This document shows positions 1-64,000 of a stretch of 64,000 nucleotides of DNA, in pieces. Numbering within the stretch: position 1 is the stretch's first letter; each line of letters begins with the position of its first letter. Made by a program: the position numbers and the translations under genes. Origin of the DNA: Selaginella tamariscina (Eukaryota > Streptophyta > Lycopodiopsida > Selaginellales > Selaginellaceae); contig PUQB01000964.1 in the NCBI GenBank assembly GCA_003024785.1, positions 1 through 64,000 on the forward strand, in the 5' to 3' direction. Below the pieces are notes generated by a model. That model saw nothing but the letters and a program-made list of their open reading frames with translations. It did not search any database and was not told where the DNA came from.

Positions 1-480
1 CTGGGAAGTACCCGACTCAAAGAAAGACTTGCTCATCTCCTCCATATCGCACACAACTAGGTCGTAGGATCTATGGGATGCAGCTAGTGTCGGGATGAAG
101 GTCATTAGGTCATCCTTGATGTCCAAACCAGCTACAAGTGGCTGCACCTCATTGAGTATAAAGTCAATTGCCAGCAGAGGTGCTATAGAAGAGCTTGGTC
201 CCACTCCTAATGCCTTTGCAGGTGTAGATGTCTTCTGCACTGTCTTCTTCATTTTGCTCTTCTTGATAGCCTCTACTTTGTCCAGCTCCTAAACAATCAC
301 TGGAAGATCATTAGCATGCACGTCGAACAGTGAGCTCTCCCAAGCTGGTGGCTGCTGCGACGGACAGTCAAGCCAAAATGGAACATGCTCGCTTTCGAAT
401 GGTGTTAGAGCTCCTCTGCTCTTCGACCACATGTGAGGCTCGCATGTATGATTTGTCCACATCGAGATCGGAAGGAATAT
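1..480 (-). pseudogene. Fragment of type II ParB/methyltransferase-family gene (middle part)
   Basis: Reading the minus strand gives a segment with the landmark FWLDCPSQQPPAWESSLFDV, then a stop near 290, then a K/T-rich stretch and the helical text LDIKDDLMTFIPTLAASHRS. The same order occurs at 51627-52081, where it lies inside a longer degenerate gene with a ParB-like domain upstream and a methyltransferase-like motif downstream. This copy is cut by the window edge and by a rearrangement near 480. The stop, and the frame change needed to join flanking pieces, mark it as a pseudogene or as exons with unrecognised introns. I do not recognise a domain in this segment itself. Confidence 0.5.
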
Positions 481-667
481 TATAGGAACCGAGAAGAGTT
501 TTGTACTCTCTAGGTTGGAAACAAACAAGCTCGTAGAGAACATTCGACCAAAGGAAATACCAACTCATACACCTTCACATCCAAGCCTAGCTAGTGGTTC
601 GAGAATCGCAGCTTTGCTTAAGATGAAGAAGAAACTTTAGCTAGTGTGTATTGAGTAATAAATTAAA

Positions 668-1079
668 TTAATATAAAAAAGAATAAGGTAGAAATACAAC
701 GGTTTTACTAGAAAAAAAAATTTGCCCACTGAGGCCAATATTGCCGACTTGGAAGAATATTCTAGAATATTCGAGCCCAGGCCTCCTGGGCCCCATCCAG
801 AATGGCGGCACTCCAAACTCAGTAGGAACTAAACTCCCACACTGGTTCTGTACTTGGTTATGCACTACAATAAAGCCAAGTGCATGCCCACCTTGCTCAT
901 AACACGTAGAAGAAGTAGAAGAGGAAGTCGGTACGTGAACAAGCGCATCACTATTATTCATCCCACCTTGCTCATAACATATAGAAGAAGCAGGAGAGGG
1001 AGTCGAAGAAGAGCCACTGGTCTCTAGTAGAGCTTGAAACTCGTTAATAAACTCATCCACATCTTGCTCAACAACATTC
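668..1079 (-). CDS. Hypothetical Ser/Thr-rich protein with repeated CYEQGG motif
   Basis: The frame reads DEFINEFQALLETSGSSSTP and then holds two copies of a CYEQGG motif separated by S/T-rich linkers, ending after about 130 residues. A close homologue on the plus strand at 50291-50734 starts further upstream with MFTKEYLKRWIEANVVEQDV. In this copy the upstream part is replaced just before TATCTCAAGAGG, after a sequence that could be a splice acceptor (CCCAATTAG). The acidic, low-complexity composition would fit a regulatory or adaptor protein, but no known family is recognised. The reading frame runs over a perfect heat-shock-element-like sequence at 755-772. Confidence 0.4.
755..772. promoter_or_regulatory. 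Perfect four-unit heat shock element-like site
   Basis: GAATATTCTAGAATATTC consists of four alternating GAA/TTC units with two-base spacing, the consensus architecture bound by heat shock factors. The same 18-mer is present at 50639-50656 in the homologous segment. Whether it acts as a promoter element is inference. Confidence 0.45.
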
Positions 1080-1089
1080 GCCTCAATCC

Positions 1090-1400
1090 ACCTCTTGAGA
1101 TACTAATTGGGCACTTATATTAATTTATTTTAAATTTTTTTATTGGGTTAAAAGTTGTGTTGAACCTCATAAATTTGCAGCCCTACCTGTTGTAGCATTC
1201 AATATGGTCCCTTCTACTGAGCAAGGAGAAATATTGTTTGCATTTGACATTAAAATAGTTGAATAACAAGTTTTTACTTACATTTAACATATAAAATTTC
1301 TTCATAAGTGCATTGTTAACATACCCATTGTTGGGACCAAGATGGACTACATGTGAATAGGTAATAGCAACATACACATACATATGGACTTATGTTCCTT
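1090..1400. other. AT-rich segment without recognisable gene
   Basis: This 310-bp stretch lies between the CYEQGG ORF and the methyltransferase-like fragment. It has no counterpart in the homologous region at 50291-51205. A possible splice donor (AACAG followed by GTAGGG on the minus strand near 1190) and acceptor (near 1100) suggest intron or leader sequence, but no convincing coding frame is seen. Confidence 0.3.
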
Positions 1401-1404
1401 GGTT

Positions 1405-1720
1405 ATTGAAAAGAATATTTACGTTATTTCATTGAGAATGTTAACGGTAGCTAACAATAATGATCTGGTTCTAGAACCAATATCCCAAATAAGGACACCA
1501 GGTCTATTAAGACGCTCGATCAAAAGCTGCATGAGTCGAACACTCTTCGATTGAATCATCATCATGTACAAACTTCCATTAGGATAGACAAAGCAAGGTA
1601 CTTCCTTACCAAACTTCCTGAAAACGGTCGGCAGTATCGACAAGGATTGTATTCGTCAACACCAGAGGGTTTGGCTTCTTCGACTTCTTCTCAGAGCTTT
1701 GCAACACCAGGAGAACCAAC
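1405..1720 (-). pseudogene. Methyltransferase-motif fragment of type II ParB/methyltransferase gene, left of giant element copy 1
   Basis: The minus strand reads YPNGSLYMMMIQSKSVRLMQ followed by LIERLNRPGVLIWDIGSRTR and SLLLATV. This resembles motif I of beta-class DNA methyltransferases (hydrophobic, D-x-G-x-x-T-G-S-x-L-L-A), with the second G changed to R here; the homologue at 50935-51205 keeps GSRTGSLLLAA. The fragment continues, across the 14.2-kb insertion, into 15915-18584. It was one gene before the transposon entered, because the uninterrupted order is preserved at 51180-51320. It is now disrupted by the insertion and by frame changes. Confidence 0.5.
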
Positions 1721-1724
1721 AAGT
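1721..1724. repeat. Target-site duplication AAGT, left of element copy 1
   Basis: AAGT occurs here and again at 15915-15918. The unoccupied homologous site at 51204-51207 has a single AAGT in CCAACAAGTTATCTTGCC. Confidence 0.85.
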
Positions 1725-1751
1725 ATGCAAGTTGTAACTAAAATGGGCATG
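1725..1751 (+). repeat. Left terminal inverted repeat, element copy 1
   Basis: A 27-bp TIR beginning ATGCAAGTTGTAACTAAA and ending TGGGCATG. It pairs with 15888-15914 with two mismatches (positions 6 and 19) and is identical to the left end of copy 2 at 26651. Confidence 0.9.
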
Positions 1752-2245
1752 GCTATAGTCCCATTTCCTAATAATTAGCAATTTTAGCTATTTAATTAGC
1801 ATTTTCTAATATTAAAGGAATATTCTTTAGAATATATATTTAAAAACAGAATATTCTATTTTGTAATCGACCCTTTAATAAATTATAGCATTCACTGAAC
1901 AAAAACTAATAACATTATAAAAGTAAAAGGTATTAAATTATATAATATATATATTTAAGATTGTATGGGCCTAATATAACAATTAAGGAAGAGCATAAAA
2001 GGTACATTATATAAATATTTATGTTGTTATTAAAATATTAATATTTAAATATAACATTATTAATTAAAAATTTGTAGTAGTAATAATATATATATATATA
2101 TATACAAAACCTATAATAATATAGTCAATCTTCCATATCGTTTTATAAATTTATATAGTTAAGTAAACAATTTGGTACTATTACTAAAGAGTTTATAATA
2201 ATTATGAATATTAAATATATGATATTTTATAATTCTGTAATTGCT
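1752..2245. other. AT-rich subterminal region, element copy 1
   Basis: A nearly pure A/T-rich stretch with several GAATATTC words and a TA run near 2090. It contains no ORF of note and is closely repeated in copy 2 (26678-27156). It probably holds the 3' untranslated region of the transposase gene and subterminal sequence. Confidence 0.5.
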
Positions 2246-5200
2246 TTAAGCTTCACAAAACATACATTCTTTTGCAGTTTTGTTAATCGTGACTTTATCA
2301 ACGCTTTTTGACATCCACCCATATCGAATGGATTTAACATTTATAAAACATGCTGGGTCTTTTTGATTGGGAGACCATGTTTTCTCTAGGCATCCATTAT
2401 ATCTTTCGCTCTCCTTCTCGTGTCGCCTTTTTTGTGGTTTGAACCATGCAACCTTAACCATATTATTGTTCGTGATTACTTCAGGTGTGTCGATAATTTG
2501 ACCCATCCAAATAGGCTGATTATATGACACATCTGGAGTAATGAGGACCATCATTAGTTTTTGAAGATCCTTGCAGCAATCAAAGTATGCTTTAGGTTTT
2601 TGGTTTTTTGTCCAACAAAGTGTGGGGTTTGCACTTCCACATCACTACTGGCTTCTATGTCGTCTGTGCTCAGTGATGTCATTTCAATCTCCTCTCGCCA
2701 CCTTGTTTTAGGCCAAAAAGGGTGTTGCAATTCTGTACTTGTGACAGTAGGCCCTTCTAACTCTCGAACAACAGTCTCCCAATAGTCGACCACATGCTTA
2801 TATAGTTCTGAGTAACCAGTTGCCTTATCAGAATTCTTTGGCATCAATTTTTGAACCCATGCCACATATTTTTTGAGGCCATCAATAATAACCTCTTGTT
2901 CCTTGAGCTGGGCACTCAATGGAATAGGGTCTGGTTGTCCTTCTGGGAGAAGTGGCTTTCCATTCTCTCCACTTTTGAAGAGCATTAAGCCCTCTTTCGG
3001 TAACCACTCCTGCTCTGATGGCCGTAACTTGTACTGCATAATAGGTATACCATCTCGTATGGAGAAAAAGAATTGTAGCGGCACAAGGTGACCAACTAAA
3101 GAATCACTCCCTTCTTTTATATACTCCTTGAGAAATTTTTTGAAGTCTGGCACCTCAGTCACAAGCAAAGCACAACTTTTTTTGGAGATGCAATTTTCAA
3201 AAAGATTCATCATATGCGGTAAAGTAAGTGCACTTGTTCTTTTTGTAGAGTTGGAGACCTTGCTGAAGAACGCATCAATATCTTCATGAGTGTGACCAAC
3301 CATAAGGAAATGAGCGTGATTGTTTCAAACACACCTTTGGCAACAAGCATTGACAAGTATGCTAGCACATATCTAGAAAATAAAAGTAAGTATGAGCTTG
3401 AGAAACCCTTAAGTCAAATGATTTACCTATTTTTGTTCTCGCCTGCACAATTATCCATCTGTAAAAGCAAATGACGAGGAAGCTTATTTGATGTTGAGGA
3501 CACATGTACACTATTTGAGCTAGATCCCTCCACTGAACCAGAACACTCAACAGGGCCATCTGTTTTCTGTGCAGGCTGTTGACAATGCCTCTCATATTCC
3601 CAAGTAGCCTCAAGTGCAGACGTGTTCATGAGAGCATTATGTAAAGATTGAAGGTGTTATTTCTTCACTTTGAGATCACTGATAGGACTTGTCTGTGAGT
3701 GGGCTTCAAGGTTTCTGAAACACATGGCTAACGACCCAATAGTGAAATTGGAGTCGCTAACCAATGTGGAAGTGAAAAGTGTCCATATGACTCACAACCG
3801 TGTCCATGTGTTAGCACACCTGTCAATGAAATCGGAAGTTTCATGACATTTCCAAGGCACTTTGGTGTTGCAAAGAGCTTTGGAATGCTGGTCTTTGAAT
3901 GATCCATCTTGTCATGGATCAAGCACAGGTACTCTGATGGGCGTGACACAGAAAGCATGCTGTGTGCATAGTACTGAGACCGGCAAGTTTGTTGTGCAAT
4001 CATGTGGGCCTCCATCTTCTTTTGAATGGCAGTGATCTCCACCAAGGTTTTTGCACAAGCCTCTGCAGCCTTCAATGATGTACAAATGTCACACTTGGAA
4101 AAGCTAGAGTGTTTTGCAATCTCCACATCCTTAAAATGAGTATTCCATATGTTGTTGAAGGTACCAGTGCAGATTGCTTGGAGCCCCATCAAACTGAGGC
4201 ACTTGTTCACATGTTCACACAGCTTCAATTGAGTGTAGATTGAAGGCAAAACCTTGAGATTTTCCTTGACCCCTGCATTTGTGGTTCGGCATTTGTGAGG
4301 CATCTTGTCTGCATTTGCTTCCACAAAAGCTTTGAGTATCTCTATGGCTGCCATGATGTGAGAGCGGGTTTTGACCAAGCGAGTGTTCCCATGAACTGAG
4401 GTTCGCGCTCCATCTAGCCACTCATCCCTCCGACGATAGAACGTGGTCTTTGGGATCCCGTATATACTGTACCAAGCTTTGAAGCAGATGGCCACCTTAT
4501 TAAATACCATGGATGTACTCTGATAACCTGTGTCCGAGGCCATTCCATCAATACACCCAGTTAGTGCAGCATATACAAACTCATGCCTTTGCTTTTGGGT
4601 AAGCATACAAAAGACATGTCTACATTGGGTAATTTCATTCCGGTCTGCCATCTGACAACACTTCTTCTTGCAACAGTCAATCGTGGAAATGCTCGTAACA
4701 CTTTCGGAAGATGTAGGATCCATCTTTACCCTCTTGCTGAAACTTGCAGGGGAAGATCTACAACCCATGAATCGCCTTTTTCTTACAATAGGACCAATGC
4801 AAGGAACCTCTTCAAATATGAGTTGTTCTTCCGAGTTGTTATTATTAAAATCCAACCCAGAATATGTTGAACCATCTTGCCGTCTTAATTCAGATGTTTG
4901 CCACCTCACAGGGATCCAGGATACAATGTGCCATTAGGTGAAACCTCTGTCACAACTACACCCACGAAGTCGGACCCTAGTTTCTCTTCTGACACTGCTT
5001 CCATTGGATTTATAGCTGTGATGATGCCTCTTCCGACTTCAATCTCACGAAGAAAGAGAATCACCTCATCCATCACAGCAGGCAAGCCATCATCTGGTAA
5101 ACTCGTGCTACTATTTGTTTGTGACTCTGCATATTTGTGTCAGCCTTGACTTCATCCAAATTCCACAATACAGGAGAACCCTCCTCAAATTCCATTCCCA

Positions 5201-5359
5201 GAACCTCAACATGCTTGAAAATGGTGTTCACCCATACGTACACACAAGATCCTTGGGAATATTGTGACATGATGCATTATTATCTCGAACTTCCACAGTT
5301 CCAGTGCCAACTATCTCGTTGTTCCGAAGAAGACATACTTTATCTCCAGTATTAAACAT
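2246..5359 (-). pseudogene. DUF7869-like DDE transposase of giant element, copy 1 (frameshifted)
   Basis: This is the presumed transposase that cuts and rejoins the element ends. From the N-terminus, MFNTGDKVCLL opens a small En/Spm-Tnp1-like beta domain. A basic/cysteine-rich segment (CCKKKCCQ) follows, then a helical region (TFYRRRDEW), a zinc-binding-like CDICTS, and an RNase-H-like core with candidate acidic residues in LIHDKMDHSKT, QMDNCAGENKNR and GHTHEDIDAFFS. An intron at 3373-3426 (GTAAAT...TTTCTAG) sits exactly after NKNR and preserves the frame. Compared with copy 2 there are single-base losses near 2610, 3310, 3760 and 4910, so the frame is broken repeatedly, yet the last exon (2246-2554) is intact here and broken in copy 2. 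DUF7869 proteins are widespread in plants and animals; calling this one a transposase rests on its position in the element and on the acidic residues. Confidence 0.75.
3373..3426 (-). other. Intron of the transposase gene, copy 1
   Basis: On the minus strand the sequence AAAAATAG is followed by GTAAATC, and TTTTCTAG precedes ATATGTGC. Removing these 54 bases joins NKN to RYVLAYLS in frame. The same intron is at 28285-28338. Confidence 0.75.
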
Positions 5360-5511
5360 ATTGTCCTGCACATAAATAATTGTATTATTTATGATATCTG
5401 TTTATGCAATATTTCTAAGAAATTTGAATTACTGTTACTTAATAATATGCATATGCAATAATACATAATTATGTTTAGAGATAATATCTCATGTTTGATT
5501 AATACAACTGA
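5360..5511 (-). other. Upstream of transposase coding region, with probable splice acceptor
   Basis: On the minus strand TTTATGTGCAG lies just before the first in-frame ATG region, a good acceptor. The first intron could therefore extend upstream through the palindrome array to donor-like sites near 6112 and 6240. Confidence 0.4.
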
Positions 5512-5941
5512 TGGGCGGGATTAATCCCGCCCACGAATCCCTCCGACGAGGAACGGTCGGTGGGATTAATCCCGCCCACAATTCTTACGACGGGGAATGG
5601 GTGGCGGGATTAAACCCGCACATAACTCTCTCCAAAACTATGATTTCAAAGAGATCTCGGGATAAATCCTGTCCCCAAATTTTTAAAACAGGGGAGTGGT
5701 GGCGAGATTAATCCCGCCACCCCTTCCCTGCCTCCTAAAATGGTTGGCGGGATTAATCCCGCCGACAACTCTTTCTAATAAATTTTGGTAATTCTTCATC
5801 AGTTGAGAAGGTTATCGGCGGGATTAATCCCGCCACTCTTTTTCAGTGGCGGAGAAGCATTGCCCGAGAGATGGTGGCGGGATTAATCCCGCCACCTCTT
5901 CGAAGAGGCGAAAAAGAAATGGCCGGATTAATCCCGCCGCC
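5512..5941. repeat. Palindrome array 1 of element copy 1
   Basis: The 18-bp perfect palindrome GGCGGGATTAATCCCGCC and one- to three-base variants recur about nine times with 25-60-bp spacers; about four are perfect. GC-rich islands stand out from AT-rich surroundings. Apparent proteins rich in GGINPA or AGLIPP are only the palindrome read through in different frames. The array lies 5' of the transposase gene. Confidence 0.9.
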
Positions 5942-6300
5942 CCGGTTAACCTAGAATATTAAGTTAAAAGGATATTTAAACGGGATAAATCTCTAGCGGA
6001 ATATATTATAATCCTAATGCATTCCTAAACCCCTAAATTGTAATTTTAAGAGAGAATGTAAGAGAGTGAATCTTTATAAGTATTTTTAAATTTGTTTATA
6101 ATACTTACTTGTAAACAGCACTGAAGGCGCCGTGCTTTCCTATAAAGAATAACACCCAATTTAATCTCGCTCCTGAGATGATCACTATGAAGAAAAAAGA
6201 AGATCTAAAGAGTGAAAAATACAGAAATGAAGAAACCCTTACCGGAGAAAGAACCAGATCTGAATTTGAGTGGGAAATTAAATGCATTTTCAAATTTACA
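5942..6300 (-). other. Conserved leader-like region with a 62-codon ORF, copy 1
   Basis: A minus-strand ORF (6293-6105) ends FIGKHGAFSAVYK and is conserved in copy 2 (31720-31508, 70 codons). The strand contains good donor-like sites (CCG-GTAAGG and ACAA-GTAAGTATT). It may be a 5' untranslated exon of the transposase transcript rather than a gene. The hydrophobic run FFFIVIISGA could alternatively be a short membrane peptide. Confidence 0.35.
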
Positions 6301-7320
6301 TGTCAGACCGATAATACATATGTCAGAAATTCAAATTTTTTAAAAAAACAGAAAATAAAATTTAAGATGAGTTGACACAAATATCCGACACTCTGACATA
6401 TATACTCTCCAGTTCCAATGAGTATTTTAAAATTGCATTTAATGTTATTTAAGTGATTCAAGCTGTTTAATATTACGAAATTTTACACTATATTCTACAT
6501 TCTTAGTATTCAAGTATATTTATATATATATATATATATAATATATACTTATACAATAAATAAATTGATATATCATTATGTATCATTTAAAATATATTCA
6601 TAGTCTGTTTATTATTATTATTTTCTTAATTACTCGAGTATTTAGTTTTCATTTCCTAGTATCAATGGGATATTCTTTAATATTTTATTAATATTTGAAT
6701 ATATTCTAATATTAAACCTGATTATCATAATTAAATTAGTCTTGTTCTTAATTATTGCAGTAATTATTCTACATTTGTATATATTAATGGGATTTTCTCA
6801 ATTAATTTGTTATTATTTCAAGAATATTCATGTGTTAAACCTTATTATCAATATTAAATTAATATATATTATTAAAACTATATATGACTATATATTAGAT
6901 AAAATGATGTATTATTATGTATAATTTAAAATATGTTCATAGTGTGTATATTAATATCATTTCCTTAATTACTTGAGTAATTAATCTTCTTTATATTAAT
7001 GGGATATTCTTTATTATTTTCTTATTATTCCAAGAATATTCCAATATTAAACATGATTATGATAATTAATTTAGTTAATTATTTGAGTACTTAATTTACA
7101 TTTGTATATATTAATGGGATTTTCTCAATTAATTTCTTATTATTTCAAGAATATTTCAATGTTAAACCTTTTTATCAATATTAAATTAATATATATTATT
7201 AAAACTATATATGGCTATATATTAGATAAAATCATATATTATTATGTATAATTTAAAATATATTCATAGTGTGCTTATTAATATTATTTTCTTAATTATT
7301 CGATGTTTGTTTTGCACACA
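6301..7320. other. AT-rich spacer with internal tandem similarity, copy 1
   Basis: About 1 kb of A/T-rich sequence holds a 170-200-bp unit repeated in degenerate form (TATTAATGGGATATTCTTTA and TATTAATGGGATTTTCTCAA words). No gene is visible. In copy 2 a short segment of this region (about 32270-32360) is inverted. Confidence 0.6.
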
Positions 7321-8590
7321 TATATAAACATAATCATAAATTTACACACGCATTACAAGAACTTACAAAACATATGCACACACATGCACAACCCTAAACC
7401 AAACTGAAGAAATATGTTGCTTCTTTATTAAAACATCATGTTCAACGCATGTATGATATATGTACTCAATCTGTGTATGTAACACATTGAATTTACATGT
7501 GTAATATTTATATTAAGCTTGTTAGGAGCAAACCCTAAACCCTAAACCCTAAACCCTGTGTATACATGTGTGTACAAAAATAATTTTTCAACACTCTCTC
7601 TTCACACCATGCATGATCCATCCTAAACCCTAAACCCTAATATGTAACACAATGAATTTACTCATGTAATATGTATGTATGTCTGTGTGTATACACGTGT
7701 GTATGTATATATGTGTACTTTCTCTCTTCTCTCATACATACACACCATGCATGATCCATGTTAATATGTACTGTCTCTCTTCTCTCAAACATACACACCA
7801 TGCATGATCTATAATATGTACTCGGTCTCTCTAATATTATGTACTAATATGTATGTATGTCTGTGTGTATAATACACACCATGCATGATCCATAATATGT
7901 ACTGTCTCTCTTCTCTCATATACTATGTATGTATATCTGTGTATAATATGTGTAAGTATATATGTGTACTAATATATGCAATGTGTACAAAAATAATTTT
8001 TCAACACTCTCTCTTCTCTCATACATACACACCATGCATGATCCATCCTAAATCCAAAACCCTAAACCCTAAACCCTAAACTCATGTAATATGTATGTAT
8101 GTCTGTGTGTATACACGTGTGTATGTATATATGTGTATTAATATATGCAATGTGTATGAATTTAATACTTTAACACTCTCTCTCTTCTCTCATGCATACA
8201 CACCATGCATGATCCATGTTAATATGTACTGTCTCTCTTCTCTCAAACATACACAATATGATCCATAATATGTACTCTGTCTCTCTAATATTATGTACTA
8301 ATATGTATGTATGTTTATGTGTATAAAACTATGTGTGTATGTATGTATTGATACACATGAAACTTTAACACTCTCATGGACACACACATGTTAAATCCCT
8401 GCATGATTTATATTTTTTGGGTGTATGTGATACACCCACGCACACGCACGCGCTAATAATATAATGAAAGAATATTCGTTTAGGGCGAATCTATATTTTA
8501 TTCTTTTTAGGGTTTAAGTATATTCTCAGAAGGAATATTTTATTAGGGTTAATATATATATTTAATTCCTTTAGGGTTTAGGTATATTCT
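7321..8590. repeat. TATG/CATG-rich minisatellites with interstitial telomere repeats, copy 1
   Basis: Short direct repeats recur, such as CACACCATGCATGATCCAT and AATATGTATGTATGTCTGTG. Runs of the plant telomere unit CCCTAAA occur at about 7531-7557, 7624-7641 and 8058-8082. No coding sequence is seen. Confidence 0.8.
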
Positions 8591-8629
8591 TAGGGTTTCA
8601 AGAGGCGGCGGCTGTGCACACAGGTGAGA

Positions 8630-8663
<34 letters not shown>

Positions 8664-9321
8664 TGTATATATGTATAGGAGTGTGCGTATAATTTTATTT
8701 ATTGATCTATCTCTCGCACACACACGCACACTCCTGTGTATATATATGTGTGTGTGGGTGTGTGTTTGTTTATCTGTATGATTTTATTTGTTTCGCTCAC
8801 ACACGCATACACACTACATATACACATATATATATATATATACTTATATACATATATACATACATATATTATGTGTACCAGTATCTATAAATTTTTTTTT
8901 ATTGATCTATCTCTCCCACACACACGCACACTGCTTTACATATATATATATATATATATATAATCAATGCATATTAACAAATAGTATACAACACTAGTTT
9001 ATATATATGCTTATATATTCATATGGGTTATATATCTATATACACACATATATATATGTGTGTGTTTATATGTATAATTTTATTTATTTATTAGTTTTAT
9101 CTCTCGCACACACACGCACACTCCTGTGTATATATATGTGTGTGTGTGTGTTTTGTTTATCTGTATGATTTTATTTGTTTCGCTCACACACGCATACACA
9201 CAATATACATATACACATATATATATACCTATATACATATATACATACATATATTATGTGTACCAGTATTTATATAATTTTTTTTATTGATCTATCTCTC
9301 CCACACACACGCACACTGCTT

Positions 9322-9358
<37 letters not shown>

Positions 9359-9725
9359 ATGCATATTAACAAATAGTATACAACACTAGTTTATATATAT
9401 GCTTATATATTCACAGACTCTCTCTCTTTCTCTATGGGTTATATATCTATATACACACATATATGTGTGTGTGTTTATCTGTATAATTTTATTTATTTAT
9501 TAGTTTTATCTTTCGCACACACACGCACACTCTTGTGTATATATATGTGTGTGTGTGTGTTTGTTTATCTGTATGATTTTATTTGTTTCGCTCACACGCA
9601 TACACACGATATACATATACACACATATATATACCTATGTACATATATACACACATATATTATGTGTACCAGTACTGTATAATTTTATTTATTTATTTAT
9701 CTCTTGCACACACACGTACACTCCT

Positions 9726-9758
<33 letters not shown>

Positions 9759-9846
9759 TATACACATATATATATGTGTGTGTTTTTATCTGTATAATTT
9801 TTTTATTTATTAATTTTATCTCTCGCACACACGCTAAGCCCCTCGA
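8591..9846. repeat. Microsatellite-rich roughly 400-bp tandem units, copy 1
   Basis: TG, TA and CA runs lie within a larger unit that repeats about three times. Landmarks are CGCACACACACGCACACTCC near 8716, 9106 and 9519, and TATTATGTGTACCAGTA near 8867, 9252 and 9658. ORFs here are translated microsatellite and not genes. Confidence 0.85.
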
Positions 9847-10728
9847 GCGGCGGGATTAATCCCGCCGCCCACCCATGCCTGCTGCGCGGAATGCGGCGGG
9901 ATTTATCTCGCCGGCAATGGCATGTGTGAAGGCCCTAATGGGCGGGATTAATCCCGCCGGATTCCGCACAGGGCATTTACAGGGGATGGGCGGCGGGATT
10001 AATCTCGCCGCTCGTGAGGCTAACCGAAGAGCCTGCATGAAAGATCCTGCACGGAAGGCTAACCGAAGAGCCTGCATGACATGTCCTGCGTGTAAGGCGG
10101 CGGGATTAATCCCGCCGCCCAGGGAATTCACGCAGGACAGGAACGGCGGGATTAATCCCGCCCCATGCTCATGCCCTTCGCGGAGGGTGGCGGGATTAAT
10201 TCCGCCGCTCAGGCACTTCCACAGGATATAAGCGGCGGGATTAATCCCGCCCCCACCCATCCCTGTTCAAAATGCCGTGGGATTAATCCCGCAGCCAATA
10301 TATATGTGTGAGAGCATGATTTACGAGAGGGCGGCGGGATTAATCTCTTCGAACCTTCTATGCCCGGTGGCGGGATTAATCCCGCCACCCTTCTTTTTTT
10401 CCTCCATTGGTACGTTGAATCAATCCCGACTAACTCTATCTGAGACGGAGAAGGTTTACAAAATACCAATGGAGGGAACTGAGAAGGGTGGTGGGATTAA
10501 TTTCACCATGCCTCCTAAAAGAGTGGGCGGATTAATCCCGCCGCCTTTCTGGAGCCCCTGAAGGGATGTGAGAAATAAATCCTGCCCAATTCTCTCTGAG
10601 AACGAGAAAGGTGGCGGGATTAATCCCGCACACCCATTCAGGGCCTCCAGAAAGGTGGCGAGATTAATCCCGCCCACTCTTTTAGGAGGCATAAAAGATG
10701 TGGCGAGATAAATCCCGCCGCACCTTCC
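9847..10728. repeat. Palindrome array 2 of element copy 1
   Basis: GGCGGGATTAATCCCGCC and variants occur about 16 times; about six are perfect (for example 9849, 9940, 10097, 10145, 10368). Spacers of 20-60 bp include the word CGGAAGGCTAACCGAAGAGC with a repeat. The array lies about 400 bp upstream of the ParB-like gene start. Confidence 0.9.
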
Positions 10729-10849
10729 ATGTGAATATATATGTTTATGACTATATATAAGTTGCATATCTCATTTTGTTTACTTTTATCATCTTATCAT
10801 AATATTTTGCTTATCATAATATTTTGAGTAAAAGCCAGTAAACCATGTA

Positions 10850-10938
10850 TAACTGTCCAAAGCTCACATTTGTGGTGGTTCTAAAACCAAATGTTATCAG
10901 TTTTTTGCACTATCACAAATGTTAGCTTTGGACAGTTA
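10850..10938 (+). promoter_or_regulatory. Conserved hairpin upstream of ParB-like gene, copy 1
   Basis: Arms 10850-10874 and 10914-10938 pair over 25 positions with one mismatch, around a 39-nt loop. The copy 2 homologue (36566-36652) keeps the fold although both arms have changed. Function is unknown; it could be a transcript structure or a protein-binding inverted repeat. Confidence 0.6.
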
Positions 10939-11098
10939 ATCCTGTCCACTTCTCTCAGGTGTATGTGAATTTATCAGTGTATTATTTTTGTATATTCGGG
11001 TTTAGACAAGTGTTTGTGCGTTTTTATATAAATTGTATTCATAGTGTATTATTTTGCAGAAGGACGATTTAATCAAATAAGGAGATTCAGTGATTAGT

Positions 11099-14000
11099 AT
11101 GGAGTCATCGTCAAATTCAGGGTAAGAATTAAAATAAAATCTGTTATACTCGGATATGTGCTTGAAGAATTAAATACTATTGTATACAGATGTGGAATTG
11201 AGGTGACATTGAAGACGAGAGCAGGAGAAGAGATGGGCAGGGGGATTCTGGAATCAACTTGGCCATATTTTAAGATAAATGGGAAGCGCATTGGAGCAAT
11301 CATGGTTGCTGTCAAATTAACCTCTGTCACATCTCATGGACAAGCAAAACAATGGAAAGTAGATTCGCTAGTCAAGCACCCGAAAGCAGGCTGCGAACCC
11401 AGATTGGACGATTCTCGACAGATATGCCTTGTTCCATCCAATGTCACGATCTCGGATCCAGAGGTCGCCAGTTACAACATAATCTCGGGTGGTTTGTCGA
11501 CTTGTGGATAATGATGTTCACGTGTTCACTAATGATGTTGACCTGGAGTTCTTCTTCAACTCAACGAAAGCCCATCTATGGAGGGGATCCATTGATGTCT
11601 ACTTCGAAGATCTTCAGACTCATCGAGTAGGTGTATTTCAGGAGAGATTGCTTCACAATATAGAAATCCACAAGTGGAGCAATCTTCCCTCTTCACATTG
11701 AAGAAGAACACAGCGACATCATAAGGGAGATTGAGAGGGTGGCTCGGTCTCAGGTTCTCTACAGATCACGTTCAATTTGCTTAGGAAGCTTCGGGAGCTG
11801 GAAGAGTGTGCCGAGAACACTAGAACAGCTGCAGTCGGGGATCACACATGTTGATTCGGATCGCAAAAGAAAATCATCAATCGTTTTGTCAGCTGCACCT
11901 GTGGCATCTCATGCTGCAATAAGTCACAAGGAAATGATGTTGGATGAAAGATTTATCTTGTAGGTTAAATATTGCAGCGTCAACCCAAACTTCAATTACA
12001 GGCCACTCAACCAGGAACGTGTAGCTGAGCTCATGGAGAAGATGAAGGACGACAATTCTTATACCGTTCCACATAATGCTGTTTTGTGTCCATACTATGA
12101 AAGAAGGAAGGGCGCTGACAAAGTCTGGATCACAACACCAGAACAACTCATGAAGATTCAGACGGAGAATAGAAAATCTATCAAGTACTACATCATTAGT
12201 GGCCAGCACACAATAACGGCAGCCCAACGACTTCTCGATGAACACAACAAAGGAACGATGGCAACAAAACTTTCCGAGCATACCCGTGAGAAGCTGACAA
12301 AAAGATCGGTGTTTTTAGCTAAGCCGAATCTCACAATCGAGCAGTACCATAAGTTATCGGCGGAATGGGACGCTGCCGACACCAACCACTACAACAGCAA
12401 AATGGGAGAAGTTTAAACACACGCGAGCCGTGTGGGAATCTCTTGAGCGACCACAAAGAGCTACTGCAGGAATACACAATCTGCGAACTACCGGGTAAGC
12501 AAATTGTTTGGGCGGGATTTATCTCGCCGGTATATTAATCTGTCTTTTTTCTCAGAGAGTTGAAGAAATTGCAGCAGTTGATTTTGCCCAGGTGGGCGGG
12601 AAGGAAACATCCTTTCTGATGATGTTGATTTCTTGCCCCGAAGATAGGATCTTTGCCAAATGGTTGGGGATTATGGAATCCTTTTCAAAAGGAACACTGA
12701 AGAAGAAGCAGACAAGTGAAGGGGAGCCCTCAGAGAAGTCTGCAAAGAAACCCAGTAAGACGCCAAGGCTAAGTCTGTTCAATCTACAAAGGATGTAGAC
12801 AACGATTTCAAGCTCACATGGTTGAAGCCTTTAAATGGAACAACGATGGAGGAGATGGAAGTCTTGGCTGATTTGGTGATCGATGGCAAACTACAAATTA
12901 ATAACAGCAGCCCAACCTCTCCTTTTCATCTCAAGGCAATGGAGTTGAAGACGGTCAGGCATTTCAAGGAGTGGTTGGGAATACACTGCCACAAACTGGG
13001 TTGGACCTCGACTCAACATATGAAGAGGTCAGCAAATATTTGCATGTGACGAACGATGATATGCTTGTCGAATGGGTGAACCAATCGGAAGATCTAGGCA
13101 AGAATCTATTGCACGCCAACGCCAAAAAGGAGAACATTGGGATGACGCCTTCTCTTATGGCAGTCCTTCAGCAGCGGAGAACCGAATTGAACCTTATAAA
13201 GGAGGATGCTACGAATCACGACAAGCCCTACAGATGTTTGTTGTTAATTCGGAGACTTTATGGGGTAACATCACTGCTTGTAGGAAACCGTTTCAATTGT
13301 TCGTGATGGATCGGCGGTGTCAAAAAATCTTTCGACAGATAGGGCACTAGAGGATCTGGTGGAGAAACTTAGCCGTGCAAGCATATACATAGAAGGTATT
13401 TATTATTGAATTCATGCTTGCGCTCTTCACTGATACCTACTTTTTCAGGTATTTATTTCTTGATTCTTGCTCATGTCACCGATACTTTTGCCTTCGCCTT
13501 CGCCAAGAAGAATAGACATCGTTGGACAGGATTTTATATGAACGATGCTAATCCCAAGTGCATTGATATCGTTGTTCACTTGGTTGTTAGGAATGCGCCA
13601 AACAATTTCAAGCTTCCAAATGACTGGCCAGGCATCTGTTTGCACTCCAACGGCCCTGAACCTCCATCCGATACACCGATAGGTGAGTGACGTATTCGGC
13701 AATGTACGTTATCCAAACATCAAAGTCAAGCGGCACGGAGCATCGTCAACTTGATTAGGGGTCCTCACAGTGATGCGTGGGTTTTTGACTACTGCACTAG
13801 GGGGTCCGTCTTGAAGGAGTGTTACCTTCGGCATACATGTGTGTTTGCCGTTGAAAAGGATAAGACCATGGTTGAGGACCTGAACAAGTGGATAGATAGG
13901 TTCTCAACTGAGTACCCCAACGAATCCATAAAGGAGTATTTGAGAAAGTTCCCTCCAGATAAGTGCGATAGCTCTGAAGGCGAATCTGGTTCAATGTCGG

Positions 14001-14192
14001 AGTCTGAGACGAACTTCAATCAGATATTAGACCGGAAGTTATCTCGAGGAGTACAGAACATTCGCACACTCCAGTACCCATGGAAACATCAATAGAAGAT
14101 GCAGAAGATCTTGAACCATCTCACAAGCGGCTTAGACTTCTTCGCCTCACTCAGAAGGTAATAGCGAAGAAGAATTGTTAATGAATTGTTAG
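11099..14192 (+). pseudogene. ParB-like/DNA-methyltransferase-like protein gene, copy 1 (frameshifted)
   Basis: Four exons can be traced by GT-AG junctions: 11099-11121, 11190-12494, 12556-13395 and 13449-14192. Exon 1 encodes MESSSNSG. Exon 2 opens with a beta-rich domain (GRGILESTWPYFKINGKRIG) like the N-terminus of the element's transposase. A ParB/sulfiredoxin-like domain follows (NYRPLNQERVAELMEKM, then YYIISGQHTITAAQRLL). Exons 3 and 4 carry a methyltransferase-like module with VFDYCTRGSVLKECYLRHTC and FAVEKDK (motif I-like), and an acidic/basic tail. Several single-base indels (about 11490-11510, 11640, 11960, 12405, 12440, 12770, 13010, 13240, 13685) break the frame relative to copy 2. 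In bacteria and phages ParB domains fused to DNA methylases are common; in a plant transposon this is unexpected. Confidence 0.7.
12495..12555 (+). other. Intron 2 of ParB-like gene containing a palindrome relic, copy 1
   Basis: GTAAGC...TTTTTCTCAG, 61 bp, joins YR to RVEEIAAVDF in frame. Inside it 12511-12530 (GGCGGGATTTATCTCGCC core) is a degenerate copy of the array palindrome, the only such unit found outside the arrays in this copy. Confidence 0.65.
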
Positions 14193-14393
14193 AGTGACGA
14201 ATAGTTGTAAATGAGTGTAACATAAGGCATTTTTGTATATTTCTTTTATATTTGTACAGAAAATAAATTCTCAAGGATTAATGAAGCTTTTAGTTCAAAC
14301 ATGGGTCACACATTAACAAGGTAAATAATATACCTTGATAATTTTAAGGTCAGCTAATTATCATTTTGCAGATGTAATGAAACAATTGAGAAC

Positions 14394-15626
14394 ATGGATT
14401 TTCAGCATTGGCATGAGGTAAGAGAGGGGTTTGGCGACAATTTCTTGTGCCACATGTCAGAATGACAGAGTTCATGCAGGAAATGGATAATAATGCAGCT
14501 CAAAACATCGTTACCATGGGGGCCACTTCATCATCATTTTTATTGGCTTCAGTTCCGAAATCAATTTCTTCAGCGCATGCAATATCTGAATCTTGTAAGG
14601 ATGATGTACAATTAAATGATGAAGGGATAGGCAACGAGATAGTGGCAACGGATAAATGTGAAAGGGAGCAAACAAGTGATTTGCAAAGTATTCAAGAGGC
14701 AACGCTATCTCATGTTACTCATGGCCATATTGTGTTGTTGGATGTCAATGGTGTTCTGCTTCATCGACAAAGGCCCGAGGATAGGAAAAAAGAAATCAAA
14801 CAAGGAGATTTCATTCCTTGTCATGGTAAATTTCGATATGATATTATTTTTCGTCCAGGGTTGGATCGTCTCTTTCAAAAGCTTAAGGAGATGGGTGCGC
14901 TTGTGGGGATTTGGTCATGCATGCAGATTCATAACTTAACACCGCTGTTGAATTTACTTAAGAAACATTGTAGTGTTGCAGAAGAGGTGATTCGTAAAGA
15001 TTGGATTTTTGACCAGCGAATATGTTATAAACCTCTCGAATTTCACAATATAAGAAAGGAAAGCAAGCCGTACTTCTTCAAGAATGAAAGAATAATTGGG
15101 ACTCATGGGGAGATCAGTCGCTTAAGGATAATGAAGAACGCACAGATGTTAGTAGTAGACGACTCTCCTCAGAAGGCTATGCTCAACCAAAACATTGCTT
15201 GTATTCATCCAATCACTTTCGATCCATATTCTGATACCGATATCATGGATGAGCTAGTGAACTACTTGGATACGTGCCTCAGAAAGAAGAATCTCGAAAA
15301 TTTTTGTGAGCAGTATCCACCGTATCATACATTTCCTGAAGCTTTTCTTTTCGTGATATTGAATTTTATAAAATGAAGGTAGCAACCGGGCGCTTTATAA
15401 TATTATTCTTAAGGAACGTCAGTTTTTAGATGAGCCTTTATGCAGACCTTCTCTTATCACATCTTATGTATTAACAAGGATGGCAACTCCCAATTGCATT
15501 CGTGAGAGTGTTAAGTGGTGGCAACAACATCAAGATATTGACCAAAATGATTTGATTAATCCGGAGAGTGATGATTTAGACAAAATAAGAAGATTTCTTT
15601 GTATGATAGGAAGAAAGTATTTATAA
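14394..15626 (+). pseudogene. FCP1/NIF-type HAD phosphatase-like gene, copy 1 (frameshift near the 3' end)
   Basis: Exon 1 (14394-14417) encodes MDFQHWHE. The intron 14418-14478 is GT-AG. Exon 2 starts EMDNNAAQNI. After an acidic linker the HAD core begins with HIVLLDVNGVLLHR (first Asp is the expected nucleophile; the usual second Asp of DxD is Asn). IFRPGLDRLFQKL, GIWSCMQIHN and MLVVDDSPQKAM follow, matching the order of FCP1/small CTD-phosphatase domains. A one-base loss near 15352 shifts the frame; the conserved C-terminus ending KRFLCMI...KYL continues to 15626 in another frame. It lies 0.2 kb downstream of the ParB-like gene in the same orientation, next to the right TIR. A protein-phosphatase role is inferred from the family; the Asn could mean altered or no activity. 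Confidence 0.7.
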
Positions 15627-15887
15627 AAAATTAACATGTTGATAAGAAAATGATTTCATTTGTAATTATGTTTGATAGTATTTCTTCATTATTGTAAACT
15701 ATTTTTAGAATAATATGAATATTCTAAGATATTTTAGGAATATTCCTTACTAAGTAAGGTTATTGAAGGATTAATTAATTAATTAATTAATATTTAAGGC
15801 TTAATTACATATTAATTAAATGATTAATTAATAATTAAAACTTAAGTATTAATTAGTAATTTATTTTATATTCCCATTTTCATGTAT
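15627..15887. other. AT-rich subterminal region, right end of copy 1
   Basis: TTAA-rich sequence includes TTAATTAATTAATTAATTAA near 15772-15791 and GAATATTC words. No ORF is seen. It is nearly identical to 41339-41600. Confidence 0.5.
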
Positions 15888-15914
15888 CATGCCCACTTTA
15901 GTTACAACGTGCAT
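15888..15914 (-). repeat. Right terminal inverted repeat, element copy 1
   Basis: This is the inverted partner of 1725-1751 with two mismatches, followed directly by the AAGT duplication at 15915-15918. Confidence 0.9.
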
Positions 15915-18584
15915 AAGTTATCTTGCCACAAAGACCAAGTTAAACTTAAACATGAATAGCTAGTGTACCTTAATTTTGTCATGGTATCCCCAACCTTGTG
16001 CACGGTAGACGCTATAAGTCCCTACAACCACTTCATCATCTGAGACGGTGCCATTTTCTTCGCTAGTATGAACCTATAACATAATGCTAGTTAGTAGCAA
16101 TGCTAGAATGAAAGCTTACCTCCATATCATCTAACGCGCAAACTCCTCACGCTCCAGAAACTCATTCGGCTCCATCGAATAAGTGAATTGTATGCAGTCA
16201 TGGAAGGGCTGAAAGACCAGGCACTTACTCCAAGTTTGCATCTCGTCAAACTAGCTCATGAAGTCGACATCCGTTCCAACTTCTTCACCATCTTCTTGCA
16301 GTCCCTTAAGGATCTGAATGGCTTCCTCGTGCACAGCCTTCCAATACAAGTCCAAGGTGAACCACTTGATCCACTCTTTGCATGCCTGGTAGCCCAAGTG
16401 TTTGTTATTTTGCTTTGGATTCGGGATGAATGAGCTTGTTCAAGTATCGGAGTCACAGCATGTTTGAAATCTTCGCCTTTGACATCGTGTACAGCTTCTC
16501 AATGCCCATGCAGCGATACTACTTATGAGAGATGTTTGTCACCTTCTGGAAGCACTCCTCCCTCAACTCTGGGTCTATGATAGAGAGAAACTGGTGCATA
16601 CACTTGTCATGCTTCTTGTACACTAGCTGCTTCAAGTTCAGTTCAAGCTATGGATTGCCTTTGTCAAGCCACGATCCAGGAAATAGGAAATGAGTAGGAT
16701 TCCAAGAGTAGGAAGGCTTGACTCAGGAGCAGGATAGGAAACAAGACAGGAACTAGGAACTCAGGAGCAAGACAAGACGCAGGACAGGATCCAGGAGCTA
16801 GACAGGAACAGGATAGGATCCGGGAGCAAAACAGGAAGGCGCAGGAACGGATCCAGGAACAAGACATGAGCAAGACAGGATCTGGGAGCAAGACAGGAGC
16901 AGGAGGCAAAGAGTAAGACAAGAACAAGACAAGAACAAGGAACAAGAATAATCGTAAAATGACTGGTGTTGATAGTAACTGATTGTACAACAATTAGGTC
17001 GGAGCTTTTATGCTCACAACTCCAAGCTAATCTAGTCATGAGTCTAATCTAGTCATGAGCTAATAAGCTAATCTAGTCATGAGTCTAATCTAGTCATGAG
17101 CTAAGAATAGTGTCCCTTATCCTCTAGGCATATCCTGTAGCATATCCTCTAGGCATATCCTATAGGAATATCCTATAGGTATATCCTGTAGGAATATCCT
17201 ACAGGCATATCCTGTAACCCGTATCCTGTATCCGAAATCCTGCATCATGTATCCGGAATTCTGTATCCTGCATCGGGTTGTGACAGCCTTTAGCACTGGT
17301 GACTGCTTTGTCGAGATCATTATCAATCTCGTTCTGCACATAGAATAAGTTAAAAAATTCTTTCCTATCAATCAAACTGAAGGTTACCTTGAAAAGGATC
17401 TTTGTGCAAATTAGGTTCAAAAGAGGATGCCAAGCCGCCTTTCCTGTTGCACTCTCCTTCCACTTCCGCACCTCAAGACAATCAACCTCCGTGAGTGACT
17501 CAAGGATTTTCTGAGTTCCTTCAGTACTAGTGCAAACTGTCTTTACAACGAGGAGAATATGTGGTAGTGTTGTTTCTACAAATGTTGCTGAAGATCTGTT
17601 CATTCAAACTGTAAGTCTAGACTCTTAATAAAAAGAAAAGAAAAATTCACATGTTTATTGATTGGAACATTGAAACCAATTGAAGATTGTCGAGGTTCTT
17701 TGTGGAGATGAAACTCGATCAAACGCAAATAGCCCATTGCTGGTTGTCCTCTACATCCTCATGGTAGAGCTTCTGCAAAGCCAGTAGCCTATAGTTCTCG
17801 TCCCAATAGCTGAACTTCCGGTTTGACAGCCTCGAAGCCCACTATTTGTACTCCGGTTGAGTAAGAGCTTGCTCGAAAGACCGGTGCTGCTCGTACTGAA
17901 CCGTGTCCTTTGACAACTTCGATAGCTCCTCAGCAGTGAGTGGATCTCCGATGGACAGAATGAACAAGGCCGTGTTGCGTAGATAACCAGCCTTCTTCAA
18001 CGATGACACCAACCTGCTCAAGTCCCCTAGGTTTACTCGTCGAACCACCTTGTTCGAATGCATTTTACAAATTGGCACATCAGAAGGATCACCAAGTCCC
18101 TTGATAGTAATTTTGTTGAGCAGGTTCGCTGAGCTCTCCAAATGCAAGCTAGCCGGTATGCTGTATAACTCCTTCGGCTCCTTATTGCTCTTCGCCTTCT
18201 TGCCTTTTGGATTAGCTTTTCCACGGCCTCTCTTTTTGCTAACTGCCTCCTCAAGTCGTCCTCACTAAAAGAAGAAAGTGCTTCAACTGCCTCTATCATC
18301 TGCACTTGCTTTTTCAGGATTGCAACCTCAGCGGATGAAGGAGGCAACTGCGACGAGCTCCCCGGGAAAGCTGTGATGGTTGATGGAGATTGCTCCTGCT
18401 CAATTGATACTACTTGAGGCTGAGTCACTGGAGGATCCTTCTTTGCTACATTAGATGGTTCTCCTCTCTTTCCTCGCTTGTGCTTTGATATTTTCTTCTC
18501 TTCCTGTGGCTCTTCATCAGGCACAAGCTCTTGTAGACGTTTTGAAACTCTCACCATTTTGCAGACTCTGGAAAGCAAACACAC
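15915..18584 (-). pseudogene. Type II ParB/methyltransferase gene, N-terminal part, right of element copy 1
   Basis: The likely start is MVRVSKRLQELVPDEEPQEE at 18557, followed by a basic KHKRGKRG stretch that could be a nuclear signal. After a frameshift near 18190 a ParB-like domain reads ICKMHSNKVVRRVNLGDLSR, then LVSSLKKAGYL. The expected DGNHRL signature reads WDENYRLLAL near 17795-17820. A helical region follows (MNRSSATFVETTLPHILLVV, 17603-17290) and then EWIKWFTL-like text around 16250-16450. Compared with 51200-53604, this copy lacks about 760 bp (between about 16010 and 16012) and has gained a solo LTR at 16662-17285. Stops, frameshifts and two insertions make it a pseudogene. The family may itself come from another large element. 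Confidence 0.6.
16662..17285. mobile_element. Solo LTR (624 bp) with minisatellite body
   Basis: Starts TGTCAAGCCACGATCC and ends GGGTTGTGACA (TG...CA), flanked on both sides by GCCTT. The intact homologue at 52710-52716 has one copy of the site. Inside are AG-rich repeats (GGAGCAAGACAGGA words, 16680-16940), a TCTAGTCATGAG repeat (17035-17103) and an ATATCCTGTAGG-type repeat (17115-17230). No coding capacity is seen. Confidence 0.8.
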
Positions 18585-18660
18585 AAGTAAATTAATTCGG
18601 AGACAAAAGGAAAAACAAAAACCAAATATGACTAACCTTGTGACTGCTGACTCAGGCTAG

Positions 18661-19083
18661 ATGGTGCCGACCCTCTTAGTCGGCACAGAAAAGTCGATGA
18701 GCGAAACCTGCCAACTAAGACCGGTTGGTGTTGACCCTCTCAGACGGCACAAATGAGATGATGTATGATGTATGTCGATTGAGCCATGATGGTGCCATCC
18801 CTGTCAGACGGCACAAATGGGAAGACCCTTTAACTCTGGCATAACAAAAGAACACATTGTGATATGGATACTTGAGCCACAAATTAAAGAAAAAGAAATT
18901 GAACAGACCTTGTGGCTACTGATTGAGCTAGGATGGTGCCGTCTCTCTCAGACGACACAAATGGGAAGACCCTTTAACTCTAGCATAAAAAAAACACATT
19001 GTGATATGGGTACTTGAGCCGCAAATTAAAGAAAAAAAAATGAACAGACCTTGTGGCTGCCGATTGAGCCAGGATGGTGCCGA
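18661..19083. repeat. Hairpin-forming tandem repeats (about 65-150 bp units)
   Basis: Units centred at about 18665, 18727, 18791, 18935 and 19073 share GGTGCCG...CTCTCAGACGGCAC, in which the two ends can pair (GTGCCGAC with GTCGGCAC). The longer units (18791, 18935, 19073) repeat about every 140-150 bp with TTGTGATATGG and a TTGTGGCT word. The last unit is interrupted by a solo LTR. Confidence 0.65.
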
Positions 19084-19804
19084 TGTCGAAGGAAAATCAT
19101 TCGGGAACTCGTATGTTCGGGACTTGATGACTTTAATGATAGCGCATCGTAGTAATCCTTGCTAATGATCACACATGAATAAAAGAATAGAAAGGAAAGG
19201 GAAACATGAGATGAAACTCATGACACAAAAGATACACTAACTAATTTTTATATTTCATCATAAGAGCACACACAAAATAATGTCATCACACCTATTTACA
19301 AAGTAAGAAAAGAAAGAAGAAACTAGAGACTCTTCTCTATATCTCTATATCTATATGTGTCCTATCTCTCAAACCCTTGAGCCTTGGTTCCTTATATACC
19401 AAAATAATATAAAGAATGCATGTAGGGTAGGGTAGGGATGTAAGAAAGGGTGTAAGATGGGAGTTACATAAGAATAATGGTAGGGGGTTATGGAAGGTGG
19501 GCTTGACCCATAAATGATGGGGGTTATGGAAGAGGTGACTTGACTTTGACTTGGGAAGGTGACTAGGAAGGTGCATGGAAGAAGACAAAGAAAATATGCA
19601 TGGTCAAAGCAGGCACTAATCATATGGATTAACATAATAATGTTGACTAGTTTGACCATGCAAGAAAAGACAAAGAAGGTGAATAGTAAAGTGAAATGTA
19701 GACGTATAATACGAGTAGAAGACTAGTAGAATACGAGTAAAAGACTAGTCCACTATATGCATACCAGGGGCTACCAAGGTGATGGTCCAAATTTTCCTGT
19801 GACA
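19084..19804 (-). mobile_element. Solo LTR, family B, minus orientation (721 bp)
   Basis: Ends are TGTCGAAGG and CCTGTGACA, with CCGA on both sides (19080-19083 and 19805-19808). It is the reverse complement of 20828-21631 over most of its length. The insertion falls inside a hairpin repeat unit. Confidence 0.75.
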
Positions 19805-20245
19805 CCGACAATCTAAATCAGCACAAAAATCTCGACTAGTTTACTTGGGCGTTACACAAATCGACTCGAAATGAATGGCGCCGCTCCTCTCAGGCCCCTT
19901 GGAGAAGATTTCAAATATCAAATCTGAGATAGAAAAAATCCGCAATGAAAAACAGTAAACCCTACGGAATAAATGTGGCATTAAAATTTAGGGTTAATAT
20001 TAAAATATGTGAATAATTGGTAAAGGTGAAGATATTTCATATCATAAAAGGTAATAATTAAATTACATCAGTGATACTAGAGAGGATAGCATTAAGAACA
20101 CTGTGAGCTGGGCAGCGTACAATTAATTATATACAAAGTGTGTTCACATTTATTATCAACGATTATAATTTTTTTTGGCGAACGAGAGTGTGTTTAATCT
20201 TTTACTTTGCTTTCCTAAACCACCGAGCTTTTTCCTTGCATTGTC
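19805..20245. other. Upstream region of MULE-like gene
   Basis: The first 60 bp complete the interrupted hairpin repeat. The rest is AT-rich sequence without an ORF, presumably promoter and leader of the gene that starts at 20246. No clear TATA box can be singled out. Confidence 0.35.
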
Positions 20246-20359
20246 ATGGCCAGAGTTACCTATGAAGGCATTGACAAATATTTCCCAAACGATAAAGATG
20301 GAAATGCTTTTGTGTTTGAACATGATCTTCACATTGCTTTCAACATTCCTTGTTGGTTC
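20246..20359 (+). pseudogene. MULE-like transposase, N-terminal piece (copy A, part 1)
   Basis: ATG at 20246 gives MARVTYEGIDKYFPNDKDGN and continues to NIPCWF, where an LTR retroelement begins. Removing 20360-24668 restores the frame directly: NIPCWF is followed by SIHVVQLMSVSVSF at 24669. This supports one gene split by a nested insertion. The N-terminal segment has no recognised domain on its own; the family is assigned from the later parts. Confidence 0.6.
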
Positions 20360-20827
20360 TATCAGAGTTTTAACCCAAAGGGCCAACACGTGGCTGCCAG
20401 TTGGCCATTCGGCGTCATCACCCTGTATGAGCAACGCTAAGTTTTTCAGAACAACCCCAACGACCCCTAGGGTTAGGCTCTAATGCCCAAGTGGACAAGA
20501 GACTTTAGGGTTTAGCTTAAGTCTCCCTAGAATGTCTACCCCCAAAACCCTTGAGGGATAACCCTAGTTGACTTAGGGTCTTGCCCTAGAAGACCTAGAC
20601 AGGCTCATGCCCTAACCCCATCAAGGAGACGTGTGTTCCACACATACCCCCGTGATAGAGCTAAGGCATCGTCACTTACCCTTTAAGGAATCACCCCCAT
20701 CCGGGAGTACAATCCCTTTAGGGTGACAAGGGGTACCCTAAACCACGACTAACCCTAAGGGTTTGAGTGGCCAAGTCATACCCTAGACCTAAGGCTAGTA
20801 CTTAGTAAGGACACGAGTGTGTGCCGT

Positions 20828-21631
20828 TGTCACAAGAAAATTTGGACCATCACCTTGGTAGCCCCTAGTATGCATATAGTGGACTAGTCTTTTACTCGTA
20901 TTCTACTAGTTTTTCTACTCATATTATATGTCTACATTTCACTTTACTATTCACCTTCTTTGTCTTTTCTTGCATGGTCAAACTAGTCAACATTATTATG
21001 TTAATCATATGATTAGTGCCTGTTTTGACCATGCATATTTTCTTTGTCTTCTTCCATGCACCTTCCTAGTCACTTCACAACAAAGTCAAGTCACCTTCTT
21101 CCATAACCCCCATCATTTATGAGTCAAGCCCACCTTCTTCCATAACCCCCATCATTTATGGGTCAAGCCCACCTTCTTCCATAACCCCCATCATTTATGG
21201 GTCAAGCCCACCTTCTTCCATAACCCCTTACAATTATTCTTATGTAACTCCCATTTTACACCCTCTCTTACATCCCTACCCTACCCTACATGCATTCTTT
21301 ATATTATTTTGGGTATATAAGGAACCAAGGCTCAAGGGTTTGAGAGATAGGACACATATAGATATAGAGATATAGAGAAGAGTCTCTAGTTTCTTCTTTT
21401 CTTTTCTTACTTTATAAATAGGTGTGATGACATTATTTTGTGTGTGCTCTTATGATGAAATATAAAAATTATTTAGTGTATCTTTTGTGTCATGAGTTTC
21501 ATCTCATGTTTTCTCTTTCCTTTCTATTCTTTTTTCATGTGTGTGATCATTAGCAAGGACTACTACGATGCGCTATCATTAAAGCCATCAAGTCCCGAAC
21601 ATACGAGTCCCCGAATGATTTTCCTTCGACA
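20828..21631 (+). mobile_element. Solo LTR, family B, plus orientation (804 bp), nested in LTR family A
   Basis: Begins TGTCACAAGAAAATTTGG and ends TTCCTTCGACA. It interrupts the family A LTR between GTGTGCC and CCATAGGCGG, where the other family A copies read GTGTGCCATAGG. A roughly 40-bp unit (CTTCTTCCATAACCCCCATC) is tandemly repeated about four times at 21088-21230, which explains its larger size than the copy at 19084. Confidence 0.7.
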
Positions 21632-22424
21632 CCATAGGCGGACACAAGTGTTCTACTAAGTAAACTCCCTAAGGCTAGGTTTGGGATAACCTTAAGCACA
21701 TGACCTTATGAGTGCCTCATGAAAAGGCTCCTGCTAACACGCTTAGGTTGTTCAACCTTTGAATTCCAAGGAGAACACTCCCCTAGCCAAGTGTGCCAAA
21801 GCACACTTAGTTACGAGACCTAACCTCCCTTGAGCGGATGCCCAAGGCTTAGCACCCTAGTGCAAGCACAAGCATGTCTGTTTGCTAGAGTATCCAACCC
21901 CTTAGTGACAAGCCCATGACATAACCCCAAAGGGCGTGCCTCGGGTGTTGTATCATGTGACGTTTAGCCCAGTGTTACATCTCCATGTGACACTGCCTTC
22001 CATGATGTGAGCTATCATGCCATAGCCCTTAGATTCAAGAGTTGCACCAAGTACCATAAATGTGGTTCTTAAATGCCAACTCTAGAACCCCTCAATGAAC
22101 CCTTAGGAACCAGGTAACGTGAACCTGTCAAACAAGATCCCACGCCCACAGTTGGACAAGGACACGGATGTGCCTTGCTTGACTGTGAGTGCTACACATA
22201 GCTTGATGTGGAGGAGGAGGCTGGAGACAAGCCTCAACCTTTGCCTCTTGGAAAGTGTATTTCGACAAGACCTCCCAGGCATGAATTCGCCAACGTTAAG
22301 GGTAAGCGTGGGACGTACCCCTGGCATCTGGAAGTTACGGCACAACAGAGGGTTGTGCCTCGACGACACAAGCTAGAGCTTGCACCGGGAGAAGAGTAAC
22401 GAGCTCAGTTATGAACCCAGGAAA

Positions 22425-22957
22425 TGCCCCTTCTCCCAAAGCCAAAGACGCACATTTAACATAAGCTTTCCCCGTTTGAACACTCTAGTTGGACTCAATA
22501 TTGAATCTTGACCTAAGCCAAAACTCAATCGACATAGTCACCTTCTCAAATCATGTGTTATCCCAAGTCCAAACACCTTAAAGAAAAAGAAAATTTTTTA
22601 ATAATGTGTAAAATTCTCACAAGACTTAGTTTGTAAGCCAGAACAAACTAACATGCCATGTCTTATGGAAGTAAATCGTACAGTAACCTGAACATCCATA
22701 AGGTAAAGTAACCTGGCATATAACTTGGAAGTTGCCTTTCGTGTGCTACCACCAACAATGAAGTCCATAACCCACACCCACTTATGAAGTAAGTGTTCTC
22801 TAATGAGTTATAGATCTTAGGACCAACTCTCCGCATAGAATTCAGACGTTAGCCGAAAGTGATAGAGTACTTCAAGAATTTAGAACTAACTAAACCCTAA
22901 AATACACTACACTTTAGATAGTCCTACTGACCGCAGAGAAAAGGCTCCAATACCAAT
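22425..22957 (-). other. Leader of LTR retroelement A with primer-binding site
   Basis: The PBS-like sequence on the minus strand is at about 22943-22957, just inside the LTR. The remainder shows no gag-like ORF. Confidence 0.5.
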
Positions 22958-24668
22958 TGTCAGAGTTTTAACCTAAAGGGCCAACACGTGGCAACACGTG
23001 GCTGCCAGGTGGCTATTCGGTGTCATCACCCTGTGTGAGCAACACTAAGTTTCTTAGAACAACCCCAACGACCCCTAGGGTTAGGCTCTAATGCCCAAGT
23101 GGACAGGAGACTTTAGGGTTTAGCCTAAGTCTCCCTAGAATGTCTACCCCCAAAACCCTTGAGAGATAACCCTAGTTGACTTAAGGTCTTGCCCTAGAAG
23201 ACCTAGACAGGCTCATGCCCTAACCCCATCAGGAAGATGTGTGTTCCACACATACCCCCGTAATAGAGCTAAGGCATCGTCACTTACCCCTTGAGGAATC
23301 ATCCCCATCCAAGAGTACAATCCCTTTAGGGCGACAAGGGGTACCCTGAACCACGACTAACCCCTAAGGGTTTGAGTGGCCAAGTCATACCCTAGACCTA
23401 GGGCTAGTACTTAGTGAGGACACGAGTGTGCGGCGTAGGCGGACACGAGTGTTCTGCTAAGTAAACTCCCTAAGGCTAGGTTTGGGATAACCCTAAGCAT
23501 ATGACCTTGCAAGTGCCTCACGAAAGGGCTCCTGCTAATACGCTTAGGTTGTTCAACCTTTGAATTCCAAGGAGAACACTCCCCTAGTCAAGTGTGCCAA
23601 AGCACACCTAGTTACGAGACCTAACCTCCCTTGAGCGGATGCTCAAGGCTTAGCACCCTAGTGCAAGCACAAGCATGTTTGTTTGCTAGAGTATCCAACC
23701 CCTTAGCGACAAGCCCATGACATAACCCCAAAGGGTGTGCCTCGGGCGTTGTACCATATGATGTTTAGCCCAATGTCACATCTCCATGTGACACTGCCTT
23801 CCATGATGTGAGCTATCATGCCATAGCCCTTAGATTCAAGAGTTGCACCAAGTACCACAAACGTGGTTCCTAAATGCCAACACTAGAACCCCTCAATGAA
23901 CCCTCAGGAACCAGGTAACGTGAACCTGTCAAACAAGATCCCACGCCCACATTTGGACAAGGACACAGATGTGCCTTGCTTGACCGTGAGTGCTACACCT
24001 AGCTTGACGTGGAGGAGGAGGCTGGAGACAAGCCTCAACCTTTGCCTCTTGGAACGTGCATTCCGACAAGACCTCTCATGCATGGATTTGCCAACGTTAA
24101 GGGTAAGCTACCCCGAAGGTGGGACGTACCCCTGGCATCTGGAAGTTAGGGCGGCACAACAGAGGGTTGTGCCTTGACAACACAAGCTAGAGCTTGCATC
24201 GGGAGAAGAGTAACAAGCTCAGTCATGAACCCAGAACCCTCACTCCTATATACTACTTTATTTATGTGACAGAGGCCCCCCCCTGTTTTCCTGTTTACAT
24301 AAGTGGGCTAGCACTGAAATTTCATTCCCAAAGGGAATATACTTGGTGAGTTATCCATCGACCCCTAAACCCTGTCAAACCTAGGGGTATTTCTAAGCAT
24401 ATTCGACACGTCGAGCTCACCGGAACTAACCATTAACCCAAACGAGACACGAAAAACAAGGGTAAGAGTTTTCTAGAAGGTAAGTGCTACCTTCGCTTAG
24501 AGTTTTTCACGATATCTAAAGACAGCCGGCCGGACTACCCCTAAACACCTAAGTGCACTAAGCGGGGCTGTTTTTCACTACATCTAGGACTTGTCAACAT
24601 AGTACAGTAGGTAACAACAGTCAATGTCCAAAGTAAAGAGGAGTCATAGTAAAAACTATGACATGTTC

Positions 24669-25820
24669 AGTATACATGTGGTTCAATTGATGTCAGTTTC
24701 TGTAAGTTTTGGAGAAGATGTGGAGTTGTTACCAGAAGGCAATGCATCAAACCAGTTTGTCTTTTACACATTGTGCCCGACAAAGGGCCCGTTGTTCAGG
24801 TTGCGGACAAAGGAGCGTGAAGAATCCATGCTGGTATGTCTTCTAAGAGCAGACAAATGTAGGATAGGGAAGGATCTCATTGGTTTGTCTGAAGTAAACG
24901 AGTCTCTAAACTACCAGATATATACAATGGAAATGTCATTTACGAACTTCCTCCAAAGAAAGAAAGCATAGAGAAGTACTTGGGGATGAATCACAAGGAT
25001 GGTTGCTACCATTGGACACACCCGAGCACAACACACTGGCATGTTCCGGTGCAAGTCAGACGAAGTTCATGTGTTGGACATCTCAAATGCACCATGCTAC
25101 CTGCCCCTACCTAGCTTTTGAGAAGAAAGCAAATGAATGTCACTTCAAGGGTGCTGTGAAGAAGGCGAAGACAACTGAGTCAAGCAAAGTAAAAGGCATG
25201 AAATGTAAGCATTGTGGAGAGGAGCCATTGCTAGTGCACGCTTGTCTGGCTTATGTGTACTACATTCTGCCAGACGACATTTCTTTTACAAGGTTGTTCA
25301 TTCACATAGGTGTTAATCAGCATCCAATTAGCCCCTCAGTGTCAGCTTCAAATGTTCAGCGTGCCAGAGCTAGTGTCAGCAATGTGGTAAAAAGCAGTTT
25401 GTGAACCAATCAACGAGTGATTGAGTGAACTCATCTTTGAAGAACTTTTCAAGGAAGGAGGAGAAGTCTCGTACACTAGTTTACTCTAAAAACTTGAACC
25501 TCTTACAAACCATCGAAGGTATTTTTCTTTAGATCTAAGCACATTGATGTGACCTTTTCTTTAGGACTCAGGACTGGATTACACAATCAAGACAGAAGGA
25601 GACACACTTTAGAGAGGGTTACGAGGGTTTTTTGGAGCTAAAGACAAAGTTGCCAATACCTTTCATTCATGTCATACATGTTCCAGGGATGGAACTGCAT
25701 AGTGCTGAGGAGCAGCCTTTGATCTTCAAAATGACAGTTGAGCGATTGGGTTCAGGAGTTGACTACATCAAAAGGTGAGGAGACCTTCATGATCAATGGG
25801 TTGTTTTGGACCACACACAC
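24669..25820 (+). pseudogene. MULE-like transposase, middle piece (copy A, part 2)
   Basis: The frame continues from part 1 with SIHVVQLMSVSVSFGEDVEL, then FVFYTLCPTKGPLFRLRTKE. A second frame gives KYLGMNHKDGCYHWTHPSTT, and then CKHCGEEPLLVHAC, a CxxC-type zinc-binding motif near 25205-25245. The segment ends at MINGLFWTTHT, where a solo LTR is inserted. Compared with copy B (53605-54162), this copy has about 146 extra bases after 25247. Indels between the pieces show that the gene is no longer intact. Confidence 0.55.
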
Positions 25821-26650
25821 TATCAGAGTTTTAACCCAAAGGGCCAACACGTGGCAGCACGTGGCTGCTAGGTGGTCATTTGGCATCATCACCCTGTGTT
25901 AGCAATGCTGAGTCTTCCAAGATAACCCTAAGAGTCTAACTCTGGGCCCAATTAGGCAAAAGACTTAAAGTCCTACCCTAAGTCCCCTAGAATGACCATC
26001 CCCTGAACCCTAGAGGATAACTCGAGTAGACTTTAGAATCATGTCCCAGTAGACCTAGACAAGCTCATGCCCTAACCCCACAAAGAAGATGTGTCTCACA
26101 CATACCCCCGTGACAGAGCTAAGGCATCGTCACTTACCCCTTGAGGAATCACCCTCATCCGGGAGTACAACCCCTTTAGAGCAACAAGGGGTACCCTGAA
26201 CTACGACTAACCCCTAAGGGTTTGGGTGGCCACGTCATACCCTAGACCTAAGGCTAGTACGTAGTGAGGACACGAGTGTGTGCCATAGGTAGACACGAGT
26301 GTTCTACTAAGCAAACTCCCTAAGGTTAGGTTTGGAAAACCCTAAGTACATAACCTTGCGAGTGCTTCACGAAAAGACTCATGCTAACAAGCTTAGGTTG
26401 TTCAACCTCTGGATTCCAAGGAGAACACTCCCCTAGCCAAAAGTGCCTAAGCACACCTAGTTACGAGACCTAACCTCCCTTGAGCAAATGCCCAAGGCTT
26501 AGCACCCTAGCACGAGCACAAGCATGCATGTTTGTCAAAGTATCTAACCCCTTGGCGACAAGCCCATAACCCCAAAGGGCGTGCCTCAGGCGTTGTATCA
26601 TGTGACGTTTAGCCCAGTGTCACATCTCCATGTGACACTTCCTTCCCCAA

Positions 26651-26677
26651 ATGCAAGTTGTAACTAAAATGGGCATG
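26651..26677 (+). repeat. Left terminal inverted repeat, element copy 2
   Basis: Identical to 1725-1751, preceded by the CCAA duplication. Confidence 0.9.
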
Positions 26678-27156
26678 GCTATAGTCCCATTTCCTAATAA
26701 TTAGCAATTTTAGCTATTTAATTAGCATTTTCTAATATTAAAGGAATATTCTTTAGAATATATGTTTGAAAAGAGAATATTCTTTAGAATATTCTATTTT
26801 GTATTCTACCCTTTAATAAATTATAGCATTCATTGAACAAAAATTAATAACATTAAAAAGTAGAATGTATTAAATTATATAATATATTGCCTAATATAAC
26901 AATTAAGGAAGAGCATAAGAGGTACATTATATAAATATTGATGTTGTTATTAAAATATTAATATTTAAATATAACATTATTAATTAAAAATTTGTAGTAG
27001 TAATAATATATATATAAAATCCTATAATAATATAGTCAATCTTCCATATCATTTTTTAAATTTATATAGTTAAGTATACAATTTGGTACTATTATTAAAG
27101 AGTTTATAATAATTATGAATATTAAATATATGATATTTTATAATTTTGTAATTGCT
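26678..27156. other. AT-rich subterminal region, left end of copy 2
   Basis: No gene. It contains GAATATTCTTTAGAATATTC near 26789-26808, three to four alternating GAA/TTC-type units, and is otherwise a close match to 1752-2245. Confidence 0.5.
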
Positions 27157-30100
27157 TTAAGCTTCAGAAAACATACATTCCCTTGCAGTTTTGTTAATCG
27201 TGACTTTATCAACGCTTCTTGACATCCACCCATATCGAATGGATTTAACATTTATAAAACATGCTGGGTCTTTTTGATTGGGAGACCATGTTTTCTCTAG
27301 GCATCCATTATATCTTTCGCTCTCCTTCTCTGTCGCCTTTTTTGTGGTTTGAACCATGCAACCTTAACAATACTATTTTTTGTGATTACTTCAGGTGTGT
27401 CGATAATTTGACCCATCCAAATAGGCTGATTATATGACGCATCTGGAGTAATGAGAACCATCATTAGTTTTTGAAGATCCTTGCAGCAATCAAAGTATGC
27501 TTTAGGTTTTTGGTTCCTTTGTCCAACAAAGTGTGGGGTTTGCACTTCCACATCACTACTGGCTTCTATGTCGTCTGTGCTCAGTGATGTCATTTCAATC
27601 TCCTCTCGCCACCTTGTTTTAGGCCAGAAAGGGTGTTGCAATTCTGTACTTGTGACAGTAGGCCCTTCCAACTCTCGAACAACAGTCTCCCAATAGTTGA
27701 CCACATGCTTATATAGTTCTGAGTAACCAGTTGCCTTATCAGAATTCTTTGGCATCGATTTTTGAACCCATGCCACATATTTTTTGATGCCATCAATAAT
27801 AACCTCTTGTTCCTTGAGCTGGGCACTCAATGGAATAGGGTCTGGTTGTCCTTCTGGGAGAAGTGGCTTTCCATCCTCTCCACTTTTGAAGAGCATTAAG
27901 CCCTCTTTCGGTAACCACTCCTGCTCTGATGGCCGTAACTTGTACTGCATAATAGGTATACCATCTCGTATGGAGAAAAAGAATTGTAGCGGCACAAGGT
28001 GACCAACTAAAGAATCACTCCCTTCTTTTATATACTCCTTGAGAAATTTTTTGAAGTCTGGCACCTCAGTCACAAGCAAAGCACAACTTTTTTTGGAGAT
28101 GCAATTTTCAAAAAGATTCATCATATGCGGTAAGGTAAGTGCACTTGTCCTTTTTGTAGAGTTGGAGACCTTGCTGAAGAACGCATCAATATCTTCATGA
28201 GTGTGACCAACCATAAGGAAACTGAGCGTGATTGTTTCAAACACACCTTTGGCAACAAGCATTGACAAGTATGCTAGCACATATCTAGAAAATAAAAGTA
28301 AGTATGAGCTTGAGAAACCCTTAAGTAAAATGATTTACCTATTTTTGTTCTCGCCTGCACAATTATCCATCTGTAAAAGCAAATGACGAGGAAGCTTATT
28401 TGATGTTGAGGACACATGTACACTATTTGAGCTAGATCCCTCCACTGAACCTGAACTCTCAACAGGGCCATCTGTTTTTTGTGCAGGTTGCTGACAATGC
28501 CTCTCATATTCCCAAGTAGCCTCAAGTGCAGACGTGTTCATGAGAGCATTATGTAAAGGTTGAAGGTGTTGTTTCTTCACTTTGAGATCACTGATAGGAT
28601 TGTCTGTGAGTGGGCTTCAAGGTTTCTGAAACACATGGCTAACGACCCAATAGTGAAATTGGAGTCGCTAGACCAATGTGGAAGTGAAAAGTGTCCATAT
28701 GACTCACAACCGTGTCCATGTGTTAGCACACCTGTTAAAGAAATCGGAAGTTTCATGACATTTCCAAGGCACTTTGGTGTTGCAAAGAGCTTTGGAATGC
28801 TGGTCTTTGAATGATCCATCTTGTCATGGATCAAGCACAGATACTCTGATGGGCGTGACACAGAAAGCATGCGGTGTGCATAGTACTGAGACCGACAAGT
28901 TTGTTGTGCAATCATGTGGGCCTCCATCTTCCTTTGAATGGTAGTGATCTCCACCAAGGTTTTTGCACAAGCCTCTGCAGCCTTCAATGATGTACAAGTG
29001 TCACACTTAGAAAAGCTAGAGTGTTTTGCAATCTCCACATCCTTAAAATGAGTATTCCATATGTTGTTGAAGGTACCAGTGCAGATTGCTTGGAGCCCCA
29101 TCAAACTGAGGCACTTGTTCACATGTTCACACAGTTTCAATTGAGTGTAGATTGAAGGTAAAACCTTGAGATTTTCCCTGACCCCTGCATTTGTGGTTCG
29201 GCATTTGTGAGGCATCCTGTCTGCATTTGCTTCCACAAAAGCCTTGAGTATCTCTATGGCTGCCATGATGTGAGAGCGGGTTTTGACCAAGCGAGTGTTC
29301 CCATGAACTGAGGTTCGCGCTCCATCTAGCCACTCATCCCTCCGACGGTAGAACGTGGTCTTTGGGATCCCGTATATACTGTACCAAGCTTTGAAGCAGA
29401 TGGCCACCTTATTAAATACCATGGATGTACTCTGATAACCTGTGTCCGAGGCCATTCCATCAATACACCCAGTTAGTGCAGCATATACAAACTCATGCCT
29501 TTGCTTTTGGGTGAGCATACGAAAGACATGTCTACATTGGGTAATTTCATTCCGGTCTGCCATCTGACAACACTTCTTCTTGCAACAGTCAATCGTGGAA
29601 ATGCTCGTAACACTTTCGGAAGATGTAGGATCCATCTTTACCCTCTTGCTGAAACTTGCAGGGGAAGATCTACAACCCATGAATCGCCTTTTTCTTACAA
29701 TAGGACCAATGCAAGGAACCTCTTCAAATATGAGTTGTTCTTCCGGGTTGTTATTATTGAAATCCAACCCAGAATATGTTGAACCATCTTGCCGTCTTAA
29801 TTCAGATGTTCGCCACCTCACGAGGGATCCAGGATACAATGTGCCATTAGGTGAAACCTCTGTCACAACTACACCCACGAAGTCGGACCCTAGTTTCTCT
29901 TCTGACACTGCTTCCATTGGATTTATAGCTGTGATGATGCCTCTTCCGACTTCAATCTCACGAAGAAAGAGAATCACCTCATCCATCACAGCAGGCAAGC
30001 CATCATCTGGTAAACTCGTGCTACTATTTGTTTGTGACTCTGCATATTTTGTGTCAGCCTTGACTTCATCCAAATTCCACAATACAGGAGAACCCTCCTC

Positions 30101-30274
30101 AAATTCCATTCCCAGAACCTCAACATGCTTGAAAATGGTGTTCACCCATACGTACACACAAGATCCTTGGGAAATATTGTGACATGATGCATTATTATCT
30201 CGAACTTCCACAGTTCCAGTGCCAACTATCTCGTTGTTCCGAAGAAGACATACTTTATCTCCAGTATTAAACAT
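27157..30274 (-). pseudogene. DUF7869-like DDE transposase of giant element, copy 2 (nearly complete)
   Basis: Exon 1 runs from 30274 (MFNTGDKVCLL) to 28339, and exon 2 from 28284 to 27157. Domains in order: En/Spm-Tnp1-like beta domain (about residues 1-90), a linker with EVSPNGTLYPGSLVRWRTSE, basic KRRFMG and CCKKKCCQ segments (about 200-250), a helical DNA-binding-like part with IPKTTFYRRRDEW, CDTCTS, then candidate catalytic residues in IHDKMDHSKT, QMDNCAGENKNR and GHTHEDIDAFFS. Single-base losses near 28597 (before the DNC motif) and 27328 (C-terminal) break the frame; copy 1 is intact at both places. The start could be further upstream, because TTTATGTGCAG just before 30282 looks like a splice acceptor. 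Total expected length is about 1,030 residues. Confidence 0.78.
28285..28338 (-). other. Intron of the transposase gene, copy 2
   Basis: A 54-bp GT-AG intron in the same position as in copy 1, directly after the NKNR codons. Confidence 0.75.
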
Positions 30275-30427
30275 ATTGTCCTGCACATAAATAATTGTAT
30301 TATTTATGATATCTGTTTATGCAATATTTTTAAGAAATCTGAATTACGGTTACTTAATAATATGCATATGCAATAATACATAATTATGTTTAGAGATAAT
30401 ATCTCATGTTTGATTAATACAACTGAT

Positions 30428-31346
30428 GGGCGGGATTAATCCCGCCACGAATCCCTCCGACGAGGAACGGTCGGCGGGATTAATCCCGCCGCCGACTCAA
30501 CCCCTTCGGAGAGAGTCGGCGGGATTAATCCCGCCTTGGACTCCCTCCGACAAGGAAGAGCCGGCGGGATTAATCCCGCCGCCTCTTCCTCCTCGGGGGG
30601 AGTCCGGCGGGATTAATCCCGCCGACTCTCTCCGACGAGGAAGGGAGTCCGGCGGGATTAATCCCGCCGCCGACTCAACCCCTTCGGAGAGAGTCGGCGG
30701 GATTAATCCCGCCTTGGACTCCCTCCGACAAGGAAGAGCCGGCGGGATTAATCCCGCCGCCTCTTCCTCCTCGGGGGGAGTCCGGCGGGATTAATCCCGC
30801 CGACTCTCTCCGACGAGGAAGGGAGTCCGGCGGGATTAATCCCGCCGACTCATCCTCGCCGGAGAGAGTCGGCGGGATTAATCCCGCCGGACTCCCTTCC
30901 TCGTCGGAGGAAGAGGCGGCGGGATTAATCCCGCCGGCTCTTCCTTGTCGGAGGGAGTCCAAGGCGGGATTAATCCCGCCCACAATTCTTACGACGGGGA
31001 ATGGGTGGCGGGATTAAACCGCACATAACTCTCTCCAAAACTATGATTTCAAAGAGATCTCGGGATAAATCCTGTCCCCAAATCTTTAAAACAGTGAAGT
31101 GGTGGCGAGATTAATCCCGCCACCCCTTCCCTGCCTCCTAAAATGGTTGGCGGGATTAATCCCGCCGACAACTCTTTCTAATAAATTCTGGTAACTCTTC
31201 ATCAGTTGAGAAGGTTATCGACGGGATTAATCCCGCCACTCTTTTTCAGTGGCGGAGAAGCATTGCCCGGGAGATGGTGGCGGGATTAATCCCGCCACTT
31301 CTTCAAAGAGGCGAAAAAGAAATGGCCGGATTAATCCCGCCGCCCC
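30428..31346. repeat. Palindrome array 1 of element copy 2 (expanded)
   Basis: About 15 perfect copies of GGCGGGATTAATCCCGCC and four variants. A 180-bp block is tandemly duplicated (about 30485-30664 and 30665-30844), and the following 150 bp is its inverse complement. Spacers such as CTCCCTCCGACAAGGAAGAG and their complements therefore flank the palindromes in both orientations. The array sits directly 5' of the transposase gene. The spacers are not unique and no cas-like genes exist, so this is not a CRISPR array. Confidence 0.92.
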
Positions 31347-31740
31347 GGTTAACCTAGAATATTAAGTTAAAAGGATATTTAAACGTGATAAATCCCTAAC
31401 GGAATATATTATAATCCTAATGCATTTCTAAACCCCTAAATTGTAATTTTAAGAGAGAATGTAAGAGAGTGAATCTTAATAAGTATTTTTAAATTTGTTT
31501 ATAATACTTACTTGTAAACAGCACTGAAGGCGCCGTGCTTTCCTATAAAGAATAGCACCCAATTTAATCTCGCTCCTGAGATGATCACTATGAAGAAAAA
31601 AGAAGATCTAAAGAGTGAAAAATACAGAAATGAAGAAACCCTTGCCGGAGAAAGAACCAGATCTGAATTTGAGTGGGAAATTAAATGCATTTTCAAATTT
31701 ATGTCAGACCGACAATACATATGTCAGAAATTCAAATTTT
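31347..31740 (-). other. Conserved leader-like region with a 70-codon ORF, copy 2
   Basis: Counterpart of 5942-6300. The minus-strand ORF 31720-31508 ends FIGKHGAFSAVYK, immediately followed by an excellent donor-like ACAA-GTAAGTATT. It is more likely an upstream exon of the transposase transcript than a separate gene, but the frame is kept in both copies. Confidence 0.35.
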
Positions 31741-32700
31741 TTAAAAAGAACAGAAAATAAAATTTAAGATGAGTTGACACAAATATCCGACACTCTGACA
31801 TATATACTCTCCAGTTCCAATGAGTATTTTAAAATTGCATTTAATGTTATTCAAGTGATTCAAGCTGTTTAATATTACGAAATTTTAGACTATATTCTAC
31901 ATTCTTAGTATTCAAGTATATTTATATTATATATATATATATAAATATATACTTATACAATAAATAAATTGATATATTATTATGTATCATTTAAAATATA
32001 TTCATAGTCTGTTTATTATTATTATTTTCTTAATTACTCGAGTATTTAGTTTTCATTTCCTAGTATCAATGGGATATTCTTTAATATTTTATTAATATTT
32101 GAAGAATATTCTAATATTAAACCTGATTATCATAATTAAATTAGTCTTGTTCTTAATTATTGCAGTAATTATTCTACATTTGTATATATTAATGGGATTT
32201 TCTCAATTAATTTGTTATTATTTCAAGAATATTCATGTGTTAAACCTTATTATCAATATTAAATTAATACACACTATGAACATATTTTAAATTATACATA
32301 ATAATACATCATTTTATCTAATATATAGTCATATATAGTTTTAATAATATATATATTAATATCATTTCCTTAATTACTTGAGTAATTAATCTTCTTTATA
32401 TTAATGGGATATTCTTTATTATTTTCTTATTATTCCAAGAATATTCCAATATTAAACATGATTATGATAATTAATTTAGTTAATTATTTGAGTACTTAAT
32501 TTACATTTGTATATATTAATGGGATTTTCTCAATTAATTTCTTATTATTTCAAGAATATTTCAATGTTAAACCTTTTTATCAATATTAAATTAATATATA
32601 TTATTAAAACTATATATGGCTATATATTAGATAAAATCATATATTATTATGTATAATTTAAAATATGTTCCTAGTGTGTTTATTAATTTTATTTTCTTAA
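31741..32700. other. AT-rich spacer, copy 2, with a small inversion
   Basis: Matches 6301-7320 except that about 32265-32355 is the reverse complement of the corresponding copy 1 segment (around 6855-6945), a local inversion between GTGTTAAACC-type flanks. No coding sequence is seen. Confidence 0.5.
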
Positions 32701-33812
32701 TTATTCGATGTTTGTTTTGCACACATATATAAACACAATCATAAATTTACACACGCATTACAAGAACTTACAAAAACACATATGCACACACATGCACAAC
32801 CCTAAACCAAACTGAAGAAATATGTTGCTTCTTTATTGAAAACATCATGTTCAACGCATGTATGATATATGTACTCAATCTGTGTATATGTAACACATTG
32901 AATTTACATGTGTAATATTTATATTAAGCTTGTTGGGAGCAAACCCTAAACCCTAAACCCTAAACCCTAATATGTAACACAATGAATTTACTCATGTAAT
33001 ATGTATGTATGTCTGTGTGTATACACGTGTGCATGTATATATGTGTACTCTGTATGTATATATGTGTACTTTCTGTCTTCTCTCATACATACACACCATG
33101 CATGATCCATGTTAATATGTACTGTCTCTCTTCTCTCAAACATACACACCATGCATGATCTATAATATGTACTCGGTCTCTCTAATATTATGTACTAATA
33201 TGTATGTATGTCTGTGTGTATAATACACACCATGCATGATCCATATTAATATGTACTGTCTCTCTTCTCTCATATACTATGTATGTATATCTGTGTATAA
33301 TATGTGTAAGTATATATGTGTACTAATATATGCAATGTGTACAAAAATAATTTTTCAACACTCTCTCTTCTCTCATACATACACACCATGCATGATCCAT
33401 CCTAAATCCAAAACCCTAAACCCTAAACCCTAAACCCATGTAATATGTGTGTATGTCTGTGTGTATACACGTGTGTATGTATATATTATGTGTATTAATA
33501 TATGCAATGTGTACACATGAAACTTTAACACTCTCATGGACACACACATGTTAAATCCCTGCATGATTTATATTTTTGAGGTGTATGTGATACACCCACA
33601 CACACGCACGCGCTAATAATATAATGAAAGAATATTCGTTTAGGGCGAATCTATATTTTATTCTTTTTAGGGTTTAAGTATATTCTCAGAAGGAATATTC
33701 TATTAGGGTTGATATATATATTTAATTCCTTTAGGGTTTAGGTATATTCTTAGGGTTTCAAGAGGCGGCGGCTGTGAAATCGGCGGCGGCGGCTGTGCAC
33801 ACAGGTGAGATC

Positions 33813-33843
<31 letters not shown>

Positions 33844-34063
33844 ATATGTATAGGAGTGTGCGTATAATTTTTTTTTAGTTTTATCTCTCGCACACACACG
33901 CACACTCCTGTGTATGTATATGTGTCTGTATGATTTATTTGTTTCGCTCACACACGCATACACACGATATACATATACACATATATATATATATACCTAT
34001 ATACATATATACATACATATATTATGTGTACCAGTATCTGTAAATTTTTTTTATTGATCTTGC

Positions 34064-34135
<72 letters not shown>

Positions 34136-34200
34136 GTGTACCAGTATCTGTAAATTTTTTTTTATTGATCTATCTCTCCCACACACACGCGCACTGCTTT

Positions 34201-34251
<51 letters not shown>

Positions 34252-34944
34252 ATCAATGCATATTAACAAATAGTATACAACACTAGTTTATATATATGCT
34301 TATATATTCATATATACACACATATATATATGTGTGTGTTTTTGTATAATTTTATTTATTTATTAGTTTTATCTCTCGCACACACACGCACACTCCTGTG
34401 TATGTATATGTGTGTGTGTGTGTGTTTGTTTATCTGTATGATTTTATTTGTTTCGCTCACACACGCATACACACAATATACATATACACATATATATATA
34501 CCTATATACATATATACATACATACAACACTAGTTTATATATATGCTTATATATTCACAGACTCTCTCTCTTTCTCTATAGATTATATATCTATATACAC
34601 ACATATATATGTGTGTGTTTATCTGTATAATTTTATTTATTTATTAGTTTTATCTTTTGCACACACACGCACACTCCTGTGTATATATATATGTGTGTGT
34701 GTGTGTTTGTTTATCTGTATGATTTTATTTGTTTCGCTCACACGCATACACACGATATACATATACACACATATATATACCTATGTACACACATATATTA
34801 GGTGTACCAGTACTGTATAAGTTTATTTATTTATCTATCTCTTGCACACACACGTACACTCCTATACATACATACATACATACATATATATATATATACA
34901 CACACATATATATGTGTGTGTGTTTTTATCTCGCTAAGCCCCTC
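32701..34944. repeat. Minisatellite, telomere-repeat and microsatellite core, copy 2
   Basis: CCCTAAA runs occur at about 32941-32969 and 33413-33436. Long CA, TA and TG runs lie at 34067-34130 and 34201-34250. The 400-bp tandem unit of copy 1 is present in altered number. No gene is seen. Confidence 0.8.
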
Positions 34945-36455
34945 GAGCGGCGGGATTAATCCCGCCGCTATATAGTTGGGGCCATGGCGGCGGGATTAAT
35001 CCCGCCGCCGAGGCCCTTCAGGCATGGGTGAGCGGCGGGATTAATCCCGCCGCCGAGGCCCTTCACGCAGGCTATGGGCGGCGGGATTAATCCCGCCGCT
35101 CTACGACAAACCGAAGAGCGGCGGGATTAATCCCGCCGCCCATAGCCTGCGTGAGGGGCCTCGGCGGCGGGATTAATCCCGCCGCTCATCCATGCCCTGC
35201 GCGGAATGCGGCGGGATTTATCTCGCCGGCAATGGCCTGTGTGAAGGTTCTAATGGGCGGGATTAATCCCGCCGGATTCCGCGCAGGGCATTTACAGGGA
35301 ATGGGCGGCAGGATTAATCCCGCCGCTCTTCGGTTTGTCGTAGAGCGGCGGGATTAATCCCGCCTCCCAGGGAATTCACGCAGGACATGAACGGCGGGAT
35401 TTATCCGGCCCCACGCTCATGCCCTTCGCGGAGGGCGGCGGGATTAATCCCGCCGTTCATGTCCTGCGTGAATTCCCTGGGCGGCGGGATTAATCCCGCC
35501 CCCCATCCCTGTTGAAAAATGCCGCAGCCAATATATATGTGTGAGCGCATGATTTACGAGAGGGCGGCGGGATTAGTCTCTCCGAACCTTCATTGCCCGG
35601 TGGCGGGATTAATCCCGCCACCCTTCTTTTTTTCCTCCATTGGTATGTTGAATCAATCCCAACTAACTCTGTCTGAGACGGAGAAGGTTTACAAAATACC
35701 AATGGAGGGAACCGAGAAGGGTGGTGGGATTAATTTCACCATCCCTTACATGGTGGGCGGGATTAATCCCGCCGCGTACGCATGCCCTGCGCGGAATCGG
35801 GCGGGATTTATCCCGCCGCCATTGGCCTGCCTGAAGGGCCTAGGCGGCGGGATTAATCCCGCAAGATTTCGCACAGGGCATTGGCGTTCGGCGGGATTAA
35901 TCCCGCCGACTAAGGCCCGAGTGAAGGGCCTGGGAGGCGGGATTAATCCCGCCGAACGCCAATGCCCTGTGCGAAATCGGGCGGGATTAATCCCGCCCGA
36001 TTCCGCGCAGGGAATTGGCGTCCGGCGGGATTAATCCCGCCGCATAGGGATCGAGTGAAGGCCCTGGCCGGCGGGATTAATCCCGCCGAGTCTTCAATGC
36101 CTGTTGGAGAAATGAATCTCGCCACCCTTCCCTTTTTCCTCCATTGGTGAGTTGGACCAATCCCAAACGTTTCTGTCTAAGACGTAGAAGGTTTACAACA
36201 TACCAATGGAGGGGACTGGGAAGGGTGGCGAGATTCATTTAACCATCCCTTACATGGTGGGCGAGATTAATCCCGCCTCCTTTCTGGAGTCACTGAAGGG
36301 GTGTGAGAAATAAATCCTGCCCAGTTCTCTCTGAGACCGAGAAGGGTGGCAAGATTAATTCCGCACTCCCGTTCAAGGCCTCCAGAAAGGTGGCGAGATT
36401 AATCCCGCCCACTCTTTCAGGAGGCATTGAAGGGGTGGCGAGATTAATCCGCCGC
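34945..36455. repeat. Palindrome array 2 of element copy 2 (expanded)
   Basis: About 17 perfect and 10 imperfect copies of GGCGGGATTAATCCCGCC. Spacers are themselves arranged as inverted pairs: CTCTACGACAAACCGAAGAG (about 35100) and its complement (about 35327), and CCATAGCCTGCGTGA and its complement, so nested long hairpins are possible. It ends about 340 bp before the ParB-like gene. Confidence 0.92.
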
Positions 36456-36565
36456 ACCTTCCATGTGAATATATGTGTATTAGTATATATAAGTTGCATA
36501 TCTCATTTTATTTACTTTTATCATCTCTTCATATTATTTCGAGTAAAAGCTAGGAATCTATGTAA

Positions 36566-36652
36566 AACTGTCCAGAGCTCACATTTGTGGTGGTTCTAAA
36601 ACGAAATGTTATCTTTCTTTTGCACTAACACAAATGTGAGCTTCGGACAGTT
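36566..36652 (+). promoter_or_regulatory. Conserved hairpin upstream of ParB-like gene, copy 2
   Basis: Arms 36566-36589 and 36629-36652 pair with two adjacent mismatches. At the position mismatched in copy 1 this copy has a C:G pair. It lies 140 bp upstream of the ATG. Confidence 0.6.
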
Positions 36653-36793
36653 AATTACGTCTACTTCTCTCTGTGTATTATTTTTGTATATTCGGTTTAT
36701 ACAAGTGTGTGTGCGTTTTTATATAATTTATATTTATAGTGTATTATTTTGCAGAAGGACGATTTGATCAAACAAGGAGATCGAGTCATTAGT

Positions 36794-39700
36794 ATGGAGT
36801 CGTCGTCAAATTCTGGGTAAGAATTAAAATAAAATCTGTTATACTCGGATACTTGAACTAATCATTTTTGTATTCAGATGTGGAATTGAGTGACATTAAA
36901 GTCAAGAGCAGGAGAAGAGATGGGCAGGGGGATTCTGGAATCAACTTGGCCATATTTTAAGATAAATGGGAAGCGCATTGGAGCAACCATGGCTGCTGTC
37001 AAATTAACCTCTGTCACATCTCATGGACAAGTAAAACAATGGAAAGTTGATTCGCTAGTCAAGCACCCGAAAGCAGGCTGCGAACCCAGATTGGACGATG
37101 CTCGACAGATATGCCTTGTTCCATCCAATGTCACGTTCTCGGATCCAGAGGTCGTCAGTTACAACATTAATCTCGGGTGGTTTTGTCGACTTGTGGATAA
37201 TGACGTTCACGTGTTCACTAATGATGTTGACCTTGGAGTTCTTCTTCAACTCAACGAAAGCCCATCTATGGAGGGGATCCATCTGGATGTCTACTTCGAA
37301 GATCTTCAGACTCATCGAGTAGGTGTATTGTCAGGAGATATTGTTTTACAATACAGAAAATCAGCAAGTGGAGCAATCTTCCCTCTTGACATTGAAGAAG
37401 AACACAGCGACATCATAAGGGAGATTGAGAAGGTGGCTCGGTCTCAGGTTCTCTACAGATCACGTTCAATTTGCTTAGGAAGCTTCGGGAGCTGGAGGAG
37501 TGTGCCGAGAACACTAGAACAGCTGCAGTCGGGGATCACACATGTTGATTCGGATCGCAAAAGAAAATCATCAATCGTTTTGTCAGCTGCACCTGTGGCA
37601 TCTCATGCTGCAATAAGTCACAAGGAAATGATGTTGGATGATAAGATTTATCCTTGTAGGGTTAAATATTGCAGCGTCAACCCAAACTTCAATTACAGGC
37701 CACTCAACCAGGAACGTGTAGCTGAGCTCATGGAGAAGATGAAGGACGACAATTCTTATACCGTTCCACATAATGCTGTTTTGTGTCCATACTATGAAAG
37801 AAGGAAGGGTGCTGACAAAGTCTGGATCACAACACCAGAACAACTCATGAAGATTCAGACGGAGAATAAAAGATCTATCAAGTACTACATCATTAGTGGC
37901 CAGCACACAATAACGGCAGCCCAACGACTTCTCGATGAACACAACAAAGGAACGATGGCAACAAAACTTTCCGAGCATACCCGTGAGAAGCTGACAAAAA
38001 GATCGGCGTTTTTAGCTAAGCCGAATCTCACAATCGAGCAGTACCATAAGTTATCGGCGGAATGGGACGCTGCCGACACCAACCACTACAACAGCAAAAT
38101 ATGGGAGAAGTTTAAACACACGCGATCCGTGTGGGAATCTCTTGCGACCACAAAGAGCTACCGCAGGAATACACAATCTGCGGAATACCGGGTAAGCAAA
38201 TTGTTTGGGCGGGATTTTATCTCGCCGGTATATTAATCTGTCTTTTTCCTCAGAGAGTTGAAGAAATTGCAGCAGTTGATTTTGCCCAGGTGGGCGGGAA
38301 GGAAACATCATTTCTGATGATGTTGATTTCTTGCCCCGAAGATAGGATCTTTGCCAAATGGTTGGGGATTATGGAATCCTTTTCAAAAGGAACACTGAAG
38401 AAGCAGACAAGTGAAGGGGAGCCCTCAGAAAAGTCTGCAAAGAAACCCAGTAAGACGCCGAAGGCTAAGTCTGTTCAATCTACAAAGGATGTAGACAACG
38501 ATTTCAAGCTCACATGGTTGAAGCCTTTAAATGGAACAACGATGGAGGAGATGGAAGTCTTGGCTGATTTGGTGATCGATGGCAAACTACAAATTAATAA
38601 CAGCAGCCCAACCTCTCCTTTTCATCTCAAGGCAATGGAGTTGAAGACGGTCAGGCATTTCAAGGAGTGGTTGGGAATACACTGCCACAAACTGGGTTGG
38701 ACCTCGACTTCAACATATGAAGAGGTTAGCAAATATTTGCATGTGACGAACGATGATATGCTTGTCGAATGGGTGAACCAATCGGAAGATCTAGGCAAGA
38801 ATCTATTGCATGCCAACGCCAAAAAGGAGAACATTGGGATGACGCCTTCTCTTATGGCAGTCCTTCAGCAGCGGAGAACCGAATTGAACCTTATAAAGGA
38901 GGATGCTACGAATCACGACAAGCCCTACAGATGTTTGTTGTTAGATTCGGAGACTTTATGGGGTAACATCACTGCTTGTAGGAAACCGTTTCAATTGTTC
39001 GTGATGGATCGGCGGGTGTCAAAAAATCTTTCGACAGATAGGGCACTAGAGGATCTGGTGGAGAAACTTAGCCGTGCAAGCATATACATAGAAGGTATTT
39101 ATTATTGAATTCATGCTTGCGCTCTTCACTGATACCTACTTTTTCAGGTATTTATTTCTTGATTCTTGCTCATGTCACCGATACTTTTGCCTTCGCCTTT
39201 GCCAAGAAGAATAGACATCGTTGGACAGGATTTTATATGAACGATGCTAATCCCAAGTGCATTGATACTGTTGTTCACTTGGTTGTTAGGAATGCGCCAA
39301 ACAATTTCAAGCTTCCAAATGACTGGCCAGGCATCTGTTTGCACTCCAACGGCCCTGAACCTCCATCCGATACACCGATAGGTATGAGTGACGTATTCGG
39401 CAATGTACGTTATCCAAACATTACAAGTCAAGCGGCACGGAGCATCGTCAACTTGATCAGGGGTCCTCACAGTGATGCGTGGGTTTTTGACTACTGCACT
39501 AGGGGGTCCGTCTTGAAGGAGTGTTACCTTCGGCATACATGTGTGTTTGCCGTTGAGAAGGATAAGACCATGGTTGAGGACCTGAACAAGTGGATAGATT
39601 GGGTCTCAACTGAGTACCCCAACGATTCCATAAAGGCGTATTTGAGAAAGTTCCCTCCAGATAAGTGCGATAGCTCTGAAGGTGAATCTGGTTCAATCTC

Positions 39701-39893
39701 GGAGTCTGAGAACGAACATCAATCAGATATTAGACCGGAAGTTATCTCGAGGAGTACAGAACATTCGCACACTCCAGGACCCATGGAAACATCAATAGAA
39801 GATGCAGAAGATCTTGAACCATCTCACAAGCGGCTTAGACCTTCTTCGCCTCATTCAGAAGGTAATAGCGAAGAAGAATTGATAATGAATTGA
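36794..39893 (+). pseudogene. ParB-like/DNA-methyltransferase-like protein gene, copy 2 (one frameshift)
   Basis: Exons: 36794-36816, 36878-38191, 38254-39094 and 39148-39893, all with GT-AG junctions; about 970 residues. The only clear break is a one-base loss near 36889, present as G in copy 1. Regions: residues about 8-95, beta-rich domain (GRGILESTWPYFKINGKRIG); about 265-400, ParB/sulfiredoxin-like fold with YRPLNQERVAELMEKMKDD and YYIISGQHTITAAQRLL; about 480-520, Lys/Ser/Pro-rich linker (KKPSKTPKAK), a possible nuclear signal; about 640-870, methyltransferase-like module with LFVMDRRVSKN where DPPY-type motif IV would be expected and WVFDYCTRGSVLKECYLRHT plus VFAVEKDK as motif I; then an acidic tail. 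Role: DNA binding or partition-like function is inferred. Methylation activity is doubtful because the DPPY motif is absent. Confidence 0.75.
38192..38253 (+). other. Intron 2 of ParB-like gene with palindrome relic, copy 2
   Basis: A GT-AG intron. 38208-38226 is a degenerate array palindrome (GGCGGGATTTTATCTCGCC), as in copy 1. Confidence 0.65.
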
Positions 39894-40098
39894 TAAAGTG
39901 ATGAATAGTTGTAAATGAGTGTAACATAAGGCATTTTTGTATATTTTCTTTTATATTTGTACAGAAAATAAATTCTCAAGGATTAATGAAGCTTTTAGTT
40001 CAAACATGGGTCACACATTAACAAGGTAAATAATATACCTTGATAATTTTAAGGTCAGCTAATTATCATTTTGCAGATGTAATGAAATAATTGAGAAC

Positions 40099-41338
40099 AT
40101 GGATTTTCAGCATTGCCATGAGGTAAGAGAGGGGTTTGGCGACAATTTCTTGTGCCACATGTCAGAATGACAGAGTTCATGCAGGAAATGGATAATAATG
40201 CAGCTCAAAACATCGTTACCATGGGGGCCACTTCAGTTTTTGCATCATCATTTTTATTGGCTTCAGTTCCGAAATCAATTTCTTCAGCGCATGCAATATC
40301 TGAATCTTGTAAGGATGATGTACAATTAAATGATGAAGGGATAGGCAACGAAATAGTGGCAACGGATAAATGTGAAAGGGAGCAAACAAGTGATTTGCAA
40401 AGTATTCAAGAGGCAACGCTATCTCACGTTACTCATGGCCATATTGTGTTGTTGGATGTCAATGGTGTTCTGCTTCATCGACAAAGGCCCAGGATAGAAA
40501 AACAGAAATCAAACAAGGAGATTTCATTCCTTGTCATGGTAAATTTCGATATATATTATTTTTCGTCCAGGGTTGGATCGTCTCTTTCAAAAGCTTAAGG
40601 AGATGGGTGCGCTTGTGGGGATTTGGTCATGCATGCAGATTCATAACTTAACACCGCTGTTGAGTTTACTTAAGAAACATTGTAGTGTTGCAGAAGAGGT
40701 GATTCGTAAAGATTGGATTTTTGACCAGCGAATGTGTTATAAACCTCTCGAATTTCACAATATAGAAAGGAAAGCAAGCCATACTTCTTCAAGAATGAAA
40801 GAATAATTGGGACTCATGGGGAGATCAGTCGCTTAAGGATAACGAAGAATGCACATATCTTAGTAGTAGACGACTCTCCTCAGAAGGCTATGCTCAACCA
40901 AAACATTGCTTGTATTCATCCAATCACTTTCGATCCATATTCTGATATCGATATCATGGATGAGCTAGTGAACTACTTGGATACGTGCCTCAGAAAGAAG
41001 AATCTCGAAAATTTTTGTGAGCAGTATCCACCGTATCATACATTTCCTGAAGCTTTTCTTTCTCGTGATATTGAATTTTATAAAATGAAGGATAGCAACC
41101 GGGCGCTTTATAATATTATTCTTAAGGAACGTCAGTTTTTAGATGAGCCTTTATGCAGACCTTTCTTATCACATCTTATGTATTAACAAGGATGGCAACT
41201 CCCAATTGCATTCGTGAGAGTGTTAAGTGGTGGCAACAACATCAAGATATTGACCAAAATGATTTGATTAATCCGGAGAGTGATGATTTAGACAAAATGA
41301 AAAGATTTCTTTGTATGATAGAAAGAAAGTATTTATAA
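40099..41338 (+). pseudogene. FCP1/NIF-type HAD phosphatase-like gene, copy 2 (frameshifted)
   Basis: Exon 1 is 40099-40122 (MDFQHCHE), the intron 40123-40184, and exon 2 continues EMDNNAAQNI. The HAD motifs of copy 1 are present (LLDVNGVLLHR, GIWSCMQIHN, LVVDDSPQKAM). Frame breaks occur near 40491, 40553, 40765 and 41160, whereas the region near 41065 (SRDIEFYKMKDSNRALYN) is intact here and broken in copy 1. The expected protein is about 390 residues. FCP1-like enzymes dephosphorylate proteins such as the RNA polymerase II tail; the element-borne substrate is unknown. Confidence 0.65.
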
Positions 41339-41600
41339 AAAAATTAACATGTTGATAAGAAAATGATTTCATTTGTAATTATGTTTGATAGTATTTCTTC
41401 ATTATTGTAAACTATTTTTAGAATAATATGAATATTCTAAGATATTTTAGGAATATTCCTTACTAAGTAAGGTTATTGAAGGATTAATTAATTAATTAAT
41501 TAATATTTAAGGCTTAATTACATATTAATTAAATGATTAATTAATAATTAAAACTTAAGTATTAATTAGTAATTTATTTTATATTCCCATTTTCACGTAT

Positions 41601-41627
41601 CATGCCCACTTTAGTTACAACGTGCAT
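41601..41627 (-). repeat. Right terminal inverted repeat, element copy 2
   Basis: Ends ...AGTTACAACGTGCAT, the same terminus as copy 1, followed by CCAA at 41628-41631. Confidence 0.9.
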
Positions 41628-42502
41628 CCAATGTGGGCTATCATGCCATAGCCCTTAGATTCAAGAGTTGCAACCAAGTGCCACAAAACGTGGCTCCTAA
41701 ATGCTAACTTTAGAACCCCTTGGTGAACCCTCAGGAACTGGGTAATGTGAACTCATCAAACAAGATCCCACGTCCACGGTTGGAGAAGGACACGAATGTG
41801 CCTTGCTTGGCCATGAGTGTTACACCTAGCTTGACATGGAGGAGGAGGCTGGAGACAAGCCTCAATCTTTGCCTCTTGGAACGTGCATTCTAACAAGACC
41901 TTCCAGGCATGGATTCGCTAACGTTAAGGTGAGCTACCCCAAAGGTGGGACGTACCCCTATCATCTAGAAGTTAGGGTGGCACAACAAAGGGTTGTGCCT
42001 TCACGACACAAGCTAGAGCTTGCACCGGAAGAAGAGTAACGAGCCCAGTCATGAGCCCAGGAACCCTCACTCCTACATACTACCTTATTTATGTGACAGA
42101 CCCCCCCCCCCGTTTTCCTGTTTACTTAAGTGGGCTGGCACGGAATCTCATTCCTAGAGGGGAATATACTTGGTGAGTTATCCATCGATCCCTAAACCCT
42201 AACCTGTCAAACCTAGGGGTATTTCTAATCATATCCGACATGCCGAAACTCACCAGAACTAACTATTAACCCAACCAAGACACAAAAACCAGGGTAAGAG
42301 TCTTTTAGAAGGTAAGTTCTAGCTTCGCCTAGAGTTTCCTGCAAATACCTAATGAACACCCCGGCCGATCATCAATAGATACCCAAGTGCACTAAGCAGG
42401 CTTGTTTCCTACTACATCTAAAGCTTATCAATGTAGTACAGTAGGTAACAACAGTCAACGTCCAAAGTAAAGGGGAGTCATAATAAAAACTATGACACAC
42501 AC

Positions 42503-44358
42503 CGTATACCAGACTAGGCGACAATTGGAATACACCTTTATGACCCATTGTAAGTTGTAGAACACTTCATAACACTTTCTAATCTTTGTTATCTAATGCT
42601 CTCTTACAGTGTCAGATCCATGGTCACTATAGCTTACGCAGATATGTGCCGTGAAGATAATGTTACAGTGCTGAAGTTCTTGAACATAATGCTAAAGGTT
42701 TGTAAGAAACAGGGTTTGGAGAATGTAAAATTTGCTAGTTTCATGTCGGATAAGACTGGAGTGATATGGATAGCCTTGTGCCAAGTATTCAATAATGGAG
42801 CAAAGATGAAAGGGAAAGTTTCACTTTATGCAATCCGTGCGTCAGGTGATAAAGAAATGGATCGCAGAAGAACATAACAAAGAACACATGAAGCTTGCTC
42901 GTGCCTGGATTGCAACATTGAATGAACAATCTAAAAAGTACAACTAGCAATTCTCGAGTCTTTTTGGGAAGGACGAGGTCAAACATTCGTGCTTTGAAGA
43001 CATGCTTGTCTTGGTGGATCAGGCATGAGGACACATCTCCATGGTGGAATTGGGAGACATGACAAAAGAAAGACTCCGCGAGCGTTCCAACTACAAACAA
43101 TGCTGAAGTATTCGTGAGAGCCAAGAAGAGCAAGATTGGCCAAAAGAGTACCACTGCTGGAGGCGACAATGTTAGAACTCACCGATGTAGTTCTGCAGAG
43201 TGCGAAGGTGAAAGCGGCAATAGAAGGGAGGTATACAGGGTCATGTCCTTCGAAGGAAACTCTGTTGAAACGAGTGCAATGTAAGCTCTCTAAGGGGAAA
43301 AGTGTATATCCATCAACAATTATCAATCTGGTGGAAGATGAGGAACACTAAAGTAGCCTGGAGTTCACGAGTACCACTAACATTCGAGTGCAAACTGTCA
43401 GGAGAAAAGTCATAGGAACAGAACAATCTGATGCTCGACATTCACACAGACATGATGTAGAGTACACAGAGCGGGTGGTCCAAAACAATAGGAGAAAGAG
43501 GTTAAGGTTCGAAGAGGTTTTGGAGAGAAAGATTGCACAAATAGAGTGGGCCATCAGATGAATCGGAGCATCCAGTAAAGTTAAGTGTTTGGGGATGAAT
43601 CATGAAGGAATTGCTCTGTGTGGAAAACCAATCGGTTATCCAAGCAGAGTGCCAGCACTAGGATTCTACAGAAAATGAATGTAGAGTGATGCCTTGGGGA
43701 ATGAGGAGTATGTACAACAGATGATGTGGTTATGCCCAAGAGATTTAGGGTGTTTCACACGGCCAAACGGTAAAATTCTTCAGTCAAGAATTCCAACACC
43801 ACCAACGATTTGGCATGTGCTCAAGGAAACGAAGCTGACAAGTGAGGAGGTCAGAGAACTACATGATGCAGGCTTTGTTCTGGAAGGTTTACAAGGGACA
43901 GCAAGAAGAGTAGATGAGGGTCAGAAGGACAAAACACCATTGCCACCATGTGGAATTGGATCTACAACAATTTCACCTTTCGAAGGACACATGGTTCGGA
44001 CTCCAACAAAAATGTCTAAAAAACAACAGAAGAATTTCCATAAGGCCAAGACGTTTTTAGGTCGAGTGAGAAATGTTGAAGTGACAGTTAAAGGACAGAA
44101 GAAGGCTTTCGTTGTGTCAACAGGAAATGACTCTGCGAGGTGACTATTAATACTTATTCTACATGCAGTTGTTCTACCTTCTAAAAGAGCAAAAGTTGAA
44201 GCCCATGTGTACACATGTACTTCATTTACAACCGTGTGCTTGGCTTGAACCCGGACGTCACATATTTTCTACAAAGGCGATTGCTCAGTGAGATGGAGGT
44301 CCACTATTTGCTGGTGAATTGCAGCAGAGTTTATGACCCACCAGTGCTACAAGGATAA
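42503..44358 (+). pseudogene. MULE-like transposase, catalytic and SWIM part (copy A, part 3)
   Basis: After the solo LTR the frame resumes (VYQTRRQLEYTFMTHC). An apparent intron is 42550-42609. Then comes a region with KFASFMSDKTG (candidate catalytic Asp) and, in degraded form, the C-x-x-H motif SCLFHFMQSVRQ that is clearer in copy B. Downstream are MVELGDMTKE, AKVKAAIEGRYTG and KSVYPSTIINLVED, and finally a SWIM-type zinc finger region near 44150-44230 (C-S-C...C-V-H). MULE transposases typically combine such a core with a C-terminal SWIM finger. Frameshifts near 42815, 42935 and 43110, and a stop after VEDEEH, show it is defective. Confidence 0.6.
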
Positions 44359-44512
44359 ATGATACACATCAAAATGTTTTGTTTGAATAGTAACTTATTG
44401 AACTTTTTTATAAAGTATTCAAAAAAATTCTAAAAATTTAAATGATTTATTTGCTGGTTGCAAATATTAAGTCAGTTGGCATATTAAAAAAACTTATATC
44501 AAAAATATCTTG

Positions 44513-44573
44513 AGAATATTCTGGAATATGCTAGAATATACCTGGAATATCCATGAATATACTAGAATATTCC
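44513..44573. promoter_or_regulatory. Heat shock element-like cluster upstream of 113-aa ORF (copy A)
   Basis: GAATATTCTGGAATATGCTA, then further GAATAT-type units, give about nine alternating GAA/TTC-like half sites at 5-bp register, about 50 bp upstream of the ORF. This matches the clustered form of heat shock factor binding sites. Induction by heat is inference. Confidence 0.5.
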
Positions 44574-44623
44574 AAAGCCTCCTGAGCCGGAGCCTCCTTT
44601 TCGCCGAGACCCCTGAGTTTGGC

Positions 44624-44965
44624 ATGTACAACCAATTTATGGAGCCGTGTGGGATTTATACACAGGACATGCAGCAGACAATGGCAGCATATGGTCAACA
44701 AACAGAAGATTGCTCGCCTGTTACAAGTTTGTATAATTGTATACACCAAGAGGTGCAAACAATGTGGCATGGGCAGAATATGGATTTATCACAGTTGGAT
44801 GCTTCACAAGATGATGATTTTGATGCGAGTACATATTTGAATAATAGTTACGACCATGGTGATGATGGTTTGGGTAATCATCAAGATAGTTCGAGTATAG
44901 AGGCTCAAGTAAACAACGGGTGGAGCTATGAAGAGTTAAACAACTTTCTGTTGGATCAAGATTAA
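44624..44965 (+). CDS. 113-aa acidic hypothetical protein (copy A)
   Basis: MYNQFMEPCGIYTQDMQQTM begins the frame, and it ends SYEELNNFLLDQD. It is Gln/Asp/Asn-rich, with no membrane segment and no known domain. The copy at 57384-57725 gives an identical protein, which suggests recent duplication or constraint. An upstream extension in this copy (from 44510) runs through the heat-shock-like sequence and is not conserved, so the ATG at 44624 is preferred. It lies 0.27 kb downstream of the MULE-like gene and converges on the XRN-like gene. An acidic activator-like C-terminus is possible but not shown. Confidence 0.5.
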   Translation: MYNQFMEPCGIYTQDMQQTMAAYGQQTEDCSPVTSLYNCIHQEVQTMWHGQNMDLSQLDASQDDDFDASTYLNNSYDHGDDGLGNHQDSSSIEAQVNNGWSYEELNNFLLDQD

Positions 44966-45079
44966 CAGACACTGTATTATGTTCACTAAGTATTTTAATA
45001 TATGAATTTTTACGGTCGCCCGTGCGTGTGTACAGTACTTATACAATTAGACTAGTATCTCTTAAGAATATTTCACAGT

Positions 45080-46353
45080 TTACATTCTACACCTATCTGT
45101 GATGATAGGTGGACGATATGTTCCACACCTTCTCCACTTCCTGGGCGGGGACTGTACGGATTCGGGACTTGTGCTGGTACCAAGGTTGACACGCTTCCAC
45201 GGGTGAAACATGGTGATGATATCCACTTCATCATACTCATCAGATGCAGGTGTACGCATGTTATGGCTGAGTAACGTGTTTGCCACCACTGGATGATCCA
45301 AAGCGTGCAGTATATCACTGATACTCGGTCCCCTGTCAACCGTGTATTCCCAGTCGCTTGCGTGCCCTTGAAAGTAATACTGAGAAACCCACATTAAGCC
45401 CTTTAAATACTCTATCCCTACATTGTTTGAACTGGGGCTTAAACTTTCCTCCTGCAACTTCCCCAGTAGGACTCTCAAGTACTTCTTAAGTCGTTCAAGC
45501 TTTAATACACCATCTTCAATGATGTACCCTCCCATTTCTGGACGAACAAGAGCATATACTGTTCTTAAGTCGTGGATTGTCACGTTGGAGCCCAACGAAG
45601 GTAGATAGTCATTTCCCAACAGAAACGATAAGAACACGAAATCCCGTACAAATCCCTTGTTTATGGTTAGAGAAGCATTCTGTATTTGGAGATCTCCTGT
45701 CAAGCTCTGGCTAAGCATACCGATTTTGATAAACTTCTTCGACTCTTGCTTGTAAGCCCCATCTGGTCTTAATATGTATATCTTATCGGAAAATCTATGC
45801 GCCAGAGACAGCATGACAAGATCTGCATCCCGCCCGTAAAAACAGTGAAGTGACCTTGTGTCGGATCCTTCTAAACTTGTATAATAGTTGAAATATTGCA
45901 GTATCTTGTGCTCTCTTCTCCCGGTATTCTCGGCCCGGAGATAACAACTTTTAACATTCTCTAGCGGCTGTGTGTCTTCATTTTTCTTTCCACAAATTCC
46001 TTGAGTTCCGCCTCAAACTCTATCTTGAACAATTTCATGTTGAAGTTTAGCCCTGGTTTGTTAACTCCTTCGGCTTGTTGTACATGTGCTCTCTTTTGGC
46101 AAGGGCTCTTGCCATCCAATGCTATGAACAGCAGTCGGGACGGGGCAACTGTAGATACAAGATCCTCTAGGGCCGCAAGAACCATCCCGGAGACTTCTTT
46201 GTGAGTCGAAGGTGGGTTAGCTCCAACAGTATCATAGATGAGGTTGTTGCCATCTATGTATAACCCATAAAATGAGGAGTTCGAGTGCTTTGCATCAATT
46301 ACTGATTTATTGTGTCTGGAAAGTATCCATCCAAAGAATCCTGGGACACCCAT
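45080..46353 (-). pseudogene. Compact XRN-like 5'-3' exoribonuclease (copy A, broken)
   Basis: The start MGVPGFFGWILSRHNK at 46353 matches XRN N-termini. Compared with the intact copy at 57847-59130, a TGG codon is a stop at about 45961 and one base is missing near 45912; the rest (45814-45080) is readable and keeps DFVFLSFLLGNDYLPS and YLKGLMWVSQYYFQG. It is therefore a recently inactivated copy. Confidence 0.8.
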
Positions 46354-46700
46354 GTTATCTCCTTGAAAGAATGTATGCCAAACCCTAAAATAAAATGCTT
46401 AATATATATGATTAAACACTTGTTACCTTTTTTTTAAAGGTAAAGCCCATTCCAAAATGGGAAGCTTTTATTATTAATTAATTATTTAATAAAGTAAATT
46501 TTCAATTATATATAATTGTGATTATGTTCTTTTATTCATGTTTGTTAAATTGAATTTAAATTACTATTTTTACTATTTTTACCTTTATTAATGAATTATA
46601 AAGTAAATAAGAGAAATGTAGCTTATATATATATATACATATATTTTAATTAACTATTGGGCTTTTCAGTTATACTCAATCTATTACAATTCATGCAGTT
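46354..46700. other. AT-rich spacer between XRN-like and PPR sequences (copy A)
   Basis: Contains a short inverted sequence around 46422-46440 (TTACCTTTTTTTTAAAGGTAAAG). The spacer from 46440 to 46740 is repeated at 47840-48120, where it again precedes a PPR 3' end. No ORF is seen. Confidence 0.5.
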
Positions 46701-46719
46701 GTATAGAAGAATATCACAT

Positions 46720-47300
46720 AATCTACAACAGCGTTTCATCCAGTTTCAATAATGAGTTGTATGTCACCCTTGCAGCAGCTACGTTGTTCCACTTGTGACA
46801 AGCACCAAGTATTGAGGTCCACACATCAACATCTGCATCAAATGGCATCTTATCAACCATTCGTAATGCGTCCTCTTTATCCCTTGCCAGAAGATCTATC
46901 ATACACGTATGTATAATGTATTTTAGCTGCATTTTCTCAAGGTGCTTTGTTAAACTCACTGTTCCATTGTCTCAAAGAGTTTCACCTTGTTGGCTATAGC
47001 GCTCAATAATGCATTCCAAGCATAGACGTCCTTCACTATTATAGAGTCGAAAGTTTCTATAGCACATCCCTCTCCCCACACTTGCCATAAAACTCAACTA
47101 AACATGCCCCAATCTGTGTATCACTCCTCAGTATTTCACTGTGGAAATGCATTTCTTTCTTCATATCCTCCAGGTTCTTACAAGTTATCACTCCTGCAAC
47201 AAAGGAAGCACTCTTCAGTGTAACACCTTCATAGACCATCCTTTGAAGCATCTCCAGTGCAAGCTCGTCCTCCCCATTAATGTTAGCTGGATCTGATTCA
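46720..47300 (-). pseudogene. PPR gene 3'-end fragment (copy A, first)
   Basis: The minus strand reads LQRMVYEGVTLKSASFVAGV, then IIHTCMIDLLARDKEDALRM and WTSILGACHKWNNVAAARVT, the typical end of PLS-class pentatricopeptide proteins. Frameshifts and stops separate the pieces and there is no C-terminal E/DYW domain. It is a duplicate of the end of the longer PPR pseudogene at 48107-50109. Confidence 0.65.
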
Positions 47301-48100
47301 ACGTTGATGTAAATGTGGACCCATAAATAAATTGCTATATAGCATGTTAATTAAGTGACTTTTTTAATAAATAATTCATTAATTATACCTAAACTTTATA
47401 CATGTTACTACCAAATTTAAAATATGCTTTATTATATTAATTTTTGGCCATGGCATTTGGTAACCAGTGAATATTGTATTTAATAACTTATTTAAAGTTC
47501 AATTAAATATTAACATGACAAAAGTGATTATTGTTGATTACTAAAGATTTGTAATTTCTTTGTTCTAACCCTACCAAAGGGGTTTAGGATTCATTGCGGT
47601 AGGATATATTTATATATAAAATGGTAATCGCTCGTAAATTATTATAGCTTTAGCCTTTAGAAATACCGATTTTATAATAATACATTATAATTAAAAATCG
47701 GTATTTCTAAAGGCTAAAGCTATAATAATTTTTGTTGCTTATCATATTAAAATTAATAATTATATTACTCAATACTATCTTTTTGTTCTTTTAAAAACAG
47801 TTATAAACCTCAATAATAATTATTGAGAACTTGTTACCTTTTTTAAACAAGGTAAAGCCTATTCCAAAATGGGAAGCTTTTATTATTAATTAATTATTTA
47901 ATAAAGTGAATTTTCAATTATATATAATTGTGATTATATTCTTTTATTCAAGGTTTTAAATGAGGAAAGAAATGTTAAATTGAATTTAAATTACTATTTT
48001 TTACCTTTATCAATGAATTATAAAGTAAATAAGAGAAATATAGCTTATATATATATATATATATTATTAATATTTAATATATTGGGCTTTTCAATTATTA
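47301..48100. other. AT-rich spacer with foldback element (copy A)
   Basis: No gene. The foldback at 47636-47731 is described separately. 47840-48100 repeats 46430-46700. Confidence 0.5.
47636..47731. repeat. Perfect foldback hairpin (38-bp arms)
   Basis: The left arm, centred on TAGCCTTTAGAAATACCGAT (47636-47673), is perfectly complementary to the right arm (47694-47731) around a 20-nt loop. It could be a small foldback MITE or a precursor of small RNA. Confidence 0.7.
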
Positions 48101-48106
48101 CTCAAT

Positions 48107-50109
48107 CTATTGTAATTCATGCAGTTGTATAGAAGAATTGATCATATAAGCTACAACAGTGTTTTCGTCCAGTTTCAATAATGAATTATATGCCACCTTT
48201 GCAGCAGCTACGTTGTTCCACTTGTGACAAGCACCAAGTACTGAGGTCCATATAACAACATCTGGATCAAATGGCATCTCATCAATCATTCGTAATGCTT
48301 CCTCTATATAGTTATCCCTTGCCAGAAGATCTATCATACACGTATGTATAATGTCTTTTACTGTATTTTAACTGCATTTCCTCGTTAAACTCACCTCGTT
48401 TGGGTACACACTCCTTTCTTGTTTCATTGTCTCAAAGAGTTGGATCACTTTTGTGGTTTCACCTTGTTGGTTATAGCTACTCAATAATGCATTCCAAGCA
48501 TAGACGTCCTTCACTATCACAGAGTCGAAAATTTCTATAGCAACATCTCTCTCCCCGCCATAAAACTCAACTAAGCATGTCCCAATCTTCTCAGTATTTC
48601 ACTGTGGAAATGCATTCCTTTCTTCATATCCTCCAGGTTCTTACTCCTGCAACAAAGGAAGCACTCTTCAGTGTAACACCTTCATATACCATCCTCTGAA
48701 GCATCTCTAGTGCAAGCTCGTCCTCCCCATTCTCTACGTAGCCCTAGATGCAGTTCCATGTTACAATGTCACGGTAAAGCATCCCATCGAAAATATTGCC
48801 TGCTTCCATTGTGCTTCTCCCTTTCATGTACATATCCAACAGTGCGTTCTCTACAAAGACGTTACAAAAGTGCCTAGATGTGAATATCAGCTCCCTTGGT
48901 AAGCCATCTTTGGCCAGAGATGTACAAGCCACAAGAGCTGCAACGTAATTCTGGCATTAGCTTTGCATCCACTCATATCCATGGCATCAAAGAGCTTGAC
49001 AGCCATCTTGCTCTTCCCATCTTCCACGTATCCGTATAAGAGCGCATTCCATGTAACCACGCTCCGATGGGTTGTTCCTCAAAATATTATGAGCATCAGA
49101 GAGGCTCCCACATCTAGAGTACACGTTGATGAGTGTGTTCTCCAGAAAGACATCACAGCACTTGTTCCTCACTGCCTCATAATAAATAGATCTTTCTTTC
49201 TCCAGCCACTTCATGGTATGTTGTAGAATCCGGTTCTATGTGATCAAACAGTTGTATGGTCGTTCTCCACATAGCCTTGTATCAATGCATTTCATGACAC
49301 CACGTCACGTTGAACAATCCCATCCAACACACTCTTAGCATCACCCATACTGTTGGCTTTTGCATAGTGTGATGAGCATGTTCCCCACGTATGTATCAAA
49401 GCATCGGTTTGAAACTGCCTTGAGATGTATAGCTCGTCCTTGCCCAAGCAACCACAGCCTCCCCGCATCTGGTATACTTAACACGGCAACGTAAGTCCTT
49501 GCATTTGGAGCACAACCTCTTTCCACGGCTGAAAATACATCCAGTGCTTTCTTACTTTCCCCATTCTCCACGTATGCCTGCAACAAAGCATTCCAGGCTA
49601 CTACATCGTGTTCCTCCATTCCCTCAAATACATTTTCAGCCTCTGCGAGGCTCCGAAGCCTTCCATACATCCTGACGAGAGCGATGTTCAAAAACATATC
49701 GATACAGTGGTGGGTCGATGCTTGTGAATGCAGATTCTTGCCAATCTGCAACCATTCATTCTCCATGCTCTTGAATATCTCCAAAGCAAGCTCATTCTTT
49801 CCATCGTTAGCATATCCATGTATGAGGCAGTATGTTCCTCCGTGGCCTGTAATCAAATACCAAACGAGCGTGGTTGCTGCTACCGCATTTGGCATACATG
49901 TCTACCAGCGTGCTTTCCACAAAGATGTTGAATTCGCCGCAGCATACAAGAACCTTTGAATGGATGTTCTTCCCGGTTTCTAAATCTTTTGAGCAAATGC
50001 TTTGCTTGAGCACTGCAATAATACTTGACACTGTCGGATTTCCTTGTATCGAATCCGTGGTTTTAAACACGAAATGAAACGGGATGAGCCTTGGAGAGAC
50101 CGACTCCAC
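48107..50109 (-). pseudogene. PPR protein gene (PLS type), pseudogene (copy A)
   Basis: The likely start at 50109 is MESVSPRLIPFHFVFKTTDS, followed by repeats such as FVESTLVDMYAKCGSSNHAR, DVVAWNALLQAYVENGESKK and CFDTYVGNMLITL, and ending WTSVLGACHKWNNVAAAKVA near 48190. PPR proteins bind organellar RNA, each repeat reading one base. At least six frame changes (about 49890, 49340, 49220, 48960, 48750, 48600) and several stops mean no protein of normal length is made. No organelle-targeting peptide can be judged. Confidence 0.7.
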
Positions 50110-50290
50110 ACAGAGAAAGAAAGGTACGAGAGGGCCAGCTTACAAGGGGTATATACAAGATTATAAGAAGAGAAGAGAGTCGATGAAGAAACGAATACAG
50201 GGGCTCTTCTTATGTTCAGGGCGGACATCACGTTGGAAGTTACGGCTGACCTCGAGGCAGTGAAGGGGTGCTACCGGTAACATCTTACCG
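50110..50290. other. Short spacer upstream of CYEQGG gene
   Basis: Sequence between diverging PPR and CYEQGG reading frames, a possible shared promoter. No clear motif is seen. Confidence 0.3.
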
Positions 50291-50734
50291 GTGTTTACCA
50301 AGGAGTATCTCAAGAGGTGGATTGAGGCGAATGTTGTTGAGCAGGATGTGGATGAGTTTATTAACGAGTTTCAAGCTCTGCTGGAGACCAGTGGCTCTTC
50401 TTCGACTCCCTCTCCTGCTTCTTCTATATGTTACGAGCAAGGTGGGATGAATAACAGTGATGCACTTGTTCACGTACCGACTTCCTCTTCTGCTTCTTCT
50501 ACGTGTTATGAGCAAGGTGGGCTGCATAACAGCGATGCACTTGGCTTTACTGCAGTGCATAACCAAGTACAGAACCAGTGTGGGAGTTTAGTTCCTAGTG
50601 AGTTTGGAGTGCCGCCATTCTGGAGGCTTGTGAGGCTCGAATATTCTAGAATATTCTTCTGGGTCGGCAATCGGCAAAATTTTTTTTTAGTAAAACCGTT
50701 GTATTTCTACCTTATTCTTTTTATATTAGTTTAA
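50291..50734 (+). CDS. Hypothetical 147-aa protein with CYEQGG repeats
   Basis: MFTKEYLKRWIEANVVEQDV begins a frame that continues into DEFINEFQALLETSG, then two SSICYEQGG/SSTCYEQGG repeats with Ser/Thr linkers. The tail runs over the heat-shock-like 18-mer and ends in FYLILFILV. A homologue in opposite genomic orientation lies at 668-1079. The last 30 residues come from sequence that looks non-coding in the other copy, so the true end may be earlier. No known domain is recognised. Confidence 0.4.
   Translation: MFTKEYLKRWIEANVVEQDVDEFINEFQALLETSGSSSTPSPASSICYEQGGMNNSDALVHVPTSSSASSTCYEQGGLHNSDALGFTAVHNQVQNQCGSLVPSEFGVPPFWRLVRLEYSRIFFWVGNRQNFFLVKPLYFYLILFILV
50639..50656. promoter_or_regulatory. 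Perfect four-unit heat shock element-like site
   Basis: GAATATTCTAGAATATTC, the same 18-mer as at 755-772, followed by CTTCTGGGTCGGCAAT. A related arrangement, read on the opposite strand, precedes the 113-aa ORFs. Confidence 0.45.
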
Positions 50735-50934
50735 TTTATTACTCAATACACAACTAGCTAAAGTTTTTTTTTCATCTTAAGCAAAGCTGCAATTTTCGAA
50801 CCACCAGCTAGGCTTGGATGTGAAGGTGTCTGAGTTGGTATTTCCTCTAGTCGAATGTTCTATGTGAGCTTGTTTGTTTTGCTAACGTAGAGAGTTCGAA
50901 ACTCTTCTCGGTTCCTATAATAATCCTTCTGAAC

Positions 50935-53604
50935 TCAACGGCAGCTAACAACAATGATCCGGTTCTGGAACCAATATCCCAGACAACTACTGAGACGCTT
51001 GATCAAAAGCTGCATGAGTCAAACACTCTTTGGTTTAATCATCATCCTGTACAAACTTCCATTAGGATAGACAAAGCAAGGTACTTCCTTACCAAGTTTC
51101 CTGAAAACAGTCGGCAGTATCGACAAGGATCATGTTCATCAACGCCAAAGGGCTTGGCTTCTTCGACTTCTTCTCAGAGCTTTGCAGCACCAAAAGAACC
51201 AACAAGTTATCTTGCCACAAAGACCAAGTTAAACTTGAACATGAATAGCTAGCGTACCTTAATTTTGTCATGGTATCCCCAGCCTTGTGCACAGTAGACA
51301 CTGTAAGTCCCTGCAACCTCCAGGTTGATTACTGCAATCTCTTGAATTATTGCCAAAACCGAAGGAGAAGTCGTGAAGACAACCGTGAAACCACTCACTG
51401 CCAAGTGCATTCCACTAAACTGCAAGGCCTCCTCAAACTTCACTGGATCTAGCTGCACAATGTCCTTGTTGATGCTAGCACCTCCATATACAAGCTCATT
51501 GGGCAAGTCATGAGGTTGAAGAGGTTGAAGCCGTATTCACCTGCCACTTCCTAGAACAACGTTTGTGACTCAGTCGTATGTAGTTTTTGTCAACATGTTG
51601 TCAGAGCTTGGTGTACACCTCTGTTTGGGAAGCACCTGGCTCAAAGAAAGACCTGCTCATCTCCTCCATATCGCACATAGCCAGGTTGTAGGATCCATGG
51701 GATGCAGCCAGTGTCAGGATGAAGGTCATCAGGTCTTCCTTGATGTCCAAACTAGCTACAAGTGGCTGCACCTCATTAAGTGTAAAGTCGATTGCCGAAG
51801 GAGGTGCTGTACAAGAGCTTGGTCCCACTCCTGATGCCTTTGCAGGTGTAGATGTCTTCCGCACATTCTTCTTCATCTTGCTCTTCTTGATAGCCTCTAC
51901 TTCGTCTGGCTCCTAAAAATCGCTGGAAGATCATTAGCATGCACGTCGAACAGTGAGCTCTCCCAAGCTGGTGGCTGCTGCGACAGACAATCAAGCCAAA
52001 ATGGAACATGCTCGCATTCAAATGGTGTTAGAGCTCCTCTGCTCTTGACCACATGTGAGGCTCGCATGTATAAGTTGTCACAGCTTCATCGTCTGAGACG
52101 GTGCCATTTTCTTCGCTAGTATGAACCTGTAACATAAAGTTAGTTAGTAGCAATGCTAGAATGAAAACTTACTTCCATATCATCTGACGCGCAAACTCCT
52201 CACGCTCTAGAAACTCATTCGGCTCCATCAAATAAGTGAATCGTTTGCAGTCATGGAACGGCTAAAAGACTAGGCACTTGCTTTGAGTTCGCATCTCGTC
52301 AAATCAGCTCATGAAGTTGACATCTGTTCCAACTTCTTCACCATCCTCTTGCAGTCCCTTAAGGATCTGAATGGCTTCCTCTCGCACAGCCTTCCAATAC
52401 AAGTCCAAGGTGAACCACTTGATCCACTCTTTGTCTTGCATGTCTGGTAGCCCAAGTGTCTGTTGTTCTGCCTTGGATTCGAGACGAGTGAGCTTGTTCA
52501 AGTATCAGAGTCGTAGCATGTTTGAAATCTTCGCCTTTGATATCGCGTACAGCTTCTCAATGCCTATTCAGCGACACTACTTATGGGAGATGTTCATCAC
52601 CTTCTGGAACCACTCCTCCCCCAACTTTGGGTCTATGATAGAGAGGAACTTGTGCATATGCTTGTCATACTTCTTGTAATCTAGTTATTTTAGGTTCAGT
52701 TCAAGCTGTGAATTGCCTTTAGCACTGATGACTGCTCTATCGAGATCATCGTTAATCTCGTTCTGCACATAGAATAAGTTAAAAACTTCTTTCTTATCAA
52801 TCAAACCGAAGGTTACCTTAAAAAAAATCTTTGCGCAGATCAAGTTCGGAAGAGGATGCCAAGCCGCCTTTCCTATTGCACTCTCCTTCCACTTCCGCAC
52901 CTCAAGACGATCAACCTCCGTGAGTGACTCGAGAATTTTCTGAGTTCCTTCAGTACTAGTGCAGACCATCTTTACAGCGAGGAGAATATGTGGTAGTGTT
53001 GTTTCCACAAATGTTGCTGAAGATCTGTTCATTGAAACTATAAGTCTAGACTCTTAACGAAAAGAAAAGAAAATATTCACATGTTTATCGATTGGAACAT
53101 TGAAACCAGTTGAAGATTGTCGAGGTTCTCTATGGAGATGAAACTCGATCGAACGCGAATAGCCCATCGCTGATTGTCCTCTGCATCCTCCTAGTAGAGC
53201 TTCTACAAAGCCTGTAGCCTATGGTTCCCGTCCCAACAGCTGAACTTCCGGTTTGACAGCCTCGAAGCTTACTGTTTGTACTCTGGCTGAGTGAGAGCTT
53301 GCTCGAAAGACCGGTGCTGCTCATATTGAACCATGTCCTTCGACAGCTCCAATAGCTCCTTAGTAGTGACTGGATCTCCGATGGACAAAATGAACAAGGC
53401 CGTGTTGCATAGATAACCAGCCTTCTTCAATGATGACACTAGCCTGTCCAAGTCCCCTAGGTTCACTCGTCGAACCACCTCGTTTGAATGCATTCTACAT
53501 ATTGGCACATCAGAAGGATCACCAAGTCTCTTGATAGTAATTTTGTCGAGCAGGTTCGCTGAGCTCTCCAAATGTAGGCTGGCCAGTATGTTGTATAACT
53601 CTTT
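50935..53604 (-). pseudogene. Type II ParB/DNA-methyltransferase-like gene (copy B, degenerate)
   Basis: The frame order on the minus strand is as follows. A ParB-like domain (SNEVVRRVNLGDLDRLVSSL) is followed by CWDGNHRLQAL at about 53209-53240, a near-canonical ParB/sulfiredoxin signature. Then come a helical region (MNRSSATFVETTLPHILLAV, 53032-52685), KEWIKWFTLDLYWKAVREEA (52400-52450) and FWLDCLSQQPPAWESS (51970-52015). A beta-rich part (MHLAVSGFTVVFTTSPSVLA, 51249-51506) and a methyltransferase-like end with VVWDIGSRTGSLLLAAVEF and IIIGTEKSFEL (50900-51010) complete it. The 5' end is cut at about 53604 by the MULE-like fragment. Short possible introns and several stops prevent a full frame. 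ParB-methylase fusions are known from bacteria and phages. Confidence 0.6.
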
Positions 53605-54162
53605 CAAGGGTGCTGTGGAGAAGGCAAAAACAACTGAGTCAGGCAAAGTAAAAGGCATGAAATGTAAGCATTGTGGAGAGGAGCCATTGCTAGTGCACAC
53701 TTGTGGTAAAAAGCAGTCTGCAAACCAATCAACGAGTGATTGAGTTTCAAGCTGCACGTGAACTCATGTTTGAAGAACTTTTTAAGGAAGGAGGAGAAGT
53801 CTCGTACACTGGTTTACTCTCAAAACTTGAACCTCTTATAAACCATTAAAGGTATTTTTCTTTAGATCTCAACACATTGATGTGACCTTTTCTTTAAGAC
53901 TCGAGACTAGAATACACAATCAAGACAGAAAGAGACACACTTTAGAGAGGGTTACGAGGGTCTTCTAGAGCTGAAGACAAAGTTGCCAATACCTTTTATT
54001 CACGTCATACATGTTCCAGGGATGGAATTGCATAGTGCTGAGGAGCAGCCTTTGATCTTTAAAATGATAGTTGAGGGACCGGGTTCAGAAGCTAACTACA
54101 TCAGAAGGTGTCAAAGTGGAGGAGACCTTCATGATCAATGGGTTGTTTTGGACCACACACAT
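53605..54162 (+). pseudogene. MULE-like transposase, 5'-truncated piece (copy B, part 1)
   Basis: Starts abruptly inside the ParB-like pseudogene with sequence equal to 25146 onward (CKHCGEEPLLVHTCGKKQ) and continues to MINGLFWTTHI. It lacks the N-terminal part present at 20246 and 24669, and about 146 bp found in copy A. Confidence 0.55.
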
Positions 54163-55809
54163 TGTCAGAGTTTTAACCCAAAGGGCCAACATGTGGCAGC
54201 ACGTGGCTGCCAAGTGGCCATTCGGCGTCATCACCCTATGTGAACAATGCTAAGTCTTCTAAGATAACCCTAAGAGTCTGACTCTGGGGCCCAATTAGGC
54301 AAAAGACTTAGAGTCCTACCCTAAGTCCCCCATTCCCTGAAACTCGAGTAGACTTTAGGATCATGTCCCAATAGACCTAGACAGGTTCATGCCCTAACCC
54401 CACAAAGAAGATGTGTCTCACACATACCCCCATGATAGAGCTAAGGCATCGTCACTTACCCCTTGAGGAATCACCCTCATCCGGGAGTACAACCTCTTTA
54501 GAGCGACAAGGGGTACCCTAAACCACGACTAACCCCTAAGGGTTTGGGTGGCCAGGTCATACCCTAGACCTAGGGCTAGTACGTAGTGAGGACACGAGTG
54601 TGTGCCATAGGTGGACACAAGTGTTCTATTAAGCAAACTCCCTAAGGCTAGGTTTGAAAAACCCTAAGTACATGACCTTGTAACTGCTTCACGAAAAGTT
54701 TCCTACTAACAAACTTAGGTTGTTCAACCCCTGGATTCCAAGGAGAACACTCCCCTAACCAAATGTGCCTAAGCACACCTAGTTACGAGACTTAATCTCC
54801 CTTGAGCAAATGCCCAAGGCTTAACACCCTAGCGCGAGCACAAGCATGCTTGTTTGTCAAAGTATCCAACCCCTTGGCGACAAGCCCATAACATAACCCC
54901 AAAGGGCGTGCCTCAGGCATTGTATCATGTGACGTTTAGCCCAGTGTCACATCTTTATGTGACATTGCCTTCCCCGATGTGAGCTATCATGCCATAGCCC
55001 TTAAATTCAAGAGTTGCACCAAGTGTCACAAACACGGCTCCTAAATGCCAACTCTAGAACCCCTTGGTGAACCCTCAGGAACTAGGTAATGTGAACCCGT
55101 CAAACAAGATCCCACGCCCATGGTTGGACAAGGACACGAATGTGTCTTGCTTGGCCATGAGTGCTACACCTAGCTTGACATGGAGGAGGAGGCTGGAGAC
55201 AAGCCTCAACCTCTACCTCTTAAAATGTGCATACCGACAAGACCTTTCAGGCATGGATTCGCCAACGTTAAGGGTGAGCTACCCCGAAGGTGGAACGTAC
55301 CCCTATCATTTAAAAGTTAGGGCGGCAAAACAAAGGGTTGTGCCTTGACGACACAAGCTAAAGCTTGCACTGGGAGAAGAGTAACGAGCTCAGTCATGAA
55401 CCTAAGAACCCTCACTCCTACATACTACCTTATTTATGTGATAGAGGCCCCCCGCCCTATTTTCTTATTTACTTAAGTGGGCTGGCATGGAATCTCATTC
55501 CCAAAGGGAATATACTTGGTGAGTTATCCATCGACCCCTAAACCCTAACCTGTCAAACCTAAGGGTATTTCTAATCGGCATGTCGGACATGACCGGAACT
55601 AACCATTAACCCAACTGGGACATGAAAAACCAGGGTAAGAGTTTTCTAAAAGGTAAGTTTTAGTTTCGCCTAGAGTTTCCTCATCACCAGATACTCAAGT
55701 GCACTAAGCGGGCATGTTTCCTACTACATCTAGAGCTTATCAACATAGTACAGTAGGTAACAATAATCAACGTCCAAAGTAAGAGGGAGTCATAGTAAAA
55801 ACTATGACA
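54163..55809 (-). mobile_element. Solo LTR family A (copy B, 1,647 bp)
   Basis: Begins TGTCAGAGTTTTAACCC and ends AACTATGACA, flanked by CACAT and CACAC. It has the same insertion point in the MULE-like gene as 25821-42497 and shows the uninterrupted site (CCCCGATG) that corresponds to the CCAA target of giant element copy 2. Confidence 0.8.
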
Positions 55810-55814
55810 CACAC

Positions 55815-57131
55815 CGTATACCAAACTAGGCAACAATTGGAATACACCTTTATGACCCATTGTAAGTTGTAGAACACTTCATAACACTTTCTATCTTTGT
55901 TATCTAATGCTCTCTTACAGTGTTAGATCCATGGTCATTATAGCTTACGCATATATGTGCCGCAAAGATAATGTTGCAGTGCTGAAGTTCTTGAACACAA
56001 TGCTAGAGGTTTGTAAGAAGCAGGGTTTGGAGAATGTAAACTTTTGCTGGTTTCATGTTGGATGAGGCTGGAGCGATATGGATAGTCTTGCGCCAAGTAT
56101 TCAATAATGGAGCAAAGATGAAAGGAAGGGAAAGAAGCTGTCTGTTTCACTTTATGCAATCTGTGCGTCAGGTGACAAAGAAATGGATCGCAGAAGAACA
56201 CAACAAAGAACACATGAAGCTTGCTCGTGCCTGGCCTGCAACACTAAATGAACAATCTAAAAAAGAACAACTAACAATTCTCGAGTCTTTTTGGGAAGTA
56301 CGAGCGTCAAAATTTCGTGCTTTGAAGACATGGCTATCTTGGTGAATCAAGCATGAGGACCACATCTCCATGGTGGAACTGGGAGACATGACAAAAGAAG
56401 GACTCGCGAGCATTCCAACTACAAACAATGCTGAAGTGATTCACGCGAGAGCAAGAAGAGCAAGATTGGCCAAAAAAGTACTACTACTAGAGGTGACAAT
56501 GTTAGACCTCACTGATGCAGTTCTGCAGAGTGCGAAGGTGAAAGCGGCAATAGAAGGGAGGTATACAGGGTCAGGTCCTTCGAAGGAAACTCTGTTGAAA
56601 CGAGTGCAACGCAAACTCTCTAAGGGGAAAAGTGTATATCCATCAACAATTATCAATCTGGTGGAAGACAAGGAACACTTGACTAGCCTGGAGTTCACGA
56701 GTACCATTAACGTTTGAGTGCAAACTGTCAAGAGAACAGTCACAGAAACAGAACAGTCTGATGCTCGATGTTCACACACAGACATGATGTAGAGTACACA
56801 GAGCGGGTGGTCCAAAACAATAGGAGAAAGAAGTTAAGGTTCCTAAACCCTAAACCCTAAACCAGTGACAATTAAAGAACAGAAGGAGGCTTTCGTTGTG
56901 TCGGCAGGAAATGACTCTGCAAAGGTGACTATCAATACTTATCCTACATGCAGTTGTTCTACCTTCCAGAAAAGCAAAAGTTGGAGCCCATGTGTACACA
57001 TGTACTTCGTTTATAGTCGTGTGCTTGGCTTGAACCTGGACGTCACATACTTTCTACAAAGGCGATCATTGGTCCACCGTTTGCTGGTAAATTGTAGCAA
57101 AGTTCATGACCCATCGGTGCTACAAGGATAA
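55815..57131 (+). pseudogene. MULE-like transposase, catalytic and SWIM part (copy B, part 2)
   Basis: Here the core reads SCLFHFMQSVRQVTKKWIAE, the C-x-x-H motif of MULE-type transposases, then FWEVRASKFRALKTWLSW and AKVKAAIEGRYTGSGPSKE. The end, NTYPTCSCSTFQKSKSWSPC followed by VHMYF, is a C-x-C...C-x-H SWIM finger. The catalytic Asp region (LDEAGAIW) is altered relative to copy A. About 570 bp present in copy A (43511-44080) are missing and replaced by telomere repeats at 56842-56863. Confidence 0.65.
56842..56863. repeat. Telomere-repeat filler at a deletion junction
   Basis: CCTAAACCCTAAACCCTAAA followed by CC lies exactly where copy A sequence 43511-44080 is absent. Flanks GTTAAGGTTC and GTGACAATTAAAG match copy A on both sides. 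Confidence 0.8.
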
Positions 57132-57383
57132 ATGATACACATAAAAATGCTTTGTTTGAATAATAACTTATTAAACTTTTTTATAAAGTATTCAAAAAAA
57201 TTCTAAAAATTTAAATAATTTATTTGTTGGTCGGCAAATATTAAGCCAGTCGGCATATTAAAAAAAACTTATATCAAAAAATATTCTTGAGAATATTCTA
57301 GAATATATACCCAGAATATCCGTGAATATAGTAGAATATTCCAAAGCCTTAGCCTCCTTTTCGCCGGGACCCCTGAGTTTGGT
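57132..57383. promoter_or_regulatory. Heat shock element-like cluster upstream of 113-aa ORF (copy B)
   Basis: 57291-57342 carries GAATATTCTAGAATATATAC and further GAATAT units at 5-bp register. The rest is AT-rich and free of ORFs. Confidence 0.5.
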
Positions 57384-57725
57384 ATGTACAACCAATTTAT
57401 GGAGCCGTGTGGGATTTATACACAGGACATGCAGCAGACAATGGCAGCATATGGTCAACAAACAGAAGATTGCTCGCCTGTTACAAGTTTGTATAATTGT
57501 ATACACCAAGAGGTGCAAACAATGTGGCATGGGCAGAATATGGATTTATCACAGTTGGATGCTTCACAAGATGATGATTTTGATGCGAGTACATATTTGA
57601 ATAATAGTTACGACCATGGTGATGATGGTTTGGGTAATCATCAAGATAGTTCGAGTATAGAGGCTCAAGTAAACAACGGGTGGAGCTATGAAGAGTTAAA
57701 CAACTTTCTGTTGGATCAAGATTAA
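57384..57725 (+). CDS. 113-aa acidic hypothetical protein (copy B)
   Basis: Identical in predicted protein to 44624-44965: MYNQFMEPCGIYTQDMQQTM to the C-terminal SYEELNNFLLDQD. The sequence from this ATG onward is almost base-for-base the same in both copies, while the sequence just upstream differs clearly. It converges with the XRN-like gene, whose stop is about 120 bp away. No domain is recognised; it is Gln, Asp and Asn rich. Confidence 0.55.
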   Translation: MYNQFMEPCGIYTQDMQQTMAAYGQQTEDCSPVTSLYNCIHQEVQTMWHGQNMDLSQLDASQDDDFDASTYLNNSYDHGDDGLGNHQDSSSIEAQVNNGWSYEELNNFLLDQD

Positions 57726-57846
57726 CAGACACTGTATTATGTTCACTAAGTATTTTAATATATGAATTTTTACGGTCGCCCGTGCGTGTGTACAGTACTT
57801 ATACAATTAGACTAGTATCTCTTAAGAATATTTCACAGTTTACATT

Positions 57847-59130
57847 CTATATAGGAACTAGCTTACACCTATCTGTGATGATAGGTGGACGATATGTTCC
57901 ACACCTTCTCCACTTCCTGGGCGGGGACTGTACGGATTCGGGACTTGTGCTGGTACCAAGGTTGACACGCTTCCACGGGTGAAACATGGTGATGATATCC
58001 ACTTCATCATACTCATCAGATGCAGGTGTACGCATGTTATGGCTGAGTAACGTGTTTGCCACCACTGGGTGATCCAAAGCGTGCAGTATATCACTGATAC
58101 TCGGTCCCCTGTCAACCGTGTATTCCCAGTCGCTTGCGTGCCCTTGAAAGTAATACTGAGAAACCCACATTAACCCCTTTAAATACTCTATCCCTACATT
58201 GTTTGAACTGGGGCTTAAACTTTCCTCTTGCAACATCCCCAGTAGGACTCTCAAGTACTTCTTAAGTCGTTCAAGCTTTAATACACCATCTTCAATGATG
58301 TACCCTCCCATTTCTGGACGAACAAGAGCATATACTGTTCTTAAGTCGTGGATTGTCACGTTGGAGCCCAACGAAGGTAGATAGTCATTTCCCAACAGAA
58401 ACGATAAGAACACGAAATCCCGTACAAATCCCTTGTTTATGGTTAGAGAAGCATTCTGTATTTGGAGATCTCCTGTCAAGCTCTGGCTAAGCATACCGAT
58501 TTTGATAAACTTCTTCGACTCTTGCTTGTAAGCCCCATCTGGTCTTAATATGTATATCTTATCGGAAAATCTATGCGCCAGAGACAGCATGACAAGATCT
58601 GCATCCCGCCCGTAAAAACAGTGAAGTGACCTTGTGTCGGATCCCTCTAAACTTGTATAATAGTTGAAATATTGCAGTATCTTGTGCTCTCCTTCTCCCG
58701 GTATTCTCGGCCCGGAGATAACAGCTTTTAACATTCTCCAGCGGCTGTGCGTCTTCATTTTTCTTTCCACAAATTCCTTGAGTTCCGCCTCAAACTCTAT
58801 CTTGAACAATTTCATGTTGAAGTTTAGCCCTGGTTTGTTAACTCCTTCGGCTTGTTGTACATGTGCTCTCTTTTGGCAAGGGCTCTTGCCATCCAATGCT
58901 ATGAACAGCAGTCGGGACGGGGCAACTGTAGATACAAGATCCTCTAGGGCCGCAAGAACCATCCCGGAGACTTCTTTGTGAGTTGAAGGTGGGTTAGCTC
59001 CAACAGTATCATAGATGAGGTTGTTGCCATCTATGTATAACCCATAAAATGAGGAGTTCGAGTGCTTTGCATCAATTACTGATTTATTGTGTCTGGAAAG
59101 TATCCATCCAAAGAATCCTGGGACACCCAT
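57847..59130 (-). CDS. Compact XRN-like 5'-3' exoribonuclease (copy B, intact)
   Basis: A single 427-residue frame. XRN enzymes digest 5'-monophosphate RNA. Visible hallmarks in order: MGVPGFFGWILSRHNK at the N-terminus, YIDGNNLIYD (first acidic residues), LLFIALDGKSPCQKR, ISGPRIPGEGEHKI, CFYGRDADLVMLSL, DFVFLSFLLGNDYLP, and YLKGLMWVSQYYFQGHASDW with a following SISDILHAL. These cover the acidic catalytic set of conserved region 1 and part of region 2. The length is far below cellular XRN proteins (about 900-1,600 residues), so domains beyond the core are missing; compact XRN-like proteins are also known from large DNA viruses. It has no introns, unlike most plant XRN genes, and sits among transposon remains, so it may be captured or mobile. 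Its start is followed upstream by AT-rich sequence shared with copy A. Confidence 0.85.
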   Translation of the reverse strand: MGVPGFFGWILSRHNKSVIDAKHSNSSFYGLYIDGNNLIYDTVGANPPSTHKEVSGMVLAALEDLVSTVAPSRLLFIALDGKSPCQKRAHVQQAEGVNKPGLNFNMKLFKIEFEAELKEFVERKMKTHSRWRMLKAVISGPRIPGEGEHKILQYFNYYTSLEGSDTRSLHCFYGRDADLVMLSLAHRFSDKIYILRPDGAYKQESKKFIKIGMLSQSLTGDLQIQNASLTINKGFVRDFVFLSFLLGNDYLPSLGSNVTIHDLRTVYALVRPEMGGYIIEDGVLKLERLKKYLRVLLGMLQEESLSPSSNNVGIEYLKGLMWVSQYYFQGHASDWEYTVDRGPSISDILHALDHPVVANTLLSHNMRTPASDEYDEVDIITMFHPWKRVNLGTSTSPESVQSPPRKWRRCGTYRPPIITDRCKLVPI

Positions 59131-59480
59131 GTTATCTCCTTGAAAGAATGTATGCCAAACCCTAAAATAAAATGCTTAATATATATGATTAAACACTTGT
59201 TACCTTTTTTTTAAAGGTAAAGCCCATTCCAAAATGGGAAGCTTTTATTATTAATTAATTATTTAATAAAGTAAATTTTCAATTATATATAATTGTGATT
59301 ATGTTCTTTTATTCATGTTTGTTAAATTGAATTTAAATTACTATTTTTTACCTTTATTAATGAATTATAAAGTAAATAAGAGAAATGTAGCTTATATATA
59401 TATATATATACATATATCTGTTAATTAACTATTGGGCTTTTCAGTTATACTCAATCTATTACAATTCATGCGGTTGTATA
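59131..59480. other. AT-rich spacer between XRN-like and PPR sequences (copy B)
   Basis: Same content as 46354-46700, with a slightly longer TA run near 59394-59412. No gene is seen. Confidence 0.5.
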
Positions 59481-59492
59481 GAAGAATACATA

Positions 59493-60060
59493 ATCTACAA
59501 CAGCGTTTCATCCAGTTTCAATAATGAGTTGTATGTCACCCTTGCAGCAGCTACGTTGTTCCACTTGTGACAAGCACCAAGTATTGAGGTCCACATATCA
59601 ACATCTGCATCAAATGGCATCTTATCAACCATTCGTAATGCATCCTCTTTATCCCTTGCCAGAAGATCTATCATACACGTATGTATAATGTATTTTAGCT
59701 GCATTTTCTCAAGGTGCTTTGTTAAACTCACTGTTCCATTGTCTCAAAGAGTTTCACCTTGTTGGCTATAGCCGCTCAATAATGCATTCCAAGCATAGAC
59801 GTCCTTCACTATTATAGAGTCGAAAGTTTCTATAGCACATCCCTCTCCCCACACTTGCCATAAAACTCAACTAAACATGCCCCAATCTGTGTATCACTCC
59901 TCAGTATTTCACTGTGGAAATACATTTCTTTCTTCATATCCTCCAGGTTCTTACAAGTTATCACTCCTGCAACAAAGGAAGCACTCTTCAGTGTAACACC
60001 TTCATAGACCATCCTTTGAAGCATCTCCAGTGCAAGCTCGTCCTCCCCATTAATGTTAGC
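59493..60060 (-). pseudogene. PPR gene 3'-end fragment (copy B, first)
   Basis: Counterpart of 46720-47300, with the same frame breaks and the same landmarks (WTSILGACHKWNNVAAARVT). Confidence 0.65.
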
Positions 60061-60870
60061 TGGATCTGATTCAACGTTGATGTAAATGTGGACCCATAAA
60101 TAAATTGCTATATAGCATGTTAATTAAGTGACTTTTTTAATAAATAATTCATTAATTATACCTAAACTTTATACATGTTACTACCAAATTTAAAATATGC
60201 TTTATTATATTAATTTTGGCATTTGGTAACCAGTGAATATTGTATTTAATAACTTATTTAAAGTTCAATTAAATATTAACATGACAAAAGTGATTATTGT
60301 TGATTACTAAAGATTTGTAATTTCTTTGTTCTAACCCTACCAAAGGGGTTTAGGATTCATTGCGGTAGGATATATTTATATATATAAAATGGTAATCGCT
60401 CGTAAATTATTATAGCTTTAGCCTTTAGAAATACCGATTTTATAATAATACATTATAATTATAAAATCGGTATTTCTAAAGGCTAAAGCTATAATAATTT
60501 TTGTTGCTTATCATATTAAAATTAATAATTATTTACTCAATACTATCTTTTTGTTCTTTTAAAAACAGTTATAAACCTCAATAATAATTATTGAGAACTT
60601 TTTACCTTTTTTAAAAAAGGTAAAGCCTATTCCAAAATGGGAAGCTTTTATTATTAATTAATTATTTAATAAAGTGAATTTTCAATTATATATAATTGTG
60701 ATTATATTCTTTTATTCAAGGTTTTAAATGAGGAAAGAAATGTTAAATTGAATTTAAATTACTATTTTTTACCTTTATTAATGAATTATAAAGTAAATAA
60801 GAGAAATATAGCTTATAAATATATATATGTTAATTAACTATTTAATATATTGGGCTTTTCAATTATTACT
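60061..60870. other. AT-rich spacer with foldback element (copy B)
   Basis: Equivalent of 47301-48100. No coding sequence is seen. Confidence 0.5.
60404..60500. repeat. Perfect foldback hairpin (copy B, about 43-bp arms)
   Basis: Same as 47636-47731 but with two or three extra paired bases near the loop (CCGATTTTATAAT pairs with ATTATAAAATCGG), so this copy forms the longer stem. Confidence 0.7.
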
Positions 60871-60877
60871 CAATCTA

Positions 60878-62132
60878 TTATAATTCATGCAGTTGTATAG
60901 AAGAATTGATCATATAAGCCACAACAGTGTTTTCGTCCAGTTTCAATAATGAATTATATGCCACCTTTGCAGCAGCTACGTTGTTCCACTTGTGACAAGC
61001 ACCAAGTACTGAGGTCCATATAACAACATCTGGATCAAATGGCATCTCATCAATCATTCGTAATGCTTCCTCTATATAGTTATCCCTTGCCAGAAGATCT
61101 ATCATACACGTATGTATAATGTCTTTTACTGTATTTTAACTGCATTTCCTCAAGATGCTTTGTTAAACTCACCTCGTTTGGGTACACACTCCTTTCTTGT
61201 TTCATTGTCTCAAAGAGTTGGATCACTTTTGTGGTTTCACCTTGTTGGTTATAGCTACTCAATAATGCATTCCAAGCATAAACGTCCTTCACTATCACAG
61301 AGTCGAAAATTTCTATAGCAACATCTCTCTCCCCGCCATAAAACTCAACTAAGCATGTCCCAATCTCCTCAGTATTTCACTGTGGAAATGCATTTCTTTC
61401 TTCATATCCTCCAGGTTCTTACTCCTGCAACAAAGGAAGCACTCTTCAGTGTAACACCTTCATATACCATCCTCTGAAGCATCTCTAGTGCAAGCTCGTC
61501 CTCCCCATTCTCTACGTAGCCCTAGATGCAGTTCCATGTTACAATGTCACGGTAAAGCATCCCATCGAAAATATTGCGTGCTTCCATTGTGCTTCTCCCT
61601 TTCATGTACATATCCAACAGTGCGTTCTCTACAAAGACGTTACAAAAGTGCCTAGATGTGAATATCATCTCCCTTGGTAAGCCATCTTTGGCCAGAGATG
61701 CACAAGCTGCAAGCGCTGCAACGTAAGTTCTGGCATTAGTTTTGCATCCACTCATATCCATGGCATCAAAGAGCTTGACAGCCATCTTGCTCTTCCCATC
61801 TTCCACGTATCCTTATAAGAGCACATTCCATGTAACCACGCTCCGATGGGCTGTTCCTCAAAAATACTATGAGCATCAGAGAGGCTCTCACATCTAGAGT
61901 ACACGTTGATGGGTGTGTTCTCCATAAAGACATCACAGCACTTGTTCCTCACTGCCTCATAATAAATAGATCTTCCTTTCTCCAGCCACTTCATGGTATG
62001 TTGTAGAATCTGGTGTTTATCTTCTATGTGATCAAACAGTTGTATGGTCGTTCTCCACATAGCCTTGTATCAATGCATTCCATAACACCACGTCACGTTG
62101 AACAATCCCATCCAACACACTCTTAGCATCAC
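60878..62132 (-). pseudogene. PPR protein gene, C-terminal half (copy B, cut by a retrotransposon)
   Basis: Reads RTYVAALAACASLAKDGLPR, VENALLDMYMKGRSTMEARN, DVYAWNALLSSYNQQGETTK and WTSVLGACHKWNNVAAAKVA. It is slightly better preserved than copy A (the frame from 61806 to 61522 is longer) but still frameshifted. The upstream half is removed or displaced by the gypsy element that starts at 62133. Confidence 0.7.
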
Positions 62133-62342
62133 TGTTACGACCCATATAACAAATCAAAGAATATTCTCCAGAAAAGTATAAGCTAGAATACTCTTAAAGA
62201 GCTATACCTAGATGTAAGAGAATGAAGGACACCCTAATTTTGAGAAGCCTTTTGGAGAGCAGCGTGTGGAGACTAGAGACAGCTCGGGGGAGGTTGGGTG
62301 GTTTTGTGAGGGTCTCTAGTTTGTACGTAGTGGTGCTTAACA
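62133..62342 (+). mobile_element. 5' LTR of a Ty3/gypsy retrotransposon (210 bp)
   Basis: Starts TGTTACGACCC and ends GTGGTGCTTAACA. Immediately downstream ATTAGTATCGGAGGCAAGG resembles an initiator-Met-type primer-binding site. The PPR sequence of copy A (CTTAGCATCACCCATACTG) is interrupted at CATCAC. Confidence 0.65.
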
Positions 62343-62650
62343 ATTAGTATCGGAGGCAAGGTTCGAGATGAGTGCTTGGTGGGAAGGGATAATATCACCT
62401 ATGTGGAGATGTTGGACACTGAAAGGTAAATTGTCCAAGGAGAAGCAAGCCCAAGGGCAAAAGTTTTAATGGGAGTAAGGACAAGTAAACGCTTAAGAAG
62501 CTTTAGAAGATGGAGCGTGGAGAGCACAAAGGAGACTTCTCTAAACCACAAGGTAAATTTCTATTTGTTCTTGCTCATTAGGTAAACTACATGGCACGGG
62601 AGGAGCCACACACACGTGCTATTATGGTGGAGGGACGACTAATTAGTGGA
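62343..62650 (+). other. Leader of the Ty3/gypsy element
   Basis: Contains the PBS-like sequence and no long ORF. Confidence 0.4.
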
Positions 62651-63775
62651 GGAGTGCAACTTGCCCACGAAGACTGTGCCTCAATACGAATTTGAAAGCT
62701 CAACTATCACATAGAGTTACAGTGCTTGTGTGGAGGAGTTACAACTGGAGGTTGGCAAAACCCAGCTGGTGGAGCTGCACGAAGACTGCCTCAATACGAG
62801 ATTGAGGGCTCAGCTATCACACAGAGCTACAGTGCTTGTGTGGAGGAGTTACAGCTGGAGGTTGGCAAAACCCAGCTGGTGGAGCTGCACGAAGACTATG
62901 CCTCAATACGAGATTGAGGACTCAACTATCACACAGAGCTACAGTGCTTGTGTGGAGGAGTTACAGCTGGAGGTTAGCAAAACCCAGCTGGTGGAGCTAC
63001 ACGAAGACTATGCCTCAATACGAGATTGAGGGCTTAGTTGTGACACAGAACTAAATTGCTTGCGTGGAGGAGTTACAGTTGTAGGTTGGCAAAACCCAGC
63101 TGGTGGAGCTACACGAAGACTATGCCTCAATACGAGATTGAGGGCTTAGTTGTGACATAGAGCTAAATTGCTTGTGTGGAGGAGTTACAGTTGTAGGTTG
63201 GCAAAACCCAGCTGGTGGAGCTGCACAAAGACTGTGCCTCAATACGAGATTGAGGGCTTAGTTGTGACACAGAGCTAAATTGCTTGTGTGGAGGAGTTAT
63301 AGTTGTAGGTTGGCAAAACCCAGCTGGTGGAGCTGCACGAAGACTGTGCCTCAATACGAGATTGAGGGCTCAGCTATCACATAGAGCTACAGTGCTTGTG
63401 TGGAGGAGTTACAGTTGTAGGTTGGCAAAACCTAGCTGGTGGAGCTGCACAAAGACTGTGCCTCAATACGAGATTGAGGGCTTAGTTGTGACACAACTAA
63501 ATTGCTTGTGTGGAGGAGTTACAGCTATAGGTTGGCAAAACCCAGCTGGTGGAGTTGCACGAAGACTGTGCCTCAATACGAGATTGAGGGCTTAGCTATC
63601 ACACAAAGCTACAGTGCTTGTGTGGAGGAGTTACAGCTGTAGGTTGGCAAAACCTAGTTGGTGGAGTTGCACAGAGACTGTGCCTTAATACGAGATTGAG
63701 GGCTTAGTTGTGACACAGAGCTAAATTGCTTGTGTGGAGGAGTTACAACTAGAGGTTGGCAAAACCCAGCTGGTG
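62651..63775 (+). repeat. Tandem array of about 110-bp units inside the gypsy element
   Basis: GGAGGAGTTACA recurs near 62731, 62841, 62952, 63066, 63178, 63290, 63403, 63511, 63625 and 63738, that is ten units of 108-114 bp. Each unit holds CCTCAATACGAGATTGAGG, which can form a 7-bp stem, and a GGCAAAACCCAGCTGGTGGA word. Apparent proteins in this stretch are translated repeats. Confidence 0.9.
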
Positions 63776-64000
63776 GAGACTTTCTTTCTTGCGAAGCTAG
63801 TGCGTGTGGATCCTAAGATCTAGTGAAGCACCAAGCACATGAAGCTTGAGTATAGTGAAGTGAAAGACACTTGGTTTGGAACAAAGCTTGAATCTCTAAA
63901 CAAGTTCTTTTACTATCACCTTGAGCAAAGCTGTTGTGTGAGGAGTTTGCTGACGTCTTCCCTCTCGAGCTACCTCATGGCTTACCACATGCAAGAGGTG
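63776..64000 (+). pseudogene. Ty3/gypsy polyprotein fragment (start of reverse transcriptase region)
   Basis: The last 61 bases read EEFADVFPLELPHGLPHARG, the conserved peptide just upstream of the reverse transcriptase domain in Ty3/gypsy pol. A stop lies 18 bases upstream in this frame and no gag or protease can be read between the LTR and here, so the element is probably defective or its gag was replaced by the tandem array. It continues beyond the window. Confidence 0.7.

Follow-up and report, generated by a model that had tools for sequence, protein, structure and literature searches.

Two copies of a three-gene element

The window analysed here, a stretch of 64,000 nucleotides of Selaginella tamariscina contig PUQB01000964.1, contains two copies of an element with TIRs and 4-bp target-site duplications (TSDs). 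Their ends and insertion sites are located as follows.

1721..1724: left TSD AAGT of copy 1
1725..15914, + strand: element copy 1 (14,190 bp), TSD AAGT
1725..1751, + strand: left 27-bp TIR of copy 1
15888..15914, - strand: right 27-bp TIR of copy 1, 25/27 to the left TIR
15915..15918: right TSD AAGT of copy 1
26647..26650: left TSD CCAA of copy 2
26651..41627, + strand: element copy 2 (14,977 bp), lying within an LTR and flanked by TSD CCAA
26651..26677, + strand: left 27-bp TIR of copy 2
41601..41627, - strand: right 27-bp TIR of copy 2
41628..41631: right TSD CCAA of copy 2
51204..51207: AAGT, the unoccupied counterpart of the copy 1 insertion site, between duplicated copy 1 flanks
54974..54977: CCGA, the unoccupied counterpart of the copy 2 insertion site, in a related LTR

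Both copies have the same gene order, with the transposase gene on one strand and gene 2 and the FCP1/NIF-like gene 3 on the other. Their coding parts are mostly 97-99% identical in 500-column blocks, gaps aside. The element termini are ATGCA. Left and right TIRs match at 25 of 27 positions within each copy, the left TIRs of the two copies are identical to each other and so are the right ones. The joined flanks of copy 1 align across 51204-51207 at 88.6% over 393 columns, beyond which the right flank picks up again about 0.77 kb further on. The empty site of copy 2 differs by one substitution from its TSD (CCGA versus CCAA), and the joined flank of copy 2 (1,000 bp) aligns at 91% to the LTR copy. 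An earlier note on this DNA had described two copies of 14-15 kb with the same gene order, 27-bp TIRs, different 4-bp duplications (AAGT and CCAA) and precise insertion at both sites, all of which agrees with these data. An Rfam scan of the window returned nothing at gathering thresholds.

Genes of the element

The three genes are located as follows in the two copies.

2246..5359, - strand: transposase gene of copy 1, with a broken frame; a 54-bp intron separates its two exons
27157..30274, - strand: transposase gene of copy 2 (DUF7869, PF25273), with a broken frame; its exons span 30274-28339 and 28284-27157
11099..14190, + strand: gene 2 of copy 1, coding for an orphan protein in 4 exons; the end is approximate
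36794..39893, + strand: gene 2, copy 2; exons 36794-36816, 36878-38191, 38254-39094 and 39148-39893
14462..15376, + strand: FCP1/NIF-like gene 3 of copy 1, counted from the first Met in an open frame of 319 codons (14417-15376)
40167..41187, + strand: gene 3, FCP1/NIF-like, copy 2; broken frame

The transposase frame of 1,021 codons is open in 8 of 30 loci. When the window copies are compared with an open reference, pN/pS is <0.6 for all three genes. The AF2 model of the transposase (pLDDT 82.9) has a fold that resembles RSV integrase, Mos1, Metnase, Hermes and Tn5 in VIA-align; a Foldseek search of this model against PDB gave nothing at E ≤ 0.001, with Tn5 as the best match at 7.5e-3. In the model, D169 ends strand 1, D327 ends strand 4 and D367/D369 start the following helix. 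Among 34 relatives, D169 and D327 are invariant and D367 and D369 are at least 90% conserved. The protein is thus likely an RNase-H-fold DDD transposase, with catalysis predicted from the model, and the DUF7869 transposase named in the earlier note is borne out by both the PF25273 match and this model. On this basis DUF7869, an uncharacterised domain of plants and animals, probably functions as a DDD transposase. In a quick tree, the nearest sequences are the predicted proteins P0001 and P0002 (49%), whereas the DUF7869 proteins of Physcomitrium and Riccia, members of the same transposase family at 30-36% identity, fall outside this nearest clade.

As judged from its sequence, the product of gene 2 is a 976-aa orphan protein. 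It is apparently under purifying selection, with a pN/pS of 0.25-0.33 for exon 2 against an older copy. Five gene 2 copies were compared, of which one (L099) is diverged and the other four are ~99% identical to the reference. A protein search, which for genes 2 and 3 needs shared 5-residue words, found no relative of gene 2 at E ≤ 1e-3 among 7,614 word candidates. The earlier note had proposed a ParB/methyltransferase-like cargo. This assignment found no support at the level of sequence, as sequence and profile searches returned no ParB or methylase family up to E = 10, whether with the whole protein (Pfam), the exons (Pfam, PHROGs, PDB sequences) or two segments cut by hand (Pfam, NCBIfam, PDB sequences); these searches gave chance-level rows to unrelated families only. 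AF2 run on exon 2 alone gave a pLDDT of 32.8, and a distant relationship to ParB or methylases may exist.

Gene 3 scores 46.4 bits against PF03031 (gathering score 21.8), in line with the FCP1-like phosphatase cargo of the earlier note, and its product is assigned by this profile match to the FCP1/NIF family as a phosphatase-fold-like protein. The protein search found no relative of it at E ≤ 0.01 among 884 word candidates.

Large size, several genes and TIRs would also suit an integrated virus or a Polinton-like element. Such an origin is extremely improbable given the 4-bp TSDs, the lack of capsid, polymerase and packaging domains in a Pfam scan of nine element stretches, and searches of viral contigs that found no relative of the transposase alignment or of gene 2 exon 2.

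Genome-wide abundance and target-site duplications

The 300.7-Mb assembly was searched for the TIR, gene tags and palindromes. The TIR pattern gave 4,496 matches and its reversed control 0, far above chance. Gene tags, one for each of the three genes, matched 1,844, 1,634 and 1,896 times, with 0 for the control. Among the 57 exact gene 3 matches listed, 32 have an exact transposase match at 8-16 kb, in the arrangement of the window, and for 34 the distance to an exact TIR is 0.9-1.4 kb. According to the earlier note, the element definition would fail if copies across the genome had no TIRs or duplications, or if the internal genes were found mainly without them; it stands, because the internal genes occur with TIRs genome-wide.

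Of the 22 genome TIR pairs tested, 11 have matching 4-bp TSDs on their two sides; among 456 cross-pairs with no end in common, 3 do. The other half of the tested TIR pairs have no matching TSDs. In the pairs tested, the TSDs are not confined to AT-rich words and have no obvious fixed sequence.

If every tag match is assumed to be full-length, the element makes up as much as ~8-9% of the assembly. Autonomous transposon copies are normally outnumbered by short derivatives, and a three-gene DNA transposon of 14-15 kb with ~1,600-1,900 matches per gene tag is therefore unusual. As near-identical copies with open frames exist, the apparent recent activity of the element can be tested.

We conclude that the element very probably represents an autonomous cut-and-paste DNA transposon family of a plant genome, 14-15 kb long, with 27-bp TIRs, 4-bp TSDs and three genes. 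The transposase would very likely cut at the TIRs and insert the element with a 4-bp stagger.

Relation to Sola and other superfamilies

The element is probably a giant Sola-like transposon, likened by published description and not by sequence, and the Sola superfamily was reportedly described by Bao et al. in 2009. Excerpts of a review (PMC10741241) describe Sola elements as having TIRs, a DDD transposase, 4-bp TSDs and lengths that can exceed 15 kb, and report them from a moss, Physcomitrella. Because the same combination of TSDs (both window copies and 11/22 pairs), TIRs (27 bp, 25/27), size and, on the predicted model, a DDD triad in an RNase-H fold applies here, the 'undescribed class' of the earlier note is too strong. 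Unlike Sola, the element carries palindrome arrays and has an extreme abundance of gene-bearing copies. To our knowledge, its two extra genes have no Sola counterpart. Among Sola relatives, the Sola2-Fanzor elements of amoebozoa have, in the excerpted text of PMC3627910, 4-bp TSDs, TIRs of 12-21 bp, an 888-aa transposase and Fanzor1 as cargo. They resemble our element in the 4-bp TSDs, the short TIRs and an extra gene beside the transposase, and differ from it in that Pfam detects no Fanzor/TnpB domain in the nine element stretches and in that the TSDs here are not exclusively AT-rich.

Alternatively, the transposase may belong to a DDE/D superfamily yet to be named, sharing 4-bp TSDs and DDD with Sola by convergence. 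PF25273 is a domain of unknown function without mention in the literature text searched, and its relatives span land plants and animals, which would fit such a superfamily; we nevertheless consider it doubtful, as all Sola features examined (TSD, TIR, DDD fold) are present and Physcomitrella, with its reported Sola, also has a DUF7869 protein.

Academ elements have an Academ-type transposase with a linked nuclease; no nuclease domain was found among the nine element stretches scanned with Pfam. CACTA/EnSpm elements, described in the excerpts consulted with a 3-bp TSD and CAC termini, are ruled out by the 4-bp TSD and the ATGCA termini, and KDZ elements (Zisupton/Kyakuja), given there with an 8-bp or 7-bp TSD, by the 4-bp TSD. 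The same 4-bp TSD rules out a Mutator-like element (TSD 7-12 bp in excerpts of PMC10741241), which leaves the analogy with VANDAL logic drawn below unaffected. Excerpts of two papers report TIR elements, mainly CACTA by annotation, as abundant in mosses (PMC9946827, PMC11704416), and those of PMC7466625 hold no mention of Sola.

Palindrome arrays

Each of the two divergent transcription units (transposase and gene 2) has its own array of 18-bp palindromes upstream.

5514..5938: array A of copy 1, upstream of the transposase gene; 8 sites (up to 3 mismatches allowed)
30429..31341: array A of copy 2; 18 sites (up to 3 mismatches allowed)
9849..10719: array B of copy 1, upstream of gene 2; 15 sites (up to 3 mismatches allowed)
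34949..36409: array B of copy 2; 25 sites (up to 3 mismatches allowed)

The copies hold 24 and 43 sites, and none lie elsewhere in the window. These arrays of a perfect palindrome do not feature in the description of the earlier note. Genome-wide, the exact palindrome occurs at 27,128 sites; for the first 100 listed, an exact gene tag is found no more than 7 kb from 96 of them, and a TIR no more than 5 kb from the remaining 4. Array A was found in 30/30 loci with a modal spacing of 45 bp, and its last site lies 111-112 bp ahead of the open frame in 28 loci and 135 bp ahead of it in two. In the literature text searched, the palindrome core GGGATTAATCCC turned up in one paper, on an unrelated subject.

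Ordinary, functionless minisatellites could account for the variable site number (8 to 19 per locus upstream of the transposase) and for the partial consensus retained in the columns flanking the palindromes, as after tandem duplication. This is improbable, as divergence is far greater in the spacers than in the palindromes, one half predicts the other (in sites picked by the left half alone, the right half is perfect in 18/19 and 20/27) and two separate arrays each lie upstream of a gene.

VANDALs are Mutator-like elements. In those of Arabidopsis, which are anti-silencing transposons, VANC21 is associated with arrays of a 9-base motif in one orientation in their own non-coding regions, according to excerpts of PMC5735166. 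Our element likewise combines extra genes with dense short-motif arrays outside its coding sequence, packed to a degree that sets the family apart; in contrast to the VANC21 motif, the motif here is an 18-bp palindrome and its binding is putative. VANC21 gives a precedent for such array logic. We propose that the arrays are a candidate self-targeting regulatory or anti-silencing array, VANDAL/VANC-like in logic. It is quite possible, short of probable, that the palindromes would be bound by a protein of the element, most likely that of gene 2, which in this way activates or unsilences the element. More speculatively, the phosphatase-like protein may aid expression.

A serious but tentative alternative is that the transposase or a host transcription factor binds the arrays, which would then be strong promoters and not anti-silencing targets of gene 2. 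Their position directly upstream of the transposase and of gene 2 would agree with this. The half-sites resemble E2F-type GGCGGG and GGATT cores. Conversely, the arrays lie kilobases inside the element, not near its termini as the sites of an end-binding transposase do, and all of the first 100 exact sites listed cluster with the element, whereas sites for a host factor should also occur away from it.

Carried furthest, the self-targeting proposal would make gene 2 a new family of sequence-specific DNA-binding proteins in a DUF7869/Sola-type element, evolved independently of VANC, that coats its own palindromes and unsilences the promoters, by which full 14-15 kb copies and not short derivatives overran the genome; we regard this full version as rather unlikely. 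The arrays and the element protein offer a concrete test of whether transposons recurrently escape plant silencing in this way. CpG is not depleted in the arrays.

Element copies and classification

The window holds two copies of a DNA transposon, for both of which the ends and an insert-free site were located:

1725-15914, element copy 1, 27-bp inverted repeats at its ends, AAGT duplication
26651-41627, element copy 2, 27-bp inverted repeats at its ends, CCAA duplication

The earlier note, which had proposed a transposon with these terminal inverted repeats (TIRs) and 4-bp target-site duplications (TSDs), is borne out on these points. In each copy, the left and right repeats agree at 25/27 positions. 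An empty site of copy 1 is available because its surroundings (1-1724 and 16031-18175) are duplicated, partly inverted, 50 kb away at 50298-53605. This insert-free duplicate of the flanks, around 51204-51207 (AAGT), shares 88.6% identity with the joined flanks over 393 columns, and the right flank picks up again ~0.77 kb beyond this alignment. Copy 2 is inserted in an LTR; a related LTR without the insert (54974-54977, where CCGA represents one substitution) is 91% identical to the joined flanks over 1,008 columns. The coding parts of the two copies show 97-99% identity in most 500-column blocks, gaps aside, and their middles differ in repeat length.

Sola elements are described as having a DDD transposase, a 4-bp TSD and TIRs of 11-1124 bp, with sizes of mostly 2-9 kb and some over 15 kb, and are known from Physcomitrella (PMC10741241), for which Sola1 is listed (PMC9033089). 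The element shares all testable features of this description. As it was compared by description rather than with Sola sequences, we call it Sola-like, not Sola proper. CACTA, KDZ and Mutator-type elements, as described in published accounts, were ruled out by TSD length.

Abundance across the assembly

The 300.7-Mb assembly (1,391 contigs, the window being contig C1353) was searched for the 27-bp TIR, as the earlier note had suggested, which gave 4,496 pattern matches (2,310 + 2,186; ≤ 3 mismatches) and 0 for the reversed pattern. Gene tags of 41 (transposase), 44 (gene 2) and 41 bases (gene 3), likewise with ≤ 3 mismatches, matched 1,844, 1,634 and 1,896 times, respectively (controls 0). Twice the gene-tag count equals 73-84% of the TIR matches, so gene-bearing copies seem to account for the majority of TIR ends. 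If every tag represented a full-length copy, the family would occupy as much as roughly 8-9% of the assembly; its true share is lower.

Linkage was counted among the listed exact matches on contigs C1 to C91 (to ~436 kb on C91). At least 32 of the 57 gene-3 matches have a transposase match 8-16 kb away, arranged divergently as in the window, at least 34/57 have an inward TIR at 0.9-1.4 kb, and at least 33 of the 64 transposase matches have a TIR at 0.9-2.2 kb. These rates are minima, since mismatched partners escape a comparison of exact matches.

Target-site duplications

Among the first exact TIRs listed, 22 plus-then-minus pairs < 26 kb apart were chosen, with three of the ends (on C42, C80 and C84) paired in more than one way. 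The expectation of 4-bp duplications genome-wide held in part: 11/22 pairs carry identical duplications, against 3/456 cross-pairs with no end in common (5/462 with shared ends kept), and the other 11 are unmatched. Before two right ends were added, the count was 10/20; for spans of 13.7-15.5 kb it is 8/16, and for pairs > 26 kb apart 1/3. The matching words (ATGT, ATTA, GTAG, AAGA, TAGA, TATC, AAGG, CGTT, CTAT, TGGT and ATAA) show no fixed target sequence.

Matching duplications are lacking in the flanks of L009/L010 and L012/L013, and in six TIR pairs of canonical span (L020/L021, L025/L026, L062/L063, L066/L067, L078/L079 and L087/L088). In the canonical-span cases, misassembly, inter-copy recombination or TSD-less insertion may be responsible. 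Pairs L076/L077 (11.6 kb) and L085/L086 (6.7 kb) have left-type ends on both sides and unmatched flanks; they are possible derivatives of the element.

Gene content

The transposase, a DUF7869 protein encoded opposite to genes 2 and 3, has a pN/pS of 0.36 (copy 1) and 0.09 (copy 2) against the open-frame reference copy. Relatives with 26-30% identity (L095, L096, L097 and L098) come from small contigs in MAGs assigned to cyanobacteria, Shimia and Bacteroidetes, and could be eukaryotic contamination.

Gene 3 matches NIF/FCP1 (PF03031, 46.4 bits), in agreement with the FCP1-like cargo reported earlier, and has a pN/pS of 0.36 between copies 1 and 2. Its nucleophile motif reads D-V-N-G-V. Active phosphatases have Asp at the position held here by Asn, which makes phosphatase activity of the predicted protein uncertain.

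Gene 2 encodes 976 aa in four exons (locus L061). Domain-library and protein searches gave no credible relative, so the ParB and methyltransferase labels given to it earlier come down to motif resemblance. Compared over its full length with the reference, the gene has a pN/pS of 0.51 in copy 1 and 0.45 in copy 2. For exon 2, recent pairs with few changes scatter from 0 to about 2, and all seven, non-independent, comparisons with L099, an older copy with one stop and a synonymous difference of about 0.15, give 0.25-0.33. Judged by these last ratios, gene 2 seems to be more than junk.

Palindrome arrays

Within the window, the 18-bp perfect palindrome GGCGGGATTAATCCCGCC (≤ 3 mismatches) is confined to the element, with 24 sites in copy 1, 43 in copy 2 and 0 outside them; a shuffled window has none up to 4 mismatches. 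The sites are grouped 5' of the transposase (array A) and 5' of gene 2 (array B), with one weaker site of copy 1 (12511) within a gene-2 intron. Array A is present at 30/30 transposase loci, where the upstream 1,500 bp contain 8-19 sites (≤ 2 mismatches; median 17.5) at a modal spacing of 45 bp, with none downstream. Assembly-wide, 27,128 exact sites were found (control 0). The first 100 in the list are all on contig C1: 96 of them have an exact gene tag within 7 kb (length expectation 8.6%), and the remaining four an exact TIR within 5 kb.

In copy 2, palindrome columns are 93-100% conserved versus 33-67% in flanking columns, for sites chosen by palindrome likeness; when chosen by the left half alone, 18/19 (array A) and 20/27 (array B) have a perfect right half. 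CpG observed/expected in the copy 2 arrays is 1.12 and 1.04 (0.89 and 0.78 with palindromes removed), versus 0.41 for the transposase gene and 0.45-0.53 for the flanking DNA. Gene 2 (0.75), gene 3 (0.73) and the middle (0.70) fall in between, so it is from the transposase and host DNA that the arrays differ most.

The analysis establishes structure, copy number and conservation and gives a predicted transposase fold; beyond these, a mechanism may be proposed. The transposase would excise and insert the element via its TIRs with a 4-bp stagger, and the arrays would be multi-site targets of a putative DNA-binding protein. We favour an activator or anti-silencer that targets its own element, for which gene 2 is the prime candidate, since the sites listed are concentrated around the element and sit upstream of both divergent genes, and since palindromes are kept while spacers drift and CpG is not depleted. 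The Arabidopsis transposon protein VANC21 is described as working through dense YAGTATTAY arrays located in the non-coding DNA of the family to which it belongs (PMC5735166); dense short-motif arrays in such DNA are common to both systems, although array binding is putative here.

Other features

Segments 44080-49344 and 56864-62132 form a direct duplication (96% identical, about 12.78 kb apart) that adjoins LTR-like repeats and bears an XRN-type 5'-3' exonuclease gene (PF03159, PF17846), with a 442-codon open frame at 57847-59175. A large imperfect inverted repeat (19084-19810 / 20822-21631) has arms of about 0.7-0.8 kb, 86% identical and about 1 kb apart, and a tandem repeat with a 112-bp unit spans 62666-63868 (8 overlapping 300-nt matches listed). 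Elsewhere in the genome, a weak RuBisCO match (G000:C908:137911-138201) falls in a 48,820-residue open frame that may be a masked or repetitive region. The rbcL-like frame of L104, together with the named DUF7869 relatives, points to a land plant as host; the frame has Pro and Ser at positions where Leu and Phe are usual in rbcL, as if it needed heavy C-to-U RNA editing.
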